Of a stretch of DNA of 64,000 bases, positions 1 through 64,000 are shown in pieces. Position 1 is the first letter of the stretch. The number at the start of each line of letters is the position of its first letter. The notes beneath the pieces were generated by a model. The model worked only from the letters and a program-made list of their open reading frames with translations, did not search any database and was not told the origin of the DNA. A program made the position numbers and the translations under genes. The DNA lies in NCBI RefSeq assembly GCF_027944115.1, contig NZ_JAPJZI010000001.1, positions 2,976,001 to 3,040,000 on the forward strand. Direction: 5' to 3'. This DNA comes from Hoeflea prorocentri. Its GTDB lineage: Bacteria > Pseudomonadota > Alphaproteobacteria > Rhizobiales > Rhizobiaceae.

Positions 1-1
1 A

Positions 2-634
2 TATGCCGCGTTGGAGGATCCGAATGTTAAGGAGATTCTGGAGCGGCATCTTGAACACGGCGATTGCTTCAAAGGCATCCGCCAAATCCTTTGCAATCAC
101 GAAAACCCGGAGTTTTGCTTTGTCCAGCGTGACGATTTCATGCGAGATGCGCAATGGCGCAAAGGCTTCGGGCTTCTCGCCGAGCTTGGGTTGTCTTTTG
201 ACCTGATGGTGTACCCGCACCAGCTTCCGGATGCCATCGATCTGGCTGCCTCCTTCCCCGAAACCCAGATTATCATAAATCATGGAGCCATGCCGCACGA
301 CCGAAGCAAGAACGGCCTGGCGCAATGGCGCGCGGATCTCGTAAAGCTTGCGGGATACGAAAACGTCTCGATGAAGGTGTCAGGTCTCGGGCAGACGGAT
401 TGGAATTGGACGGGGCAAACGATACGTCCAATGATCCGGGATCTGATCGAAATTTTCGGCCCGAAGCGAGCCATGTTTGCAAGCAACTTCCCGGTCGATA
501 AAGCCTACAGTAGCTTTGACGTTTTGTTTGGAGCCTTTGAGAAGGCCGTTGAAGACCTGTCCAAAGACGAACAAGACGCGCTTTTCTGGGGCACTGCAAA
601 CCGGGTCTATCGGCTGAACGCCGCTCCAGCCTGA
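2..634 (+). CDS. Amidohydrolase (TIM-barrel, COG3618 lactonase type), 5' part outside window
   Basis: C-terminal 210 or so residues of a metal-dependent amidohydrolase of the 2-pyrone-4,6-dicarboxylate lactonase / fuconolactonase type. Reading frame 2 is open from the first base, so the true start is upstream. Visible family signs are the GIRQIL strand, an INHGAMP segment carrying a barrel His, a KVSGLG segment and a C-terminal MFASNFPVDK with the late Asp. Such enzymes hydrolyse cyclic esters in the cytoplasm; the substrate here is unknown. It precedes a cupin and the dehydratase genes on the same strand. A decayed N-terminal copy of a related gene lies at 5636-5970 on the other strand, so the family was present at least twice in this locus. 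Confidence 0.85.
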   Translation, partial: YAALEDPNVKEILERHLEHGDCFKGIRQILCNHENPEFCFVQRDDFMRDAQWRKGFGLLAELGLSFDLMVYPHQLPDAIDLAASFPETQIIINHGAMPHDRSKNGLAQWRADLVKLAGYENVSMKVSGLGQTDWNWTGQTIRPMIRDLIEIFGPKRAMFASNFPVDKAYSSFDVLFGAFEKAVEDLSKDEQDALFWGTANRVYRLNAAPA

Positions 635-726
635 TACCAGTTGGTAAACGCCGTTAAAAAAAAGCCCAAGCCCGTGGCAACCTACACACGAAAGCCCACC
701 AGGTACCGTAGACCGGAAGAAAACAT

Positions 727-1254
727 ATGCCCGTAGAAGCTCAAGATGACAATCCACGTATGCCCTACCAGCACGATAATCCATCAGAGGTGCTGGCGGA
801 TATCGTCATTCCCGACGGTATTCCGGACGACGAACGCGTTTGGGTTCCTCAAGCAGAAAACGTGGATTTTCGCCCACTCATCCTCAACCGCAGTCAGGGC
901 TATTGGATGAACTTGCTGCGCGTGCGTAAATCCGGAGTTCTGTCGCGCCATCGTCATCCACAGGCCGTGCACGGTTGGGTCCTGAAGGGCCATTGGCACT
1001 ATCTTGAACATGATTGGGTTGCACGCGAAGGCGGTTTCGTTTTTGAACCACCAGGTGAGACGCATACGTTGGTTGTGCCAGACAGTGTCGATGAGATGAT
1101 TACGCTGTTTCAGGTTCAGGGTGTGATGTACTACGTCGATCCCTGGGGAAAGGGCATTGGCTTTGAAGATGTCTTCACCAAGATCGAACTCTGCCGCAAG
1201 CATTACGAATCTGTCGGATTGGGCGCTGATTTCGTCGAGCAGTTCATCAGATAG
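727..1254 (+). CDS. Cupin protein, 2,4'-dihydroxyacetophenone dioxygenase-like
   Basis: 175-residue single-domain cupin. The first cupin motif is visible as SRHRHPQAVHGWVLKG and the second as PGETHTLV, giving metal-binding histidines. Length and the N-terminal VWVPQAENVDFRPL segment resemble the 2,4'-dihydroxyacetophenone dioxygenase (DAD) / ChrR-cupin group. DAD enzymes cleave a C-C bond next to a ketone using a non-haem metal. Many relatives are uncharacterised, so the reaction should not be assumed. It sits 92 bp after the amidohydrolase and about 200 bp before the dehydratase, all on +, which suggests one transcription unit for oxygenated small molecules. Confidence 0.75.
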   Translation: MPVEAQDDNPRMPYQHDNPSEVLADIVIPDGIPDDERVWVPQAENVDFRPLILNRSQGYWMNLLRVRKSGVLSRHRHPQAVHGWVLKGHWHYLEHDWVAREGGFVFEPPGETHTLVVPDSVDEMITLFQVQGVMYYVDPWGKGIGFEDVFTKIELCRKHYESVGLGADFVEQFIR

Positions 1255-1455
1255 GTGTAGGCGGGCTCCATGTTTGAACCTTCAACCGGACAATTCGCAT
1301 GACCGCTAGGTCCGTAAAGCTGCTGAGGTGCAGATGTGCCGCGCAAATAGCGCTGGTTGCGGCCGGCATGGCAGGGTGGACGGAGCGGCAATTCGATCCG
1401 GCATTGTCCCGGGAAGGTGTGCGGGAGATCCGTGATCAGTGGCAAAGGAGCGACC

Positions 1456-3693
1456 ATGCAGCGGAATGAACAATCCAAACGTTTTGCAAAGCTCAGCCAA
1501 AGAGACATCAACAAGGAAGTCTTTGTTGATGAATTGCCGGAATTGGGACTGATTGTCATGAACAGTCCGACGGATCCCAGTCCGTCGATCAAGATCCAGG
1601 ATGGAAAGATCGTCGAGATGGACGGCCGGGATACGGCGGATTTCGATGCCATCGACCGCTTCATCGCCCAGTACGCCATCGACGTGGAACGGGCGGCAGA
1701 CGCCATGGAACTGGAATCAGTGGAGATCGCTCGCATGCTGGTCGATATTCACGTCCCGCAGCGCCGGGTGATGGATATATTTGCCGGACTGACACCCGCG
1801 ATGATCGCCGAGGTCATGGGCCATTTGAATGTCGTCGAGATGATGATGGCCATGCAGAAGATGCGCCAGCGCAAGAAACCCGCAGACCAGGCGCACGTTA
1901 CCAATTGGAAGGAGAATCCGACCCTCCTGGCCGCCGATGCCGCCGAGGCCGGCTTGCGCGGATTTGCAGAAGAAGAAACCACGGTACGTGTGGCGCGCAT
2001 GGCGCCGTTCAGCGCCCTGGCTTTGCTGATCGGATCACAGGTGGGTCGTCCCGGCGTCATGACGCAAATCTCCTGTGAGGAATCGCTGAATCTGAGGCTG
2101 GCGATGAAGGGTCTTGCGACCTATGCGGAAACACTTTCGGTGTACGGGACCATCCCCTCGTTTCTCGATGGCGATGACACGCCCTGGTCCAAGGGTATTC
2201 TGGCCTCAGCCTACGCTTCGCGCGGGATCAAGTCGCGCTTCACCTCCGGTTCCGGATCAGAGGCCTTGATGGGCTATGGGTTTGGATGGTCCATGCTGTA
2301 TCTGGAAATCCGCTGTATCCTGATGGTCAAGGGGGCCGGGAGCCAAGGTGTGCAGAATGGCTCGATCTCGTGCATTGCCCTGCCTGAAAGCCTGCCAAAT
2401 GGCGTGCGCGGCGTGCTGGCGGAAAATCTGGTGGCTGCCGCACTCGGACTTGAGGTCGCCGCCGGCAATGACGCGATGTCGTCACATAGCCAGATGCGCA
2501 AGACCGCCAAGCTCATGCTGCAAATGCTGCCCGGAACCGATTTCATCACGTCGGGCCATTCGGTCATGCCGCGCAAGGACAACTTGTTTGGTGGCGGCAA
2601 TTTTGATGCCGAGGACATGGATGACTGGCTGGTAATCCAGCGGGACATGCAGGTCGATGGCGGCCTGAGGCCGGTGCGCGAGGAAGATGTGCTGTCAATA
2701 AGGCGCAAAGGCGCGCTGGCGATCCAAGCCGTGTTTCATGAGATGGGGTTCCCGGAAATCTCAGACGAAGAGGTGGAGGCCGCCGTTACCGCCTTTTCAT
2801 CGGACGACATGCCGGATCGCAATTCGGTCGAGGATCTCGCGGCTGCTGATGCCTTTCTTGAGAGCGACAGGACCGCGTTGGATGTCGTGAAGGCACTCGC
2901 CAAGAACGGATTTGACGATGTGGCCGAAAGCGTTCTCGAGATGCAGCGCCAACGCGTCCTGGCGGATTACCTGCACACTGCGGCCGTGTTTGACGAAAAG
3001 TTCAACGTGCTCAGTGCGGTCAATACTCCAAACGACTATGAGGGTCCTGGAACGGGCTATCGCGTCGAGGGCAATAGATGGGAAGAGATTTGTGCGCTGC
3101 CGCAGGCACTCGATCCGAAATCGCTAGTCGAAGCCGAGACCGGTGACGAAAGGCTTTTGTTAGAGCCGGTGGGCCCGGCCGTTAAGGGCGAGGGTGACGA
3201 AGTGGTCGTCGCGGTTGGTGCGGCATATGGCACTGTAATGAACCGCACGCTGGCGGATTTGTCTCACGCCGATGTTCTCAAGGCAATCCTCGACGGCATT
3301 GCAGCCGAGGGGGCACGAGCCAGGATCGTCAAGGTCTGGCACGGCGCCGATGTCGCCAATATTGGTCTCTCCGGTGCAAAGCTGTCTGGGTCGGGGATCG
3401 GTATCGGTCTTCAATCCAAGGGTACAGCACTCATTCACAAGAAGGGCCTACCACCGCTGAACAATCTCGAACTGCTTTCCATGGCTCCCAACCTGACGTT
3501 GGAGAGCTATCGGTCGCTGGGCCGCAATGCGGCTTGCTACGCGACAGGGCGCTCACCTCACCCCGTACCAATGAAGATCGACAATATGGCACGTTTGCGG
3601 CTGATCGTTCATACAATGCTGCTACATCACCGCGAGGTGCGTCAAATAGATCCGGATCGTGGAATAGAAGAATTGGAGGTGACGTTCCAATGA
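1456..3693 (+). CDS. B12-dependent diol/glycerol dehydratase, fused large + medium subunits
   Basis: 745-residue protein joining two normally separate subunits. Residues 1 to about 555 match PduC/DhaB1 along their length; about 573-745 match the PduD/DhaB2 medium subunit without its extended N-terminus. The family eliminates water from 1,2-propanediol or glycerol with adenosylcobalamin. Active-site residues known from Klebsiella oxytoca PduC are all present at a constant offset of four: Gln145, His147, Glu174, Glu225, Gln300, Asp339, Ser366. The start at 1456 has AAGGAG six bases upstream; an in-frame extension to 1357 lacks a site. The stop overlaps the next gene by ATGA. No reactivase, microcompartment shell or aldehyde dehydrogenase gene is present in the window. 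Confidence 0.93.
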   Translation: MQRNEQSKRFAKLSQRDINKEVFVDELPELGLIVMNSPTDPSPSIKIQDGKIVEMDGRDTADFDAIDRFIAQYAIDVERAADAMELESVEIARMLVDIHVPQRRVMDIFAGLTPAMIAEVMGHLNVVEMMMAMQKMRQRKKPADQAHVTNWKENPTLLAADAAEAGLRGFAEEETTVRVARMAPFSALALLIGSQVGRPGVMTQISCEESLNLRLAMKGLATYAETLSVYGTIPSFLDGDDTPWSKGILASAYASRGIKSRFTSGSGSEALMGYGFGWSMLYLEIRCILMVKGAGSQGVQNGSISCIALPESLPNGVRGVLAENLVAAALGLEVAAGNDAMSSHSQMRKTAKLMLQMLPGTDFITSGHSVMPRKDNLFGGGNFDAEDMDDWLVIQRDMQVDGGLRPVREEDVLSIRRKGALAIQAVFHEMGFPEISDEEVEAAVTAFSSDDMPDRNSVEDLAAADAFLESDRTALDVVKALAKNGFDDVAESVLEMQRQRVLADYLHTAAVFDEKFNVLSAVNTPNDYEGPGTGYRVEGNRWEEICALPQALDPKSLVEAETGDERLLLEPVGPAVKGEGDEVVVAVGAAYGTVMNRTLADLSHADVLKAILDGIAAEGARARIVKVWHGADVANIGLSGAKLSGSGIGIGLQSKGTALIHKKGLPPLNNLELLSMAPNLTLESYRSLGRNAACYATGRSPHPVPMKIDNMARLRLIVHTMLLHHREVRQIDPDRGIEELEVTFQ

Positions 3694-4121
3694 ACGACGC
3701 ATCGAAAAGGAATTCATATCAGTTTCCGCTAGGAAAGCACCACCGATCGGAGATTACCACGAAATCCGGTCGCCCGCTCGAGGAGCTCGGGATCGAACAA
3801 GTATCGTCCGGACAGGTGGATTCGGACGATGTTTCGGTAAGCGCGGAAACCTTGGAGCTGCAGGCTGCCTTCGCGCGCGAATCTGGTTACGCGGAAGTTG
3901 CCGCGAACCTAACTCGTGCCGCCGAAATGACGCGGATACCCAATTCGGAAATTCTTGAGATCTACGAAGCTCTGCGCCCGGGGCGGTCGACCTATTACGA
4001 ACTCTTATCGGTCAGCCAACGGGTCGCCAGCATGTACTCCGCTCAACATACCGCCGCATACATCCGTGAGGCAGCTGACGCCTACCGAGATACCGGTATG
4101 TTGAAGGTGGACGAAAAGTGA
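3690..4121 (+). CDS. Diol/glycerol dehydratase small subunit
   Basis: 143 residues, the usual size of the DhaB3/PduE small subunit. It shows the family features: an early YPLG-like segment (YQFPLGKHHRSEITTKSGRPLEEL), an LRPGRSTYYELL motif near residue 100 and a C-terminal AAYIREAADAYRDTGML helix. It starts inside the stop codon of the fused subunit (ATGA overlap), which implies translational coupling and a complex of fused alpha-beta with this gamma chain. An upstream in-frame start at 3534 would lie entirely inside the preceding gene and is not needed. Confidence 0.93.
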   Translation: MNDASKRNSYQFPLGKHHRSEITTKSGRPLEELGIEQVSSGQVDSDDVSVSAETLELQAAFARESGYAEVAANLTRAAEMTRIPNSEILEIYEALRPGRSTYYELLSVSQRVASMYSAQHTAAYIREAADAYRDTGMLKVDEK

Positions 4122-4413
4122 GCGGCATTCCCGATCCTATTGTTTTTGTAAGCATGTTTAAACTACACGTGATGATTGATACCACTCAGGGCCGATATTG
4201 AAGGCTTTTCCTGCAGCATGCGGTTTCCTCAAACCTAATACGTTTTCCTCTGGAACATGGTTGAGAATAGTTCATCCAATTTGCGGCTGACCGTGCATGA
4301 GACGATCAAAGACGACTTGATTCCACTTATCCTGTATAAAGCCGTGACTGCCGTTTGGGGATGCCTGTATCCCAAAAAACGCATTGGACCAATAAGACTG
4401 CGCTGCGCAGACC
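4122..4413. other. Convergent intergenic region
   Basis: 292 bases between the small dehydratase subunit (+) and the first GldA-type gene (-). No convincing gene. An imperfect hairpin (TTTGGGGAT / ATCCCAAA at 4353-4376) has an A-run on its 3' side only; it may help end transcription, but it is not a clear terminator in either direction. Confidence 0.4.
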
Positions 4414-5490
4414 CTACTCCAGGGAAGACCCAAGCAACTGCGCGCGGAATAATGCTGCTTCGGCCAGGTCCTGAGTCACGGTCATCGGCTCATTATGCAT
4501 GATCTCGCCCGGGCGGATTGCGCGGGTGGCTATTGTTGGAATTGCAGCTTTGACCGAATTTATGCCCAGTGCACCCAGACTGACTGGCAAATCTACCGAT
4601 TTGCAAAAGCGAGCCACATTGACAATTTCTTCGTCAGAATAGTTATTCAACGCCAATTCAGCCAAGACGCCGAATGCGACCTTCTCACCATGCAGCATGT
4701 GATGAACTTCGGGCAACTCAGAGATGCCGTTGTGGAACGCATGCGCTGCGCCGACACCACCACTTTCGAATCCAATTCCGGAAAGGAGAATATTGGCTTC
4801 CAGTACCCGCTCAAATGCATCTGTTATGGAGTGGTTTTTGCAGTCCTCGACAGCCTGTTCACCGTATTTTATTACGGTCTCCAAACATAGTCGCGCGGCC
4901 GCATAGGCCAATTGCGTGCCAGTACCACCACACAAGTTACCCGCACCGGAATTGATGCAGGCATTACATTCGTAAAAGGTCGCAAGGGCGTCCCCGATAC
5001 CAGCAGAGAGAAATCTGGCAGGCGCCGCACATATCACCGCGCTGTCCACAAGCACCAGATCCGGGTTGCGCCAGACGAAATGGTCATTGAGGACCCTGTC
5101 CTCTTCGTCATAAATCACCGCCAGCGCGGAACAGGGCGCATCAGATGCCGCGACAGTTGGAACGGACACAAATGGTATCCGCAACACATCCGCTGCGGCA
5201 CGACCGAGGTCGATGACTTTCCCCCCCCCAAACCCGGCAACAATATCTGCACCCGACTGGCGAATCTTTTCCGTTGTGGCTTCGATGGCGGCAGGCGTGC
5301 AGGCTGGCTTAACGACTTTCTGTGACACTTTGCAATCACCCGTCACTCCCAGCCCCTCAAGCACGCTGTCAGGCAGGTTGGCATCCATTAGCGCAAGTGC
5401 ATGATTGCCAAACCTCCCCGCTTCTTCAGAAAATCTTGCCAGTGCGCCGGCGCCTTGAACATAGCGAGAAGGGAAGACTGAAGTTTTCAT
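4414..5490 (-). CDS. gldA: Glycerol dehydrogenase-type iron/zinc alcohol dehydrogenase
   Basis: 358-residue group III alcohol dehydrogenase. The NAD-binding GFGGGKVID loop is at 86-94, and the metal ligands of GldA are visible as Asp167 (GIGDA), His250 (AHAFHNG) and His267 (HMLHGEK). Family members oxidise glycerol or vicinal diols to the hydroxyketone with NAD+. The gene is last in a minus-strand operon after two pseudogenes and a sugar importer, and it converges on the diol dehydratase. A second member at 11202-12350 shares the MGFPSRYVQGPGALA-like N-terminus, so this locus has two related dehydrogenases. Symbol is by family; exact substrate is not proven. Confidence 0.85.
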   Translation of the reverse strand: MKTSVFPSRYVQGAGALARFSEEAGRFGNHALALMDANLPDSVLEGLGVTGDCKVSQKVVKPACTPAAIEATTEKIRQSGADIVAGFGGGKVIDLGRAAADVLRIPFVSVPTVAASDAPCSALAVIYDEEDRVLNDHFVWRNPDLVLVDSAVICAAPARFLSAGIGDALATFYECNACINSGAGNLCGGTGTQLAYAAARLCLETVIKYGEQAVEDCKNHSITDAFERVLEANILLSGIGFESGGVGAAHAFHNGISELPEVHHMLHGEKVAFGVLAELALNNYSDEEIVNVARFCKSVDLPVSLGALGINSVKAAIPTIATRAIRPGEIMHNEPMTVTQDLAEAALFRAQLLGSSLE

Positions 5491-5635
5491 TTGATTTCCT
5501 CATTCAAGATTTCCGATCCAAGCGGCATCGTTCCGTTGAAAGGAGTCCAGGCAGAAGCCTGCGCCCTTTCCCTACTACGGTGCTCTGCACATCATTTCGC
5601 CTCGGGCACCGAACATGTGGTCGTTGATGTCGGGA

Positions 5636-5970
5636 TCAGCGAATGAATAGGTCCACATAACCCGCCCCCAGCCCAACCTCCTGGCAGGGCATTCTACTTG
5701 TGTCCTGGATGTCTGCTGTTTCCGACATAGAGAGCTCCTCGTTCTTTCCATTCGGATTTTGGTGCCAACATAGAATTTGGCGTACACCCCTTACGTGCCG
5801 GCTGCTGAATAGATGCGCGTCCACAATGTCCTCGACGTCTTCGTCCTGAAGTGGCGCATAAACAACGAGCCCGGTTGGCAGTTCACTGTCTTCAATAATG
5901 GACTGCAGCCAGGGATAGGGGTTGGACAGATCCCACAGATGGTGATGAGTATCGATATTTTTTTTTCATG
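5636..5970 (-). pseudogene. Decayed amidohydrolase (COG3618), N-terminal piece with an A9 frameshift
   Basis: On the minus strand an AGGAGG site (5975-5980) sits five bases before an ATG (5969), followed by a run of nine A. With eight A the frame would read MKKNIDTHHHLWDLSNPYPW, a textbook start of the COG3618 amidohydrolase family with its His-rich metal site; with nine A the frame is lost. The frame continues through a VRGVRQILCWHQNP segment, which matches GIRQILCNHENP of the gene at 2-634, then ends at a stop near 5636. The C-terminal two thirds are missing. This is a relic of a second lactonase-type enzyme in the importer operon. Confidence 0.75.
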
Positions 5971-6029
5971 CGGTCCTCCTACCGATGATCTTCTGAATAG
6001 CCCGGTCGCCTCGCTGGTCAGTGACTGCG

Positions 6030-6413
6030 TTAGCGTGTAGCTGTCGAATGGCTCGAACTCCCGGCTATCCTTTCTGTTTTCCAAGATTCCGGGTTCTGGG
6101 TTAGGCTTTTGTGTTTCGCCGTCCCTACGAGAAAGCCGCTAACCGCGCAGTGGTTCAGTGGGAACTGAAACACCACTTCCGCCAGTGTTCGGTTGGCGGC
6201 AATGGCAAGATCTTGCATCGCGGAATCTTTGCTAAGCATTTCGGGCGTGGCCGGAGCACAGTCAAAATACCGAATTCCCGCCATCTATGCTGTGTCCAAA
6301 ACGGTCATTGCGTTTTCACGGTTGCACGCCCAACAAAGCCCCAAGATTGAAGAAGTCCCGAAGCCAATTTCCGAGATTCTCAGCCCAGTTTTCGCTATTT
6401 CGCTTTGTTTCAC
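6030..6413 (-). pseudogene. Decayed aldo/keto reductase (fucose-dehydrogenase-like)
   Basis: From a GTG at 6413 the minus strand reads TGLRISEIGFGTSSILG, then after a TAG stop it resumes as AGIRYFDCAP and later FPLNHCAVSGFLVGTAKH. These are the N-terminal strand, the catalytic Asp strand and the late strand of the aldo/keto reductase fold (D-threo-aldose 1-dehydrogenase / pyridoxal dehydrogenase subgroup). The catalytic Tyr/Lys/His part between them is deleted. It lies between the ABC importer and the decayed lactonase-type gene. A sugar dehydrogenase plus lactonase is the expected first half of an oxidative sugar pathway, now lost here. Confidence 0.72.
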
Positions 6414-6433
6414 ACCGAACCCCTCAATTTCTG

Positions 6434-7972
6434 TCAAGTATCGTCAGTTTCAACCAACTCCGTATCATCATTGTGAATAAGGTCGATGATCTGCTTGCTC
6501 ATTGACAGGTAGTCTCCATCATTGAGAAGTTCCCCGGAAATGGCGAACTCCGTCATGACGGCGATCCGGTCTGCGAGTTGGATCATCTCCGGCATGTCGC
6601 TTGTGATCAGAATGATCGCCGTGCCAGAGGACGCCAGATCTCTGATCAAGTCATGCAGATCAGCTTTGCTTTTGATGTCGATGCCAACCGTAGGCTCATC
6701 AATTATCAAGACATCGCAATTGGCGGCCATCCATTTGGCAAACCCAACCTTTTGTTGGTTACCACCGGAAAGCTTGCCGACTTTCTGACGCAGTGAAGGT
6801 GTTTTGACCTGAAGTTTCTTGAGATAAGGTTCCGTTATGCGGCGCACTGACTTTCGCGTAAGGAAACCAAGTCGATTTTCCGAACGCCGCCAAACGGTGA
6901 TACCGGCGTTATCCAACACAGAGTGGTCCAGTATAAGTCCTTCGTGTTTGCGGTCTTCACTGACATAGCCAATCCGATGTTTGTGGATTGCCTCGGCAGG
7001 ACTATTGATCGCAATTGGATGGCCGTTGCGCTTTAGGGTGCCACCTATCTTTGGGACCAAGCCTACGATCGCCTTGGCGAGTTCCGAACGACCCGCTCCG
7101 ACCAAACCGTACAGGCCCAATATTTCGCCTGGCGCAACAGCCAGACCAACCCCGCGATGCCCAATTGACGTGCTGAAGTCTGAAAGCTCCAGCGCATTTG
7201 CCTTCCTATCTATCTCACGGGGCTGATAGGCTGTGGTGAGCTCGGTACGGCCGATCATCATGCGGACAAGATCCTGCCGGTCCAGCCCATTCATGCTCAG
7301 ATTTTCACATGCGTTCTTACCATCTCGCAGGACTGTTACAGTGTCGCAAATCTCCTGCACCTCTTCGAGCTTGTGGCTCACAAAAAGGACACTAACGCCC
7401 CTTTTGCGCAGCTCTCCCAGGACTTTGAAGAAGGCGATCGTCTCATGCGATGTCAGTGCTGCGGTAGGCTCATCCAAGAGTAGAACATTGGACTGCAGCG
7501 ACAAAGCCTTCGCAATTTCAACCATCTGCATCTGGGCTACGCTCAGTTTCTTGACTGGCGTCGACGGGTCTGCGCTGATACCTAATGTTTCAATCCAAGG
7601 GCGTGCGGCGGCGTTGATCGCGGCAAAATCTATGGGCTTCAACCATTGATCCCCTAGACGCTCCAGCATGATGTTTTCTGCAATTGAAAATCGGGGGATC
7701 AGGTTTCGTTCCTGATGCACGACACCAATGCCTGCAATTATCGCATCCCGAGGGCTGTGAAACCGCGCAGATTGTCCGCCGATATACAACGCGCCGTCAT
7801 CCGGCGCATAGGCGCCAGTGATGATCTTTATCAGCGTGGATTTACCTGCGCCGTTCTCTCCCAAAAGCGCATGGATTTTGCCCGGTACCATCGCAATAGA
7901 TGCCGCATCAAGCGCCTTAACGCCCGGAAAGGACTTGCTCACCGCTTGGACTTCAAAGCTGAGATCAGCCAT
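6434..7972 (-). CDS. Sugar ABC transporter ATPase, RbsA type (two ABC domains)
   Basis: 512 residues with two nucleotide-binding domains, as in RbsA/XylG/MglA. Domain 1 has Walker A GENGAGKST at 38-46, signature LSVAQMQM and Walker B LLLDEPTAALT. Domain 2 has the degenerate loop GLVGAGRSE typical of this class, signature LSGGNQQK and LIIDEPTVGI. It powers import through the two permeases encoded just upstream; its start overlaps the end of the 7965-8933 gene by 8 bases. The C-terminus ends normally. Downstream lie two pseudogenes, so it is the last intact gene of the importer set before gldA. Confidence 0.93.
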   Translation of the reverse strand: MADLSFEVQAVSKSFPGVKALDAASIAMVPGKIHALLGENGAGKSTLIKIITGAYAPDDGALYIGGQSARFHSPRDAIIAGIGVVHQERNLIPRFSIAENIMLERLGDQWLKPIDFAAINAAARPWIETLGISADPSTPVKKLSVAQMQMVEIAKALSLQSNVLLLDEPTAALTSHETIAFFKVLGELRKRGVSVLFVSHKLEEVQEICDTVTVLRDGKNACENLSMNGLDRQDLVRMMIGRTELTTAYQPREIDRKANALELSDFSTSIGHRGVGLAVAPGEILGLYGLVGAGRSELAKAIVGLVPKIGGTLKRNGHPIAINSPAEAIHKHRIGYVSEDRKHEGLILDHSVLDNAGITVWRRSENRLGFLTRKSVRRITEPYLKKLQVKTPSLRQKVGKLSGGNQQKVGFAKWMAANCDVLIIDEPTVGIDIKSKADLHDLIRDLASSGTAIILITSDMPEMIQLADRIAVMTEFAISGELLNDGDYLSMSKQIIDLIHNDDTELVETDDT

Positions 7973-8933
7973 TTTTGACCACTAGGTCTTGTTTACTTGT
8001 CTGGATGTCTTTCCACCGGTTGAAGCCGACGGCGGCAAGAATAAGCGCACCCAGAACCACCTGAACGAGATACGGGTCAACTTTGAAAAGCACTAAGCTT
8101 TGCGTTATCAGCGCGACAATGACTACACCAAAGACGGTTGCGATGGTGCTGACGTGCCCACCGGCTAGAACTGCCCCCCCGATCACCGGCGCGGCGAATG
8201 ACATAAGCAGCCAGTCATCACCAATTGTCGGTTGCCCCAATTGTAGTCTGGCAACCAATGCAACACCCGCCGCCGCAGCAAGAAACCCCGAGATACAATG
8301 AGCAACAATTACCGTGCCCGAAACATTGATACCCGACAGCTTCGCGGCATGTTCGTTCGCGCCAACCGCCAATAGCTTCCGGCCCAATGGCACCTTGTTC
8401 AACATGAAACTGACAAGAATAATGATGGTCAGGGCCGGTATGAAAACCCATGGCAATGGGCCGAAAAACGTCGTATTTCCGAATGCGCCAACAGCCGCAG
8501 GGATTTCATAAAATGGCTGTGCTTCAGTAATTGCCAGATTGAGGCCCTTGAAAATGGCCAGTGTTGCGAGCGTCACCACAAATGCCGACACGCCGGTCCA
8601 AATTATGAAAAACCCGTTCAAGGCTCCAGCCAAAATGCCGATCATTATCGCTAAAGCGACGGCCAAAGGTGCGGGAACTCCCCAGACTTCCATCATTCCA
8701 GCAAAACTGATGGCAGCCAAACCGCCAATAGCGCCAACTGAGAGGTTCATCTGCCCGATAGCGATAATCACCATTTGTGACAACGCGATCAGAATATTAA
8801 TAGAGATCGCCTCCAAAAGCACCTGTCCGTTGAGAACGGAAAGGAAAGCCGGGCTTTTGAGACTGATGATGCAGGTGGCAACAGCACAAACCAGTGCCAG
8901 GCCAGCCCAATCATGTTTCAGAAGTGATGGCAT
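7965..8933 (-). CDS. Sugar ABC transporter permease, RbsC type
   Basis: 322-residue inner-membrane protein with about eight to ten hydrophobic segments. The family signature region GAINGFFIIWTGVSAFVVTLATLAIFKG lies near the middle and the C-terminal AAPVIGGAVLAGGHVSTIATVFG coupling region is typical of the BPD_transp_2 family. It pairs with the adjacent permease at 8946-10043, probably as a heterodimer. Gap to that gene is 12 bases and it overlaps the ATPase gene downstream, so the three are co-transcribed. Confidence 0.92.
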   Translation of the reverse strand: MPSLLKHDWAGLALVCAVATCIISLKSPAFLSVLNGQVLLEAISINILIALSQMVIIAIGQMNLSVGAIGGLAAISFAGMMEVWGVPAPLAVALAIMIGILAGALNGFFIIWTGVSAFVVTLATLAIFKGLNLAITEAQPFYEIPAAVGAFGNTTFFGPLPWVFIPALTIIILVSFMLNKVPLGRKLLAVGANEHAAKLSGINVSGTVIVAHCISGFLAAAAGVALVARLQLGQPTIGDDWLLMSFAAPVIGGAVLAGGHVSTIATVFGVVIVALITQSLVLFKVDPYLVQVVLGALILAAVGFNRWKDIQTSKQDLVVKNG

Positions 8934-8945
8934 AGCTCTCCCTCG

Positions 8946-10043
8946 CTAGGTTTGGACGAATGACCGGCGGAACTTGTCCAAAACGACCGCCAACAAGAGC
9001 ATGAGACCCAAACAGGCCTGCACCCAAAACTCACCAACCTGGACCAACAGCAGACCGTTCGACAAGATGGAAACCAAGGCTGCACCAAGAACCGCGCCCA
9101 AAACTGAGACCTGCCCCCCCAAGAGCAACGTCCCACCAAGGACCGGCCCAAGGAACGCAATCAGCAACCAGTCTTGTCCAAGATTACCCGCCATAGCTGG
9201 AATGGCCGCGCCGTTGCGCGCCAAGAGCATTAGTCCTGCACATCCCGCGACCGCACCGGACAGGGCGTGACACATGACGAACAGTCTGCTGACCCGCAGT
9301 CCAGATTGTTCAGCCGCCGCCGCTTGGGCACCCGCTGCCAACATTTCTTTACCAATCCGGGTAAAGTGATAAAGAGCACCCAAAAGCACCGCGACAATCA
9401 CCGTTGGGATCAACATCGCAGACAGGATTCCGAAGAACTTTAGGCGGCTGAACTCCGTGAAGAGTTCTGGCATCTCTCGAAAAGACTCGGCTCGAGTCAG
9501 AAAGATCATCCCACCAAAGAAGATACTCATTGTAGCAAGCGTGACGATGAAGCTGTGAAGCCCTGACCAAACGACCCCAAAGCCATTGATCGCTCCCAAA
9601 CCGGCTCCAACACCGATTGCAAGAAGCATCGCCAGATACCAAGGCAGGCCGATGTCCTCGATAAGCCAGCCGCATGTCATAGCAACACAAACCCCGATGG
9701 CGCCGACCGCGAGATTGAGCCCACCTGTGACGAGAACGACCATCATAGAAAAACCTATCATCGCATTGACCGCTATGATCCTCCCCAACAGGTAAAGGTT
9801 GAAGTTCGAGAGGAAACCACTTGCGAGACTGGCGAACACAAGCACGGCAATAACAATCAATGCGAAGAGTCCAAACTCGTTACTCAGCGCGATCCGCTTG
9901 AGTAACCCGGAAGCCCCTCGATCAAACTCCCCAAATTTTTCTGAATCGGTCGTCACGCAGCTATCCGGTTTGTTGTCAACTTGGAGGCGGCAATCTGCCG
10001 CCCCCAGTTTTTGATCTCGAGCACCTGCAACACGAAAAAGCAC
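8946..10043 (-). CDS. Sugar ABC transporter permease, RbsC type (second)
   Basis: 365-residue membrane protein of the BPD_transp_2 family, with the signature GAINGFGVVWSGLHSFIVTLATMSIFFGG and a LGPVLGGTLLLGGQVSVLGAVLG C-terminal region. The first 55 or so residues are polar and poorly conserved, so the true start may be internal; no strong ribosome site separates the candidates. It begins 18 bases after the binding-protein gene on the same strand and forms the second permease half. Confidence 0.9.
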   Translation of the reverse strand: MLFRVAGARDQKLGAADCRLQVDNKPDSCVTTDSEKFGEFDRGASGLLKRIALSNEFGLFALIVIAVLVFASLASGFLSNFNLYLLGRIIAVNAMIGFSMMVVLVTGGLNLAVGAIGVCVAMTCGWLIEDIGLPWYLAMLLAIGVGAGLGAINGFGVVWSGLHSFIVTLATMSIFFGGMIFLTRAESFREMPELFTEFSRLKFFGILSAMLIPTVIVAVLLGALYHFTRIGKEMLAAGAQAAAAEQSGLRVSRLFVMCHALSGAVAGCAGLMLLARNGAAIPAMAGNLGQDWLLIAFLGPVLGGTLLLGGQVSVLGAVLGAALVSILSNGLLLVQVGEFWVQACLGLMLLLAVVLDKFRRSFVQT

Positions 10044-10061
10044 GCCTTGGATCTCCGTTGG

Positions 10062-11072
10062 TTAACAGTCGAGATAGGTGTCTTCGAATGTTGCCAACAG
10101 TTCCTTGGTCATGGCCTCGTCAACGGCTGCACGGTTTTCTACGTTGCCAGCATGCAGATAAGGTGCGCCGGAATCGATGAAGCGCTCAGTTAATGGGTGC
10201 GGCGTGAACGGCGCATCAGCCTTTACAGTGCAGCCACTCCGCAAACGATCTGCAGCAAAAGCGGCAATGTAGGACTGCCCATACGGATTCTGGAGCATCG
10301 AGCCGACCACAAAGCCATCTTTGATCGCCTGAACAACAACGGGGTCATGATCAATACCGACCATTTTGATACGCTTGTCACCGACTTTGCGTAACGCATT
10401 GGCAGCCACAACTGTAGGAACCCAGCCAGTTGTGATGATGCCATCAGTCTCTGACCCATAGGCGGCCATGTAGGCGCTGATCTTCTCTTCTGCCGGTTCG
10501 GGTGCGTCAATGTCAGCAATCACTTGAAACAGCTCGACATTGTCATGTTCCGCGACAGCACGCTCAACACCTTCGATACGCAGCTGTGTATTAGGCTCCA
10601 CGAGCCAACCCGCAAAATGCACGATTTTCTTCGGTCCGTCCCCCATCGATTCAATCAGCTTTTTGGTTCCCCGATACGCGGAGTCCCGCGCTTCGGTCGC
10701 GATGCAAAAGGCCACGTCCGACGGATCTTTCAAGCAGGCAGAAGCAATCACGACCGGGGCACCAGTTCCAACGATCTCATTCAACGTTGGTGCGCTGCCG
10801 ACCGGATCGCCTGGATGAATAACAAAGGCATTGTACCCTTGGACAACCATACTGAGCAGCAGGTCATTTTGCAGATTCAGTTCCCATTTTTGCGGAACTT
10901 TGTAGTCGCCTGCTGCGAGGCCAAAGTCCTCACGCGCGGCAATCCCGCCGGGTTCCCAATCCGCGAAGAACGGATGCGGTCCGCCAGGGACAAGCCCAAC
11001 CTTCGAACCATCCGCCGCGGCTGAAGTAGCCAACAACGCACTCACTGCAATGGTAGTAATGAACTTTAACAT
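10062..11072 (-). CDS. Sugar-binding periplasmic protein of the ABC importer
   Basis: 336 residues beginning with a clear signal peptide (MLKFITTIAVSALLATSAAA, cleavage near residue 21). The mature part is a periplasmic-binding-protein type 1 fold: VGLVPGGPHPFFADWEPG at the start, VIHPGDP, GIITTGWVPTVVAANALRK and VKMVGIDHDPVVVQAIKDG-like elements as in ribose/autoinducer-binding proteins. It delivers substrate to the permeases encoded next. A run TTTTTTCCTCCC (AGGAGG region on the minus strand) lies before the start. The ligand is probably a polyol or deoxy-sugar given the neighbours, but this is inference. Confidence 0.9.
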   Translation of the reverse strand: MLKFITTIAVSALLATSAAADGSKVGLVPGGPHPFFADWEPGGIAAREDFGLAAGDYKVPQKWELNLQNDLLLSMVVQGYNAFVIHPGDPVGSAPTLNEIVGTGAPVVIASACLKDPSDVAFCIATEARDSAYRGTKKLIESMGDGPKKIVHFAGWLVEPNTQLRIEGVERAVAEHDNVELFQVIADIDAPEPAEEKISAYMAAYGSETDGIITTGWVPTVVAANALRKVGDKRIKMVGIDHDPVVVQAIKDGFVVGSMLQNPYGQSYIAAFAADRLRSGCTVKADAPFTPHPLTERFIDSGAPYLHAGNVENRAAVDEAMTKELLATFEDTYLDC

Positions 11073-11093
11073 TTTTTCCTCCCTAAGGATGCT

Positions 11094-11109
11094 TTGTAAG
11101 GTTGTAAGG
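11094..11109 (-). promoter_or_regulatory. Tandem TTGTAAGG repeat upstream of the binding-protein gene
   Basis: TTGTAAGGTTGTAAGG, two perfect 8-base copies, ends 21 bases before the binding-protein start. TTGTAA and its complement TTACAA also occur as an inverted pair in the divergent region before the GntR regulator (12810-12837). A shared operator for that regulator is an inference. Confidence 0.4.
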
Positions 11110-11201
11110 TCGTTTCGCCCAAACTGGCGTAAATCTTATATGTCCATCGGCATTCACTCTTCCTCCAACAAAAAAAGCTCTCTACCTAGCCACTCGCGTC
11201 A

Positions 11202-12350
11202 TCAATCCAAGGGGACCTTGAACTCTGCGTTAGCGTTCCTCCTGACGTGAGCATCTCGGACGTATTCCTGCCCCACCGCATCAGCCCGTTCCAATGCTCT
11301 TGAGAGGGTTGCGTGCGTCAGTGCGGGGTGCATATTTTTGGCGTATGAATGTGCCAGAGTCGCATCGACCATCCGGCCAATGTTTTCTTTGAATTGAGGT
11401 CTATCCCCGCCGAGCTGCTCGAATGTCACGGGCAATCGAACTTCGACCAAAACCTTCAAAAGTCGCTCAATCTCTTCCGTGGAGCGTTCTTCGACGACCA
11501 TTTGAGTGAAAGCGCCAAAAGCGACCATTTCCCCATGTAGCATATTGCTGGTCGACGGCACCGAAGTAATTCCGCGGATCAAAGCATGAGCTAATGAGAG
11601 GCCGCCACTTTCAAAACCAATGCCACTTAGCAGAACAGTAGCCTCAACTAACTTCTCGACTTCGGTACTGACTTTTCTATCGCAGACAGATCGATAGGCA
11701 CTGGCTGCACTTTGTAAGATGATCTCGTAGCAGTGATCCGACATCATTAGAGCGGTCGTTGTCGGCGGTGTTCCAAAGAAGTTTTGACCATTAGACGCAG
11801 CGCATTGGTGAGCTTCCAGGCTTTTACTGACAGCATCTCCGATTCCCGCAGCAAAGAACCGTGGCGGTGCTCTGACGATCACTTCAGTATCGACAAAGAC
11901 AGCCAAAGGGTTGAGTTTCAGATACTCAATGCTTGTCGGCTTGTTTTCGCGATCGTTGATTACAATCAGGCGGCTTGTTGGCGCATCATTTGACGCAATA
12001 GTTGGCACAACGATGATAGGCAGGCCTTCGTGAACGGCCGCAGCTTTTGCGGCGTCTATCGCCTTGCCACCACCGAGGCCCAATACCACGTCAGCTCGGT
12101 GTTGGCCGATGTCGGCCTTACACGATGTCAGCGTTTCTTGACTAATTTGCCCAGGAAAGTTCACCAAACCCACCTGGAGCCCACACTGTTGCAGACTTTC
12201 TGCCAAGATAGGCACCACTGCCGCCCGCACAGTTTCGTCGCAAAGAATGACCGGGCGTTCCAATTGCAGTTCCCGCAGAAATCTGCCCACCTCTGCCAAG
12301 GCCCCAGGTCCCTGAACATAGCGTGAGGGAAAGCCCATTATCTTCAGCAT
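11202..12350 (-). CDS. Iron/zinc alcohol dehydrogenase, glycerol dehydrogenase-like (second)
   Basis: 382 residues, same family as the gene at 4414-5490. Visible are the GLGGGKAID nucleotide loop at 91-99 and metal ligands Asp172 (GIGDA), His255 (LAHALIRG) and His272 (MLHGEMVAFG). It is likely to oxidise a polyol or hydroxy-compound with NAD+. It is 24 bases downstream of the DUF1330 gene and about 130 bases upstream of the binding protein, within one minus-strand run. Two divergent copies in one locus suggest successive or alternative oxidation steps, not simple redundancy. Confidence 0.85.
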   Translation of the reverse strand: MLKIMGFPSRYVQGPGALAEVGRFLRELQLERPVILCDETVRAAVVPILAESLQQCGLQVGLVNFPGQISQETLTSCKADIGQHRADVVLGLGGGKAIDAAKAAAVHEGLPIIVVPTIASNDAPTSRLIVINDRENKPTSIEYLKLNPLAVFVDTEVIVRAPPRFFAAGIGDAVSKSLEAHQCAASNGQNFFGTPPTTTALMMSDHCYEIILQSAASAYRSVCDRKVSTEVEKLVEATVLLSGIGFESGGLSLAHALIRGITSVPSTSNMLHGEMVAFGAFTQMVVEERSTEEIERLLKVLVEVRLPVTFEQLGGDRPQFKENIGRMVDATLAHSYAKNMHPALTHATLSRALERADAVGQEYVRDAHVRRNANAEFKVPLD

Positions 12351-12374
12351 GGTGCTATTCCAATTGCCAGCATT

Positions 12375-12710
12375 TCAATTTGAGCTGACATCGGCCTTGC
12401 CCATAAACGCACCCGGTTTCACCGATGTCACGATGCGGATGTCCCGCCGAACACTTCCCTCAAGCTTTTCGAACGCAGCGACGTAGGCCGGATCGGAGTA
12501 AAGTGCCTCCGCGTCTTCCAATGAATCCCACTCAAGAAGCGTCACTCGAGCATTCTTGCCGGCTTCACGCGTCATGACTGGAAAGTCTCGCGCCAGGTAG
12601 CGCGCACCGGCGTTTATAACTGCCGGAGCAGCAAGTTCTGCGTAAGCGTCAAAGGCATCGCAATCAGTAATCTCGTCATAGAAAGCAATGGTGTAAACCT
12701 TGTCCGACAT
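12375..12710 (-). CDS. DUF1330-type ferredoxin-fold protein
   Basis: 111 residues of the DUF1330 alpha+beta barrel fold: an N-terminal IAFYDEITDCDAFDAYAELAAPAV segment, a central GARYLARDF strand, and a VTLLEWDSLEDAEALYSDPAYVAAF helix that is diagnostic. Members are small cytoplasmic proteins of mostly unknown function. It is the first gene of the minus operon, divergent from the GntR regulator. Confidence 0.8.
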   Translation of the reverse strand: MSDKVYTIAFYDEITDCDAFDAYAELAAPAVINAGARYLARDFPVMTREAGKNARVTLLEWDSLEDAEALYSDPAYVAAFEKLEGSVRRDIRIVTSVKPGAFMGKADVSSN

Positions 12711-12754
12711 TCCGTTTTTGTGCTCCCCGCACTCAAAAAATCTGACATTTCAGT

Positions 12755-12837
12755 CGTCGTTTGACTATTTCTTACGACGCAAATTTGGCTTTTGTCAACA
12801 AAAACCATTTTACAAGAAAACGCAACCTAAGTTGTAA
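12755..12837. promoter_or_regulatory. Candidate operator region between DUF1330 and GntR genes
   Basis: The divergent region holds two inverted repeats. CGTCGT (12755-12760) pairs with ACGACG (12774-12779) over 13 bases, and TTACAA (12810-12815) pairs with TTGTAA (12832-12837) over 16 bases. The second matches the tandem TTGTAAGG at 11094-11109. Position between divergent genes makes this the obvious place for the GntR regulator to act on both directions. Confidence 0.4.
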
Positions 12838-12889
12838 GAGAAGAGAATTTGACTAGAATCCTTGTGATCGCCAAAGCGAGGTTGACGCC

Positions 12890-13894
12890 ATGCAGAATTC
12901 TGAGAACAGCGAAAGTCTGGCTGTCAAAACGCGCGCCATTCTCCGAAAATCCATCGAAAGCGGTCGGCTGAACCCGGGCCGTGTTATTGTTGAATCCACC
13001 ATTGCCGAATTGATTGGTGCAAGCCGCAGCCCGGTGAAGACTGCACTTGCCGCATTGCATGCAGAGGGCCAGCTTGCACGATATGCCGGACGCGGATTCA
13101 TCATTCGACCGGATGGGGCAGAATTGGATCGACGCCCGATCACTGCCGCTACACTTGGCTTAAAGCCAGACGAAACTGGCGCGCTTAAAGTCAGATCTTC
13201 TGAAAAACTATATGCGATTGTAGAACCCGATCTCGTCCGCTGCGCGATAAGAGGAAGAATTGGGTTCAGTGAAGCCGACGCAGCCACCTATTACGGGGTC
13301 GGGCGCACAATCATGCATGAAGTTCTTTTAACGGCGCAGGCGAATGGTCTTGCGCGTCGTGATAGACGTTCCCGCTGGAAGACCGTGGCCCTCAATGAAA
13401 AACGCGTTATATCGCTTTATGAACTGCGCAGATATCTAGAGCCCCATGCATTGGCATCTGCAATCGAGCGATTGTCCACGGAAGGCATCGAAAGAATGGC
13501 CGCCGACTTACGGCGCGCGGTAAAATCATATCCAGATGTATCTCCGTCTGATCTCTTCAAAATGGAAGAAGAATTGCATATCCACTGCGTCGAAAAATGC
13601 CCAAACAAAGAGATCGTAGAGGCTTTGCGCAGGACGCGTTGTGTGCACATCGCAAGTCGCTATGTCCTCGGCAACGAAGTAAAATTGCCTAAGGATGAGC
13701 CCTTTTTTGAAGAACATTTGAAGATTGTACGAGCGCTCGACTCGAAGGATGGTCCGGCGGTTCTGGAAGAAGCCAATGCTCATATTGAGACAGCATTGCC
13801 AAAACTCCTTACGCGCGTGAAACTTGCCAAAGAAGCACTTGGGCAACCAAACCTACCGTTCTTACAATCACAATGTTCGAGTGAGATTCTTTGA
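12890..13894 (+). CDS. GntR-family regulator with two winged helix-turn-helix domains and FCD
   Basis: 334 residues. The N-terminal wHTH is at about 8-75 (TIAELIGASRSPVKTALAALHAEGQL, wing YAGRGFII). A second wHTH-like unit follows at about 105-165 (ADAATYYGVGRTIMHEVLLTAQANGLARR). The C-terminal FCD domain has the usual histidines in EEELHIHC, FFEEHLKIVRAL and ANAHIETAL, likely a metal/ligand site. The double-wHTH layout is repeated in the regulator at 54773-55786. It faces the dehydrogenase/importer operon and most likely controls it. The ligand is unknown. Confidence 0.85.
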   Translation: MQNSENSESLAVKTRAILRKSIESGRLNPGRVIVESTIAELIGASRSPVKTALAALHAEGQLARYAGRGFIIRPDGAELDRRPITAATLGLKPDETGALKVRSSEKLYAIVEPDLVRCAIRGRIGFSEADAATYYGVGRTIMHEVLLTAQANGLARRDRRSRWKTVALNEKRVISLYELRRYLEPHALASAIERLSTEGIERMAADLRRAVKSYPDVSPSDLFKMEEELHIHCVEKCPNKEIVEALRRTRCVHIASRYVLGNEVKLPKDEPFFEEHLKIVRALDSKDGPAVLEEANAHIETALPKLLTRVKLAKEALGQPNLPFLQSQCSSEIL

Positions 13895-14031
13895 TCCAGA
13901 CGAGAGCTAAAACAAATCTGGTCGGTCGTTTTTCAACGCAAAGCAATCGATCTATCGTTTTCTAAATTCAAAACCCAAAAATCTGCTTTAGCAAATTTGA
14001 GCAGCCCAGTCTGATTGGTTCAAAATTGATG

Positions 14032-14395
14032 TTAGTGCATGGGCGGTGTGCGATGCATTGGGACGATGGTTTCCGGCGTTGGCAGGCGGTAGGCCAAAGC
14101 ACTGTGTGGTTGTTTGTTGTTGAAGTGTTTCCCGCATTGTTCGATCAGAATTTGCGCCTCATTGCGGCAGGAGAAGATCTCACCGTTGAGCAGTTCGTCC
14201 CGGAGCCGCTGGTAGGAGCTCGCGCAGTATCCGTTTTCCCAAGGTGAGCCGGGTTCTATGTAAGCGGTTTTGGCACCGACGGCTCAGGTCCACCCCTCCC
14301 GCCGCCACACCTTTCAACCCGGCCATCGCTCACAGACCACCCTGCCTGTCTGAGCAGGGCTGCAATCCTGCGATAGCCGTGTCGACCAAATCAAA
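14032..14395 (-). mobile_element. IS3-family transposase (orfB) remnant with internal deletion
   Basis: Minus-strand translation gives HGYRRIAALLRQAGWSVSDG, part of the IS3-family orfB N-terminal helix region, then after a deletion and frameshift AYIEPGSPWENGYC and LRDELLNGEIF, ending PHSALAYRLPTPETI. These are the region around the last catalytic Glu and the conserved C-terminus of the integrase core. The middle of the DDE domain is missing and no orfA or terminal repeats were identified, so it is dead. It lies just outside the 14.7 kb guaA-like site. Confidence 0.85.
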
Positions 14396-14701
14396 GCCCG
14401 TGAAATGATCCTAACCACCTCAACATTGACGTTCCATGAGCTTAGGCCAGAGCTACATTTCGTCGAGGTCAAGCAATCAAGCAACAGGGGCAGCCATTTG
14501 TGTATCGGCCCGTTCGTATACTTCGTCAGGAGTCGCCGAAATCAAGGGTGTGGAGGTCCGTCGAATATACCGTCAATAATTCTCGTTTCATCGCGATGTC
14601 AGCACATAGCCGGCATTGGATGGCGATAGAAAATTATTTAACATCAAATGCTTGTGAGAACTTTTATCTATCGCACGAAAACCAAATCCATGCACATCCC
14701 T
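14396..14701. other. Non-coding stretch after the IS3 remnant
   Basis: No open frame here resembles a protein family I recognise. The sequence is more A+T rich than the flanks and looks like island-edge debris. Confidence 0.35.
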
Positions 14702-14792
14702 ACTCCCATTCAATAGTAAATCAGCCGCCTAATATGCTGATATTCTTACGGATTTTTCTGCGACGATTTGCGCATACCGTTCGTTGTACCGT
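14702..14792. other. guaA-3'-end-like attachment site with TACCGT pair (candidate attR)
   Basis: ACTCCCATTCAAT at 14702-14714 resembles the complement of a guaA 3' end (GTIEWE followed by stop). A pair TACCGT-N6-TACCGT lies at 14775-14792, 73 bases on. The same pair and spacing occurs at 22077-22168, with the shared flank CTGCGAC before the pair. I read this as an attachment core plus integrase arm sites; no integrase is present. Confidence 0.5.
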
Positions 14793-15098
14793 CAAATTCT
14801 CAAGTTGTTGAAAAATCTTGGTTTAATCTGCGCCCTCAATTGCGCGACCCGATTTAGTCATGTTGATCGGACTCAAATCGATGGTTCGACACCAATGCTG
14901 TCTGCACGGCATTTTCCAAGCGGTGACATAATGATCCAATTTGGCCGTGTTGCTTTTCAGTTGCAGCAGGCTACAGGGCGTCTCAACTGCCTCGAACAAC
15001 AGCATTTGAGTGCTGCCACGGGTTTGAACCCAGCCGTCAACTAGTCGACGCTCATTCGATGACAGACATTTCATTAAACAAAGAGGCGACTAAAAAAT
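14793..15098. other. Intergenic region before the porin stop
   Basis: About 300 bases without a convincing gene. A minus-strand open frame at 14823-15074 has no recognisable domain or good start. Confidence 0.3.
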
Positions 15099-16487
15099 CT
15101 AAAATGTCGAACCAACGGAAAAGCCTACCACTATGGCGTCGTCAATGCTGGATTTGCCGTCTGGGTTGAGAATGAACTGCACATCTGGTTGTACATAAAA
15201 TGCCGGAAGGATCTGGGCGCGATAATTGACTTCAAGGATGGTTTCCGCAGTCTGGCCGGCAAGATGCTTGCTGAATACACCCATGGCCGCAATGAAGGAG
15301 AGGCTGTCTTCGGGACGGCTGTTGAAGGGCCCGACATAACTCAAGCCTCCTGCAGCCATGAACATGATTTCATTAAGATCGGGCGGTGCGTAGCTTAGGG
15401 CCAGCCAGGCCCATAGTCCCCGTGAGTAGCTGTCGTCCATGCTGTAGAGCATCTGCTCGCCCATCGCGTAGATGCCCCATGTGTTTCGCTCACTGGCTCC
15501 CGTCTGCAGATTGGTCAGACGCTCGGTGTCGTAATAGCCGCCAACCTTGTAGGTGCCCGGCAATCCCGTTTGTGACGCCCTATTACCGACATTCACACCA
15601 ACCTCCGAAATTGCAAGTACACCTGACCCGTCCGGTGCTCCAAACTCGACGCCATGCTCGCTGGGATCTCCGAGTGAGGGATAAACCAGATATGCGCCGG
15701 TCTGTGCGTACCAGCTATTTCCGGGCTTCACCTTCACTCGGCCACCCCAGACAGCATTTGGATAGGTTGGAAAGTTAATGCTACTAGCCCCGGCAATCGG
15801 GTTGCCGCAGATACCCTGATTAACCGACGTACAGGCAGTGGCAAGCGTGGCAAAGTCTTCGCCAGTTATGATCCGACCACCAACCAATTCCGTGGTATTG
15901 TTGAACAATTGTGAACCAACAGCGAGATGAACGAGACGCGTCGAAGGTCCGGGCTCTCCTGAAGAAGACAATTGGACAGGAAAGTGGTTTCCGACGTTGT
16001 TTGGCGTCAGGCCGATGTTTCCCGTACCCAGGTTGAACGAGGCCGTGAAATAAGTCCGTTGCTCTATGTCAAGCAGGCGCGAGAAATCCACGAACGTCCC
16101 GAAGTTCCAACTACCGATCCAGCTTGCCCCGTCCGGTGTCTGTCCACCGATCGGATTTGCAGCAAACTGGCCAGAGTAAGCTCCAGAAAATGAGATGCCC
16201 ATCAATTCCAGATCGTCTCGCAGGCCGCCCCAGCTTCCAAGCACATTGGGAGCTTGCGGATTACCCGAAAACCATCCCCAGCCCTGATCAGGCGTCCAAG
16301 TCCCCGGATGCAACCAGGGTGTCGCTGTTTCCGGTCCTGCCGTGTCCCATCTTGCAGGATTAAACTGGCTAGCCTTGATCCAGGGATTGATATCCGCCAA
16401 AGAAGCGGTCACCCCTGCCAACAATCCTGTGATAACCAGTGTTGAGGCGAAGGCTCGCAAACGAAGTTTCTGTAGATGTGCCGACAT
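15099..16487 (-). CDS. OprB-type carbohydrate-selective porin
   Basis: Outer-membrane beta-barrel of the OprB family. Chosen start at 16487 gives 462 residues with a standard signal peptide (LRAFASTLVITGLLAGVTASLA); the open frame extends upstream to 16721 without a better start. Mature N-terminus carries aromatic/Gly-rich barrel segments, with LRDDLELMGISFSGAYSGQFAANPIGG and YDTERLTNLQTG characteristic of OprB, and it ends in Phe (VGFSVGSTF), the usual outer-membrane C-terminal signal. It follows the CxxCH protein by about 250 bases and probably lets substrate or product cross the outer membrane for the laccase-type enzyme encoded upstream. Confidence 0.88.
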   Translation of the reverse strand: MSAHLQKLRLRAFASTLVITGLLAGVTASLADINPWIKASQFNPARWDTAGPETATPWLHPGTWTPDQGWGWFSGNPQAPNVLGSWGGLRDDLELMGISFSGAYSGQFAANPIGGQTPDGASWIGSWNFGTFVDFSRLLDIEQRTYFTASFNLGTGNIGLTPNNVGNHFPVQLSSSGEPGPSTRLVHLAVGSQLFNNTTELVGGRIITGEDFATLATACTSVNQGICGNPIAGASSINFPTYPNAVWGGRVKVKPGNSWYAQTGAYLVYPSLGDPSEHGVEFGAPDGSGVLAISEVGVNVGNRASQTGLPGTYKVGGYYDTERLTNLQTGASERNTWGIYAMGEQMLYSMDDSYSRGLWAWLALSYAPPDLNEIMFMAAGGLSYVGPFNSRPEDSLSFIAAMGVFSKHLAGQTAETILEVNYRAQILPAFYVQPDVQFILNPDGKSSIDDAIVVGFSVGSTF

Positions 16488-16743
16488 TGGATTGCGCTGG
16501 CCCTTCATTTGCCCAGCGACCTGCCTTGCTAAACTCCGTGGCGGGGCCGTGGGCGATTTGTGGTTCATGAACCGGACGTCGCTAGCCTGGGCAAGCGGCG
16601 CCGCGAGTGGGTTTTGAATGGTGTTTCCAACGCTGTATTCAACACGCTGCAGAGTTCTGACGTTTGAATGCCTCAAACCGCTTATCCTTCCCGTCCGGCA
16701 ACGCCTCAAGCGTTTCAGCATCCCGCTCGTCCCAAAATGGTTT

Positions 16744-18273
16744 CTAATCGCTTCTCGGGGTCAGGGGCGCACCGCCGGGTCCGGGGGTTCCAAACGTGAG
16801 AACGTTGTCGACATAAGCGCGCAACGCATCCGCCCAGTCCGTCAACGTCTTACATATCTTCGGCTTGTCTGCGACGTCGACCGAGCAACGCAGCGACACA
16901 AAGTTGTTCAGGCTCATTGATAGCTGCAGCGAAAAGTCCGACGAGTACAGCTGACTATCGCTGAACACCGCCCCGGCGGAAACGTTGCGATAGAACGTCA
17001 TACGAAAGTCCTGATGATCACCGGCTGTTTTCGAATCGTCCAGGCCCAGAATAGAGCTAAGGGTCGAGAACTCCGGCAAGATAGCAACCGGTGGAAAACC
17101 AGCGGTCTGATGGCACCCGATGCAAGAGGCCTGAGGATTGTCCACTGGACCTGCCAGACGGCCACCGAAACCGAGGTGATCGAGTGTCACGGGAGCAGTC
17201 GTCAGTTCCTTAAGCGCTTCCTCGTCAATCCACTGTTCGGTTAACTTCTCCTGGCTGCAATTTCCGTTGGCGTCACACGTTTGCGAATAGGTGACTTTAG
17301 GGCTGTTTCCCCATTGAAGGCCGAGTGGCACCATACGGTCCCAGACCGTTGCCCCCGTCTGGGTGCCGTCATAGGCAAACGTTCCAAAAAGCCAGCCGGT
17401 AACGCTGCGATCATCGCGAACGGCAACATCGATCTGCAACAGGCGGACGGTTTGAACCTTCCTCTCATAACGTGAAATCGGCCCCTGATTGCGGACAGCC
17501 GGTTCTGTCTCGACAAATATATCCGCTTCCCACTCCAAGGCATCCTTCATAGTTGGAAGCTCAGATTCTTCGATTGTCGAAAACAGAAGTTTGATGATGT
17601 AGGAACCGTCGGCGAAGTTGTTCAATCCGGCAGGATCAGGATTGAGTGCCGACGGGTCGGGTGAATTGGGATCACAATAAACCTGACCGATACCGAAAGC
17701 GCCTCTGTCGTTGTAGTAGGCTCCTGACCAGGTATCGACTGATCTGGTCTGCAGTGTCGATAAGGTCTTCGGATTGGAATCGAATTCGTGAGTCAGGCCA
17801 TGGACGAACTCGCGACCGTCGGTACCGGGCCAGTCGGCTGCGACTTCGGAGTTCCAATCCATCCAGGGCATCGAGTACCAAGATCGGACTTTGTTGTCTT
17901 CAACATAAAAGTCGACCTCGACATTGCCCTCAAGACCATAGTTCAGGAGTTCAACTAAGTAGGTTTTCGGGTCGGTAGGGGCGCCATTTTCGAATGGTAT
18001 CGCCATCCATGGATAGTCTTCCTTGGGCGGCAGTTTGTCGGGGTAGTCCTGGCTTAGCTTGAAAACTCGGCCGGTATAATCGGCCGGCGGATCGCCACCC
18101 TCCCCTTGCAGGTAATAATCTTTAAATTCACCCCGCACGCACCCCTGTTTCGCGTGCGCGTTGCGTTCATCATCTGACGAAGCCAACGCACTGACAGGCG
18201 CAGCAATCATGACAAGAGAGACAACCGGGAAACAAAGACATAATGATCGTTTGAGGATGTTGGTCAATCTCAT
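16744..18273 (-). CDS. Exported protein with one haem-binding CxxCH motif, function unknown
   Basis: 509 residues. A signal peptide ends near residue 31 (VSALA). One CIGCH at 384-388 predicts covalent c-type haem; the rest is not a standard cytochrome fold I recognise. There are additional cysteines at 45, 200, 333 and 339 that could form disulphides. It lies 18 bases downstream of the Tat-exported multicopper oxidase gene, so the two are co-expressed and both act in the periplasm. A role as an electron partner of the oxidase is plausible but only inferred. Confidence 0.7.
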   Translation of the reverse strand: MRLTNILKRSLCLCFPVVSLVMIAAPVSALASSDDERNAHAKQGCVRGEFKDYYLQGEGGDPPADYTGRVFKLSQDYPDKLPPKEDYPWMAIPFENGAPTDPKTYLVELLNYGLEGNVEVDFYVEDNKVRSWYSMPWMDWNSEVAADWPGTDGREFVHGLTHEFDSNPKTLSTLQTRSVDTWSGAYYNDRGAFGIGQVYCDPNSPDPSALNPDPAGLNNFADGSYIIKLLFSTIEESELPTMKDALEWEADIFVETEPAVRNQGPISRYERKVQTVRLLQIDVAVRDDRSVTGWLFGTFAYDGTQTGATVWDRMVPLGLQWGNSPKVTYSQTCDANGNCSQEKLTEQWIDEEALKELTTAPVTLDHLGFGGRLAGPVDNPQASCIGCHQTAGFPPVAILPEFSTLSSILGLDDSKTAGDHQDFRMTFYRNVSAGAVFSDSQLYSSDFSLQLSMSLNNFVSLRCSVDVADKPKICKTLTDWADALRAYVDNVLTFGTPGPGGAPLTPRSD

Positions 18274-18291
18274 GGCTATCGTTTCCTCTTT

Positions 18292-19983
18292 CTATGAGTG
18301 ATCATGCCTGGACGCCGGATCGACGATCAGGAAATTTTGCATCATGCCCGTGTCTTCATGCGGCAAGATATGGCAGTGATAGACTGCCTTGCCGGTGTAC
18401 TGCTTGAAGCGCATGCGGACGACGACGGTTTCATTTAAGGGGACCCAGATCGTGTCTTGGATCAGGCCCGGCGGCTGCTTGATGCCGCCTATCGATACCA
18501 CCTCGAATGCATTGACATGGATATGGAAGGGATGGCCTTCGGCACCGCCGTGATGCGCGTCCTTCAGAGACAAATGCCATTCTTCAACGCCGTCCAAATC
18601 GACGACGGTCGGCACTTCCATTTCACTGTAGATCGCATTGTTGATGAGGTAATCGCCACCAACCACCTTGTTGATGATCCCAGGAACGCTTCCAGTGAAG
18701 ACGATCTGGCGGACGCGACTTACCTCCTCGGGTTTGATCAATGGATATTCGCGGTTGGGGACTGGCAGTTCCCCTGGCAGCGCCATGTCTTGGGCCGGAC
18801 CCTTCACCTCGATTTCCGCAATCACCTTGGCCGCACTGTCAAGAAACTGCCGATCGTGAGGGATTTGGCGTATCTGATAGACGCCGGGCGTCGCGTTTGC
18901 CTTGATCAAAAATTCGGCCCGGTTGGCTGGCGCGAGGAGAAGCTGTCCATCGGTTTCGCTGTAGCCGGTCGCCGGAATGCTACGCACCTGTGGGAAATTC
19001 ACACCGTCCATGGCGAGCAGATGGACCTCATGCCCGTCGACGACGATCGGCATGAGATTGTCCGAACTGCCATTGAGCATTAAAAAACGAACCACCTCAC
19101 CGGGTGCAAGAGTGAAGCGCTGCGGTGTCAGTTGTGCAGGGACCGGGCTAGTATCCTCGTTGGTGCGGTCGTTGTGCGTTTCTCTGAAAAACGGCTCACC
19201 ATTGAGAAGATAGTACCGGAGCTTGTAATCGCCGGTGGTGAAGCCACCGTTCAGGGATGTCCTCTCGCCATTAATGGTGACGTATCCACCATAGGTCTGC
19301 CAGATGGCGTTTTGAACCGGCTCATAGGTCCACAAATCCGGGTCATCCTCACTCGGAAACAGGCCAATGTCCTGAATTACCAGCGGGATTGAACGTGCAG
19401 CTTTGATTTCCGGAACTTCGTCGAGTGCGCCCTTTACGATGAGCGGTCCCGCCATTCCGCTTACCGCCTGAACCGCCGTCGCACCATGTTTGTGCGGATG
19501 ATACCAGTTGAGCCCGGGCGGGTGATCTTCGGGAATTTCGAAGACATAGTCGAGATGTTCACCGGGCGGGATTTTGATCATCGGTGCGAGCGGATCGGAG
19601 GTCCCAAGCGGAACGAACAGATGCGGCAGCACATCCATGCCGTGAAGATGAAGGGCGGTATGGTCGAGGCCATGCGGCACATTGTGGTCGCCGTCCCAAG
19701 CGGATGAATCATATGGTGGCAACGAATTTTTCATTCGAATTCGTAGCGTCGATCCCGGCGTTACTGTGATCGTCGGGCCAGGAATCTGATCATTGTATGC
19801 CCTCAGCCTCACGCGATTGCCGTCAAGGACCATCTCCTTTATGGCGCATTCGAGCTCAATCCAATCGTCGCCGCTTAGGGGCGCTGTTTCCCCTTCCTCG
19901 TTAGCAAATGAAGAAGTTCCCGCGACACTAGCCACTGCTGCGAGTGAACCGCCGAGGACTTCCCGACGTGTTACCCTTTCCAT
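18292..19983 (-). CDS. Tat-exported multicopper oxidase (laccase/CueO/CotA-like)
   Basis: 563 residues with a twin-arginine leader (TRREVLGGSLAAVASVA). Copper sites are complete: HLHG at 112-115, HPHKH at 162-166, HPFHIH near residue 490, and HCHILPHEDTGMM at 536-548 holding the Cys and Met of the type 1 centre. These enzymes oxidise phenols, bilirubin-like compounds or metal ions and reduce oxygen to water in the periplasm. Genes for a CxxCH protein and OprB porin follow on the same strand; an AraC-type regulator is divergent. Substrate cannot be told from sequence. No Met-rich CueO-type insert is evident, so copper detoxification is less likely. Confidence 0.92.
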   Translation of the reverse strand: MERVTRREVLGGSLAAVASVAGTSSFANEEGETAPLSGDDWIELECAIKEMVLDGNRVRLRAYNDQIPGPTITVTPGSTLRIRMKNSLPPYDSSAWDGDHNVPHGLDHTALHLHGMDVLPHLFVPLGTSDPLAPMIKIPPGEHLDYVFEIPEDHPPGLNWYHPHKHGATAVQAVSGMAGPLIVKGALDEVPEIKAARSIPLVIQDIGLFPSEDDPDLWTYEPVQNAIWQTYGGYVTINGERTSLNGGFTTGDYKLRYYLLNGEPFFRETHNDRTNEDTSPVPAQLTPQRFTLAPGEVVRFLMLNGSSDNLMPIVVDGHEVHLLAMDGVNFPQVRSIPATGYSETDGQLLLAPANRAEFLIKANATPGVYQIRQIPHDRQFLDSAAKVIAEIEVKGPAQDMALPGELPVPNREYPLIKPEEVSRVRQIVFTGSVPGIINKVVGGDYLINNAIYSEMEVPTVVDLDGVEEWHLSLKDAHHGGAEGHPFHIHVNAFEVVSIGGIKQPPGLIQDTIWVPLNETVVVRMRFKQYTGKAVYHCHILPHEDTGMMQNFLIVDPASRHDHS

Positions 19984-20585
19984 CTCAATTGCCCCTCAAC
20001 AGATGCTTCCCCAACGGCGGGAATTGCTGCTTTAAGCTGTATTCCAGTCTTCGGTCGGCCAAAAAAGCAAAACGGCTCAGACCAAAGACGGTCGCCCTTC
20101 CTTAGGTTATCTTGCACGCTTGCCGGCTTTGTGCGCCGCGATTCGCTCCGAAAACCTATTGATAAAAATCCAGAGTTTATGCGTTAAGCGCAAGGATCAA
20201 TCGCTGGACGACAGTTTCAATTTTCATAGGTCAATCGTATCACCGGACCCTACAAATCCCCTGTCTACGACGTCACAGCAAAGCCAAGATACCATCTGCC
20301 GTACCGACCAGCTCATCGTCGGCAAGACCGAGGGCAGGCATCGCAATCATCCAATGACGTTCAATGCTCAATTGGCTTCTTCTTACTCGACGTTTGTCAC
20401 TTCCGGTTTACCTCGATCCCGCACATGTGGCCGTGAGGAATTCGGCGTGCTTCAATTCCTCCTTTCTGTCGGTGGCGATCAGCGTCGTAAAGGCCGCTTG
20501 TTGTACAACTTAATGTGGGAAAACGGATCTTTGTAACTTACGAGAGCTGCCATCTGGGTCGTTGTCCGGTAAAATCAAACGCACC
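19984..20585. other. Divergent intergenic region between oxidase and AraC regulator
   Basis: About 600 bases. It must hold the promoters of both genes. An open frame at 20120-20536 (+, 138 codons) has no recognisable domain, no good ribosome site and low-complexity composition, so I do not call it a gene. Confidence 0.4.
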
Positions 20586-21617
20586 ATGGGACAAGCTGAC
20601 CTGATTCCTGCTTTCAAATTCGATGGCGCATCGTTGGGTAGCAGCCATTGCTTTGACGCATGGCGGGAGACCATTCGATGTGTTTATGACGTAGCGCCTC
20701 TGGAGGAGGCTGCAACCGAATTCGAAAATGTGGATGGCTGGCTAGTCAACTCTCTTATATTCTCCGAAGTTTCTTTCTCAAGACAATCGTTCCGACATCA
20801 CGCCCGCCACCTTCAAGATGCCAACTACTTGAGTGTACAAATTTACAGGTCAGGGGGAGCAAGGGGTGTCCTCGCGGATCAATCCTGGATTATGAAACCG
20901 GGGGATGTTCATATCCATGATTTTTCGCGAGAGTTTCGCTCAGTAACTGAGAAATCTGTGGTTTCAGGTGTAACAATCCCACATGCGGATGTCGGTTATG
21001 ATCCCGCAACACAACCGGCACACATGATGTTCTGCGGTGACTCTGCCATTGGTAGTGTATTGAGAGAGAGCTTTTACGCGATTCAGCGCCGCTTGCCAGA
21101 ACTCAACAAAGAGGAAGCCGCGGTCTTGGCGAACGGATTTTGCGGACTGGTACGCGGCGTTATCAGTCCTCAAAAGACAAAAGAGCTATCCCGAGCGAAA
21201 GCATTTTCTGCTGAACGGCGCGTTGCCATGCGATCTTATCTGGACAAGCATCTATCGGATCCCGGCCTGGGTATCCACAATCTTTTGAATACGTTTGGTG
21301 TTTCGCGACCATCAATCTATCGCGACTTCGGCGATGTTGGTGGAGTCACGGCTTACATTAATGAGCGTCGTCTCAATCGAGCCTTTCATCAGCTTATTTC
21401 AGCAAACCCCTCACACGGACGCGTCAAGGAAATTGCCCACCATATCGGGTTTAAGGACACATCATATTTCAATAAGCTCTTCCGCAAACGCTTCGGCATC
21501 ACGCCTAGAGCCGCAATGACAGGTCGGCAAATTGTGAGGGCATATTCGCAGCAGTCAAATCAGATTGCCTCCTCACCCAATACTTCTCAGCTAAACGACT
21601 GGTTCAATAGTATTTGA
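20586..21617 (+). CDS. AraC-family transcriptional regulator
   Basis: 343 residues from the ATG at 20586 (a TTG at 20562 would add eight). The N-terminal 200 residues are an AraC-binding-like sensor of the AraC_binding_2 type (FSRQSFRHHARHL, MKPGDVHIHDFSREF). The C-terminal DNA-binding domain has two helix-turn-helix units: LGIHNLLNTFGVSRPSIYRDF and VKEIAHHIGFKDTSYFNKLFRKRFGITPRAA. It is divergent from the multicopper oxidase cluster and is the likely activator. Ligand unknown. Confidence 0.88.
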   Translation: MGQADLIPAFKFDGASLGSSHCFDAWRETIRCVYDVAPLEEAATEFENVDGWLVNSLIFSEVSFSRQSFRHHARHLQDANYLSVQIYRSGGARGVLADQSWIMKPGDVHIHDFSREFRSVTEKSVVSGVTIPHADVGYDPATQPAHMMFCGDSAIGSVLRESFYAIQRRLPELNKEEAAVLANGFCGLVRGVISPQKTKELSRAKAFSAERRVAMRSYLDKHLSDPGLGIHNLLNTFGVSRPSIYRDFGDVGGVTAYINERRLNRAFHQLISANPSHGRVKEIAHHIGFKDTSYFNKLFRKRFGITPRAAMTGRQIVRAYSQQSNQIASSPNTSQLNDWFNSI

Positions 21618-21854
21618 TCACTGATTGTATCGCAACTTCAGCTTTTCAGATCTGGATCATGTGAACAACCTCCAGAGAACTCACCACTGGAACAGTTCCC
21701 GGTTTGAAAGGTCGATCAACTGAATGAATCGATGGCCGGACCCGAACGGGTCGTGACTCCAATCCCCACCTTCCTGGTCTTCGGCATTTTCCTTTCAGCG
21801 TCTTCCGGTGCCGTCATCCGAACGCCGCCTACCAGCGGCAAGCTCCTTGAATGC

Positions 21855-22068
21855 AGCGCTGAGGGCGTTCGCGGTTTGTAAAGTCCCCTCACCTCGCGTT
21901 GAAACGCTCCAGCGCTCCGCTACGGCTCTGCGCGCTCGTCGCTCGTGAAGTGCCACTGGCACGTCACATTGAAGCGCATTGCGATTCAGCCGCTCCAGCG
22001 CTTCGCTATGGCTTCGCGCGTTCGTCGCTCCAAAAGGTCCACCGGACCTTTTGACCGGCTACGCCGAC
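21855..22068. repeat. Intergenic hairpin-repeat block (ACC-loop elements), copy 1
   Basis: Composite of short palindromic units. 21899-21978 matches 63289-63368 with about five differences in 80 bases. One unit, AAAAGGTCC-ACC-GGACCTTTT at 22032-22052, is a perfect 9-base stem with an ACC loop. The same type of unit occurs downstream of guaA (63195-63213 region). These are REP-like, non-coding and probably dispersed in the genome. Confidence 0.75.
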
Positions 22069-22168
22069 CGCTCCTCACTCCCATTTCAATGGTTAACCGG
22101 TTGGTTAAGCTTCTGATTTTACGACATATTATACTGCGACACTTCGCGCGTACCGTCAGAAATACCGT
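22069..22168. other. guaA-3'-end-like attachment site with TACCGT pair (second candidate attR)
   Basis: CGCTCCTCACTCCCA at 22069-22083 is identical over 15 bases to 63382-63396, which spans the guaA stop codon. TACCGT occurs at 22151-22156 and 22163-22168, six bases apart and 74 bases from the core, as at 14.7 kb. The pair lies on the side towards guaA, that is, inside a presumed 22-63 kb island. Confidence 0.55.
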
Positions 22169-22590
22169 CGATATTCTAAACCTATGAAATTGCTAGCGTA
22201 TTTTCTTCACACTACCAATGAAGACATGTGGAAAATCGTCAAAGGCACGCCCAGGCCTTTGAAACGGCATCGGGCAGGCATCACAGGGTCAATTCAAGGG
22301 CTCGCAGCCACCGGGAGCAGCACTCGATAACAGTATCCGTCCAATAGTTCGGAGGGTAGGATTCAACCGGTCGATACCCCCTTCCGTCGAGGATAGCGGC
22401 GCGTTGCGCCCCACTAGGTCACCAGCACATGCATTGCTTCTTTCCCATGCGGATGTTGGCGAGTTCGTTAGCCCGACCTTCCACTCGGGATGTCGAGACC
22501 GCTTTGCGTTACGCACCGGATCTGGCAACGCGTAGAGTTCACAACGCTGCCAACTCGCCTAAACGATTATTTACGACTTTCTGACAGCTC
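22169..22590. other. Intergenic region inside the candidate island edge
   Basis: No convincing gene. A minus-strand open frame at 22289-22528 has no recognised domain. No integrase or excisionase was found here. Confidence 0.35.
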
Positions 22591-22596
22591 TTGCGT

Positions 22597-23109
22597 ATGG
22601 TGGCGAACACAACCTCAGGTAGGTCTGGAAGGCCTTTCAGAGACCGCAATTGGCCGGGTGTCCTGATCGCGGCCGCAATTGTCAGCCTGTTTTCCCATTG
22701 GTTCTGGCACTATTCTCATTTGAAAGCTCAGTTTTCCGGCGAAACAGCGCAAGCTTCAGCGACAATCAAGGAGATCTCCTCACGTGGATGCCGTGTCCTT
22801 GATCGTTGCAATGGCGCGCAGGCGCGGGTCTTTGAGGCGCGGATTCAGTACCGAACAACACATGGTGAAGCGGTTACCACATCGATGAAATTCGACTCGC
22901 CGTTTTGGAGCGAAGGCGACACAATCGACATCGTCTACCCGGTCGCTAACCCTGACGTGGTGACCTTCGATCTGGACAGCGCTCTAAGATTTTGGACTTT
23001 TCGGCAGATTGAGGCTCTTGTGATCCTTTTCATTGGTATCGGTATTGGATTGCATCAATGGTTCAGTCCAAACAGCAGCGACAGCAGGATCGCGTTTCGC
23101 TCTGATTGA
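22597..23109 (+). CDS. Small membrane protein, DUF3592-like
   Basis: 170 residues from the ATG at 22597 (TTG at 22591 is possible). Two hydrophobic helices, at about 20-40 and 135-155, flank an extracytoplasmic beta-rich domain with ARVFEARIQYRTTHGEAVTT and YPVANPDVV, the pattern of DUF3592 (formerly grouped with DUF3592/DUF4131-like) proteins. Two cysteines in RGCRVLDRCNG could pair. It stands alone between an island edge and an IS5 remnant. Function unknown. Confidence 0.6.
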   Translation: MVANTTSGRSGRPFRDRNWPGVLIAAAIVSLFSHWFWHYSHLKAQFSGETAQASATIKEISSRGCRVLDRCNGAQARVFEARIQYRTTHGEAVTTSMKFDSPFWSEGDTIDIVYPVANPDVVTFDLDSALRFWTFRQIEALVILFIGIGIGLHQWFSPNSSDSRIAFRSD

Positions 23110-23222
23110 ACCGGAAGGGATTGAACAAACCCTGTCGCTTTCAATCGCCGAAAACACTACCTTTAGTAGCTGAAACTGGGCTGAACAGCTAATGTCAGAG
23201 ATACCGTAAACTATCTAGGCTG

Positions 23223-23473
23223 TTGAAATATGCGGACGACCTGTTTTTGTTGAGCGAGAGCCAGATGGCTCGGATACATCCGCATTTTCGGCTGGCCCAC
23301 AGAGCCGCAGGGTCGAAGTCCCCCACGACAAGGAGCTCTACCGCCAACGCCACAAGATCGAGAACATGTTCGCCCGTCTCAAGGACTGGTGGCGTATCGC
23401 AACACGCCACGACCGATGCGCCCACTTCTTCTGTGCTATATGCATCACCGCAACCGTCACATTCTGGTTGTGA
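23223..23473 (+). mobile_element. IS5-family transposase remnant with internal deletion
   Basis: The N-terminus LFLLSESQMARIHPHF resembles the IS5-group start (DLFWLSEAQMARIEPFFP). In another frame the C-terminus reads LYRQRHKIENMFARLKDW, then RIATRHDRCAHFFCAICITA and ends FWL. That holds the last catalytic Glu. The middle with the first two catalytic Asp residues is deleted and the frame shifts, so it is inactive. It marks past insertion close to the island edge. Confidence 0.85.
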
Positions 23474-23588
23474 TCAATGAGCCCTGAGCCTAAAGCCCAA
23501 TGGGATCTCTAGAAGATCAAATCCGCTTTCTTGATGGAGATGAGGTAGACTTCAAAGCCCATCCTCGGACTACTTCTTCGACAAGCTG

Positions 23589-24230
23589 CTAACCGTATTT
23601 CAATGTCTTTGCCGTCCGCCAGTAGTCGCGGAACTCCGCAAGTGTAAGCAATACGGGTTCGCCCGCCTGACAGGCCGCCAAATACTGCTCGGCAAGAATC
23701 TCGATACGATGAGCGAACAGAACTGCCTGATCCAGCGACCGGCCCCAGGCAATCGCGCCGTGATTGGCGAGCAGGCAGGCATAACGGTTTTCCAAACTGT
23801 CTACGACATTGTCGGCCAGTGCCCGGCTGCCAAAGCAGGCATAATCGGCACAAGGTATGTCCACACCACCGAAAGAGCCGATCAGATAGTGAAAGCCCGG
23901 TATCGGTTTGCGGCAGCACGCCAGACCAACGCAGGCGCTGGAATGGGTGTGCACAACCGCCATGGCCTCGGATTTGGCCCGGTAGATTGCAAGGTGCATG
24001 AGGATTTCACTGGAGGGCGTACCGCCACATTTGACCTGCCCTTCCAGATCGATCCGCACGAATGCGTCTGCGCAGATATCCGGTCCGCCGGCACCGCCCG
24101 GCGAGATCAGGATATGATCGTTGCAGCGTGCGCTTATGTTGCCGGACGCCTGTTCGGTCAAGCCATGGTCATGCAGATAACGATACGTATTCGAGAGTTG
24201 CCGGCGCACTGCCGTTTCGGATTCAATCAT
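23589..24230 (-). CDS. Class II aldolase / adducin-family protein
   Basis: 213 residues from the ATG at 24230, which overlaps the kinase gene's stop by 8 bases. Family signs are LTEQASGNISARCNDHILISPGGAG, THSSACVGLACC with zinc-binding His of the HxH motif (VVHTHSS), and LLANHGAIAWG with the third His. Class II aldolases split phosphorylated sugars or sugar acids. With the upstream DUF1537 kinase this forms a pair like OtnK/OtnC for four-carbon acid sugars (3-oxo-tetronate 4-phosphate decarboxylase/aldolase). Last gene of the carbohydrate-acid cluster. Confidence 0.88.
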   Translation of the reverse strand: MIESETAVRRQLSNTYRYLHDHGLTEQASGNISARCNDHILISPGGAGGPDICADAFVRIDLEGQVKCGGTPSSEILMHLAIYRAKSEAMAVVHTHSSACVGLACCRKPIPGFHYLIGSFGGVDIPCADYACFGSRALADNVVDSLENRYACLLANHGAIAWGRSLDQAVLFAHRIEILAEQYLAACQAGEPVLLTLAEFRDYWRTAKTLKYG

Positions 24231-25521
24231 CGTCAGCGCCCTGCCCCATGATCTCGACAAGATCGAGCAATATCGTCTCACTCCCCATCTTGCCGGCCTT
24301 GAAATAGCAGCAAAGCCCGCTTTCCGCGTCGCCAAGACACAAGCCGCCGGGAATGTCCCTGAGCGGATAAACGTGCATGGCATCAAGTCGGATCGCATCC
24401 GCGACCGCGCCCGATGTCTCGCCGCCAGCCACGATGAAACGGCTCACACCGAGCGCCTGCAACCCGCATGCCATCGCCCTGCAAACGCGCTCCCCAAGCA
24501 TTTTCGCTTCGGTGACGCCAAGCCTTGCCTGAATTCGCTTCACGTCTTCGGGCCCCTGCGCGACGCTTAACGCAACCGGACCCTTTGGCAATTGCTGCCC
24601 CGCCCATGCCATCGCATCCGCCACCGCGCTGTCGAAATCTTCAGCCGCATCGGCCAGAACGACCTGCCTGACCGGATAGCTATCCGCAAATCGTTCGAGC
24701 TGTCGCAGCGTCGCCCCGGCGCAGCTGCCGGCAATGACGGCAGTGGCACCAGGCGGCAAAGGCGGGATAATTGGAACGGACTTCCTGTCCTTGATGTGGC
24801 GTGCCGGCAGTGCGGCCAGCAGGGAATCGCCACCGGTCATAGCGGGCCATGTCTCGGTGACCTCGGCGCAAACGGCGATATCGGCGTCATCGATCGCATC
24901 GAACAGAAAATAGGCCGCGCCCCGATCAACGGCGGCGTCAATGAAACAGCGGGTTGCTTCGACCCCATCGGCGAGGACCGATCGCGGAACCAACATCACC
25001 TCGCGGCGTGTCTGCCGCCCAAGCACCGCCACCAAATCGGAATCCGGCATCGGCGTGACTGGGTCGAAGCGCTTATCGGAATTGCATAAAAGCTCCGATC
25101 CCAGAAAAATATGGCCCTGGTAGACCGTGACTCCACGCGAGGGAAATGCAGTGCAAAAGCCCAGGCGGTCGGCCCCGGTGGACTGCATCAGCGCATCTGC
25201 GCAGGGGCCGATATTGCCGCAATCTGTAGAATCAAAGGTTGCACAATATTTGTAAATGATGTGGCACGCGGCTCTTTCGGTCAGCGCCCGTTGCGTCTCA
25301 TCGAACCATTGCACGGCTTCCTCCGGCGGTGCCAGGCGAAAGCGTCCTGCGACTACACAGGCAAGTGAGTCGCCGAGGAAGTCGAGAGCGGAAGGACGGG
25401 TAACGATCGGACATAAGATCCCCTGCTCGACCAGTGACGACGCCACAAGAACCCCACCTGTCAGGTCATCCGCGATGATGCCTGTTATCAGGGAACCGGA
25501 CTGCCGCTCGCCATCAGTCAT
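24223..25521 (-). CDS. DUF1537 four-carbon acid sugar kinase-like protein
   Basis: About 432 residues from the ATG at 25521; a GTG at 25557 directly after the previous stop would add 12. N-terminal IIADDLTGG is the diagnostic start of the DUF1537 substrate domain, with FDSTDCGNIGP further on. The C-terminal nucleotide domain has VIAGSCAGATLRQLE and a Gly-rich VAGGETSGAVADAI. The family phosphorylates 3-oxo-tetronates. It is translationally linked to the aldolase gene. The ISSTRGN-like Ser/Thr run of OtnK is not obvious, so the substrate may differ. Confidence 0.85.
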   Translation of the reverse strand: MTDGERQSGSLITGIIADDLTGGVLVASSLVEQGILCPIVTRPSALDFLGDSLACVVAGRFRLAPPEEAVQWFDETQRALTERAACHIIYKYCATFDSTDCGNIGPCADALMQSTGADRLGFCTAFPSRGVTVYQGHIFLGSELLCNSDKRFDPVTPMPDSDLVAVLGRQTRREVMLVPRSVLADGVEATRCFIDAAVDRGAAYFLFDAIDDADIAVCAEVTETWPAMTGGDSLLAALPARHIKDRKSVPIIPPLPPGATAVIAGSCAGATLRQLERFADSYPVRQVVLADAAEDFDSAVADAMAWAGQQLPKGPVALSVAQGPEDVKRIQARLGVTEAKMLGERVCRAMACGLQALGVSRFIVAGGETSGAVADAIRLDAMHVYPLRDIPGGLCLGDAESGLCCYFKAGKMGSETILLDLVEIMGQGADDD

Positions 25522-25557
25522 GGCGCCACCATGAAAACGCGCTCCGGCGTGCTGCAC

Positions 25558-26829
25558 TCATCCGAACACATCGGCAACCGCCTCAAGCGCGGCATCCGTC
25601 GCTTCAAGTGTGAGGTCTATGTCCGCATCGGTATGGGCCGCCGACAGGAACATATTGTGCCAGGGATGCAGATAAACGCCGCGTTGCAGAGCCTTCGTAG
25701 AGAAGAGATAGGCCTTCTCCAGCGTGTGGTCGTCATCAAACAGAATAAGCGGCATCTGCGCTGGTCCGGTCTGGCGAATGCCGATCCCGCGGGCTGCCGC
25801 CTGGCTTTCGATCCCGCTGCGCAGCTTCTCGCCCAACCGCGCCATATGCGTAACCGCATCGCCGCGGTGGAGCTTGCGCAGTGTTGCCAGTGCGGCAGCC
25901 ATCGGGGCAGCGGCACACCAGAACGATCCGGTGACATAAACCGTTTGCACCGCCTCGCGGAGCCAGTCCTTGCCCGTCACCGCGGCGATGGGATAGCCGT
26001 TGCCGAGCGCCTTGCTCCAGGCCGACAGATCAGCCTGAACGCCCAACGGCTCCCAACTGCCGCCAAGGTCCAGACGAAAGCCGGCCCTCACATCATCGAT
26101 AATGAGCACGGCCTCGTTTCGGTCCGTCACAGCCCGCGCGGCGTGGGCGAAATCCGCTGTCGGCATCTCCTGATCGATGCGCGCGTCGTGACGAAAGGCA
26201 CTCACGAGCACGCCTGCCAGATCGTCGCCGGCCTCACCCACAGCGGCCTCGAGCGACGAGACGTCGTTGTAGTCATAGTAGAGCAGATGCGCACGGTCCT
26301 CGGCGACAACGCCGCCTGGCCAGGGCGTACACCACGGGACCGCACCGTGATAGGCACCATTCGCCACAAGTATCTTCCGCCGTTTGGTCGCCGCCCGGGC
26401 AATCGAAACACAGGCCGTGGTTGCATCAGTGCCGTTCTTGCCAAAGATTGCCCAATCTGCGGCAGGCACGGTCTCGACCAGGAACTCCGCCAGATCGACC
26501 ATCACTTCGCCCGGACCATTGGCGATACCCATCCTCGCCTGCTGCCTGCCGGCGGCCTCTTCGACATCAGGATCGTTGTAGCCCACGATCATCGGACCAT
26601 AGGCGCACACGAAATCGATATAGCTGTTCCCGTCGACATCCGTCAGATGCACACCTTCTGCTGACCGGAAGAATTGCGGATAGGCGGGCGGCAGGCTTTT
26701 GGCGCTCATATGCCCCCACATGCCGCCGGGAATGACTTTTGCTGAACGCTTGCGTAGAGCGCTATCGCATGGCAGTGACCTCCGCGCGCCGTTCAACTGG
26801 TTTGTTGGATGTACGTCGGACATGCACAT
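25558..26829 (-). CDS. Class III aminotransferase, glutamate-1-semialdehyde-aminomutase-like
   Basis: 423 residues, full length for the family. The PLP lysine is Lys273 in LSAWSKALGNGYP. The cofactor-binding Asp is in VLIIDDVRAGFR (residues 241-252), where the usual DEV reads DDV. KNGTDATTACVSIARAAT binds the phosphate. It is not the housekeeping HemL: it lies between an ABC importer ATPase and the DUF1537 kinase on one strand. It probably moves or removes an amino group on an imported amino-sugar acid or keto acid. This is inference from context. Confidence 0.85.
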   Translation of the reverse strand: MCMSDVHPTNQLNGARRSLPCDSALRKRSAKVIPGGMWGHMSAKSLPPAYPQFFRSAEGVHLTDVDGNSYIDFVCAYGPMIVGYNDPDVEEAAGRQQARMGIANGPGEVMVDLAEFLVETVPAADWAIFGKNGTDATTACVSIARAATKRRKILVANGAYHGAVPWCTPWPGGVVAEDRAHLLYYDYNDVSSLEAAVGEAGDDLAGVLVSAFRHDARIDQEMPTADFAHAARAVTDRNEAVLIIDDVRAGFRLDLGGSWEPLGVQADLSAWSKALGNGYPIAAVTGKDWLREAVQTVYVTGSFWCAAAPMAAALATLRKLHRGDAVTHMARLGEKLRSGIESQAAARGIGIRQTGPAQMPLILFDDDHTLEKAYLFSTKALQRGVYLHPWHNMFLSAAHTDADIDLTLEATDAALEAVADVFG

Positions 26830-26882
26830 CTCCCATCTTTGCCCATGAGCTTTTTTTCTCGCACGGGGTACACGATTGTAAC

Positions 26883-28010
26883 TTACGTGCCTGTGACACT
26901 AAGCGGCTGTCGGCCACCGTGGGCCGCATACCGTGTATTATTGCCATGCTCATCAAAAAGCAGAAAGGTCTCCTCGCTTGCACGAAAGGCAACGGACTGG
27001 TTGAGTTCAACTGCGCTGTCCCCATCCAGGACAGCCATCCATGGCTCGCCCGTCTCAAGCTGAAAGTTGATGATGGTTTCATGTCCGAGCCGTTCGACCA
27101 GATCGACTGTTCCTTTTACCGGACCGGTCGCGTCAAGTTTCAATGCATGTGGGCGAATCCCGAGCTTGAGGAACTCTCCGACCTCCACCTTCCTGGAACC
27201 GGTCGGCAAAGACACCGTCGTGTCGCCAATTCCGCTCGCCCCGACGACGACCTTGTAGCCTTCCACGGATTTGACCAGCACGTCGAGAAAGTTCATTGAC
27301 GGCGAACCTATGAAGCCGGCCACGAACAGATTTGCTGGATTGGTGTAGAGCTCGATCGGCGAACCATATTGTTGCACCGTACCGGCGTCGAGAACCATAA
27401 TCTTGTCCGCCATGGTCATGGCTTCTACCTGATCGTGTGTGACATAAATCATCGTGGCGCCCAGTTCATTGTGGAGTTTTGAAAGCTCCTGTCTCATGCT
27501 GACACGAAGCGAAGCATCGAGGTTGGACAAGGGCTCGTCGAAGAGGAAGACGTCCGGCTCACGCACGATCGCCCGACCGATAGCGACACGCTGGCGCTGA
27601 CCGCCGGAGAGCTGCCTGGGTTTTCGGTCAAGCAGCTGCTCCATCTGCAAAATGTGGGCAGCCTGCCGGATACGTCCGTCACGCACGCCCTTGGGCGTCT
27701 TGCTCATCTTAAGAGCGAAACCGACATTGTCGTAAACGCTCATATGTGGATAGAGCGCATAGTTCTGGAATACCATGGCGATGCCACGGTCTCGCGGCTC
27801 GACTTCGTTGCACAAAAGCCCGCCGATAATGAGATCGCCTGAGGTGATATCCTCAAGCCCGGCGATCATTCTCAGCAAGGTTGACTTTCCGCAGCCGGAA
27901 GGGCCGACGAAAACGACAAACTCGCCGTGTTCGATCTCGAGGTCGATCCCCTTGATCACCTCGACATCTCCGAAGCTCTTGGAGATCGATTTCAACGTGA
28001 GTTCTGACAT
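26883..28010 (-). CDS. Carbohydrate ABC transporter ATPase, UgpC/MalK type
   Basis: 375 residues from the ATG at 28010. Walker A GPSGCGKST, Q-loop MVFQNYALYPHM, signature LSGGQRQRVAIGRAIV and Walker B VFLFDEPLSNLDA are intact, and a C-terminal TOBE/OB region follows. It is the only ATPase of this type in the window, and it must serve the MalFG-type permeases encoded 8 kb upstream at 35535-37390. A binding-protein gene precedes it by about 100 bases. Confidence 0.92.
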   Translation of the reverse strand: MSELTLKSISKSFGDVEVIKGIDLEIEHGEFVVFVGPSGCGKSTLLRMIAGLEDITSGDLIIGGLLCNEVEPRDRGIAMVFQNYALYPHMSVYDNVGFALKMSKTPKGVRDGRIRQAAHILQMEQLLDRKPRQLSGGQRQRVAIGRAIVREPDVFLFDEPLSNLDASLRVSMRQELSKLHNELGATMIYVTHDQVEAMTMADKIMVLDAGTVQQYGSPIELYTNPANLFVAGFIGSPSMNFLDVLVKSVEGYKVVVGASGIGDTTVSLPTGSRKVEVGEFLKLGIRPHALKLDATGPVKGTVDLVERLGHETIINFQLETGEPWMAVLDGDSAVELNQSVAFRASEETFLLFDEHGNNTRYAAHGGRQPLSVTGT

Positions 28011-28112
28011 TTCCTGCCTTCGTCCCGTCCCTTTTTCCATCGCCTCCCAGCCCGACTGCCGCAACAGTTACGGCAGCCGACGGGGAAGGAGCGCTGACGC
28101 TCAGGTATCGCT

Positions 28113-29420
28113 TTAACCTTCGTTCAGGGCGCGTTGAACATCCTCAACGAAAAGGTTAGCTGCTTCCTCGGCCTCCATCTGACCGAAACCGACCTGCTCA
28201 TAGAGATTGGTGAACTCGTTGATCAGATGTTGGGTGTTGTCCGGCCAGACATCGATGTTTACGCCATAGGTATCGGCAAACCCCTTATACATCTTGATCC
28301 GGTCGACCAGTGTGGGCGGCGATGCCGGATCGACGACCTGTGCGTCGAGCAAGGTCACCGTCGGCGTCAGGCCCACCCGCGACTGCATCTCCACGCCCGC
28401 ATCCTTGTCGTTCAGCCAGAAGTCGACAAAAGCCGCGGACGCATCGACATTGTCGCAATTGGCCGAGATCGACAGCGAGTTGCTGCCGGAGGTCAGAGGG
28501 TTGTTGCCGTTCGGCGGCTTTACCTGCAGGGCAAAGCCGCCGTCGACAGCGTCCAGCGCAGACTGCAATTCGGACGCTGTTATGTCGCCTCCGGTCCTGG
28601 AGAGAGTGATCCCCTGTGCCATGAATGACTGAACGGTCGCAGACGGCTCCTCGGCGCTCATAGCCATATTCGGCGTCAAGCGTTCCTCACGCGCGCGGTT
28701 CCATAATTCAAACCAGTCGGCCAGCGTTTCCGTCCGGAAGCCGGGCTTGTCACCGTCAAAGAGATCCTCGCCACGGCCCTGAGCATATTGTTGGAATTGG
28801 AGAATCTCGCCGCCGAGCTGCGTCAGCGGATAGATATCTTCATCCTCGAGTTTCTGGCGCGCCTCGGCAGCCCACTCGATGTAATCCTCATAGGTCCAGT
28901 CATTGGCCGGCTCCTTGACGCCGGTCGGTTCAAGTTTTGGCCAATTATACTGGAAGGTCTCGAACCACAGGCCCACCGGCAGAACATAGAGATTTCCGTC
29001 GGCGTTGCGGTGCCCCTCGACCACATCCTCAGGGATAGCCGAAATATCGATCTTGCCTTCCTTGATCAGATCATCGAGCGGCAGCAGAACGCCGAGGTTT
29101 TCATAGCGTGTCTGATAACGGGTCTGCATCATCGGCACACAGGGCAAATGGCCGGCGGCAGCCTGAACCGTCACCCGGTCCCAGTGCCTGAGAAAGTCTG
29201 TGGGCTGGGGTAGGATCTTTGCCTCAGGATAGGTTTCCTCGAACGATTTAATCATGCCGTAAACGGCACGATTGCGCCCTTCCGAACCCCACCAGGCGAA
29301 AGATACTTCACCGTCGATCTCCTGGGCCTGAACGCCGGTGCCCAGGCCGAGACCGGTTCCGCAGGCAATCGTCAAAACCGCCATGCTGGTCATCAGTGAC
29401 ATCGTGACTGGTCGTTTCAT
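28113..29420 (-). CDS. Extracellular solute-binding protein, family 1 (copy 2)
   Basis: 435 residues with signal peptide (MTSMAVLTIACGTGLGLGTGVQA). Mature protein is a family 1 (UgpB/MalE-type) binding protein: ISFAWWGSEGRN-like start, WETFQYNWPKL and LSISANCDNVDASAAFVDFWLND. It is strongly similar, across the whole length, to the protein at 37416-38720, including the leader and ribosome-site region GGAGGAAGTCGT. A recent tandem-type duplication is implied. It is followed by the UgpC-type ATPase. Confidence 0.93.
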   Translation of the reverse strand: MKRPVTMSLMTSMAVLTIACGTGLGLGTGVQAQEIDGEVSFAWWGSEGRNRAVYGMIKSFEETYPEAKILPQPTDFLRHWDRVTVQAAAGHLPCVPMMQTRYQTRYENLGVLLPLDDLIKEGKIDISAIPEDVVEGHRNADGNLYVLPVGLWFETFQYNWPKLEPTGVKEPANDWTYEDYIEWAAEARQKLEDEDIYPLTQLGGEILQFQQYAQGRGEDLFDGDKPGFRTETLADWFELWNRAREERLTPNMAMSAEEPSATVQSFMAQGITLSRTGGDITASELQSALDAVDGGFALQVKPPNGNNPLTSGSNSLSISANCDNVDASAAFVDFWLNDKDAGVEMQSRVGLTPTVTLLDAQVVDPASPPTLVDRIKMYKGFADTYGVNIDVWPDNTQHLINEFTNLYEQVGFGQMEAEEAANLFVEDVQRALNEG

Positions 29421-29487
29421 ACGACTTCCTCCCTGTTTCGCTCAGCGCTCTTTTTGAACGCCGGAAACAGCAAACAGCCGGCCGGCC

Positions 29488-29525
29488 AACCGGTCAAAAG
29501 CCAATATGACGTTTGTGGCCTGCCG
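29488..29525 (-). promoter_or_regulatory. Duplicated upstream element of binding-protein gene, copy 2
   Basis: 29488-29511 is identical over 24 bases to 38791-38814, and 29515-29525 to 38818-38828. Read on the minus strand it contains TTGACC, a possible -35 element. AACCGG half-sites overlap it. Conservation between two diverging paralogues points to a shared promoter/operator. Confidence 0.5.
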
Positions 29526-29559
29526 TTCGCAGCAGTCTAAAACGTCAAAGGCCGCATAA

Positions 29560-29583
29560 GGCCCGCGCCGGTTTTAGCGGGCC
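29560..29583 (-). terminator. Hairpin at the end of the MocR gene
   Basis: GGCCCGC (29560-29566) pairs perfectly with GCGGGCC (29577-29583). The stop codon of the MocR gene is in the 10-base loop. A loose T-rich stretch follows on the minus strand; weak terminator at best. Confidence 0.3.
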
Positions 29584-30986
29584 CAGCTGTTCCAGACATG
29601 AGCAAGACGCTGCAGCCCTGTCTCAAGCTTTTCCCTAGGGGCAGAGATTGCGAGACGAAGGTGATTATCGCATTCGTTCGAGATGCTGAAGGTCGGACCG
29701 GCCAGCAGATCGACGCCGGCGCGTCTTGCCTGCTCGGCGAAAGCAAGAGCCGAACGGCCTTTAGGCAGCTGGATCCAAAGGGACGCGCCGCCCTGGTTTG
29801 GGTGGACGTGCCAGTCGGGCAACAGATAGGCCAGGCGCGCCAGAACTTCGGTCAACCTGTCCTCAAGAAGCGCCCGCCTTAGACAGCGCGCTTCAGGAAC
29901 TCGCCTAAGCAGCCGTTCGGTAGCTATTTGCGACGGGATGGACGTTCCGAGATCCTCGGCGCTCTTTGCCGCCACAAGGCTGGACAGGACATCGGCCTGA
30001 GCGCGGATCCAACCGATGCGCAAGCCACCCCAGAAAAGCTTGCTCGCCGACCCGATTGTGATCGTGTTGCTGCAGAAACCCGCAATCGGTAATGGACGGT
30101 TGTCACGACACAAGGTGTCGGCCGTCGACGCATCGTCGATGATGGTGACGTTATACTCCCCGGCAAGACTTGCGATCTCCAAGCGCTTGTCATTTTCCAG
30201 GCAGGAACCGGTGGGATTGTGCACCGTTGACAGAATGAGCGCCATCTTCGGCCTGTGTCTCTCCAGTGCGTCGGCAAAAAATCCGACGTCCAGCCCCTCA
30301 TCACCGCTCTTGACCGAAACAAGCCGCGCCCCGGCGGCACGCAGCGATTCAATACCACCGCGATAGGTGGGCTCTTCCACGACGATAACATCACCTGCTT
30401 CGATCAAACTTCTGGTGATGATGTGAACCGCCTGTTGGGCACCGGCTGTTACCATCACCTCTCTGGCGGACGTTGCCAGGCCATCGGCTACATAGTATTG
30501 CGCGATCGCTTCCCGTAGGGCCGGAAGCCCTTTCGGATAGTAGCCGTGATTACCCAGCAGAGGCTCAAAATCCGCCGCTGACAGCCGGCCCAGTTCCTCG
30601 GCCACCATCGGCAGCGCCTGACCCGCTGCGCTGCGCAGATCGACCCTGCCCATGATACGTCGCTCGAGGAAGGACTGGAGCCTCGCATCACCCCGCGCAC
30701 CAGCCGTTCGGCCCGCTGACGAAACAAAGGTGCCGATCCCGGCACGGCTGTTCAGGCTGCCGTCATCGCGTAATTCGTCGAACGCCGCACCGACGGTCGT
30801 CCGGGCCAAACCCATCGTCGCAGCCAGTTGCCGCTCCGACGGCAATCTGCAGCCGGCTGGAAGCTGACCGTTCTCAATCAGAAGGCGCAGACCGGATGCA
30901 AGATTGTTGGACAACGTCCCGTCCGAATCCTCCCAGGATCCAAGCAATCTGGTCAGCCGATGTGTGTTGACTAGCTCTCCCATCAT
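29574..30986 (-). CDS. MocR-type regulator (GntR wHTH fused to PLP aminotransferase)
   Basis: 470 residues from the ATG at 30986, nine bases after AGGAGG. The wHTH is at about 15-80 (PSERQLAATMGLARTTVGAAFDELRDDG). The rest is a fold-type I aminotransferase domain with VMVTAGAQQAVHIITR, the Asp region IIDDASTADT and the PLP lysine in GSASKLFWGGLRIGW. MocR proteins sense PLP or amino compounds and control nearby genes. It lies inside the carbohydrate-acid cluster, next to a class III aminotransferase further down, which suggests the pathway includes an amino compound. Confidence 0.92.
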   Translation of the reverse strand: MMGELVNTHRLTRLLGSWEDSDGTLSNNLASGLRLLIENGQLPAGCRLPSERQLAATMGLARTTVGAAFDELRDDGSLNSRAGIGTFVSSAGRTAGARGDARLQSFLERRIMGRVDLRSAAGQALPMVAEELGRLSAADFEPLLGNHGYYPKGLPALREAIAQYYVADGLATSAREVMVTAGAQQAVHIITRSLIEAGDVIVVEEPTYRGGIESLRAAGARLVSVKSGDEGLDVGFFADALERHRPKMALILSTVHNPTGSCLENDKRLEIASLAGEYNVTIIDDASTADTLCRDNRPLPIAGFCSNTITIGSASKLFWGGLRIGWIRAQADVLSSLVAAKSAEDLGTSIPSQIATERLLRRVPEARCLRRALLEDRLTEVLARLAYLLPDWHVHPNQGGASLWIQLPKGRSALAFAEQARRAGVDLLAGPTFSISNECDNHLRLAISAPREKLETGLQRLAHVWNSWAR

Positions 30987-31087
30987 TTGAATGTTCCTCC
31001 TATAGAATATCACCGCAGTTCATCGAGGAAAATCAATTAAACTGAGGTGCTTAGGTCGGCGTTTTATCTTTCTCAGTCCGGCCGTTG

Positions 31088-31939
31088 TTAGACTGCTCGC
31101 GTGACCTGAGGCAGCGACATGTTCAGAAACTGGCGTGCCCGCTCCTTTACAGCCGTTTCGACCGGCAACCGTTCCATCGAGGACGCTCCGAAAAAACCGT
31201 TCAACCCTTGCGCCCGGTCAAGAACGTCCTGCGCATCGGCCGGCTCGGCGATCGGCCCACCGTGGCAAAGAACAATTATATCCGATCGGACGCGACGCGC
31301 CGCCGAGGCCCAATCGGCAATCCGCTCGACGCAGTCATCCAACGTCGGCGATGTCAGGGCACCGATCCGACCGCCGGTGGTCAATCCGAGATGACAGACG
31401 ATCACATCGGCTCCCGCCTCTGTCATTGCAACCGCATCTTCCATGGAAAAGACATAGGGCGTGGTCAGAAATTCCAGATCCCTCGCCTTCCCGATCATCT
31501 CCACTTCCTTGTAATATCCCATCCCCGTCTCTTCCAGATTGGCCCTGAATACCCCGTCGATCAGTCCGACCGTCGGGAAGTTCTGAATGCCGGAAAAACC
31601 CAGCCTCGCAAGCTCCGGCAGAAAGACGTCCGGATCGTAGAAAGGATCGGTGCCGTTCACACCAGCCAGAACCGGCGTATGCTTGACGACAGGCAGCACC
31701 TCCCGAGCCATCTGGAACACGATATCGTTTGCGTTGCCATAGGCGAGCAAACCGGCCAGCGACCCCCTGCCGGCCATACGGTAACGCCCGGAATTGTAGA
31801 TAATCAGGAGGTCGATCTCCCCGTCTTCCTGAAGTTTTGCCGTTATGCCGGTGCCGGCACCGCCACCAACAATTGGAACACCTGCCGCCATCTTTGACCT
31901 TAACTGCTCAAGAATCTCGGATCGTGCTATTCTCGCCAT
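31088..31939 (-). CDS. Phosphoenolpyruvate hydrolase-like TIM-barrel protein
   Basis: 283 residues of the PEP_hydrolase (PF09370-type) family: [41 protein letters not shown] at 25-65, [11 protein letters not shown]-like [12 protein letters not shown], a [10 protein letters not shown] phosphate-like loop and [11 protein letters not shown] near the end. In fungi and bacteria the family is fused or paired with Tm-1-like (UPF0261) proteins, as here. The start overlaps the Tm-1-like gene by 32 bases, so both products are probably made together. Biochemical role not established. Confidence 0.88.
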
Positions 31940-33167
31940 GGACTTGTTCCTTGTTGGTCGAATCTAAGAGAAGCTGCAACTCGGCAACGGCGCGAGCGGC
32001 AAATCGGGGATCGTTGATATACGTCTCCATCTCCACGAGCTTTACGCGATCCCGGTCAAGATGTTCCCGCACCGCCGTAAACAGGGCTTCGTCGGCATCG
32101 GCATCATGGAAAACGCGCCCCTCAACCGCGATTTCCGATATTCCGAGCAGCGGCAGCAATAAAGTGCACGGCCCCTCAAGGCTTGAGACGCGCCGCGCAA
32201 GTCTCTTGCCGAGTTCACCGCACTCCTCGCAATTGGTTCGCATCAGCGTGATGCTGGCATTGTGAACGTAGAGGTTCCTGTTCTTGAAACGAGCGGGAAT
32301 GGATTCCTTTGGTCCGAAATTGACCATGTCGAGACCGCCGGGCGATACGACGCGCGGCGTTGCATTCGGCGTTGATGCGGCAAGCCTGCCAACGCCGGCC
32401 GAAAACACGCCGCCGACCAACTCGTCGGCAAGCTCGGTCGTGGTAATGTCAAGGAGCCCGGCCAGCATGCCCTCGCCTGCCAGTGCCTCCATTGTCCGCC
32501 CTCCGGAGCCGGTCATGTGAAACGTGAGAACCTCATAACCGGCCTCATCGAGCAGCCGGCGTCCCTCGGTCACGCAGGGTGTCGTCACCCCGAACATACT
32601 GGCGGCAACCAACGGCCGCCCTGCTGCGATGTCAGGCGGCTCAGACAACACCATACCCGCGAGCGCCGCTGCGGCATTTGAAAGGATTCGCGCCGAGATA
32701 CAATTGACACCGGCAATGTCTACGACACTCGGAAACAGCACCAGGTCCGTTTCGCCGACATAGGCGCTCGTGTCGGCCGACGCCGCGGTGGATACGATCA
32801 GTTTCGGCACGCCAAGCGGCAGGCTTCTGAATGCCTCTGCGGCGATCGACGTTCCACCGGTCCCGCCGAGACTGATGCCGCCGCCGATCACGCCTTTGCC
32901 GTGAAGATCGGCGACAATACGCCGCGCGCCTTTGGCCATCGCGACCACGGCCGTCCCACGGTCATCGGCCTTCGCCAGATCGTCAATAGAGCTGCCGGCG
33001 GCTTCAGCAACCTCGTTCCGGCTCACATCGGCCGGTATGGTGGGTTCGCCCAGAATACCGCAGTCCACGACCGTGACCCCAACACCGCCACCAAGCAGAC
33101 GGTCGCGGACGAACGCGGACTCAGCTCCCTTGGTGTCCAAAGTACCCAGCATCACGACATTGGGCAT
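31908..33167 (-). CDS. Tm-1-like ATP-binding domain protein (UPF0261)
   Basis: 419 residues covering the whole UPF0261 fold: [16 protein letters not shown] at the N-terminus, [13 protein letters not shown] in the middle, VFGVTTPCV-like [30 protein letters not shown] and a C-terminal LPLLGISEI. The family includes tomato Tm-1 N-domain; bacterial members have no proven reaction. Paired by overlap with the PEP-hydrolase-like gene. It sits between a cupin and that gene in the carbohydrate-acid cluster, arguing for a catabolic enzyme role. Confidence 0.88.
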
Positions 33168-33185
33168 GTCACGCTCCCTGGACAG

Positions 33186-33602
33186 TCAACCGAGGTTACC
33201 GACATCTGGTATAGTGCCGACGGCGGCCTCCCGGTAGTCCGGCAAGGTGCGCAACGCCCGCTCGGCGCCACCCGGCGTGTAAACCACCAGCAATTGCAAC
33301 GTGGTCCAGCCAGTGTTCACAGTCGAATGGTAGATCGTGCGGGGAATGTAGAACACGTCGCCGGCGGCGATGTCGAAGGGCTCCCTGTCGTCGATCATCT
33401 GCCGGCCGCGACCGGAGATGACGTAGATCATCTCATCGTCATCCGGATGATTGTGGCGGTCATGCCCCTTATTGGGAAACAGCATGACGTCACCCACGGT
33501 CATAGTAGCGCCGCCCTCGGTCACGTCGGGGCTGATACGCCATTTGATCCGCCCCCAGTCAAAGATATCGGTCGTAAAATCATCCGGTTTCAAATTATGC
33601 AC
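33186..33602 (-). CDS. Single-domain cupin protein
   Basis: 138 residues starting from a GTG at 33602, placed seven bases after a GAGGAG site; longer frames run into the Gfo/Idh gene. Cupin motif 1 is HDRHNHPDDDEMIYVISG, motif 2 is PRTIYHSTVNTG, giving a mononuclear metal site. Such proteins act as sugar isomerases, epimerases or oxygen-independent lyases. Its place among sugar-acid genes fits an isomerase role; this is not demonstrated. Confidence 0.8.
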   Translation of the reverse strand: MHNLKPDDFTTDIFDWGRIKWRISPDVTEGGATMTVGDVMLFPNKGHDRHNHPDDDEMIYVISGRGRQMIDDREPFDIAAGDVFYIPRTIYHSTVNTGWTTLQLLVVYTPGGAERALRTLPDYREAAVGTIPDVGNLG

Positions 33603-33648
33603 TTGATGCTCCTCCTCAGATATCGTTAAGCGCCTGCAAACATGCGCT

Positions 33649-34680
33649 CTAGATGCTGAACTCCTGGCGCGCACCGCCGGATCGCGCCGACTTGTGGGCC
33701 AACTCGATAATCCGGACCCCGATAGCGCTGTCGCGTGGGTCAACCGGCGGCGGTGCGCCCTCGGTGATGGCCTGAAACAGGCCGTCATAAAACGCATCGC
33801 ACCCCCGCAGCACCGGCAAGTCCCTGATGAGCTCCGGAGGCGTGCCGGGCCGATGGATATCGAGACTACGCAAATCTCTTCCGACGATGGTGCCCCTGTC
33901 CCCTGACACGACCCATGCCGGCAGTTCATCCACGGCTTCCCGGTAGACTTCGATGCGCGACAAACCACCGCCCGGAAAGTTCATCCTGATGTCGACGTAG
34001 TGCTCCACCACATCGCCGGGATAAGTGTGCATAACCGCGGAGACATCCAGCGGCGCACCCCCGAACAGATGGATCTGATGATCGATCAGGTGGGGCGAGA
34101 TCAGGTATGTCACGCCGCCGGCGCCATCCGTGGTGTGCGCCCAGGCCGCCAGATCTGATCCGGTGTGCGGTGAGCCCGCTCCCGCCACCACATATTTGCC
34201 GCGATGCATGCGGCGCTCCTCGACGCGCCACACATCACCGATGGCCCCGTTGCGGATAACTTCCAGAATACTCTGATACTGCTCTTCCCATCTGCGGTTC
34301 TGGAAGACGGAAAGCACGACCCCGGCGTTGTCGGCGGCAGCCATCATTTCGGCCGTTTCCGCTGTAGACTTCGCCATCGGCTTTTCGACGACGATGTGTT
34401 TTCGGGCCGCAGCAGCAGCCAATGTCATTGGAAGGTGCAGGTCGTGCGGCGTCGCAATGACGACCAACTGCACCTTCGGATCGTCGATGAGTGCACGCCA
34501 GTCATCATAAGCTTTTGCTCCAAACCGCTCGGCGGCCGCCCGGGCACGCTCGACCGTGCGGCTTGACACGGCAACGAGTTCGTAATGCGGATGGCGCGTC
34601 AGTGTGCCCTCCGCATGATAGTACCATCCGCTGTTGCCAAGGCCGATAAGTCCGACGCCGATGGGTGCTGCTGCTGTCAT
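33649..34680 (-). CDS. Gfo/Idh/MocA-family oxidoreductase
   Basis: 343 residues from the ATG at 34680. N-terminal Rossmann GLIGLGNSGWYYHAEG binds NAD(P); VEKPMAKS carries the conserved Lys of the EKP motif; SPHLIDHQIHLFGG holds the catalytic-type His/Asp helix. The family oxidises or reduces sugars and cyclitols. It lies between an SDR and a cupin on the same strand with 20-50 base gaps. Confidence 0.92.
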   Translation of the reverse strand: MTAAAPIGVGLIGLGNSGWYYHAEGTLTRHPHYELVAVSSRTVERARAAAERFGAKAYDDWRALIDDPKVQLVVIATPHDLHLPMTLAAAAARKHIVVEKPMAKSTAETAEMMAAADNAGVVLSVFQNRRWEEQYQSILEVIRNGAIGDVWRVEERRMHRGKYVVAGAGSPHTGSDLAAWAHTTDGAGGVTYLISPHLIDHQIHLFGGAPLDVSAVMHTYPGDVVEHYVDIRMNFPGGGLSRIEVYREAVDELPAWVVSGDRGTIVGRDLRSLDIHRPGTPPELIRDLPVLRGCDAFYDGLFQAITEGAPPPVDPRDSAIGVRIIELAHKSARSGGARQEFSI

Positions 34681-34699
34681 TATTCTTCCCTTCGGCGTG

Positions 34700-35515
34700 T
34701 CACGAAAGTTTCTGGAGGCCGCCGTCCACCTGAAGCGTGGTCCCGGTGATGTATGATGCATCGTCGCTGGCGAGAAACGCGATGGCGGCGGCGATCTCAT
34801 GTGGCTGAGCCAGCCGGCCCAGAAGACATGGCGTCTTCAGCTTCCCCATTTGCTCGCGCATCGCCTCCGGATCGGCGGCGTCATTTGTATGCATCTCGGT
34901 GATTGTTCCACCGGGGGTTACGGCGTTCACCCGCACACCCTTCTCTGCCAACGCGGCAGCCATCGACCGGGTCATGGACAAAAGTCCAGTTTTGGTCATG
35001 TCGTAGACCCACTTGTAGGGCCGTGCCTTGAATGCGGACTCCGAGGAGACATTGACGATGGAAGCTCCGTTCTTCGTCAGGGCGGGCAGCATGCCATGAA
35101 CAAGGACGGCAACCGCCTTGAGGTTGACGTTGACGAGGAGGTCCCATCCCTTGAGCCCGTTTTCAACAAATGGGCTGTTCTGCTGGCCTTCGACATGAAC
35201 GACACCGGCTGAGTTCACCAGGATGTCGATCTCACCGAGGTCATCAGCCAGTGTTTCGGCTGCCCGACGCGTCGCCTCTTCCCGGGAAAGATCCAGCTCC
35301 AGGAAGCGCACATCTGCCTCTTCGTCATGAAACTCGGCCATCATGGCGTCGGCGGCTGTCCGGTTGCGATCGATAGCAATCACCCGGGCTCCCTCCCGGG
35401 CGAACCGGTCGACACAAGCCCTGCCAATTCCGGACACCCCGCCGGTCACCACCGCGGTGCGGCCTGCAAACCGTCCGGGCGTCACTGGCGCCGGGTGGGT
35501 AGTCGTTTCAGTCAT
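34700..35515 (-). CDS. SDR-family oxidoreductase
   Basis: 271 residues. Classical short-chain dehydrogenase pattern: TGGVSGIG for NAD(P), NSAG at the fourth strand, catalytic Ser in NVSSESAFKARPYKWVYDMTK with Tyr-x-x-x-Lys, and LASDDASYITGTTLQVDGG at the end. It probably oxidises a hydroxyl of the imported carbohydrate acid. It lies 20 bases upstream of the Gfo/Idh gene and 20 downstream of the permease gene. Confidence 0.92.
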   Translation of the reverse strand: MTETTTHPAPVTPGRFAGRTAVVTGGVSGIGRACVDRFAREGARVIAIDRNRTAADAMMAEFHDEEADVRFLELDLSREEATRRAAETLADDLGEIDILVNSAGVVHVEGQQNSPFVENGLKGWDLLVNVNLKAVAVLVHGMLPALTKNGASIVNVSSESAFKARPYKWVYDMTKTGLLSMTRSMAAALAEKGVRVNAVTPGGTITEMHTNDAADPEAMREQMGKLKTPCLLGRLAQPHEIAAAIAFLASDDASYITGTTLQVDGGLQKLS

Positions 35516-35534
35516 TTGGGTCCTCCGTTACTCA

Positions 35535-36452
35535 TCACTTCAACCCGGTCGTCGCTATTCCGGCCACCAACAACCTCTGGAACGACAGGAAAAAACCGAT
35601 CACCGGAAGCAGCGACAGAAGTGACATGGCAAACAGCGCGCCGAAGTTGGATTCAGCCGTGGAGTCCAGAAAGAGCGAGAGACCGATCGGCACGGTGTAG
35701 TTCTGCGGGCTGTTGAGATAGATGAGCGGCTGCAGGAAGTCGTTCCACGTCCAGATGAATGAGAACGCCGCTGTGGTCGCGATCGCGGGCAACGAAAGCG
35801 GCACGAAGATGCGCAGGAAAATCTGGAGATGGCCGCAACCGTCCAACCGCGCGGCTTCCGACAGTTCACGCGGAATGGCGCGGAAGAACTGGACAAACAG
35901 GAAAACGAAAAATGCCTCAGTGGCAAGGAACTTCGGCACAACAAGAGGCAGGAACGTGTCGAGCCAGCCCAGTGTGCTGAAGAGAATATATTGCGGGATA
36001 AGCAGAGCATGCAACGGCAGCATGATCGTGCACATCATCAGGGCAAAAAGGGTTCGCCGGAACGGAAATCTCAGCCGTGCAAACGCATAGCCTGCAAGCG
36101 CGCAGGAGAAGATATTGCCCACGACGCTCAAGCCGGTGATAACAAACGAGTTGATGAAAAAGGTCGAGAAACTTACAAAACCAAGCCCTTCCCAGCCATG
36201 GGTGAAGTTCTCGAGCGTAAAATGCTCACCTGGCCAAAGTCCCGGCGAAACGAAGATCGCCTCCGGGACACGGAGCGCCGAGGCCATCAACCAGAGCAAC
36301 GGATAAATCATGATGAAACTGGTGGCCAGCAAGCCGGTATGGGCCAGCATCGTGCGAACATTATCCGGCAAGTGGGACAACCCGCTCTTCCCGGTCGAGC
36401 GATCGGATATCGCTTCGGCCATCCGCGGCCTTGTCGGACTTGGCGCGCTCAT
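35535..36452 (-). CDS. Carbohydrate ABC transporter permease, MalG/UgpE type
   Basis: 305 residues with six predicted membrane helices and the EAA loop EAARLDGCGHLQIFLRIFVPLSLPAI, which contacts the ATPase. A 30-40 residue soluble N-terminus precedes helix 1. It overlaps the MalF-type permease gene by 4 bases. Works with the binding proteins at 28.1-29.4 and 37.4-38.7 kb. Confidence 0.93.
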   Translation of the reverse strand: MSAPSPTRPRMAEAISDRSTGKSGLSHLPDNVRTMLAHTGLLATSFIMIYPLLWLMASALRVPEAIFVSPGLWPGEHFTLENFTHGWEGLGFVSFSTFFINSFVITGLSVVGNIFSCALAGYAFARLRFPFRRTLFALMMCTIMLPLHALLIPQYILFSTLGWLDTFLPLVVPKFLATEAFFVFLFVQFFRAIPRELSEAARLDGCGHLQIFLRIFVPLSLPAIATTAAFSFIWTWNDFLQPLIYLNSPQNYTVPIGLSLFLDSTAESNFGALFAMSLLSLLPVIGFFLSFQRLLVAGIATTGLK

Positions 36453-37390
36453 TGTTCATCTCCGTAGTGGACCCAGTAGCGGGCACTGAGAAAGAACAGC
36501 ACGGTGATCGCAGCGATCAGAATGAGCAGCACCCACGCCATGGCGGACGCATAGCCGAGCTGTAACTGAGTGAAGGCGCGCTGATAAAGCAGAAGCGTAT
36601 AAAACAGTGTCGAGCCGGCAGGCCCGCCTGTGCCGTCACTGACGACATAAACCTGGGTAAATGCCTGGAAGCCTCCGATCATGCTGAGAACGCCATTGAA
36701 AAGGACCAGCGGCGAAAGCGAGGGAAGCGTGATATGCCAGAACCGCTGCCAGCTTCTGGCGCCGTCTATAGTGGCGGCCTCGTAAAGCTCTGTCGGGATC
36801 TGCCGAAGTCCGGCCAGGAAAATGACCATCGGCGCACCGAACGTCCAGACATTGAGAACAATGATGGTTCCGAGCGCCGTACGCGGGTCGCCGATATAGC
36901 TGAAGCCCTCTATGCCGAACACGTCAAGAACGTGGTTGATCAGGCCATGCTCGCCAAACACGTAGCGCCACAGTACTGCTATTGCGACGCTTGTGCCGAT
37001 GAGGGAGGGAAGATAGAAAATCGTTCGATAAATACCGAGCATGCTCAGCCCGCGGTTCAGCGTTATTGCGACCGCCAGCGCAAAAATCAGCAGGATCGGG
37101 ACCGAGATGAAGACATACTGGGACGTCACCTTAAGCGATCCCCAGAACGCCCGGTCGGCTGTAAACATGCGCACATAGTTGTCAAATCCGACCCAATCAG
37201 CTCGTGCGAACGACCCGCTGAAATTGGTGAATGACAGGGCAAGAGACGCCAGGATTGGCCCAAGCGTGATACAGATAAAACCTATGAGCCAGGGCAGCAG
37301 GAAAAGGTAACCTGCAATGCCCTCGCGGGCGCGGGAGCTCAGCGGTAAAAACCGCACACGCGAGGGGCTTTTGGTCGTGGACCGGGGCAT
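36449..37390 (-). CDS. Carbohydrate ABC transporter permease, MalF/UgpA type
   Basis: 313 residues from the ATG at 37390; the longer frame to 37444 would overlap the preceding stop. Helix 1 is AGYLFLLPWLIGFICITLGPILASLALSF and the EAA loop is YEAATIDGARSWQRFWHITLPSLSP. It forms the heterodimeric pore with the MalG-type subunit, with a 4-base overlap. Confidence 0.93.
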   Translation of the reverse strand: MPRSTTKSPSRVRFLPLSSRAREGIAGYLFLLPWLIGFICITLGPILASLALSFTNFSGSFARADWVGFDNYVRMFTADRAFWGSLKVTSQYVFISVPILLIFALAVAITLNRGLSMLGIYRTIFYLPSLIGTSVAIAVLWRYVFGEHGLINHVLDVFGIEGFSYIGDPRTALGTIIVLNVWTFGAPMVIFLAGLRQIPTELYEAATIDGARSWQRFWHITLPSLSPLVLFNGVLSMIGGFQAFTQVYVVSDGTGGPAGSTLFYTLLLYQRAFTQLQLGYASAMAWVLLILIAAITVLFFLSARYWVHYGDEQ

Positions 37391-37415
37391 CGAAGCACTC
37401 TTCGGTTTGGTTTGA

Positions 37416-38720
37416 CTAACCGCCGGCCAGCGAGCGCCGCACATCCTCTACGAAGAGGTTTGCGGCCTCCTCAGGCTCCATCTGTCCGAAGCCGACCTGT
37501 TCGTAAAGGCTCTTGAACTCGCGGACCATGTGCTGGGTGTTGTCCGGCCAAACGTCGATGTTAACGCCATAAGTCTCGGCAAACCCGGTGTACATTTTGA
37601 TGCGGTCGATCAAAATGGGCGGTGAAGCCGGATCGACGGCCTGCGCTTCCAGGAGGGTCATCGTCGGGGTCAGTCCCGCCCGCGACCGCATCTCCACGCC
37701 GGCATCCTTGTCATTCAGCCAGAAATCGATGAACGCTGCCGCTGCATCGACATTGTCACAATTGGCTGAGATCGACAGTGAGTTGCTGCCGGAGGTCAGC
37801 GGATTGGTGCCGTTCGGCGGCTTGACCTGCTTGACGAAGCCACCATCAACGGCATCAAGCGTCGCCTGCAGATCGGACGCCGTCACGTCGCCGTCCGTCC
37901 TGGACAGGGTGATCCCCTGCGCCATGAAAGATTGGACGGCCTGGCCCGACTCCTCGGCGCTCATCGCCATATTCGGGGTCAGACCTTCGTCGCGCGCGCG
38001 GTCCCACAGCTTGAACCAGTCAGCCAACGTTTCCGCCCGGAAGCCGGGCTTGTCGCCATCGAACAGATCTTCGCCGCGGCTCTGGGCAAATTGCTGGAAC
38101 TGGAGGATCTCGCCACCAAGCTGCGTCAGCGGATAGACGTCCTTGTCGAGTTTCTGGCGCGCCTCGGCGGCCCACTCAATGTAATCCTCATAGGTCCAAT
38201 TGTTGGCCGGCTCCTTAACGCCAGTGGGTTCGAGTTGCGGCCAGTTATACTGGAAGGTCTCGAACCATAGGCCGACGGGCAGCACGTAGAGTTTGCCGTC
38301 AGCACCGCGGTGCCCGTCGACCACATCCTGCGGGATGGCCGAGATATCGATCTTGCCCGCCGCGATCAGAGGGTCGAGCGGCATAAGGGCACCGAGATTC
38401 TCATAGCGCGTCTGATAGCGGGTCTGCATCATCGGCACGCAGGGCAGTCGGCCGGCAGCGGCCTGTACCGTTACCCGGTCCCAGTGATTGAAGAAGTCGG
38501 TGGGCTGTGGCAGGACCTTAACCTTGGGATGAGCCTTCTCATACGCAGTGACCACACCCATGACGGCTTCGTTGCGCCTTTGAGAGCCCCACCAGGCAAA
38601 AGACATTTCGCCATCGATCTCCTGCGCCTGCACGCCGGTGCCGAGCCCGATACCGGTTCCGCAGGCAATCGTCAGAACCGCCACGCTAGTCCCGAGTGAC
38701 ATCGTAATAGTTCGTTTCAT
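37416..38720 (-). CDS. Extracellular solute-binding protein, family 1 (copy 1)
   Basis: 434 residues from the ATG at 38720. Leader MSLGTSVAVLTIACGTGIGLGTGVQA is nearly the same as in the 28113-29420 protein, and similarity continues throughout (for example WFETFQYNWP, LSISANCDNVDA, and VNIDVWPDNTQHM near the end). Differences are scattered, so the two may have slightly different ligands. It is followed by both permease genes but no ATPase; the ATPase is beside copy 2. Confidence 0.93.
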   Translation of the reverse strand: MKRTITMSLGTSVAVLTIACGTGIGLGTGVQAQEIDGEMSFAWWGSQRRNEAVMGVVTAYEKAHPKVKVLPQPTDFFNHWDRVTVQAAAGRLPCVPMMQTRYQTRYENLGALMPLDPLIAAGKIDISAIPQDVVDGHRGADGKLYVLPVGLWFETFQYNWPQLEPTGVKEPANNWTYEDYIEWAAEARQKLDKDVYPLTQLGGEILQFQQFAQSRGEDLFDGDKPGFRAETLADWFKLWDRARDEGLTPNMAMSAEESGQAVQSFMAQGITLSRTDGDVTASDLQATLDAVDGGFVKQVKPPNGTNPLTSGSNSLSISANCDNVDAAAAFIDFWLNDKDAGVEMRSRAGLTPTMTLLEAQAVDPASPPILIDRIKMYTGFAETYGVNIDVWPDNTQHMVREFKSLYEQVGFGQMEPEEAANLFVEDVRRSLAGG

Positions 38721-38778
38721 ACGACTTCCTCCCAATTTTCACTCCTGCACGCTCCATTCAAGCGCCGAGACAGAAAAC

Positions 38779-38828
38779 AACCGGCCAGCTAACCGGTCAA
38801 AAGCCAATATGACGATAGTGGCCTGCCG
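38779..38828 (-). promoter_or_regulatory. Duplicated upstream element of binding-protein gene, copy 1
   Basis: AACCGG at 38779-38784 and 38791-38796, six bases apart, directly followed by the block shared with 29488-29525. MocR-type regulators often bind direct repeats, so the MocR gene at 29574-30986 is a candidate. A TTGACC -35-like hexamer on the minus strand overlaps the second half-site. Confidence 0.45.
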
Positions 38829-38965
38829 CATCGGACACGCCTTCTGAAGAAGAAGATGCGGACGGACGACGCGTCAATCTCGTGCAGCCATCTCTAATGG
38901 CTGGACGTAAAAGGTCCGGATCTGATCGCTCACTCTCTGACGGTCGAGAGCGATCCCAACAGATG

Positions 38966-39964
38966 TCAAGGCACATCCAGTTTGCTATCGGCTGAGCGCT
39001 CACCCGCACCCAACGGATTGGGGGCGGCAAAGTGGCAAGCCACTTGATGATCGTCCCCGACGTCACGCAATTGCGGCACATCACTGCGACATCGCTCGAC
39101 AGCCATCGGACAGCGGGGATGAAACCGGCAACCGGACAGTGTCTTTGCTGGTGAGGGCGGATCGCCCGGAAGAACGAACCGTTTTCGCTTTCGCAATGGG
39201 TGCGACGAGGGAACCGCGGAAAGCAATGCCTGAGAATAAGGATGATGGGGCACCTTGAAAAAAACCTCCTTTGGCGCCGATTCCATGATCCGGCCGAGAT
39301 ACATCACAGCGATCCGGTCCGCGATGTGCTTTACTGTGGCCATGTCATGCGAGATGAAAAGATAGGCCGTTCCCACGGTCTCCTGCAGATCCTGCAGAAG
39401 GTTGATGACCTGGGATCTGACCGAAACATCAAGGGCCGACACAGGTTCGTCCGCGATGATAAGCCGGGGCTCCATCGAAAAGGCTCGAATGATACCGAGC
39501 CTTTGACGCTGACCACCGGAGAACTGCCTCGGCCATTGGTCGACATGTTTTGATGACAGGCCGACCTTCTCCATGAGTTCGCCGGCTTTTTGCCGACGCT
39601 TGGCCCCCAATCCGACCAGACCATGTACAAAAAGCGGTTCGGTCACCGACGCACCGGCCGTGACACGGGGATCAAGCGAGGAATAGGGATCCTGGAAGAC
39701 GAACTGAAGTTTCCTGCGGATCGGCTTCAACTTCCATTGCGAGAAACCTGTAATGTCTGTGCCCTCGAAGGCTATGGTGCCTTCGGTCGGCGCGGTCAAT
39801 CTGAGCGCCAGGCGCGCGACAGTGGATTTTCCGCATCCCGATTCACCGACCAGCGCAAGCGTCTCCCGCTGCCGCACCTCCAGGTCGACACCATCAACTG
39901 CGTGGATTTTACCTCCGAAAACCTTTCGCAGGTTCTTGATCTGGAGAACGGGTCCCTTGCTCAT
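38966..39964 (-). CDS. Dipeptide/oligopeptide-type ABC ATPase, DppF-like
   Basis: 332 residues from the ATG at 39964, which overlaps the previous stop (ATGA). Walker A GESGCGKST, signature FSGGQRQRLGIIRAF, Walker B LIIADEPVSALD and a C-terminal oligo_HPY region with GCRFHPRCPMAVERC, where the cysteines bind an Fe-S cluster in DppD-like proteins. Last gene of the importer beside the enolase-superfamily genes. Confidence 0.93.
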   Translation of the reverse strand: MSKGPVLQIKNLRKVFGGKIHAVDGVDLEVRQRETLALVGESGCGKSTVARLALRLTAPTEGTIAFEGTDITGFSQWKLKPIRRKLQFVFQDPYSSLDPRVTAGASVTEPLFVHGLVGLGAKRRQKAGELMEKVGLSSKHVDQWPRQFSGGQRQRLGIIRAFSMEPRLIIADEPVSALDVSVRSQVINLLQDLQETVGTAYLFISHDMATVKHIADRIAVMYLGRIMESAPKEVFFKVPHHPYSQALLSAVPSSHPLRKRKRFVLPGDPPSPAKTLSGCRFHPRCPMAVERCRSDVPQLRDVGDDHQVACHFAAPNPLGAGERSADSKLDVP

Positions 39965-40935
39965 GATCCATCCCTCGCCCAACACGCCACGCGTCGGCTG
40001 TCGCCCAAACGTATCTCCAAGGGCTGTTGTTTGCTGCAAATGTCCAGGCTTTCCGGACAGCGTGGATGAAATGTGCACCCGGACGGCAATTCCGTTAGAT
40101 GCGGAACGGCCCCTGAAATGGTCGCAAGCCTGCTGTCCGCCGGCATATCGATATCAGGCGTGGAGCGCAGCAGCCCCTTGCTGTAGGGGTGCAGCGGATC
40201 ATCGAAAAGGTCGGCGACCGGACATTCCTCAACCACCTGCCCCCCATACATGACCGCCACCCGATCAGCCATCTCGGCGACCACTCCAAGGTCATGTGTG
40301 ATCATCAGTATGGAAAGGCCCAGCTCACTGCGAAGCCGGTTCAGCAGTTCGATAATCTGCGCCTGGATCGTCGTATCCAGCGCCGTTGTCGGCTCGTCTG
40401 CGATCAGCAGCCGAGGCTCGCAGGCCAGGGCCATGGCAATCATTGTACGCTGCCGCATGCCGCCGGACATCTCATGGGGAAAGTTGTCGACGCGGACACC
40501 CGGATCGGGGATACCGACAAGGTCCAGTTGCTCTATCGCCCGTTCGCGGGCGGCTTTACGAGACAGCCCGAGATGTCTGCGCAATGGGGCTCCGATCTGC
40601 TCGCCCACATGCATGACCGGATTGAGAGCCGTCATCGGCTCCTGAAAAATCATGGACAGATCGTTGCCGCGCAGCCGCTCCATTTCCCGTTCGTTCATTT
40701 CAAGCAGATCATGGCCGGCGAACATCACCTTGCCACCGGTCACGCGAGCCTGCGTTGGCAACAGCCCCATGGTCGCGAAAGCGGAAAGGCTCTTCCCGGA
40801 ACCGGATTCGCCAACCAGTCCGAGGCATTCTCCGGGTCCGATGGACAGATCCACCCCTCTCAGCGCCTCAACCTCGCCATTGCCGGCAGGGAACGCGACG
40901 CGCAGGCCATCAAGACAAAGCAGGGGGGCCGTCAT
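39961..40935 (-). CDS. Dipeptide/oligopeptide-type ABC ATPase, DppD-like
   Basis: 324 residues from the ATG at 40935. Walker A GESGSGKS, signature [15 protein letters not shown], Walker [14 protein letters not shown]-terminal [16 protein letters not shown]. Overlaps the permease gene by 4 bases and the DppF-like gene by 4, so all three are translationally coupled. Confidence 0.93.
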
Positions 40936-41744
40936 CCGCTTTTCCTGTCCGGATCGAGCCAATCGCGCAGAGCATCGCCGAGCACGTTGAACGAAAGCAC
41001 GGTCAAGGTAATCGCCAGGCCGGCGAAAAGGGCCGGCAAAGGTGAGCCGAAGATATCGGAGACACCCATCCTCACGATGTTGCCCCAGGAGGGTGTTGGC
41101 GGTTGGGCGCCGAGACCGATAAAGCTCAACGTCGCCTCGAGGCGGATTGCGGTACCGACCCAGATTGTCGTCATCACGATCAGCGGCCCCGAAATATTCG
41201 GCAGAACATGGCGGACGATCGTCCCGGCAGTACCCCTGCCCATTGCAATGGCTGCATCCACATAGGCCTCCTGGCGCACGGCCAATGTCGACCCACGCGA
41301 CAGTCGAATGAAGGACGGGACCAAAGCAAAGGCGATCGCGACCGCAAGGTTCTGCAGTCCAGGGCCCAGCAGTGCAACGATCAGAACTCCCAGGAGCAGC
41401 GGATCGAACGACATCATCACATCGGTAATGCGCGTGATCACCCTCTCGATCCACCCGCCAAAATAGGCTGCCGTTGTCCCCATGGTAATTCCGATCACGG
41501 CTGCTATGAGCGGCGATGCGATCCCGATAATCATCGAAAGACGCGCCCCTTCGATGATACGCGAAAAGATGTCGCGTCCCAGCGAATCCGTACCGAGCCA
41601 GTACTCCGTACTTGGCGGCGCCGACCGGGTCAGAAAATTCTGCGCCAACGGGTCGTGAGGTTGGATGAACCCGGCAAACAGGACCACAAAGGTCAGCAGG
41701 GCCAGGAAGACGAGCGAGAAATTGATGAAGATACGGTCGAGCAT
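40932..41744 (-). CDS. Dipeptide/oligopeptide-type ABC permease, DppC-like
   Basis: 270 residues from the ATG at 41744 (GTG at 41747 also possible). N-terminal helix, then LGTDSLGRDIFSRIIEGARLSMIIG, the DppC signature; C-terminal RLEATLSFIGLGAQPPTPSWG. Six helices in all. Pairs with the DppB-like subunit. Confidence 0.93.
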   Translation of the reverse strand: MLDRIFINFSLVFLALLTFVVLFAGFIQPHDPLAQNFLTRSAPPSTEYWLGTDSLGRDIFSRIIEGARLSMIIGIASPLIAAVIGITMGTTAAYFGGWIERVITRITDVMMSFDPLLLGVLIVALLGPGLQNLAVAIAFALVPSFIRLSRGSTLAVRQEAYVDAAIAMGRGTAGTIVRHVLPNISGPLIVMTTIWVGTAIRLEATLSFIGLGAQPPTPSWGNIVRMGVSDIFGSPLPALFAGLAITLTVLSFNVLGDALRDWLDPDRKSG

Positions 41745-42676
41745 CACCCTGCCCTCACTCTCGGATCGATGACGGCGTAAAGAAGGTCCGTAATAAGGTT
41801 CACGAAAACGACGAGGATCGAAAGGATCACAATACCGCCCTGAATCAGCGTGTAATCCCGGGACGTCACGGCCCCGACAAGCAGCTGCCCTACGCCGGGT
41901 CGGTTGAAGACAAGTTCCAGTGCGATTGTCCCGCCAAGGGTCGCCACGATCGAAAGCGACAGATGTGTCGAGATGGGGATCATCGCGTTGCGCAGGATAT
42001 GGCGCCAGACGACATCACGACGGGGTAATCCGAGAGCTCTCGCTGTGCGAACGAAATCCCTGCCGGCGACATCCAGGACGGCGGTCCGTGTCAGGCGAAC
42101 GAAACCGAAGCCCTTGAGCATGCCCAGCGCCATCGCGGGCATTGCAAGGTGATAGAGGTCAAACGGCGAGCTCCCGCCCCCCAGAAGCGGGAACCATCGC
42201 AGGGTAAGTCCGAAAAATAGCAGGAAGAGAACACCGACGTAGAAGTCCGGCAGGGCTGACCCGAAAAGAGACACGACGCGTGTCGTATGATCCGTCATCT
42301 TTCCGGCACGCATGGCCGAAAGCACGCCCAGTGGAAGGCCAATCACGATGCCAACCACCGTCGATGCCAAAGTCAGCATGATCGTGTAGGGCAGGTTGCG
42401 CGCCATCATCTCACCGACCGATGCGCCGTTGATCAGCGACGTCCCAAGGTCGAAGTGCAACAAATCCCGCAGGAAGTGGCCGTACTGGACGAGAAGCGGT
42501 TGATCGAGTCCCAGCGAGCGGCGGACATTTGCGATCGTCTCGGCGCCGGCGCGATCGCCCAGCATCGCCACGACCGGATCTCCCGGCAGCAGCCGCATTG
42601 CGAAGAACACGAAGGTAAAAACCAGGAATGCCGTCAAAATGGCATCGCCCGTTCGCTTCAATACAAAACCCAGCAT
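41744..42676 (-). CDS. Dipeptide/oligopeptide-type ABC permease, DppB-like
   Basis: 310 residues. FLVFTFVFFAMRLLPGDPVVAMLGD at the N-terminus and LLVQYGHFLRDLLHFDLGTSL are DppB landmarks; EAA-type loop ARALGLPRRDVVWRHILRNAMIPI. One-base junction with the DppC-like gene. Separated from the binding-protein gene by a short hairpin. Confidence 0.93.
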   Translation of the reverse strand: MLGFVLKRTGDAILTAFLVFTFVFFAMRLLPGDPVVAMLGDRAGAETIANVRRSLGLDQPLLVQYGHFLRDLLHFDLGTSLINGASVGEMMARNLPYTIMLTLASTVVGIVIGLPLGVLSAMRAGKMTDHTTRVVSLFGSALPDFYVGVLFLLFFGLTLRWFPLLGGGSSPFDLYHLAMPAMALGMLKGFGFVRLTRTAVLDVAGRDFVRTARALGLPRRDVVWRHILRNAMIPISTHLSLSIVATLGGTIALELVFNRPGVGQLLVGAVTSRDYTLIQGGIVILSILVVFVNLITDLLYAVIDPRVRAG

Positions 42677-42696
42677 TGGCGTCCTTGTGTAGAATG

Positions 42697-42722
42697 CTCC
42701 GAGCCGCTTTCGCGGCCCGGAG
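42697..42722 (-). terminator. Intercistronic hairpin between binding protein and permease
   Basis: CTCCG-a-GCCGC / GCGGC-c-CGGAG with a four-base loop. No T-run follows on the minus strand, so it more likely protects or partially terminates the binding-protein mRNA than ends the operon. A comparable hairpin lies at 53155-53179. Confidence 0.5.
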
Positions 42723-42742
42723 TTACAATCTGGCGTCGTTGG

Positions 42743-44332
42743 TTAGTTTCCAACTCGCCGCGCCGTTGCCAACTCGTGCTGGCCAAATCCACCTTTGGGC
42801 TCATAGCCGAGGTCGATGTCTCCCTGCACCACCGCAATCAGCGGAGAGGTCTGCATCGGAAGGACAGGCACATCGCGCTGAATCTGCAGTTGCGCGTCGT
42901 GGAGAAGCTTCAACTGTTTCTCCGTATCCGTCTCGACGACCGCCGCTTCAATCAGCTCGTCCACACTGCCGCCGATATTTCCATAGTGGGAAAAGTTGCG
43001 CAGCGAGGATGGTTGCCCGACCGCACCGGCCGAGTGCAGAAATTCGTTGATCACCGCCGGAGCCGTGGGCGCAATGCCGGTCGACAGTTCCACTATCGTA
43101 CCTTTGTCCTCTCGGATGTTGGCGTGATACGTCGCATGATCCTGCACCTCAAGATTGATGGTCACGCCGATTTTGCGAAGCATATCCTGCGCCATAAGCA
43201 TATTGGTCAGGTAGTCGTCGCGCTCAGAGATTATCGCGTCAATCTCAAATCCGTCCGGATAACCAGCTTGCGCAAGGAGTTCCTTAGCCCTTTCCGGACT
43301 GTAATCGTAACGCAGTTCCCGCGGCACCTCTTCCAACGGGATCGCTCCGTAGAAGGACTGGGGAACAATGGTCTCCAGCGGGCCATGAACCTCGCCGAAG
43401 ACCTTACCCCAGGCGCTCCGGTCGATCCCGTGTGCAAGCGCCTGGCGAACGCGAACATCGTCAAGCGGCGGGACTTTCATATTGAGATGGAGGAACTGCA
43501 GGCTGCCGGGCTGGATCGCGATAAGCTGCGCATCCGGCACGGCCTTGGTCACCTGGTCCACCCATTCAGTAGTCCGCTGCCCACTGGTCAGATCAAGCTC
43601 GCCGCCGATAAAGGCGATCGTTGCCGCGTTGATGTCCGGGATGTAGTGAAAGCGAATCTCGTCCATCGGCGGCCGTCCGAGAAAATAGTCCTCATGCGCC
43701 TTCAGCGTGATCCCCTCCTGGGGTTGATATTCAACCAGTTCGAATGGCCCGCTGCCGACCGGGCCGGTATTGAAATCGTTACCCAGCGCCTCAACAGCGG
43801 CTTTCGGAACGATGAAGCGCCCGAAGCCGGGCGTCAGGGCCTGCGCATGAAAGAATGCGTTCCCCTGCTTCAGATTAAACCGGACAGTCAGAGGATCGAT
43901 AACCTCGATCGACTCGATATCCTTGAGGTTACCGCCGTGAACGCCTCCCTGGTCCGGATCAAGCTGACGTTCAAAGGAGAACTTCACATCATCCGCGCTG
44001 ACCTCGCCATAGCCTTTGTGCCATTTCACACCGGGGCGCAAGCGGAACGTCCACGTCTTCTTGTCGTCAGATATCTCCCAGCTCTCCGCAAGCTGAGGCT
44101 GGAGCTGATCCAGCCGTATATCCATTGTGCCGCGCGGCGGCGCAATCAGTGAATTGAAAATCTGGAGCGCGACATATTCGTCTGAACCTGTCTTTGTTTT
44201 TGCCGGATCCAGCGAACCGACGTCGCGCGCTCCCAGTCTGATGTCCATAGCGTCTTGTGCCCAAGCCGGAGGTCCGGCCATTGCCAGGGCCACAACGGCG
44301 GCCCCTAACAAAGACTTGCAATAATGAAGCAT
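42743..44332 (-). CDS. Extracellular solute-binding protein, family 5 (DppA/OppA-like)
   Basis: 529 residues with signal peptide (LLGAAVVALAMAGPPAWA). Family 5 landmarks: DVGSLDPAKT near the start, WTFRLRPGVKWHKGYGEVSADDVKFSFERQLDP, and DVRVRQALAHGIDRS. Delivers a peptide or, as the family often does, a non-peptide ligand to the DppBCDF-like proteins. The upstream enolase-superfamily genes suggest a sugar acid or acidic opine-type substrate. Confidence 0.92.
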   Translation of the reverse strand: MLHYCKSLLGAAVVALAMAGPPAWAQDAMDIRLGARDVGSLDPAKTKTGSDEYVALQIFNSLIAPPRGTMDIRLDQLQPQLAESWEISDDKKTWTFRLRPGVKWHKGYGEVSADDVKFSFERQLDPDQGGVHGGNLKDIESIEVIDPLTVRFNLKQGNAFFHAQALTPGFGRFIVPKAAVEALGNDFNTGPVGSGPFELVEYQPQEGITLKAHEDYFLGRPPMDEIRFHYIPDINAATIAFIGGELDLTSGQRTTEWVDQVTKAVPDAQLIAIQPGSLQFLHLNMKVPPLDDVRVRQALAHGIDRSAWGKVFGEVHGPLETIVPQSFYGAIPLEEVPRELRYDYSPERAKELLAQAGYPDGFEIDAIISERDDYLTNMLMAQDMLRKIGVTINLEVQDHATYHANIREDKGTIVELSTGIAPTAPAVINEFLHSAGAVGQPSSLRNFSHYGNIGGSVDELIEAAVVETDTEKQLKLLHDAQLQIQRDVPVLPMQTSPLIAVVQGDIDLGYEPKGGFGQHELATARRVGN

Positions 44333-44353
44333 TCGTTTTCCTCCTTCTTTTGG

Positions 44354-45562
44354 TTACTGGATGACGACGTGCTTGACGAGATTCGCCCGCACCTGCTCCC
44401 AGTCATAGACAACGCCGAGACCAGGTCCCTTTGGCACGGCGAAGCACCCGTCGTCTCCAACGGAATCCAACGCGTCCGAGTAATCGCACGCATATATCGA
44501 GGTGACCGGCCCGCCCCGCGACGGCCCGACCAGGCCGAGCTCGTAGAAATTCGTATTCCGGATCGCCGACATGCAGTGGCGATGGGCCGGACCGCATCCG
44601 TGCAGTTCCACATCAAGACCAAATGCCTCTGCAAGCGCCGCGATCTTCATCGTTCCGGTTATGCCGATGTCCAGGTCCGGATCGGCCCGGATAAAATCGG
44701 TTCCGTCTGCCGCGACGAGATTGGCCATGGCTTCAACACCGCGCACATGTTCGCCGAGCAGGATCGGCGTTTTGATCATCTGGCGAAGACGCCGGTGCGC
44801 GTGCGCGGAAAGTCCGCCGTCCGAGTACGGATCCTCACACCAGAAGAACTCTGCCCTGTCGCACGCCTTGCCGACCAGCAAAGCATCACCGAACGTCTTC
44901 AGATGACAGGCACTGTCATACATCAGCGACATTCTTCCCCCGAGGCGCTGCCCAAGCTCCTGAATGGCCGCGATATCGCGTGCCGTCTGGCCGTCGGTCC
45001 AACCGTGCATCTTGAAGCCGAGATAGCCGAGTTCGAGGCACTCCTCCGCAAAATCCCCGAACTGCTCTGGCGAGGAGAGGCCGCCCTCATCACCGCCGAA
45101 CCAGGTGCTCGCATAGGCCGGCAGACGGCTTTCAACATTGCCGCCGAGGAGCCTGGCGACCGGAACACCCGCGGTCTTGCCGGCAAGGTCCCAAAGGGCG
45201 TTATCCAGCGCGCAGGCGCCGATCCGGTCCTCCTTGCGCAGGTGACGACGCGAGACCTCATAGATGTGTTCCCGGCCAAGGGCGTTCATCCCAAGCACCT
45301 GTTCGGCCAGAAATCGGGCTTGCATCCAGATATGGGGCCGGCCGCCGATATACTCGCCGGAACGCCCGTCCTTTGTCGTGACAACGATCCCGAAGCGACG
45401 TCTCTGGCTTTCAGCCTCCGGCTTGTCGATACCACCGGAATGAACGTCGAACGCCACGCCCCTGACATCCTCATCAAACAGGAAGAGCTCTATTTTCGAT
45501 ATGGCAACGCCCTTGTGCTGCTCGCTCGAATGGTCCTCTGTTGCAAGGAACTGGTCAGCCAT
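44354..45562 (-). CDS. Enolase-superfamily protein (mandelate racemase/muconate lactonizing type)
   Basis: 402 residues. Metal ligands are Asp216 (LMYDSA), Glu243 (WCEDPYSDGG) and Glu271 (GEHVRG). The second-strand motif is Lys184-Met-His186 (GFKMHGWTD) and a His-rich stretch GCGPAHRHC lies near the end of the barrel. Family members are acid-sugar dehydratases or epimerases. The neighbouring gene at 45572-46765 is a clear paralogue with the same motif set, so the pair may act on two epimers or as a hetero-oligomer. Ten bases separate them. Confidence 0.9.
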   Translation of the reverse strand: MADQFLATEDHSSEQHKGVAISKIELFLFDEDVRGVAFDVHSGGIDKPEAESQRRRFGIVVTTKDGRSGEYIGGRPHIWMQARFLAEQVLGMNALGREHIYEVSRRHLRKEDRIGACALDNALWDLAGKTAGVPVARLLGGNVESRLPAYASTWFGGDEGGLSSPEQFGDFAEECLELGYLGFKMHGWTDGQTARDIAAIQELGQRLGGRMSLMYDSACHLKTFGDALLVGKACDRAEFFWCEDPYSDGGLSAHAHRRLRQMIKTPILLGEHVRGVEAMANLVAADGTDFIRADPDLDIGITGTMKIAALAEAFGLDVELHGCGPAHRHCMSAIRNTNFYELGLVGPSRGGPVTSIYACDYSDALDSVGDDGCFAVPKGPGLGVVYDWEQVRANLVKHVVIQ

Positions 45563-45571
45563 TTTTCCGTC

Positions 45572-46765
45572 CTATTGAATGACCACGGTTTCGACCGCCA
45601 AAGCGTGAATGCGCTCCCAGTCATAGGTCACGCCCAGACCGGGACCTTCGGGAACAGGGAAAGTCCCGTCACTCGCGACAGCGTCGAGATCGTCCGAGTA
45701 GCCACAGGCATAGACAGGGGCGTTGAAACTGCCCTTGGACGGCCCGACCATGGACAGTTCGTAGAAATTCGTGTTGCGGATCGCGGCCATGCAATGGCGA
45801 TGCGCAGGACCTGGAGCATGAAGCTCGACATCAAGACCCATCGCCTCGGCAAAACGAGCCAGTTTCATGGTGCCGGTGATGCCCATATCGAAATCGGGAT
45901 CGGCGCGAACGAAATCCGTACCATCGGAGAGGACGAGGTTGGCATGCAGTTCCAGCCCGCGCAGATGCTCTCCGATCAGCAATGGTGTCTTCACCATCTC
46001 GCGCAGGCGCCGGTGAGCATGCGCCGATAGTCCGCCGTCCGAATAGGGATCTTCAAACCAGAAGAACTCCGCATCATCACATGCTCTGCCGATCGCCAGC
46101 GCATCGGCAAATGTGCGAAAGAAACAAGCGGCATCATGCATGAGGGCCATTTTTTCACCGACCCGCTCTCCAAGCAGCCGAATCGCGGCGATATCGCGTT
46201 CCGTGCCACCATCCGTCCAACCGTGAATCTTGAAGGCCTGGTAACCGAGCTCATGACATTCCTCGGCAAAATCGGCATAGGCTCCCGGCGAACTCAGACC
46301 GCCACCATCGCCGCCAAACCAGGTGCTCGCATAGGCTTTGACTTTGGTCTTGGTGCCGCCGAGCATTTCGGCCACGGACAGCCCATGAGCGCGACCGGCA
46401 AGGTCCCACAGAGCGCAATCAATCGCGCCGGCGCCCATCCGGTCTTCCTTCCGCAGATGCTGGCGGATCTGCTCATATATATATTCCCTGGCGAAAGCGT
46501 CTTTGCCCAACAGTCCGCGCGCGCACAGGACCGATTGCGCCAGGGAATTCGCCTGGCCGCCGACATAAGCGCCCACGGCTCCACCCGCTGTCCAGATCTG
46601 AACGGCCAGACGCCGCCGTTCCGATATTGCGCCCGGACAGTCTATTCCTCCACGCGCGACATTCTCCATCGGGTAGGAAAAGAGCGTGATTTCGATTTTT
46701 TCGATGCGATCCGTCGTCTCGAAGGCATGCGTCTCCGATCGAGCCATGACAGCCTGAACGCTCAT
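45572..46765 (-). CDS. Enolase-superfamily protein, paralogue of the downstream gene
   Basis: 397 residues from the ATG at 46765, nine bases after GGAGG (a GTG at 46771 is too close to it). Motifs: Lys179-Ile-His181 (FKIHGWTDGG), Asp211 (LMHDAACF), Glu238 (FEDPYSDGG), Glu266 (GEHLRG), then APGPAHRHC. Same family and probably same reaction class as the next gene. First gene of the operon; an AT-rich palindrome and promoter lie just upstream. Confidence 0.9.
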   Translation of the reverse strand: MSVQAVMARSETHAFETTDRIEKIEITLFSYPMENVARGGIDCPGAISERRRLAVQIWTAGGAVGAYVGGQANSLAQSVLCARGLLGKDAFAREYIYEQIRQHLRKEDRMGAGAIDCALWDLAGRAHGLSVAEMLGGTKTKVKAYASTWFGGDGGGLSSPGAYADFAEECHELGYQAFKIHGWTDGGTERDIAAIRLLGERVGEKMALMHDAACFFRTFADALAIGRACDDAEFFWFEDPYSDGGLSAHAHRRLREMVKTPLLIGEHLRGLELHANLVLSDGTDFVRADPDFDMGITGTMKLARFAEAMGLDVELHAPGPAHRHCMAAIRNTNFYELSMVGPSKGSFNAPVYACGYSDDLDAVASDGTFPVPEGPGLGVTYDWERIHALAVETVVIQ

Positions 46766-46798
46766 GGCCACGCTCCTCCCTGATACTATTTTCTCCCA

Positions 46799-46834
46799 GA
46801 TTTTATAAAATCAGAGAAGACAGACCTTTGTCAA
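46799..46834 (-). promoter_or_regulatory. Promoter with GATTTTATAAAATC operator for the enolase/importer operon
   Basis: On the minus strand TTGACA (46829-46834) and, 18 bases on, TTTTAT (46805-46810) form a good -35/-10 pair. A perfect 14-base palindrome GATTTTATAAAATC (46799-46812) covers the -10. A repressor bound there would block RNA polymerase; the GntR regulator encoded just upstream is the natural candidate. Confidence 0.55.
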
Positions 46835-46909
46835 TCTGAAAGCCGACAGGAGCTGTTTTTCGCCTGGCACAGGAACGCACACAAGGGTGGGAACGCGTTC
46901 CGGCAGGGT

Positions 46910-47578
46910 TCAGGAGATGGATTGACCAATCAAGTCTACGACCGAGTTCCGGATATGGCTGGTTGCAATTGCCGCTGCCAAATCGGCATCGCGATCACGG
47001 CAGGCCCGCAGGAGCGCATGATGCTCATATATGATCTGCTGGAGTCGATCATCCTTATAACCAAAGCGAATACGCATGGTTCCGATGACCGCATCGTGCT
47101 GCCGCAGGAGGCGTATCGCTTCATGGTTGGGATTGATCTGATAGATTCGGTGATGAAATTCATCATTCCCGGCGAGGATGCCGGCGCGGTCCCCGGCGGC
47201 GATCGCATTTTCGAAGTCCTGCTGGATCCCGTAAAGGTCCGCAAAGTCCGATTCCGACAACGCCGGCATGCTCCGAACGAGAAGGGCTGGCTCAAGGAGA
47301 ATGCGGATATCGAATATATCTTTTATAAAATATGGCGTGATTTCGCGAACACGGGCGCCGCGATTGGGTTCGATGATCACGAGCCCCTCGACCTGAAGCT
47401 GATTCAATGCTTCGCGAATTGGCGGCATCGAAACCCCGTAGCGTTCGCAAAGCCCGGCAAGGACCAGACGTTCGTCTCCCTTGAAGAGGCCGTCGACGAT
47501 ATCGCGGCGAAGTTGGTCCCTGACGCGGGTATACTGTGGCAGCCCAACGGCGTCCGAGGATCTCAGAGATTCACTCAT
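46910..47578 (-). CDS. GntR-family regulator with FCD domain
   Basis: 222 residues from the ATG at 47578. The wHTH (RRDIVDGLFKGDERLVLAGLCERYGVSMPPIREALNQLQVEGLV) precedes the FCD ligand domain with its histidines in GNDEFHHRIY, YEHHALLRAC and ATSHIRNSV. Lies immediately upstream of the enolase/importer operon on the same strand and probably represses it through the palindrome at 46799-46812. Confidence 0.88.
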   Translation of the reverse strand: MSESLRSSDAVGLPQYTRVRDQLRRDIVDGLFKGDERLVLAGLCERYGVSMPPIREALNQLQVEGLVIIEPNRGARVREITPYFIKDIFDIRILLEPALLVRSMPALSESDFADLYGIQQDFENAIAAGDRAGILAGNDEFHHRIYQINPNHEAIRLLRQHDAVIGTMRIRFGYKDDRLQQIIYEHHALLRACRDRDADLAAAIATSHIRNSVVDLIGQSIS

Positions 47579-47615
47579 GTCTGTTCCATCATTGCCAACA
47601 GCACTGGAGGCTAAC

Positions 47616-48131
47616 TCAGCTCTTGCCGCATGCCAAGTTTCCACTAACCGGAAAAGTCGACTGCGATTGATCTCCGCCGAAAAGGAGCTTGCGGTCAATG
47701 AATTGGCGAGTTGGTTGTCTGCTTTGTTGGTACGAATACCGCGCCCGTCGAGTGTGTTCGGCCAAACAGACTTCAGCCAAGGAAGAACGGCCTCTACCCG
47801 GCCAAATACAACCCGGTTTGTCCGTAATCTCGAGTTCGATGATTGTTAGCCGAACGCTAGCGCCAAATGTCGCCGCGAGATTTCGCGGATCGACTTCCTG
47901 AACGCTCTCAGGATTTGAGATGTCTCGAAACGACACAAGAAACGAATAGTCTGCCCGGGATAAAGTCCTGGAACGGCCCATATCCGTCTCAGGAGCCTTC
48001 AACTGATCAACGAAGTGCGTCTGCGGCAAATCCTTAGTCAGCAAGCCGGTATTGTATCCGTTGGCTTCGATGTCCGGTTGTATCTGGCTGCGTAGAGGCG
48101 GCTTGACAATACTCAGCGAGCAGGCGTTAGC
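47616..48131 (-). pseudogene. N-terminally truncated gene of unknown function
   Basis: Open minus-strand frame without a proper start, first Met at 48044. It contains LPQTHFVDQLKAP, SRTLSRADYSFLVSFRDI and FGASVRLTIIELEITDKP, which look like real protein, followed by a low-quality tail. I do not recognise the family. The upstream end runs into a stop near 48133, so the N-terminus is lost. Confidence 0.4.
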
Positions 48132-48261
48132 GCATCACAGCGCCGCGCCCACGTGGATTGTTTAAAGACCCATACGGCTTGCGCAATCCGCGCATGTCTG
48201 CGGGCGACGATGTCGCTGAACCTTGGTGACAATTGATATCGGCGCGACGGGCGGGCAAGTA

Positions 48262-49305
48262 CTATGAGGTCAGAAATGCGGTCACAATATCTCGCGCGCC
48301 GGCCAGATCGTCCTTGTCGATCATTTCGGTCGCCGTGTGAATGTATCTCGTACCAACCATTATTCCCACAGCCTTGGCCCCACCCCTTGCCTGTTGAGCC
48401 GCCGCACCATCTTGTCCGCCGCGACGCAAGACATGGCGTTGGCATTTCAGCCCCAACTCGCGGGCGAGGCCCTCGACTTGTTCCACTAGGCCCACATCCG
48501 GAATGAACGTATCATCCTTCAGCAGAAGACCGAACCCATCACCCAGTTTCAGGATGCTCTCCTCATCTGGGATACCGGGTGTGTCACAAGCAAGCGTAAC
48601 ATCAATTCCGATCGCCACGTCGGGTGCCACCCGAAACGCGGTTGCCGCGGCACCCCGTAGTCCAACTTCCTCCTGAGCGGTGAAGGCCACACATATGTTG
48701 TATGCGTGCTTTGTCTGGTCCGCGACAATCTTCCGGATTGCCTCAATCCCGATCCAACAAGCCACCCTATTGTCCAGCGCCTTAGACATGATGCGGTCGC
48801 CAAGGTCCACGAACCTCTCATCGACAACGACATAATCTCCAATCTTGATGAATTCCTTAGCGCGAGCGCCTAAACCAGTATCGACAACGAAATCGGTAAT
48901 TTTCGGAACTTTTTGAAGTTCTTTGCGCGAGGCAATGTGAATGGGGCGTCCCTTTGCATTCATCGCCCCGGGGAAGTCGCCGGCTTGCGCGCACACGAGA
49001 ACCCGTCGCCCAAAAAGGTGGCGGGGATCGAATATCCCCGCAGGATCGACATGAACAAAGCCATCGTCGGAAACGTGCGATACGTAAAAGCCGATTTCGT
49101 CCATATGGCACAGCACCATAACTGTCCTGGCATCACTGGCTCCATCGCGGGTTGCGCGACGCCAGCAAATCAGTGAGCCAAGCGGATCGACCTCGACGTC
49201 ATCGAACAGATCGTCAACTTCCCCGAGAATCAGGTCGCGAACCCGAGATTCGCGCCCTGAAACCGCAGGCGTCTCACAAAGTCGCTTAAGGAGATCGATG
49301 TTCAT
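48262..49305 (-). CDS. M42-family metallo-aminopeptidase
   Basis: 347 residues of the M42 (PepA/FrvX/glutamyl aminopeptidase) family. Metal and catalytic residues appear in order: His67 and Asp69 (LCHMDEIG), Asp in SKALDNRVAC, Glu-Glu in TAQEEVGLRGAA, Asp in IGIDVTLACDTPG, and His in GTRYIHTATEMI. Intracellular, cuts N-terminal residues from imported peptides. It is the last gene of the peptide-importer operon, 36 bases after the DppF-like gene. Confidence 0.92.
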   Translation of the reverse strand: MNIDLLKRLCETPAVSGRESRVRDLILGEVDDLFDDVEVDPLGSLICWRRATRDGASDARTVMVLCHMDEIGFYVSHVSDDGFVHVDPAGIFDPRHLFGRRVLVCAQAGDFPGAMNAKGRPIHIASRKELQKVPKITDFVVDTGLGARAKEFIKIGDYVVVDERFVDLGDRIMSKALDNRVACWIGIEAIRKIVADQTKHAYNICVAFTAQEEVGLRGAAATAFRVAPDVAIGIDVTLACDTPGIPDEESILKLGDGFGLLLKDDTFIPDVGLVEQVEGLARELGLKCQRHVLRRGGQDGAAAQQARGGAKAVGIMVGTRYIHTATEMIDKDDLAGARDIVTAFLTS

Positions 49306-49341
49306 TAAGATGTCACCCTATGGTCTCGCAAAGACTGCGCG

Positions 49342-50346
49342 TTAATCATCGGAAACCGGATTGTGGCACGCGACATATCCACCGGTTTTTGTCTGCTGCA
49401 ATTTCGGGTCGACTTCAGCGCAGATGCCCTGAGCGCGAGGGCATCGCGTCCGAAACCGACAGCCGCTTGGTGGCGCAAGGGGACTTGCGATATCGCCGGT
49501 CAGAAGCTGACGTTTCCTGCTGCGGCGGCGGGGGTCGGGTACCGGTACCGAGTCCAGCAACGAGACGGTATAGGGATGGCGTGGATTCGAAAAAATAGTA
49601 TTGGAATCTGCCTGTTCGACAATCCTTCCCAGATACATCACGAGAATTCTGTCGCACATGAAGCGCACGACGCTGATGTCATGTGAAATAAACAGGTAAG
49701 ATAAACCGAGTTCGTTCTGCAGATCCTTCATCAAGTTCAGCACGGACGCCTGAACCGACAAGTCCAGCGCGGAAACGGGCTCATCAGCGATCACCAGCTT
49801 CGGCGATAGGCTCAGGGCTCGTGCGATCGCCACTCGTTGTCGCTGGCCACCAGAAAACTCATGCGGATATTTTCCGGCATGATCGCCACCAAGCCCGGTA
49901 CTCTTGAGCAGTTCAAGAACGCGTTCGGCCCGTTCAGCCCTGGTGCCGATATTGTGAACCACCATGGGCTCGGCAATGTAGTCTCCCACAGTCATACGCG
50001 GATCGAGCGAGCCATAAGGGTCCTGGAAGATAATCTGCGCCGTTCGGCGGTGCCGCGCCAACGCCCGTTCGCTGCATTTTGTGATCTCCTCCCTGCCCAA
50101 GAGGATATCGCCGGACGTGGATGGCACAAGACGCATCACCAACTTGCCGATTGTCGACTTTCCGCAACCACTTTCACCGACCAGCCCGACAGCCTCACCT
50201 TTGCCGATCTGGAAAGAGACGCCGTCCACCGCCCGGAGGGCCTTTCTTCCTCGACCAAAAAAAGAGCCGCCCACATGATAGGTCTTTCTCAGATCATCCA
50301 CCGAGAGAATGGGCGTCTCAGGTTCAGCCATATGTTCGTCAGTCAT
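49342..50346 (-). CDS. Oligopeptide-type ABC ATPase, DppF-like (second importer)
   Basis: 334 residues from the ATG at 50346, overlapping the DppD-like stop. Walker A GESGCGKST, signature FSGGQRQRVAIARAL, Walker B LVIADEPVSALD, C-terminal SGCRFRTRCPRAQGIC. A TYHVGGSFFGRGRKALRAVDG N-terminus is typical of DppF/OppF. Confidence 0.93.
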   Translation of the reverse strand: MTDEHMAEPETPILSVDDLRKTYHVGGSFFGRGRKALRAVDGVSFQIGKGEAVGLVGESGCGKSTIGKLVMRLVPSTSGDILLGREEITKCSERALARHRRTAQIIFQDPYGSLDPRMTVGDYIAEPMVVHNIGTRAERAERVLELLKSTGLGGDHAGKYPHEFSGGQRQRVAIARALSLSPKLVIADEPVSALDLSVQASVLNLMKDLQNELGLSYLFISHDISVVRFMCDRILVMYLGRIVEQADSNTIFSNPRHPYTVSLLDSVPVPDPRRRSRKRQLLTGDIASPLAPPSGCRFRTRCPRAQGICAEVDPKLQQTKTGGYVACHNPVSDD

Positions 50347-51352
50347 TTGCATCCCCTGAGTTCCAACATCTGATGAGATGTCCTTCACCGATCTGGCGCT
50401 CCTCCGGTCTCTGCTCGGAACAGGTCTTACTTGCCAGCGAACACCGTGGAGCGAAGTTGCACCCTGACGCCCGATCCAGCGGAGATGGCATCGAACCGGG
50501 AATCTCCGTCAAGCGGGCCTGAGCGCCTTCAGAAGCATCCATCATGGCTTCAAATGCGGGGTTCGCAGCAAGCAAGCCCTGTGTGTAAGGGTGTTGGCAG
50601 TCTTCAAAGAGGGTGAAAACGTCGGCTTCTTCCATCTTTCGCCCGCCATACATGACGACCACCCGATCAGCCATCTCCGCAATGACGCCCAGATCGTGCG
50701 AAATCAGAATAATCGACATCCCTTGCTCGTCGCGCAGATCGCGGATCAACTGCAAAACCTGGGCCTGAATGGTGACATCAAGCGCGGTTGTCGGCTCGTC
50801 TGCGATCAGTACTTCAGGGTGGCAAGCCAGCGCCATCGCGATCATCGCACGTTGCAGCATTCCGCCGGAGAATTCGTGTGGATACTGATCAAACCGCTTA
50901 TCGGCTTCAGGCATCTGTACAGCCTGCAAGGCAGAGATGGCTCGGTCTTTGGCGACGCTTTGTGAGCAAAGCCCGTGCGCGGTCAGTGCTTCTGCGATCT
51001 GGCTTCCGACCGTCAAAACCGGATTGAAGGACGACATCGGTTCCTGGAATATGAAAGCTACGCGATTTCCACGGATATCGCGCAGCCCGCCAAACGGCAT
51101 TGCGATGAGATCACGACCGGCAAAAACGGCGGAACCGGCTTCAACTTTGGCAACGCGCTCTGGAAGCAGTCCCATGACGGACAAGAGCGTGACGCTCTTT
51201 CCCGATCCGGATTCACCAACAATTCCCAAAATCTCACCTTTGCGAAGGTTGAAGCTCAGATCATCGACAACCACCGCACGTTTGCTGCCCGCCAAGAAAG
51301 ACGTGCGCAACCCACATATTTCCAGCACGTTTTCCGCCTGTGCCCCAGTCAT
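50339..51352 (-). CDS. Oligopeptide-type ABC ATPase, DppD-like (second importer)
   Basis: 337 residues from the ATG at 51352. Walker [38 protein letters not shown]-loop, signature [15 protein letters not shown], Walker [14 protein letters not shown]-terminal [16 protein letters not shown]. Overlaps the DppC-like gene by 4 bases. Confidence 0.93.
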
Positions 51353-52203
51353 TGCAAAACTCGCCTTTGCGTTGGATCCAAAGCTTCGCGCAGCCCATCG
51401 CCGAGCAGATTGAAGCCAAGCACCGTGATAGCAATGGCAATGCCGGGAAACGCCGACAACCACGGAGCACGCGAAAATGCGTTGCGGCCTTCCGCCAGCA
51501 TCGCGCCCCATTCCGGGGTCGGCGGTTGCGCGCCAAGGCCGAGGAAGCTCAAACCAGCTGCAGCCAGTATCGCTGTGGACACGCCCAGCGTTCCCACAAC
51601 GATCATCGGCGGCAATATGTTGGGCAGCAGGTGTCGAAACACCAGACGGGCCGTACTCGCCGAAATGGCCCGCCCGGCGGCCATGTATTCCTTGCCGCTT
51701 TCCACAACGACCGCCGAGTAGGCGATGCGCGCGTAGACGGGAATAGTTGAAATCCCGACGGCGATCATCGCGTTTTGCAGGCTGGGTCCAAGCACGGCCA
51801 CGGCAGCCAGCGCGATAAGCGTGTCGGGAAACGAGAACAGCACGTCAATTCCGCGCATGAGCAGATTGCCTAAAATCCCTTTGTTGTAGCCGCCGAAAAG
51901 ACCAATCAGAACGCCGATCACCATGGATATGGAAACCGCGATCGCACCGATAACCAGCGTCAGCCTGGCGCCGTGCAACACTCTGGTCAGCATGTCACGG
52001 CCAAATTGATCGGTGCCAAAGGGGTGAGCGAGGCTAGGAGGAGAATAACGCGGCCCGGCACGCATCTGAGCCGGTTCGAACGGGGTTAAGATGCTTGCAA
52101 AGACTGCTGCCAGTACAAGACAAATCACAATGATCATACCGATGCGCGCGCTCGAGCTCCTGGTGAGCCGTCGCAACATCAATGCGCCCGAGTTGCGTGT
52201 CAT
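51349..52203 (-). CDS. Oligopeptide-type ABC permease, DppC-like (second importer)
   Basis: 284 residues. FGTDQFGRDMLTRVLHGARLTLVIG is the DppC signature, AAAGLSFLGLGAQPPTPEWGAMLAEG the C-terminal one. Six helices predicted. Overlaps the DppB-like gene by 4 bases. Confidence 0.93.
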   Translation of the reverse strand: MTRNSGALMLRRLTRSSSARIGMIIVICLVLAAVFASILTPFEPAQMRAGPRYSPPSLAHPFGTDQFGRDMLTRVLHGARLTLVIGAIAVSISMVIGVLIGLFGGYNKGILGNLLMRGIDVLFSFPDTLIALAAVAVLGPSLQNAMIAVGISTIPVYARIAYSAVVVESGKEYMAAGRAISASTARLVFRHLLPNILPPMIVVGTLGVSTAILAAAGLSFLGLGAQPPTPEWGAMLAEGRNAFSRAPWLSAFPGIAIAITVLGFNLLGDGLREALDPTQRRVLQ

Positions 52204-53129
52204 GTCACGTCCCTTCTCAGGCGCGGATCGAGCACCATGTGCAAAACGTCTACCGCGAACGACATGCTAACGATGACGATGGAGAAAATCAGGATGAAGC
52301 CTTGGATCAGCGGAAAATCGCGCTGAAGAATCGCCTGAACGGCCAGCCGTCCCACACCGTTCAGCGAGAAAACGTTCTCGATGATCACAGCACCACCCAT
52401 CATATAGCCGAACTGAAGCCCAAGCATCGTTACGATCGGAATGAGCCCTGAGCGCAACGCATGCCGGGAAAGCACCATCGCACGCGGAAGCCCCTTGGCG
52501 TAGGCGGTACGAATATAGTCCTGCGCAAATATCTGGATCATCGCCGAGCGGGTAAGCCGCGCCACAATGGCGGCATTGGTCACGCCGAGTGTCAGGCTTG
52601 GCAAGATAAAGCTCCGCCAGTCCGATCCGGCTATTGGTACCCATCCCAAAGAAACGGAAAAGACCGACAAGAGCATCAACCCGAGCCAGAAATGCGGTAT
52701 TGATACGCCCAGTATCGCGCCTATCATCAAAGTGGTGTCAGTCGCTGTTCCCTGCCGGTAGGCGGCCAGAAATCCGAGCGTCAATCCAACGATCGCGGCG
52801 ATTATCAAGGAACAGGTCGCCAGGACCAGGGTAACAGGAAGCCTTCCCAAAATGAGATCAAGGACAGGCTGCCCACCTCGAATGGTGGTGCCGAAGTCTC
52901 CCTGCAGAATTCGCCCCATGAATAGAAAATACTGCTCGTGTAGGGGGCGGTCCAACCCGAGGCTACGGCGTATCTCTTCAATCTGTTCGGCGCTCGTTGC
53001 CTGCGATTCAGCAAACAAGAGCCGAACCGGATCACCGGGTACCGCATGAATGAGATAGCCGGCAACCACTGTGGTCGCGAGTACCGCCAATACCGCGCCT
53101 AAAAGCCGGCGTATGAGAAACTGTGCCAA
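52200..53129 (-). CDS. Oligopeptide-type ABC permease, DppB-like (second importer)
   Basis: 309 residues. AVPGDPVRLLFAESQATSAEQIEEIRRSLGLDRPLHEQY is the DppB N-terminal loop; EAA-type loop TAYAKGLPRAMVLSRHALRSGLIPI. Follows the binding-protein gene after a strong hairpin. Confidence 0.93.
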   Translation of the reverse strand: MAQFLIRRLLGAVLAVLATTVVAGYLIHAVPGDPVRLLFAESQATSAEQIEEIRRSLGLDRPLHEQYFLFMGRILQGDFGTTIRGGQPVLDLILGRLPVTLVLATCSLIIAAIVGLTLGFLAAYRQGTATDTTLMIGAILGVSIPHFWLGLMLLSVFSVSLGWVPIAGSDWRSFILPSLTLGVTNAAIVARLTRSAMIQIFAQDYIRTAYAKGLPRAMVLSRHALRSGLIPIVTMLGLQFGYMMGGAVIIENVFSLNGVGRLAVQAILQRDFPLIQGFILIFSIVIVSMSFAVDVLHMVLDPRLRRDVT

Positions 53130-53154
53130 AACTCATTCCCCGAGGTGCAAACCT

Positions 53155-53179
53155 GTGATCCCGCTGCAAGCGGGATCAC
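53155..53179 (-). terminator. Strong intercistronic hairpin between binding protein and permease
   Basis: GTGATCCCGC-TGCAA-GCGGGATCAC, a perfect 10-base stem with a five-base loop. No T-run on the minus strand right after it. Such stems raise binding-protein mRNA over permease mRNA by blocking 3' exonucleases or partial termination. Confidence 0.65.
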
Positions 53180-53213
53180 TGTTGTTTGGCGTCAATCAAC
53201 TGACGTCCGAAAT

Positions 53214-54779
53214 TTATTTGATCTGGACGTCGTTAAAGTACGGTCCCGATCCATTGCCGACGAGATTGGCAAATCCATCGACATTGGCTGCTGACACGTA
53301 CAGCCAGGACCATCCGGGCGTGTAAACGGGATAGTGCATGACCTCTTCGATTAGTATCTTCTGGATGTCATGAATGATCGAACGGCGCTCTTCTACATCG
53401 GTCACGGTACGCTGCTTGTCGAGCAGGGCATCGAGATTTCCGTTTTCATAAGCGTGCTTGTAAAAACCGGGTGAGCGCCAGAGCACATGAAGGATGTCGG
53501 GATCAGCCGACGACCATCCCATCAAGTCCAGGGTGCCAACACCTTCGGATGCCTCGTTTTCCGCCGCAACGCGAGCATTAAGGGTTCCGATATCCATGAC
53601 CTCGATGCTGGCCTCGACACCGATCTCGGCAAGTTGGCTCTGAAAGACTTCCAGAACCTTGTTACGATTGCCGCCCGTCCAGGTCATCATCTTTATCTCA
53701 AGCGGGTTGTCGGCGCTGTATCCGAGCTCTTGCAAGAGGACCTGCGCCGCGCCCGGATCGTATTCATACAGCATGGGCTCGCACACATCCGCGTCGGCGC
53801 CCAGAATCGGTGGTGCCAGAGGGCATTTGAGATGCTGAACCGCGCCCTCGAAGACCACGTCGAGGGCAAACTCGATGTCGAGCGCCTGAACGATTGCCTT
53901 GCGTGCGCGCAGGTCATCAAATGGTGGTCGCGACGCAGCAAACTCCAAGAACATGCTGGCTCCGGTATCCTTGGCAGCATGAACCTTCACACTTTCATCA
54001 AGCAAAAGCTGCGGCAGTTCCTCCAGCGGTGGCCCGCTGGCGATGTGCGCTTCGCCCGACTTGATCGTAGCGACGCGCGGCTGCGCCTCCGGTACTTGCT
54101 TGGCGATCAAACGCTCAGCATACGGCGCACCCGGATTTTCAACGGGCATCGCATAGTTCGTAAAATCAGCATTCCTGTCGAGCACCAATTCATCGCCCTT
54201 GGTCCATTTTGACAGGCTCCATGGACCGGTCCCTATCGCAGCCGAAACGCCGAATGCGTCACCCAGATCCGCGACGCTGTCACAAATCATGAACGCGCTG
54301 CCCAGCTTTGCGACCACGCCGGGGAATGGTTCGTCATACTTCAGAATGACTGTCTTCTTGTCGGGCGTTTCGACACCTTGTATCGGGCCCCATTGCTCGG
54401 CCAGAAGCGATGGCAACTCGATAGCGCGATTGATGGTATAGGCTGCGTCCATCGCGTCAAACTGCGTGCCGTCATGGCATTTGATGCCGTCACGCAACGT
54501 GATCTGGACGTCGTTACCACTCCCGGTGAACTCAAAGCTCTCGGCAAGCTGTCCCTTATAGGTGCCGTCAGGCTGAGCAACGAGAAGCGTGTCGTAGAGT
54601 TGCTGGAATACTTGCCATGACAGCGTCGAGGTCGCCCTGTGGGGGTCAAGCGAATCGGCATCGCCATCCCGTGCCCAGACAAGGTCGAATGCAGTTGCCG
54701 GATAGACCGCGGAGACGGTCAGGGCGCCAGCAAGGGCAATCGATGCAATACCGGCCTTGCGGCGTTTTGTTGTTAACAT
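53214..54779 (-). CDS. Extracellular solute-binding protein, family 5 (second importer)
   Basis: 521 residues with signal peptide (ASIALAGALTVSAVYPATA). Landmarks: GDADSLDPHRATSTLSWQVFQQLYDTL, VQITLRDGIKCHDGTQFDAMDAAYTINR, and DLRARKAIVQALDIEFAL. The start is inside the end of the GntR gene (8-base overlap) with GGAGGAG before it, so regulator and transporter are translated from one message. Confidence 0.93.
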   Translation of the reverse strand: MLTTKRRKAGIASIALAGALTVSAVYPATAFDLVWARDGDADSLDPHRATSTLSWQVFQQLYDTLLVAQPDGTYKGQLAESFEFTGSGNDVQITLRDGIKCHDGTQFDAMDAAYTINRAIELPSLLAEQWGPIQGVETPDKKTVILKYDEPFPGVVAKLGSAFMICDSVADLGDAFGVSAAIGTGPWSLSKWTKGDELVLDRNADFTNYAMPVENPGAPYAERLIAKQVPEAQPRVATIKSGEAHIASGPPLEELPQLLLDESVKVHAAKDTGASMFLEFAASRPPFDDLRARKAIVQALDIEFALDVVFEGAVQHLKCPLAPPILGADADVCEPMLYEYDPGAAQVLLQELGYSADNPLEIKMMTWTGGNRNKVLEVFQSQLAEIGVEASIEVMDIGTLNARVAAENEASEGVGTLDLMGWSSADPDILHVLWRSPGFYKHAYENGNLDALLDKQRTVTDVEERRSIIHDIQKILIEEVMHYPVYTPGWSWLYVSAANVDGFANLVGNGSGPYFNDVQIK

Positions 54780-55786
54780 TCTTGTTCTCCTCCATTTGAT
54801 GATTCATCGTCTGTTTTGGAAATTGGATTGTGTGTCGCTCGAATACCTAGACCGTCTCGGCGCGTGGTTCTCGTCGATGCGCGAAGGGACGCAAGGCGGC
54901 CGATGTCATTGCCGAGATGCGCCTCGTAGTGCTCGGTCGCCCGACGCAAGTGACGGCGAAGTACGGCTGCTGCCCACTCGCGGTCATCGACTTTGAGAGC
55001 TTCTATGATGTCGATGTGCTCGCTGATCGACTCTCGGACGCGCTGATGGCCCATGAAGCCGACATACTCGGTGATGCGGCGAATGATGTTTTGGCGCTGA
55101 ATCACCTCGATGATAAACTGATTGCCACTGCATCGAGCAAGAGCCTCATGAAACTGAACGTCCTGCTCAAAGATGTTGGGCCATTCATCAGCCAAACTTT
55201 CAGCGCTTTCGAGCCTCAGATGCTCTTCGTAGACCTGATCAAAAAAGGCCTGGTTGAACTCGAACTCGGGCAGACTGATCATTTCGGGTTCAATCAGCAG
55301 GCGCAGCTTGAAACCTTTGACGAGCGCAGCGGCGTCTACCTCGATAAACGACCAGCCGCGACCTGCTGCCGGCTGCACAAGCCCTTCTCGATTCAGGCGG
55401 CGAATGATCGATGTTATCGCCGCTCGCGGCCCGCCATAGCGTTTCAACAGCTTTTCAGTGCTGATTGCCCTGGGCAGCTCTTGGGTGAGCATGTCCGTTA
55501 TGACGCTGTTGTAGAGCTTTTCGTGCTCGTCAAAGCTCTTCGAGGCAATCTCGTATGACGTGTCCGGGATTTTGAGTACGAAGAAGCCCTTGTTCCGCTT
55601 TCTTTCCAGAATGCGCTGATCGACCAGGAAATGGAGCGCCGAACGAACCGGCGTACGCGACACGCCAAGGACACGGGAGCACTCACCTTCATTGACCCGA
55701 TCGCCAACGGCGAACCCGCCCTCTCTAAGAAATTGGACGAGTTGCGATGCGACGCGCTGTTGAAGGGGTGACTTGAGTCCATCCAT
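54773..55786 (-). CDS. GntR-family regulator with two winged helix-turn-helix domains and FCD (second)
   Basis: 337 residues. First wHTH about 8-72 (ECSRVLGVSRTPVRSALHFLVDQRILERKRNKGFFV), second about 85-150 (ISTEKLLKRYGGPRAAITSIIRRLNREGLVQPAAGRGWSF), then FCD with His in DVQFHEALARC, SEHIDIIEAL and LRRHLRRA. Layout matches the regulator at 12890-13894. First gene of the peptide-importer operon, divergent from asparaginase, so it probably controls both and itself. Confidence 0.88.
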   Translation of the reverse strand: MDGLKSPLQQRVASQLVQFLREGGFAVGDRVNEGECSRVLGVSRTPVRSALHFLVDQRILERKRNKGFFVLKIPDTSYEIASKSFDEHEKLYNSVITDMLTQELPRAISTEKLLKRYGGPRAAITSIIRRLNREGLVQPAAGRGWSFIEVDAAALVKGFKLRLLIEPEMISLPEFEFNQAFFDQVYEEHLRLESAESLADEWPNIFEQDVQFHEALARCSGNQFIIEVIQRQNIIRRITEYVGFMGHQRVRESISEHIDIIEALKVDDREWAAAVLRRHLRRATEHYEAHLGNDIGRLASLRASTRTTRRDGLGIRATHNPISKTDDESSNGGEQEC

Positions 55787-55831
55787 GTTTGCGATGTTTA
55801 ACCACTAATGTAAATGCAATTGAATGAAAGA

Positions 55832-55884
55832 AAAAACGATTCTAGCTTCTTGTCAAGATATCAATCGTTTTTAATGGTATACAA
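55832..55884. promoter_or_regulatory. Candidate operators between GntR and asparaginase genes
   Basis: AAAAACGATT (55832-55841) and AATCGTTTTT (55863-55872) are a perfect inverted repeat across 21 bases. TGGTATACAA at 55875-55884 fits the general TnGTnTACnA pattern of FCD-type GntR operators. Both lie in the 187-base divergent region. Confidence 0.45.
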
Positions 55885-55973
55885 ATACGATCTTGAAAAT
55901 GAAAAATATGTCGGTACCATTCAGAACCAATTGGTAAATGTCGCTGTTGCGGGCGCGCTAAGAAGAAGTCTTT

Positions 55974-56975
55974 ATGCAAAAATTACTTGTCGTTCACACC
56001 GGTGGCACCATCGGAATGACAAGGCACTCAGGTGCCTGGGTTCCGACGGATGAAGGCCGCGCGCTGGTGGAAACCAGTGTTGCGCGCTTCAGCGATCAGT
56101 CGGGAATCGACGTGGCGTTTCGCGTCGCAACTCGACAATTCGACAGCAGTCAGGCCCGGCCCGAATATTGGGTTGCCCTGGCTAGGGAAATCAGAGGTCT
56201 TGCGTCCGACCATTGTGGCGTTGTTCTGATCCATGGAACCGACACGCTGTCATATGCCGCTGCCATGCTGTCCTTTCTGCTTATTGGATTGGACAAGCCG
56301 CTTGTTGTCACCGGGTCTCAGAGACCATTAAGCCTCGAAGGCTCCGACGCGGGCCGTAATTTGCAGGACGCTCTGACCGTTGTGACGGAACTCGAACCAG
56401 GCGAAATCATGGTGTCTTTTGGTGGGCTTGTTCTGGTTGCCGAGCGCGTGCGCAAAACCTCTTCCAAGTCTGATCAAGCATTCTCCACGCCAGGAACCCG
56501 AACCGTTGGCAAAGTGTCGGGGGGTGTCTTTCAACGCTTTGATAAACGGTCCAGCCTATCTGGCCGCGCACCGCTGAAAATCGACGCCAACAAGAGACCA
56601 CGTTTGACCAGCCTTGTCGCCAGCCCCATTCTCGATCTGCCGACCATGGATGGCATTGCTGCGAGCAAGCCATCAGGTCTAATCCTTGAGCTGTATGGAC
56701 TGGGAACCATACCGGTCCACGAGCGCGGTATGCTGGAAAAGCTGCGACGAATGACGGCATCCGGAATGCGCATTTTAGCGATTTCGCAGTGTTGCGATGG
56801 CGGGTTGGAATTGTCGACATATCCGTCAGGAAGAGCACTGCTTGATCAGGGTGTAATCGACGGCAAGACGCTTACCCGATCAGCAGCGGTTGCCAAACTG
56901 TGGTGCGCCTTGGCCGAGGCAGACGAGGCGCCGCCGCATCTCATCGCGTCGCGCTGGCGAGGCGAAATCGATTAG
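55974..56975 (+). CDS. L-asparaginase (AnsA/AnsB family)
   Basis: 333 residues with both catalytic motifs: HTGGTIGM at 8-15 with nucleophilic Thr12, and HGTDTLSYAA at 87-96. No signal peptide, so cytoplasmic (type I-like). Hydrolyses asparagine, and some relatives hydrolyse glutamine or other amides. Divergent from the regulator of the peptide importer and followed by a deformylase-like gene, so it probably works on amino acids released from imported peptides. Confidence 0.9.
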   Translation: MQKLLVVHTGGTIGMTRHSGAWVPTDEGRALVETSVARFSDQSGIDVAFRVATRQFDSSQARPEYWVALAREIRGLASDHCGVVLIHGTDTLSYAAAMLSFLLIGLDKPLVVTGSQRPLSLEGSDAGRNLQDALTVVTELEPGEIMVSFGGLVLVAERVRKTSSKSDQAFSTPGTRTVGKVSGGVFQRFDKRSSLSGRAPLKIDANKRPRLTSLVASPILDLPTMDGIAASKPSGLILELYGLGTIPVHERGMLEKLRRMTASGMRILAISQCCDGGLELSTYPSGRALLDQGVIDGKTLTRSAAVAKLWCALAEADEAPPHLIASRWRGEID

Positions 56976-57010
56976 TTCTGGGAAGACCCGCAAAGGAGAC
57001 TTTAAAGCAT

Positions 57011-57586
57011 ATGTCGATCCTGAAGATTGCACGTATGGGGCACCCCATTTTGGCAGCGGTCGCAGAACCGGTCCAAGATCCGACCTCACACGCCATAAAG
57101 GCGCTCGCGAACGATATGATCGAAACACTGTATGACACCGCCGGCAACGGTTTGGCGGCGACACAGGTTCATGTGCCGCAAAGAGTCATCATCTTCTTCC
57201 AGACGAACGAGGAATGGTCCTTCGATCGGCTGGACGAACCGCCAGCCCGCCGGTTCAGGCCGCCGGCGGATAATCGGCTCTCGGTCCCGCTTACCTTACT
57301 GGTCAATCCCGAGTATGAGCCGGTCGGCGATGACACAGTCGAAGGCTACGAAGGTTGTCTCTCCATCCCGGGACTTGCGGGCAAGGTACGTCGTTACCGT
57401 ACGATCCGCTATCGAGGGATAACGCCTGATGGACAACTCGTCGAACGTACTGCCGAGGGCGCTCATGCACAGGTCGTACAGCACGAGTGCGACCACCTCG
57501 ATGGCATTCTCTACCCGGAGCGGATGACGGACTTGAAAGACCTGACATTCATGACCGAATTGAAGCTGCGCCAAGGCGAAGCCTGA
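57011..57586 (+). CDS. Peptide deformylase-family protein (accessory copy)
   Basis: 191 residues from the ATG at 57011, after AAAGGAGA. The three deformylase motifs are intact: GNGLAATQ at 45-52, EGCLS at 114-118 with the metal Cys116, and QHECDH at 157-162 with the HExxH histidines and Glu. An extra 25 or so residues (about 66-92) separate motif 1 from the NPEY strand, unlike housekeeping Def. It lies 35 bases after asparaginase. Not next to fmt or a ribosomal locus, so likely a specialised copy acting on imported formyl-peptides or another N-formyl compound. Confidence 0.85.
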   Translation: MSILKIARMGHPILAAVAEPVQDPTSHAIKALANDMIETLYDTAGNGLAATQVHVPQRVIIFFQTNEEWSFDRLDEPPARRFRPPADNRLSVPLTLLVNPEYEPVGDDTVEGYEGCLSIPGLAGKVRRYRTIRYRGITPDGQLVERTAEGAHAQVVQHECDHLDGILYPERMTDLKDLTFMTELKLRQGEA

Positions 57587-57637
57587 GGTTGGCAACGGTT
57601 GAAAACCGGCCTGCTGGAGATGCGCTTGGTACTGATG

Positions 57638-57695
57638 TGTCTGACGTCAGACAATCATGGTGATCAGGTAGCGCCTGGCTCTATTGTGTCAGACA
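57638..57695. promoter_or_regulatory. Palindrome TGTCTGACGTCAGACA and half-copy in a convergent gap
   Basis: A perfect 16-base palindrome at 57638-57653, and TGTCAGACA at 57687-57695. They look like regulator sites, but both flanking genes converge here, so there is no obvious promoter to control. Confidence 0.4.
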
Positions 57696-57796
57696 TACGG
57701 TCGATCCACCGCGCGGGCCCTTATCGTCGCCCTATATGCGCCGCCCGTCACTGGTCGTCTTCAACAGTGCCTGACGGTAACAGGGCTGAAAAATGA

Positions 57797-58552
57797 TCAT
57801 CTTACTTCGACGCCCGCTTTTGAAAGCGCAGTTGCAAAGGCCTCGTCGGGCGCGCGATCGCTGACCAAAACGTCGATCTCATCGAGCATGCAAAGACGAT
57901 AGGTCGCGGTCCGCCCGACCTTGGCTGTCGTGGCAACGATAACGGTATCGCGCGCGTTGCGTCGCATGGCGAGCGCGATTTGTGCCTCGTCGAAATTGGC
58001 GTCCATCGCCCCGGTCTCGGCATTAAGTGCCGCGACGGTCAAAATCGCATGATCGGCCTGGAAGCTGCCGATCTGCTCGACGGCCATGGTGCCCAGCGTC
58101 TGGCCATTGCCGGCACTGAACTGGCCGCCGAGAAGAAACACGGACGAGCCGTTGTGCGCACGGTCAAAGGTGAGCGCGATATGGATCGAGTTGGTAATCA
58201 CGGTCAGCGGCCCTTTCTCGGCCAGTGCCGCCGCGCAGGCCAACGTGGTCGAGCCAGTGTCGATGAAAATGGTGTCTCCAGGCTCGATCATGTCGGTTAA
58301 CTTACGGGCGATCAGCATTTTTCCATCAGCCTCCTCGCCCATCCGTTCTTCGAAAGAAGCTTCGGTGAACAGTCGGGCGCGCTTGGCCCCTCCATGGACC
58401 TTTTGCAACCGCCCCGCGCCATTCAGGAAAGTCAGATCACGGCGTATGGTTTCGGCCGACACGTCGAACAGCGTTGCAAGTTGCTCTACGCTCACCCGTC
58501 CATGGCGGTTGACGGTGTCGAGAATGTCTTCATGGCGTGTCTTAAGCGTCAT
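57797..58552 (-). CDS. glpR: DeoR-family regulator, GlpR-like
   Basis: 251 residues. N-terminal DeoR helix-turn-helix (RHEDILDTVNRHGRVSVEQLATLFDVSAETIRRDLTFLNGAGRLQKVHGGA) and sugar-phosphate sensor domain with FIDTGSTT and AVEQIGSFQADHAILTVAAL. GlpR members respond to glycerol-3-phosphate. Divergent from the glycerol-3-phosphate dehydrogenase and glycerol kinase genes, which makes it the probable repressor. Confidence 0.85.
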   Translation of the reverse strand: MTLKTRHEDILDTVNRHGRVSVEQLATLFDVSAETIRRDLTFLNGAGRLQKVHGGAKRARLFTEASFEERMGEEADGKMLIARKLTDMIEPGDTIFIDTGSTTLACAAALAEKGPLTVITNSIHIALTFDRAHNGSSVFLLGGQFSAGNGQTLGTMAVEQIGSFQADHAILTVAALNAETGAMDANFDEAQIALAMRRNARDTVIVATTAKVGRTATYRLCMLDEIDVLVSDRAPDEAFATALSKAGVEVR

Positions 58553-58563
58553 CGTAGGCTCCT

Positions 58564-58582
58564 TCGCTTAAAGGTTAAGCGA
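58564..58582. promoter_or_regulatory. Perfect inverted repeat upstream of glpR
   Basis: TCGCTTAA-AGG-TTAAGCGA, 8-base arms and 3-base spacer, 11 bases before the glpR start. It is well placed to be an autoregulatory and divergent operator. Confidence 0.55.
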
Positions 58583-58715
58583 GCGCGCCGCGCCCGTGTC
58601 AACAAAATTTGGACAAAACGGGCTTTTTTCGGGCAAAAAAATTCGGAATTATTGACCGAGCGGACATTTGGTGTCACTGCTTGGGCTGGTATGCAACAAA
58701 TTCGATTGCCAACAC

Positions 58716-60176
58716 ATGATGCCAGCACAGCAAAGCACCCTCTCAGATGTATACGATGTCGTTATCGTCGGCGGCGGTGTGGTTGGATGCGCAATCGCGC
58801 GCCGGATGACGCTGGAAGGCTGGCGTGTCGTGCTGACCGAAAAGGCGCCAGACATTCTCGACGGCGCCTCTAAAGGCAACAGCGCCATTCTGCATACGGG
58901 CTTTGATGCGCCACCGGGCTCGCTTGAAGCCAGGTGTATCGCCGAAGGTTACGATGAATTTCGTTCCATCCAAGAAAGGCTCGGTTTACCGCTGGTCGAG
59001 ACCGGAGCGCTGGTTCTTGCATGGACCGAACAGGAACTGGCCAGGTTGGATGGGTTGATCGAGCAGGCACACGCCAATGGTGTTGACGATGTGGCGCGAC
59101 TGGATGCACACCAGGCCCGTAATATGGAACCGGAACTGTCCGAGGGTGTTATGGGTGGATTTCGGGTGCCGGGCGAACACCTAATCGATCCGTGGTCGAC
59201 ACCTTATGCGTATCTGCTCCAGGCGGTGGAAAATGGCGCAACTGTGTTACGCCAATGCCGCGTATCAGACGGAGAGTTTGACGGTGCACGCTGGCAGCTC
59301 GAAACCAGTCAGGGCTGTCTTCACGCTCGTCTTGTCATCAATGCCGCTGGGCTCTACGGCGACCGGCTCGATGAAACTCTGATCGGGCACAGCGATTTCA
59401 CGATCCGGCCGCGTAAAGGCCAATTCATTGTTTTTGACAAACCCGCGGCACGCCTTACAAGACATATCCTCCTCCCCGTGCCAACCGAAAAGACCAAAGG
59501 GATTGTGGTCTGCCGAACGGTGTTCGGCAACGTGTTGGTCGGACCGACCGCCGAAGAGCAGGAGGACCGTTCGTTCGCAACGGTTGATGCGCAAGCATTG
59601 CAGGACCTGCGCCAAGCTGGCGAACGCATCCTGCCGGCACTTGCCGGAGAAGATGTAACGGCCTTCTATGCCGGATTGAGGCCGGCCACCGAGCACAAGG
59701 ATTATCAGGTCCGCACGGATAAGATGCGCAATTATGTTACGGTAGGCGGCATCCGCTCAACGGGCCTGAGCGCCGCGCTGGGCCTGGCTCGTCATGTGCA
59801 CCAGCTCTGCGAGCAGATCGTTGGCCCATCCGAACCGATGGCTGATCCGGCTTGGCCCAAGGTCGGCAATATCTCCGAATATGCGCCACGCGACTGGCAG
59901 GCGCCGGGTAACGAAGGCATCGTCTGCCATTGCGAACTGGTCACGCGGCGTGAGATCGAAAAGGCGCTGGACGGCCCGCTGGGTGCCCGCAGCCTGGCTG
60001 GGTTAAAGCGCCGAACCCGTGTAACGATGGGGCGCTGCCAGGGGTTTTACTGCACGGCGCAACTGGCGGCGATGACCGCCGGGCGTTTCGCGGAACCGAT
60101 TGCGACGGGTGAAAGTCCACCGCCGTCCATGCCCTCACATATGCGCGATGCAACGGATCTGACCGATGTCCGGTGA
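58716..60176 (+). CDS. FAD-dependent glycerol-3-phosphate dehydrogenase, GlpA-like with [2Fe-2S] domain
   Basis: About 486 residues from ATG 58716 (58719 equally possible; the frame reaches back to 58668). DAO-type FAD motif VVIVGGGVVGCAIARRM at the start and GLRPATEHKDYQV near the end of the FAD domain. The C-terminal BFD-like domain has CHC (VCHCELVTRREIE) and MGRCQGFYC, four cysteines for a [2Fe-2S] cluster. Oxidises glycerol-3-phosphate and passes electrons on. No GlpC or membrane-anchor gene is present. It overlaps the next gene by 11 bases. Confidence 0.87.
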   Translation: MMPAQQSTLSDVYDVVIVGGGVVGCAIARRMTLEGWRVVLTEKAPDILDGASKGNSAILHTGFDAPPGSLEARCIAEGYDEFRSIQERLGLPLVETGALVLAWTEQELARLDGLIEQAHANGVDDVARLDAHQARNMEPELSEGVMGGFRVPGEHLIDPWSTPYAYLLQAVENGATVLRQCRVSDGEFDGARWQLETSQGCLHARLVINAAGLYGDRLDETLIGHSDFTIRPRKGQFIVFDKPAARLTRHILLPVPTEKTKGIVVCRTVFGNVLVGPTAEEQEDRSFATVDAQALQDLRQAGERILPALAGEDVTAFYAGLRPATEHKDYQVRTDKMRNYVTVGGIRSTGLSAALGLARHVHQLCEQIVGPSEPMADPAWPKVGNISEYAPRDWQAPGNEGIVCHCELVTRREIEKALDGPLGARSLAGLKRRTRVTMGRCQGFYCTAQLAAMTAGRFAEPIATGESPPPSMPSHMRDATDLTDVR

Positions 60177-61413
60177 GCACTTGGATCATGCGGACATCGT
60201 GATCGTCGGCGCTGGACCTGCCGGACTTTCCGCCGCCGTCCGGCTACGTCGCCGGGGCTTGGGACGAGTTGTCGTTCTCGACCGCGAGCCATCGGCCGGC
60301 GGTATACCGCGTCATTGCGGGCATTATCCTTTCGGCGTTCGTGAATTCGGCCGGCTGATGAAAGGGCCTGCCTATGCCCGGCGCAATGTCGCTTATACGC
60401 GGGCCGCTGGTGTTGAGGTCATAACCGGTGCGACTGTCACCGCGTTGGGGGAAGGACCGGTGCTGACGCTGTCGATGGCGGACGGTGTCCGTTCGATCAG
60501 CGCCAGCCGGGTGCTGCTCAGCACCGGCGTGCGCGAGACATCACGGGCACAGCGCATGATCGGTGGCACCAAACCGGCCGGGGTGATTTCGACCGGCGCG
60601 CTGCAGGGGTTGGTCCATCTGCAATCTCTGCGGCCGTTCTGCCGTCCCGTCGTTCTTGGCACTGAGCTTGTCTCGTTTTCGGCGTTGATGACTTGCCGCC
60701 ATTTGGGGATTCGGCCGGTCGCCATGATCGAACCCAACGGGATGACGACAGCGCGGGCTCCAGCCGGTATTTTCCCTCGGCTTCTCGGCATTCCTCTGCT
60801 GCTCGGCACGCAGATTGAGGAGATTCGTGGCCGTGACCGGGTCGAGGCGGTGGTCGTGCGCCGGCGTAGCGGGTCGACACAGACCATTGAAGCCGATGGT
60901 GTGATCGTTTCAGGCCAATTCCGGCCCGAAGCCGCACTGCTGAAGAACAGCCATTTGAGGATCGATCCAGGGACCGGCGGGCCGCAAGTGGACCAATATG
61001 GCCGGTGTTCCGACCCCAATTATTTTGCTGCCGGCAACATGTTGCATCCTGTGGAGACAGCTGGATGGTGCTGGCGCGAAGGGCAAGCCGTCGCGGACGC
61101 GATTGCCGACAGCCTTGAAGGACGCATTCCATTGCCTGAAGGCGCCCTCAGGCTCGCCATTGAGCCCGATCCGTTGAAATATGTTGTCCCTCAGGTGATC
61201 GTGCCCGGTGAGGGAACTGCGCCGTTGGGGCGGTTGCAAATTCGCCTCTCAAAGCCGGCGCGGGGACGGCTGGTGCTCACAGCCGCTAATGGTGACACCA
61301 CCATGCTGGATCGCGTTGACAATCGTCCGGAGCGACGGATCATCGTGCCGATCAAAAGATTGAAAGCCGTGGATGCCGGAGAGGCGCGGATTGCAATCGA
61401 GGAAGGTCGCTGA
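60166..61413 (+). CDS. FAD/NAD(P)-dependent oxidoreductase of a GlpA-partner type
   Basis: 415 residues. FAD motif IVIVGAGPAGLSAAVRLRRRGLG, second dinucleotide region around LGTELVSFSALMTCRHLGI and a C-terminal GNMLHPVETAGWCWREGQAVADAIAD that binds FAD, as in HcnB/OoxA or NoxA-like subunits. A 90-residue tail resembles DUF1667-type additions. In other bacteria this gene sits between GlpA-like and GlpK-like genes, as here, and probably relays electrons. Its stop overlaps the kinase start by one base. Confidence 0.82.
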   Translation: MSGEHLDHADIVIVGAGPAGLSAAVRLRRRGLGRVVVLDREPSAGGIPRHCGHYPFGVREFGRLMKGPAYARRNVAYTRAAGVEVITGATVTALGEGPVLTLSMADGVRSISASRVLLSTGVRETSRAQRMIGGTKPAGVISTGALQGLVHLQSLRPFCRPVVLGTELVSFSALMTCRHLGIRPVAMIEPNGMTTARAPAGIFPRLLGIPLLLGTQIEEIRGRDRVEAVVVRRRSGSTQTIEADGVIVSGQFRPEAALLKNSHLRIDPGTGGPQVDQYGRCSDPNYFAAGNMLHPVETAGWCWREGQAVADAIADSLEGRIPLPEGALRLAIEPDPLKYVVPQVIVPGEGTAPLGRLQIRLSKPARGRLVLTAANGDTTMLDRVDNRPERRIIVPIKRLKAVDAGEARIAIEEGR

Positions 61414-62864
61414 TGCGCATTCTTGCGGTCGACCAGGGTACGACGAGCACCCGCGGTATCGTCTTCGACCGTGATGGCCGGTCGCAAACCGTTTTCTACC
61501 GTGAGCACCGACAATCTTATCCCCGGTCGGGTTGGGTCGAACATGACCCTGACGAACTGTTGGGCAATGTCCGCGCGTGTTTCGAGGCGGCTTTGGCATC
61601 GAGCGGGGTCATGGCAGCCGGAATAGCCAACCAGGGTGAGAGCTGTCTGGCCTGGGACGCTGAAGATGGCGCGCCTGTCGGCCCAGTCATCGTTTGGCAG
61701 GACGGTCGCACAGCAGATGATTTGGCCCGTCTGAAGGCCGAAGGCGCCGAAGCGATGACGCTGGAACGCGCAGGCCTGCCACTTGATTCCTATTTTTCGG
61801 CCTCCAAGCTGGGTTGGATCGCGCGGAACAATGCGCGGGCCAAAGAGCTGGCCGCTTTGGGGCGCCTGCGACTGGGAACCACCGATGCCTTCTTTCGCGA
61901 CCGTTTGACCGGCTGCTTCGAGACCGATCTTACCACCGCCTCGCGCACATCGCTGCTCAACCTCGAAGCTTGCCAATGGGACGAAGAGTTGTGTGCGCTG
62001 TTTGGCGTGCCGGTGGACGCTCTGCCATCGATCACGCCGACCTCAGGGGCACTCGGTACCGCTGCATTCGACGGCGGAATAACGCCACTGACGGCGAGTA
62101 TTGTTGACCAGCAGGCGGCGCTCTACGGTCATGGCTGCCGGCGACCCGGGGACGTCAAGATAACCTTTGGTACCGGTGCCTTCGCGCTTACGGTGACCTC
62201 GACCGGCAAGCCGGCATCGCGACACGGCCTGTTGCCGACCATCGCCTGGCAAGAGGCGGGCGAACGCCCCGTCTATGCGCTCGATGGCGGGGTGTATACG
62301 GTCTCGGCTGCAGTCAACTGGGCCCGCTCGATCGGTCTGTTCGATGATTTTGACGAGATCGCCGTTTTTGACGGCCCGGCGGCCGCTGAACGTGGGCTCT
62401 ATTTTGTGCCGGCACTGGCCGGCCTTGCCTGCCCGCATTGGGATCGCGATGCGCGGGGAAGCTGGATGGGCCTTTCACTGGATACGACCAAGCAGGATAT
62501 GGTGCGCGCGATTCTGGAAGGCATCGCCTTCCGCACAGCGGAGGTGGTCGAAGCGATCGACGCAGTCCAGCCGATAGCCGGGCCGATCACCATCGATGGC
62601 GGCATGAGTGCCAATACTTACTTCGCGCAGTTTTTGAGCGATACGCTGGCGATCCCGTTGCGGGTTTCTGACGAGCCCGAACTATCCGCGTTAGGGGTCG
62701 GGATGCTTGCCGCCGAGGCATCAGGCATGATCATCGACCGACCGCAAAAGGGCGCTATGGTCGCGCCGCGTCCGCAACCTGTGGCATGGCGAAAAGGGTT
62801 TTTGTCGGCACGACAGGCGGTGCAGGCGTTCGGCGCAGCTTTTGCTGCCGAAGCCACGTCATGA
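61413..62864 (+). CDS. glpK: Glycerol kinase (FGGY family)
   Basis: 483 residues, length and motifs of glycerol kinase: VDQGTTSTRGIVFDRDG, WVEHDPDELL, VIVWQDGRTADD with the catalytic Asp region (IVDQQAALYGHG follows), FGTGAFALTVTSTG for phosphate, and AILEGIAFRTAEVVEAI near the end. Phosphorylates glycerol for the dehydrogenase encoded upstream. The typical NQR at the sugar site reads NQGES, so polyol specificity may be somewhat changed. Confidence 0.87.
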   Translation: MRILAVDQGTTSTRGIVFDRDGRSQTVFYREHRQSYPRSGWVEHDPDELLGNVRACFEAALASSGVMAAGIANQGESCLAWDAEDGAPVGPVIVWQDGRTADDLARLKAEGAEAMTLERAGLPLDSYFSASKLGWIARNNARAKELAALGRLRLGTTDAFFRDRLTGCFETDLTTASRTSLLNLEACQWDEELCALFGVPVDALPSITPTSGALGTAAFDGGITPLTASIVDQQAALYGHGCRRPGDVKITFGTGAFALTVTSTGKPASRHGLLPTIAWQEAGERPVYALDGGVYTVSAAVNWARSIGLFDDFDEIAVFDGPAAAERGLYFVPALAGLACPHWDRDARGSWMGLSLDTTKQDMVRAILEGIAFRTAEVVEAIDAVQPIAGPITIDGGMSANTYFAQFLSDTLAIPLRVSDEPELSALGVGMLAAEASGMIIDRPQKGAMVAPRPQPVAWRKGFLSARQAVQAFGAAFAAEATS

Positions 62865-63164
62865 TGATCCCGTATGCAGATCGCCCTGATGTGACTGGCA
62901 AACAGGTTTGTCTGCAATAATCTGGCCAAGTAAGGATCATGCCGTGACTGGGCCCCCGCAGCCATCGACCATGCAAGCAGCGCCTCGCCGGTCGTGCCGG
63001 TCTGCAAATGCGTCGAACCACATTCCGCTGCTCCATGGAGATTTGCAGACTGATGCGGCCGTGCTTTTGAACCAGATAACTTATGGCCCGGGCGCCCTCC
63101 CAGTGGCTCAACGGTCGAGCGGGGCATCTTCGATGCGCCATTGGTCGCCGGATCAGTCTCCCGC
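62865..63164. other. Degenerate stretch between glpK and the guaA-flanking repeats
   Basis: About 300 bases with several open frames but none resembles a protein family. An integrase would be expected near guaA in a guaA-targeted island; none is visible. Confidence 0.35.
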
Positions 63165-63387
63165 CTCATCGCGGCTTCGTCGCTTCAAAAAGGTCTATCG
63201 GACCTTTTCGCTGGTTACGCTCACCACCCAGGCCCCTTGAGCGCAGCGCTCAGGGCGTTCGCTGCTCTTGAAGTGGCACTTACCTCGAGTTGAAACGCTC
63301 CAGCGCTCCGCTATGGCTCTGCGCGCTCGTCGCTCGCGAAGTGCCACCGGCACTTCACTTTGAAGCGCGTTGCGCTTCAAACGCTCC
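63165..63387. repeat. Intergenic hairpin-repeat block (ACC-loop elements), copy 2, downstream of guaA
   Basis: 63289-63368 repeats 21899-21978 closely. GAAGTGCC-ACC-GGCACTTC at 63338-63356 is a perfect 8-base stem with an ACC loop, and AAAGGTC / GGACCTTT nearby is of the same class. These directly abut the guaA stop codon. Confidence 0.75.
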
Positions 63388-64000
63388 TCACTCCCACTCG
63401 ATCGTGCCGGGGGGTTTTGAGGTGACGTCGTAGACGACGCGGTTGATGCCGCGGACTTCGTTGATGATGCGGGTCGCGGCGCGGCTGAGGAATTCCATGT
63501 CGTAGTGGTAGAAATCGGCCGTCATGCCGTCGACGGATGTCACCGCCCGCAGGGCGCAGACATATTCATAGGTACGTCCATCCCCCATGACGCCGACTGT
63601 CTGAACCGGCAGAAGCACGGCGAAGGCCTGCCAGATCGTATCGTAGAGGCCGGCTGTGCGGATTTCGTCGAGATAGATGGCGTCCGCCTCGCGCAGGATG
63701 TCGAGCTTCTCGCGCGTCACGCCGCCCGGACAACGAATGGCAAGGCCCGGACCGGGAAACGGATGGCGGCCGATAAAGCTGTCCGGAAGGCCGAGTTCGC
63801 GTCCGAGGGCGCGCACCTCGTCCTTGAAAAGTTCGCGCAACGGCTCGACCAGTTGCATGTTCATGCGTTCCGGCAGACCGCCGACATTGTGGTGTGACTT
63901 GATGGTGACGGATGGTCCACCCGTGAACGAGACGCTTTCAATCACATCGGGATAGAGCGTTCCCTGAGCCAGGAAATCCGCACCGCCGATCTTTCTTGCC
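63388..64000 (-). CDS. guaA: GMP synthase (glutamine-hydrolysing), C-terminal part; start outside window
   Basis: Last 203 or so residues, ending in the conserved PPGTIEWE. Visible are [46 protein letters not shown] and [12 protein letters not shown], typical of the PP-ATPase and dimerisation domains. Converts XMP to GMP. The gene is cut at the right window edge. Its 3' end is a known target for integration of genomic islands, which matters for the 22-63 kb segment. Confidence 0.95.

Follow-up and report, generated by a model that had tools for sequence, protein, structure and literature searches.

How did several groups of transport and catabolic genes come to lie one behind another beside guaA, bounded by short sequences resembling the 3′ end of this gene, in a genome where a cognate integrase is nowhere found? 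This question is raised by the window, i.e., the whole 64,000-nucleotide stretch of Hoeflea prorocentri DNA (genome G000) analyzed here. With a probability of roughly 0.8, we interpret the region as a tandem accretion array, in which separate elements would have entered at the guaA core via a P4-type tyrosine recombinase and their integrases have since been lost; its units are read as integrase-less, CIME-like islands.

The starting point is an attachment pattern. In a whole-genome search, exact TACCGT-N6-TACCGT had three matches in the 5.04-Mb genome and none for the reversed control. All three copies are on the + strand, at most 68 kb from the guaA stop and each beside a core resembling the guaA 3′ end. 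Those at 14775 and 22151 lie 73 and 74 bp, respectively, from ACTCCCA and are accompanied by CTGCGAC (Table 1), while the third (G000:C1:2971428, or window position -4572) is found 4.6 kb to the left of the window, with ACTCCCA 73 bp leftward. Shuffled sequences, with one mismatch allowed, gave a mean of 0.08 matches, and none of 100 shuffles contained two. These counts, with guaA located at 63388, confirm the co-occurrence of guaA-like cores and TACCGT pairs noticed in a preliminary description of this DNA. A looser core, ACTCCCATTCAAT, occurs at 14702, and CGCTCCTCACTCCCA is found at 22069 and 63382 only within the surrounding 310 kb examined. The latter had been taken as a 15-base guaA identity (22069-22083 and 63382-63396); the sequence is indeed present at both places, but six of its bases (CGCTCC) belong to the end of a palindromic module and the guaA-derived part is TCACTCCCA. 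In G000 this module is found only at the three guaA-type junctions; its copies at 21839-21996 and 63229-63387 are 85% identical, and the P′ profile detected no P′ arm beside the copy at guaA.

Table 1. Positions of islands, attachment modules and the integration target in the window.
Feature	Position	Strand	Evidence
guaA (GMP synthase) 3′ end, integration target	63388..64000	-	Pfam GMP_synt_C, E 7e-44; 520 aa in extended sequence
Crossover core TCCCACTC (GAGTGGGA on guaA strand)	63392..63399	.	8-bp overlap of empty G002 / filled G005 site; identical 8 bp published for GIsul2
Palindromic module, downstream side of guaA	63180..63387	.	Sequence comparison
Island III, 41.3 kb, transport and catabolic cargo	22077..63399	.	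Cores at 22077 and 63392; Pfam
Island III attachment module: core ACTCCCA (22077), CTGCGAC (22134), arm pair TACCGTCAGAAATACCGTC (22151)	22067..22204	+	
Palindromic module left of 22077 core	21839..22076	.	85% identity to guaA-side copy
Island II, 7.4 kb: OprB porin, 509-aa protein with one CIGCH, multicopper oxidase, AraC regulator	14702..22076	.	Pfam; CxxCH scan
Island II attachment module: core ACTCCCATTC (14702), CTGCGAC (14758), arm pair TACCGTTCGTTGTACCGTC (14775; first heptamer deviates by one base)	14691..14828	+	
Island I P′ arm (integrase-side), partly decayed; TACCGTC at 14568	14381..14661	+	nhmmer E 1e-62, with this same copy included in the model
Island I right part: dehydratase, two iron-containing alcohol dehydrogenases, ABC transporter parts, GntR/FCD regulator	1..14701	.	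Pfam

Two tandem islands, of 41 and 7.4 kb, had been proposed at first. Both stand, in tandem at guaA, but G000 has three well-preserved internal junctions in addition to guaA, and the segment to the left is an island as well, so that the window comprises three islands or parts thereof (19.3, 7.4, and 41.3 kb). For this reason, the comparison suggested at first, in which relatives would show guaA joined to the sequence beyond 14.7 kb, was bound to fail. Island I extends from -4656 to 14701, its left boundary being the third attachment module (G000:C1:2971344-2971481). The junctions share one att specificity, follow each other in tandem and have the same orientation, as in CIME arrays, and the TACCGT pair does lie inside the distal end of the island at the G000 junctions. 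According to Pfam, the cargo of Island III includes ABC uptake systems, a class II aldolase, aminotransferases, UPF0261, Gfo/Idh/MocA and enolase-superfamily proteins, an M42 peptidase, an asparaginase, an FGGY kinase, and GntR and DeoR regulators. No conjugation or mobilization gene was recognized by Pfam in a scan covering 39 distinct larger ORFs inside the window, guaA included; with no integrase and 0 of 39 scanned ORFs being a conjugation gene, the islands differ from ICEs, which have both their own integrase and conjugation genes. A tRNA gene as integration target was also considered and set aside, no tRNA gene being present in the window.

The crossover point is provided by a natural pair of empty and filled sites. 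Each of the genomes G000-G007 has a single guaA-type match, and comparison of the empty guaA site of G002 with the filled one of G005 revealed a 9.2-kb insert at TCCCACTC, with an 8-bp overlap corresponding to the core; no PF00589 match was found in this insert. Integration into the 3′ end of guaA at GAGTGGGA, by which guaA-specific genomic islands are defined, is documented by this pair and by the published site. That the islands were inserted at guaA in tandem, as first suggested, is supported by the three internal junctions together with the G002/G005 pair. We infer that a P4-type tyrosine recombinase would have inserted separate circular elements successively at the 8-bp core, which lies within the last guaA codons. 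Its arm sites would be TACCGTC heptamers, of which the distal P arm has two and the P′ arm, near the integrase start, several. Each newcomer would have entered at guaA and pushed the older islands outward, guaA remaining intact but gaining a new stop codon, and a P′-core-P arrangement would have been left at every internal junction. The integrase genes would later have been lost from the P′ side, presumably in every island, with cores, P arms, and catabolic cargo being retained.

What remains of the enzyme? Direct searches for the cognate integrase gave no match in G000 and, in G001-G007 and G101, matches of 24-39% only, apart from scraps beside P′ arms in two genomes; an integrase acting in trans within the array genomes was dropped on this result. 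Likewise, six-frame scans (E up to 0.001) found no PF00589 match within the array stretches of G000-G007 and G101. Integrons are characterized by an integron integrase (IntI) and attC-type hairpin sites; no PF00589 protein lies near the array. The earlier remark that no integrase remains in the islands is borne out by both the PF00589 scan and the cognate search of G000. Altogether, G000-G007 and G101 contain 81 PF00589 matches; 42 of these 81 loci were clustered, two being without a usable ORF, and XerC- and XerD-like groups were shared. XerCD-type (dif) integration was set aside, since core and arms fit the layout of the guaA integrase. The scraps, N-terminal and broken, adjoin the P′ arms of G004 (aa 7-55, 53%) and G006:C17, so some islands once owned an integrase. 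These two junctions, both outside G000, provide the only direct traces of a former integrase; the G000 junctions yielded none.

Intact counterparts are found in other families, where, in line with the search proposed at the outset, P4-type integrase genes were detected near TACCGT pairs at guaA 3′ ends. These relatives carry TACCGTC sites together with a P4-type integrase adjoining guaA, and one of them is a 68-kb element with conjugation genes. In G490, G645, and G775 alike, guaA is accompanied by an adjoining integrase that shares 72-79% identity with the G334 enzyme, and the distal pair lies next to a guaA-like core; G490 possesses both integrase and conjugation genes. Among the ten pair-bearing genomes of the order with a pair near guaA, integrase or core (the degenerate one included, the window's genome excluded), eight had a 56-81% integrase match, whole or in pieces, the exceptions being G086 (best 38% over 55 aa, else 29-30%) and G174 (no integrase match). 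Because of this association, TACCGTC is best read, at the sequence level, as an arm site of the guaA P4-type integrase family, which would be expected to bind it. The junctions that remain might still recombine given the integrase of a guaA-specific conjugative element; the prediction is that catabolic islands in an integrase-less genome should be excised or rearranged by the guaA integrase from a conjugative relative.

Comparable systems are known. Around ICESt1, Pavlovic and colleagues reportedly described in 2004 CIMEs and their tandem accretion, with att-flanked islands devoid of integrase or transfer genes lying beside elements that have them; att-flanked, integrase-less tandem islands occur in both cases, whereas here no autonomous neighbor was found in the array. 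The ssrA islands of Dehalococcoides are likewise tandem, carry metabolic cargo and are bounded by direct repeats of the 3′ end of one gene within 100 kb; 15 of them lack integration modules, for which cis-mobilizable elements and accretion were suggested, while 16 keep the module, with the serine recombinase DsiB (PMC3146451). In contrast, guaA is the target here, a P4-type tyrosine recombinase would be the enzyme, and the examined array genomes yielded no intact copy of it. GIsul2 has the identical target gene and 8-bp site, and its integrase was experimentally demonstrated to excise and integrate the CR2-sul2 unit; however, GIsul2 carries its own integrase and is reported in gamma-proteobacteria (PMC9376610). 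Closer in taxonomy are the alphaproteobacterial guaA ICEs of Mesorhizobium and the IntG part of tripartite ICEs, in which the integrase specifies guaA and the tripartite alpha regions lack integrase genes; those elements are conjugative, and the pertinent sections of that report describe no cargo arrays at guaA (PMC8627217). For a P4-type, guaA-specific integrase family in Alphaproteobacteria, the present data add the anatomy of the attachment site (core, P arm, P′ arm, and heptamer TACCGTC); they also offer a means of delimiting islands whose mobility genes are gone, as well as a natural series of arrays for tracing integrase loss. The array illustrates how collections of metabolic genes may be built up and fixed, landing sites being kept and the recombinase lost.

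How specific is the pair? A search of 397 genomes from the order located the exact pair at 17 sites in 15 genomes (control, 2). Ten of these sites adjoin guaA, its integrase or a well-matched core, one has a degenerate core and six are coreless: two of the latter lie beside tRNA genes (L168 and L169, the L169 pair also adjoining a 30% identical integrase) and two others in the same two genomes (L160 and L163). Pairs at tRNA genes indicate that these paired heptamers are not restricted to guaA. Widespread pairs away from guaA-like cores had been named as the observation that would speak against guaA-targeted islands; none was seen in G000 (3 of 3 beside cores), but order-wide 6 of 17 sites are without a core. 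Allowing one mismatch gave 11 matches in 4 of 101 genomes vs. 4 control matches in 4 genomes. At the class level, 2 of 385 genomes were positive (G000 and G334) vs. 1 control match, one of the two places in G334 (L148) not being at guaA. The arm motif was found in 0 stretches of viral contigs. The looser pattern TACCGTCNNNNNTACCGTC with one mismatch proved unspecific (16 control matches in one genome), and exact matches and profiles were therefore used as the basis; since the training set of the arm profiles included G000 sites, the profile E-values are partly given by construction.

To the left, the G000 array probably continues. Profiles revealed a P′ arm at -27.4 kb and, more weakly, remnants of P at both -35.9 and -44.7 kb, all fragments and probably decayed junctions; the P′ arms at -4.7 kb and at 14.5 kb are partial. 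A left end of the array was sought and not found. The distance from guaA to the nearest block conserved between G000 and G002 is 222 kb in G000 and 53.6 kb in G002. Such fragments and partial arms, along with the missing cognate integrase, suit the serious, if somewhat doubtful, possibility that G000 holds a dead relic, its integrases long lost, its junctions decaying without any movement and selection acting on the cargo only; against this, three junctions keep core and P arm in good state, and the G000 island order is matched by none of the relatives' stretches compared. Such a relic concerns the present state and is compatible with an origin by accretion.

Insertions at guaA, or modules, are present in seven of eight same-genus genomes. 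Three junctions plus guaA were counted in G006:C51, and four plus guaA in G101:C32. Between G000 and the first-compared stretches, matches of at least 150 bp left of guaA comprised junction modules with their margins (163-295 bp) as well as weak matches (66-69%) at 27.3-28.0 kb. The stretch 14524-14813 shares 74% identity with G006:C51 46578-46867. Island homology between genomes, not supported by those stretches, was later met with in a single shared cargo, that of Island II in G006:C33 (88% and 76% identical, no attachment module nearby). The P arms are well preserved, 33 of their 42 heptamers at 21 sites being exact, and left-side TACCGTC is kept at 4 of 21 internal junctions. In G101, from another order, the profile found the P arm at nine of nine well-scored junctions and left-side TACCGTC at none of nine (one with 275 bp to examine), and the left sides (eight compared junctions plus guaA) are unrelated save one pair. 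Simple loss does not predict so uniform a lack, which fits islands that were never autonomous but consist of core, P arm, and 7-80 kb of cargo, shuffled in an integron-like manner by the integrase of visiting guaA conjugative elements. Arrays and a G005 insert without PF00589 match, and Island II cargo without a nearby module, agree with such cassettes, whereas the N-terminal integrase scraps at P′ arms in G004 and G006:C17 and the present lack of a cognate integrase in array genomes do not, and we consider them unlikely. Equally tentative is the broader proposal that the guaA 3′ end of the genus, and separately of a Rhodovibrionaceae lineage, might be an integron-like dock for 7-80 kb multi-operon cassettes with core and one arm, loaded or reshuffled only with a visiting conjugative element's integrase, the palindromic module traveling with the attachment site.

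Spread of the modules by homologous recombination, or by copying of a single module, rather than by site-specific recombination, could account for their similarity over 163-295 bp but is very improbable given the precise G002/G005 insertion with its 8-bp overlap at guaA, the 68-79% identity of the aligned parts of the three G000 modules, and their shared orientation beside guaA-like cores, coreless modules elsewhere in G000 being absent from the pattern search. Similarly, a GntR-family gene (12890-13894) near one island end might suggest that the TACCGT pairs serve to bind a regulator and have nothing to do with integration, which is scarcely credible, as the pairs lie 73-74 bp from guaA-like cores and those of other families are placed between guaA and a P4-type integrase gene, or beside tRNA genes.

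Site-specific insertion at guaA is shown by the comparison of two close relatives, G002 and G005 (the window genome being G000). In G002 guaA is directly followed by neighbour sequence, and the same sequence (739 of 810 bases identical) is found in G005, where 9.2 kb sits between two copies of TCCCACTC; by eye, the ORFs of this insert resemble genes for an RND efflux pump and a two-component system as well as a toxin-antitoxin pair. Read on the opposite strand, the 8-bp overlap is GAGTGGGA, the guaA site published for the island GIsul2 (PMC9376610). Since the final codons of guaA contain the core, each element supplies the end of the gene and its stop codon, and the stop after the core differs among genomes (TAG or TGA).

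The TACCGT-N6-TACCGT pairs of the preliminary description occur at 14775 and 22151, each preceded by CTGCGAC and lying, respectively, 73 and 74 bp to the right of ACTCCCA in a core that resembles the guaA end. In the whole genome (5.04 Mb, two contigs) the pair occurs exactly three times and the reversed control never; the additional copy, at G000:C1:2971428 (-4572, left of the window), again has ACTCCCA 73 bp away. The cores and pairs of the two tandem islands described earlier thus stand, but not their number, as three pair/core junctions delimit three islands (see the table). Profiles of the distal P arm (19 training sites, three from G000) and of the integrase-side P′ arm (seven sites, one from G000) further revealed a P′ remnant to the left of the islands (-27486 to -27378, E 3e-26), as well as P fragments at -35912 (E 2e-4) and -44723 (E 0.003) that scored more weakly; the left end of the array was not located by these profiles. 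An IS3-type transposase fragment was noted by eye at about 14.2 kb, to the left of the Island I P′ arm.

Features of the guaA array (window coordinates; negative values lie left of the window)
Feature	Position	Strand	Size	Remark
guaA stop	63388	minus		array to the left, i.e., downstream of guaA
Island I	-4656 to 14701		19.3 kb	
Island II	14702 to 22076		7.4 kb	
Island III	22077 to 63399		41.3 kb	
Palindromic module	63180-63387			at guaA
Palindromic module	21839-22076			at the 22-kb junction
Protein with one CIGCH motif, no Pfam match	16744-18273		509 aa	between OprB porin and multicopper oxidase genes

At many junctions a modular palindromic sequence lies between the P′ arm and the core. The 15-base identity between the guaA end and the 22-kb junction reported previously exists, although six of its bases come from this module. 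The module was found at 12 places in 1.43 Mb of DNA examined, all of them guaA or junctions and one being the -36-kb remnant; genome-wide, G000 has five matches in three places (guaA, the 22-kb junction and the -36-kb remnant), and a search of 11 genomes gave 18 matches in five, all of the window's genus. Against exclusivity, a 3-kb locus on G004:C107 has a match without core or arm by profile; that on G007:C11 is weak (28 bases). The module may belong to attP and move with it, or it may be a terminator picked up at guaA.

With at most one mismatch, CTGCGAC-N10-TACCGT-N6-TACCGT was matched 11 times among 101 relatives, in four genomes that all belong to the window's genus (control: four matches in four genomes). 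An exact scan for a longer form in a collection of 84,980 genomes, which may omit records near the window genome, yielded seven stretches in four assemblies: Hoeflea poritis E7-10 (four, one of them on a separate contig), Nitratireductor sp. XY-223, Rhizobiaceae MAG PL25b_bin.41 and Rhodovibrionaceae MAG PL25b_bin.61. Insertions at guaA, or modules, are present in seven of the eight genomes of the genus, G004 and G005 included, G002 being empty at guaA itself. G006:C51 has guaA and three modules within 61 kb, G007:C58 has modules at 63061, 145510 (partial) and 155470 with guaA at 182234 (oriented coordinates), and G001 has a partial P′ arm beside guaA. In G003, a module lies near C121:12240; a palindromic module is common to the start of C121 and the end of the guaA contig, and these contigs probably adjoin. 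Outside the order, the Rhodovibrionaceae MAG G101 contains nine well-scored modules and one weak one, four to the left of guaA on C32 and the rest on other contigs, and G847, of the same order as G101, has one module (2 of 61 genomes of that order with a match). Two MAGs have the sample label PL25b in common, so that misbinning is possible, although the guaA genes of G101:C32 and of the window share no more than 73% identity.

The earlier statement that no integrase remains holds: G000 has seven PF00589 matches, none within 2.735-3.045 Mb, and no match to the cognate P4-type integrase, nor were PF00589 matches found in the array stretches of G001, G003-G007 and G101. Near-full-length matches to the cognate integrase in G001-G007 and G101 are 24-32% identical, partial ones reaching 39% (G003) and 38% (G002). 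G004 retains an integrase scrap (aa 7-55, 53%) just past the P′ arm adjoining guaA, and G006:C17 has broken pieces of the cognate enzyme; at least some islands therefore once had an integrase and lost it, and those of G000 probably did likewise. On G101:C6 (L126), the N terminus of a 670-aa protein resembles a membrane segment, and a region close to its C terminus weakly matches Phage_integrase (36 bits). The junction arms are asymmetric: in 21 well-scored internal modules, P-arm heptamers are exact in 33 of 42 cases, and TACCGTC occurs on the left within 620 bp in four of the 21 modules (one site offering only 275 bp). Integrase-side deletion explains the genus data and, less well, G101, where the left sides of eight junctions and guaA have nothing in common except for one pair. 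For this reason we also considered that islands are integrase-free cassettes of core, one arm and cargo, moved by the integrase of a visiting element, which seems unlikely.

Among 397 genomes of the order, 15 contain exact TACCGTCA-N4-TACCGTCA, with 17 sites in all (two control matches). The pair adjoins guaA at four sites (L153, L156, L158, L167) and the guaA integrase at one (L161); a guaA-like core lies to its left at five (L155, L157, L164, L166 and L165, the window genome's own), and one core is degenerate (L162). The remaining six (L154, L159, L160, L163, L168, L169) have no guaA-like core, and L154 and L159 have no tRNA gene beside the pair either. L163 and L169 lie 66 kb apart on G503:C1, and L160 and L168 are both on G816:C1. 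Because the coreless L168 adjoins tRNA-Val, and L169 a tRNA-Phe gene with a 30% identical integrase, the pair appears to be an arm site for a broader family of P4-type integrases that includes guaA among its targets; this suggests that members with other targets share the heptamer. P4-type integrases adjoin guaA in G334, of another family, where the copy is broken by a stop, and in G490, G645 and G775 (72-79% identity to the G334 enzyme). Integrase matches of 56-81% were found in 8 of 10 genomes with a guaA-type site (window genome excluded, degenerate site included), a comparable one being absent in G086 and G174. Pfam searches of 41 ORFs in the G490 element (about 68 kb) identified PF13356 (Arm-DNA-bind) with PF00589, TraG-, TrbI- and CagX-type conjugation proteins, a VirB11-type ATPase domain and a replication initiator. 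Judging from these sequences, TACCGTC would be bound by the P4-type guaA integrase.

Besides GIsul2 (PMC9376610), guaA is given as a target of Mesorhizobium ICEs (PMC8627217), and Dehalococcoides is reported to carry tandem islands at the end of ssrA, some with integration modules and some lacking them (PMC3146451). We file the guaA array as a variant of CIME-type (cis-mobilizable element) tandem accretion, which it resembles, set apart as an integrase-less array at guaA. A search for such arrays in mostly open-access literature brought up no paper recognisably on this subject.

Pfam scans of 39 distinct window ORFs (guaA included) revealed transport functions, catabolism of sugars and amino acids, and regulators, with no mobility genes among them. 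The Island II cargo (15101-21617; porin, CxxCH protein, multicopper oxidase, AraC) has a copy on G006:C33 at about 302.4-308.8 kb, 88% (4.9 kb) and 76% (1.5 kb) identical; no P-arm profile match lies near this copy, and the cargo thus exists both inside and outside islands. The nearest block conserved between G000 and G002 lies 222 kb from guaA in G000 and 53.6 kb from it in G002, so that this place is a general hotspot, not all of which need be array.
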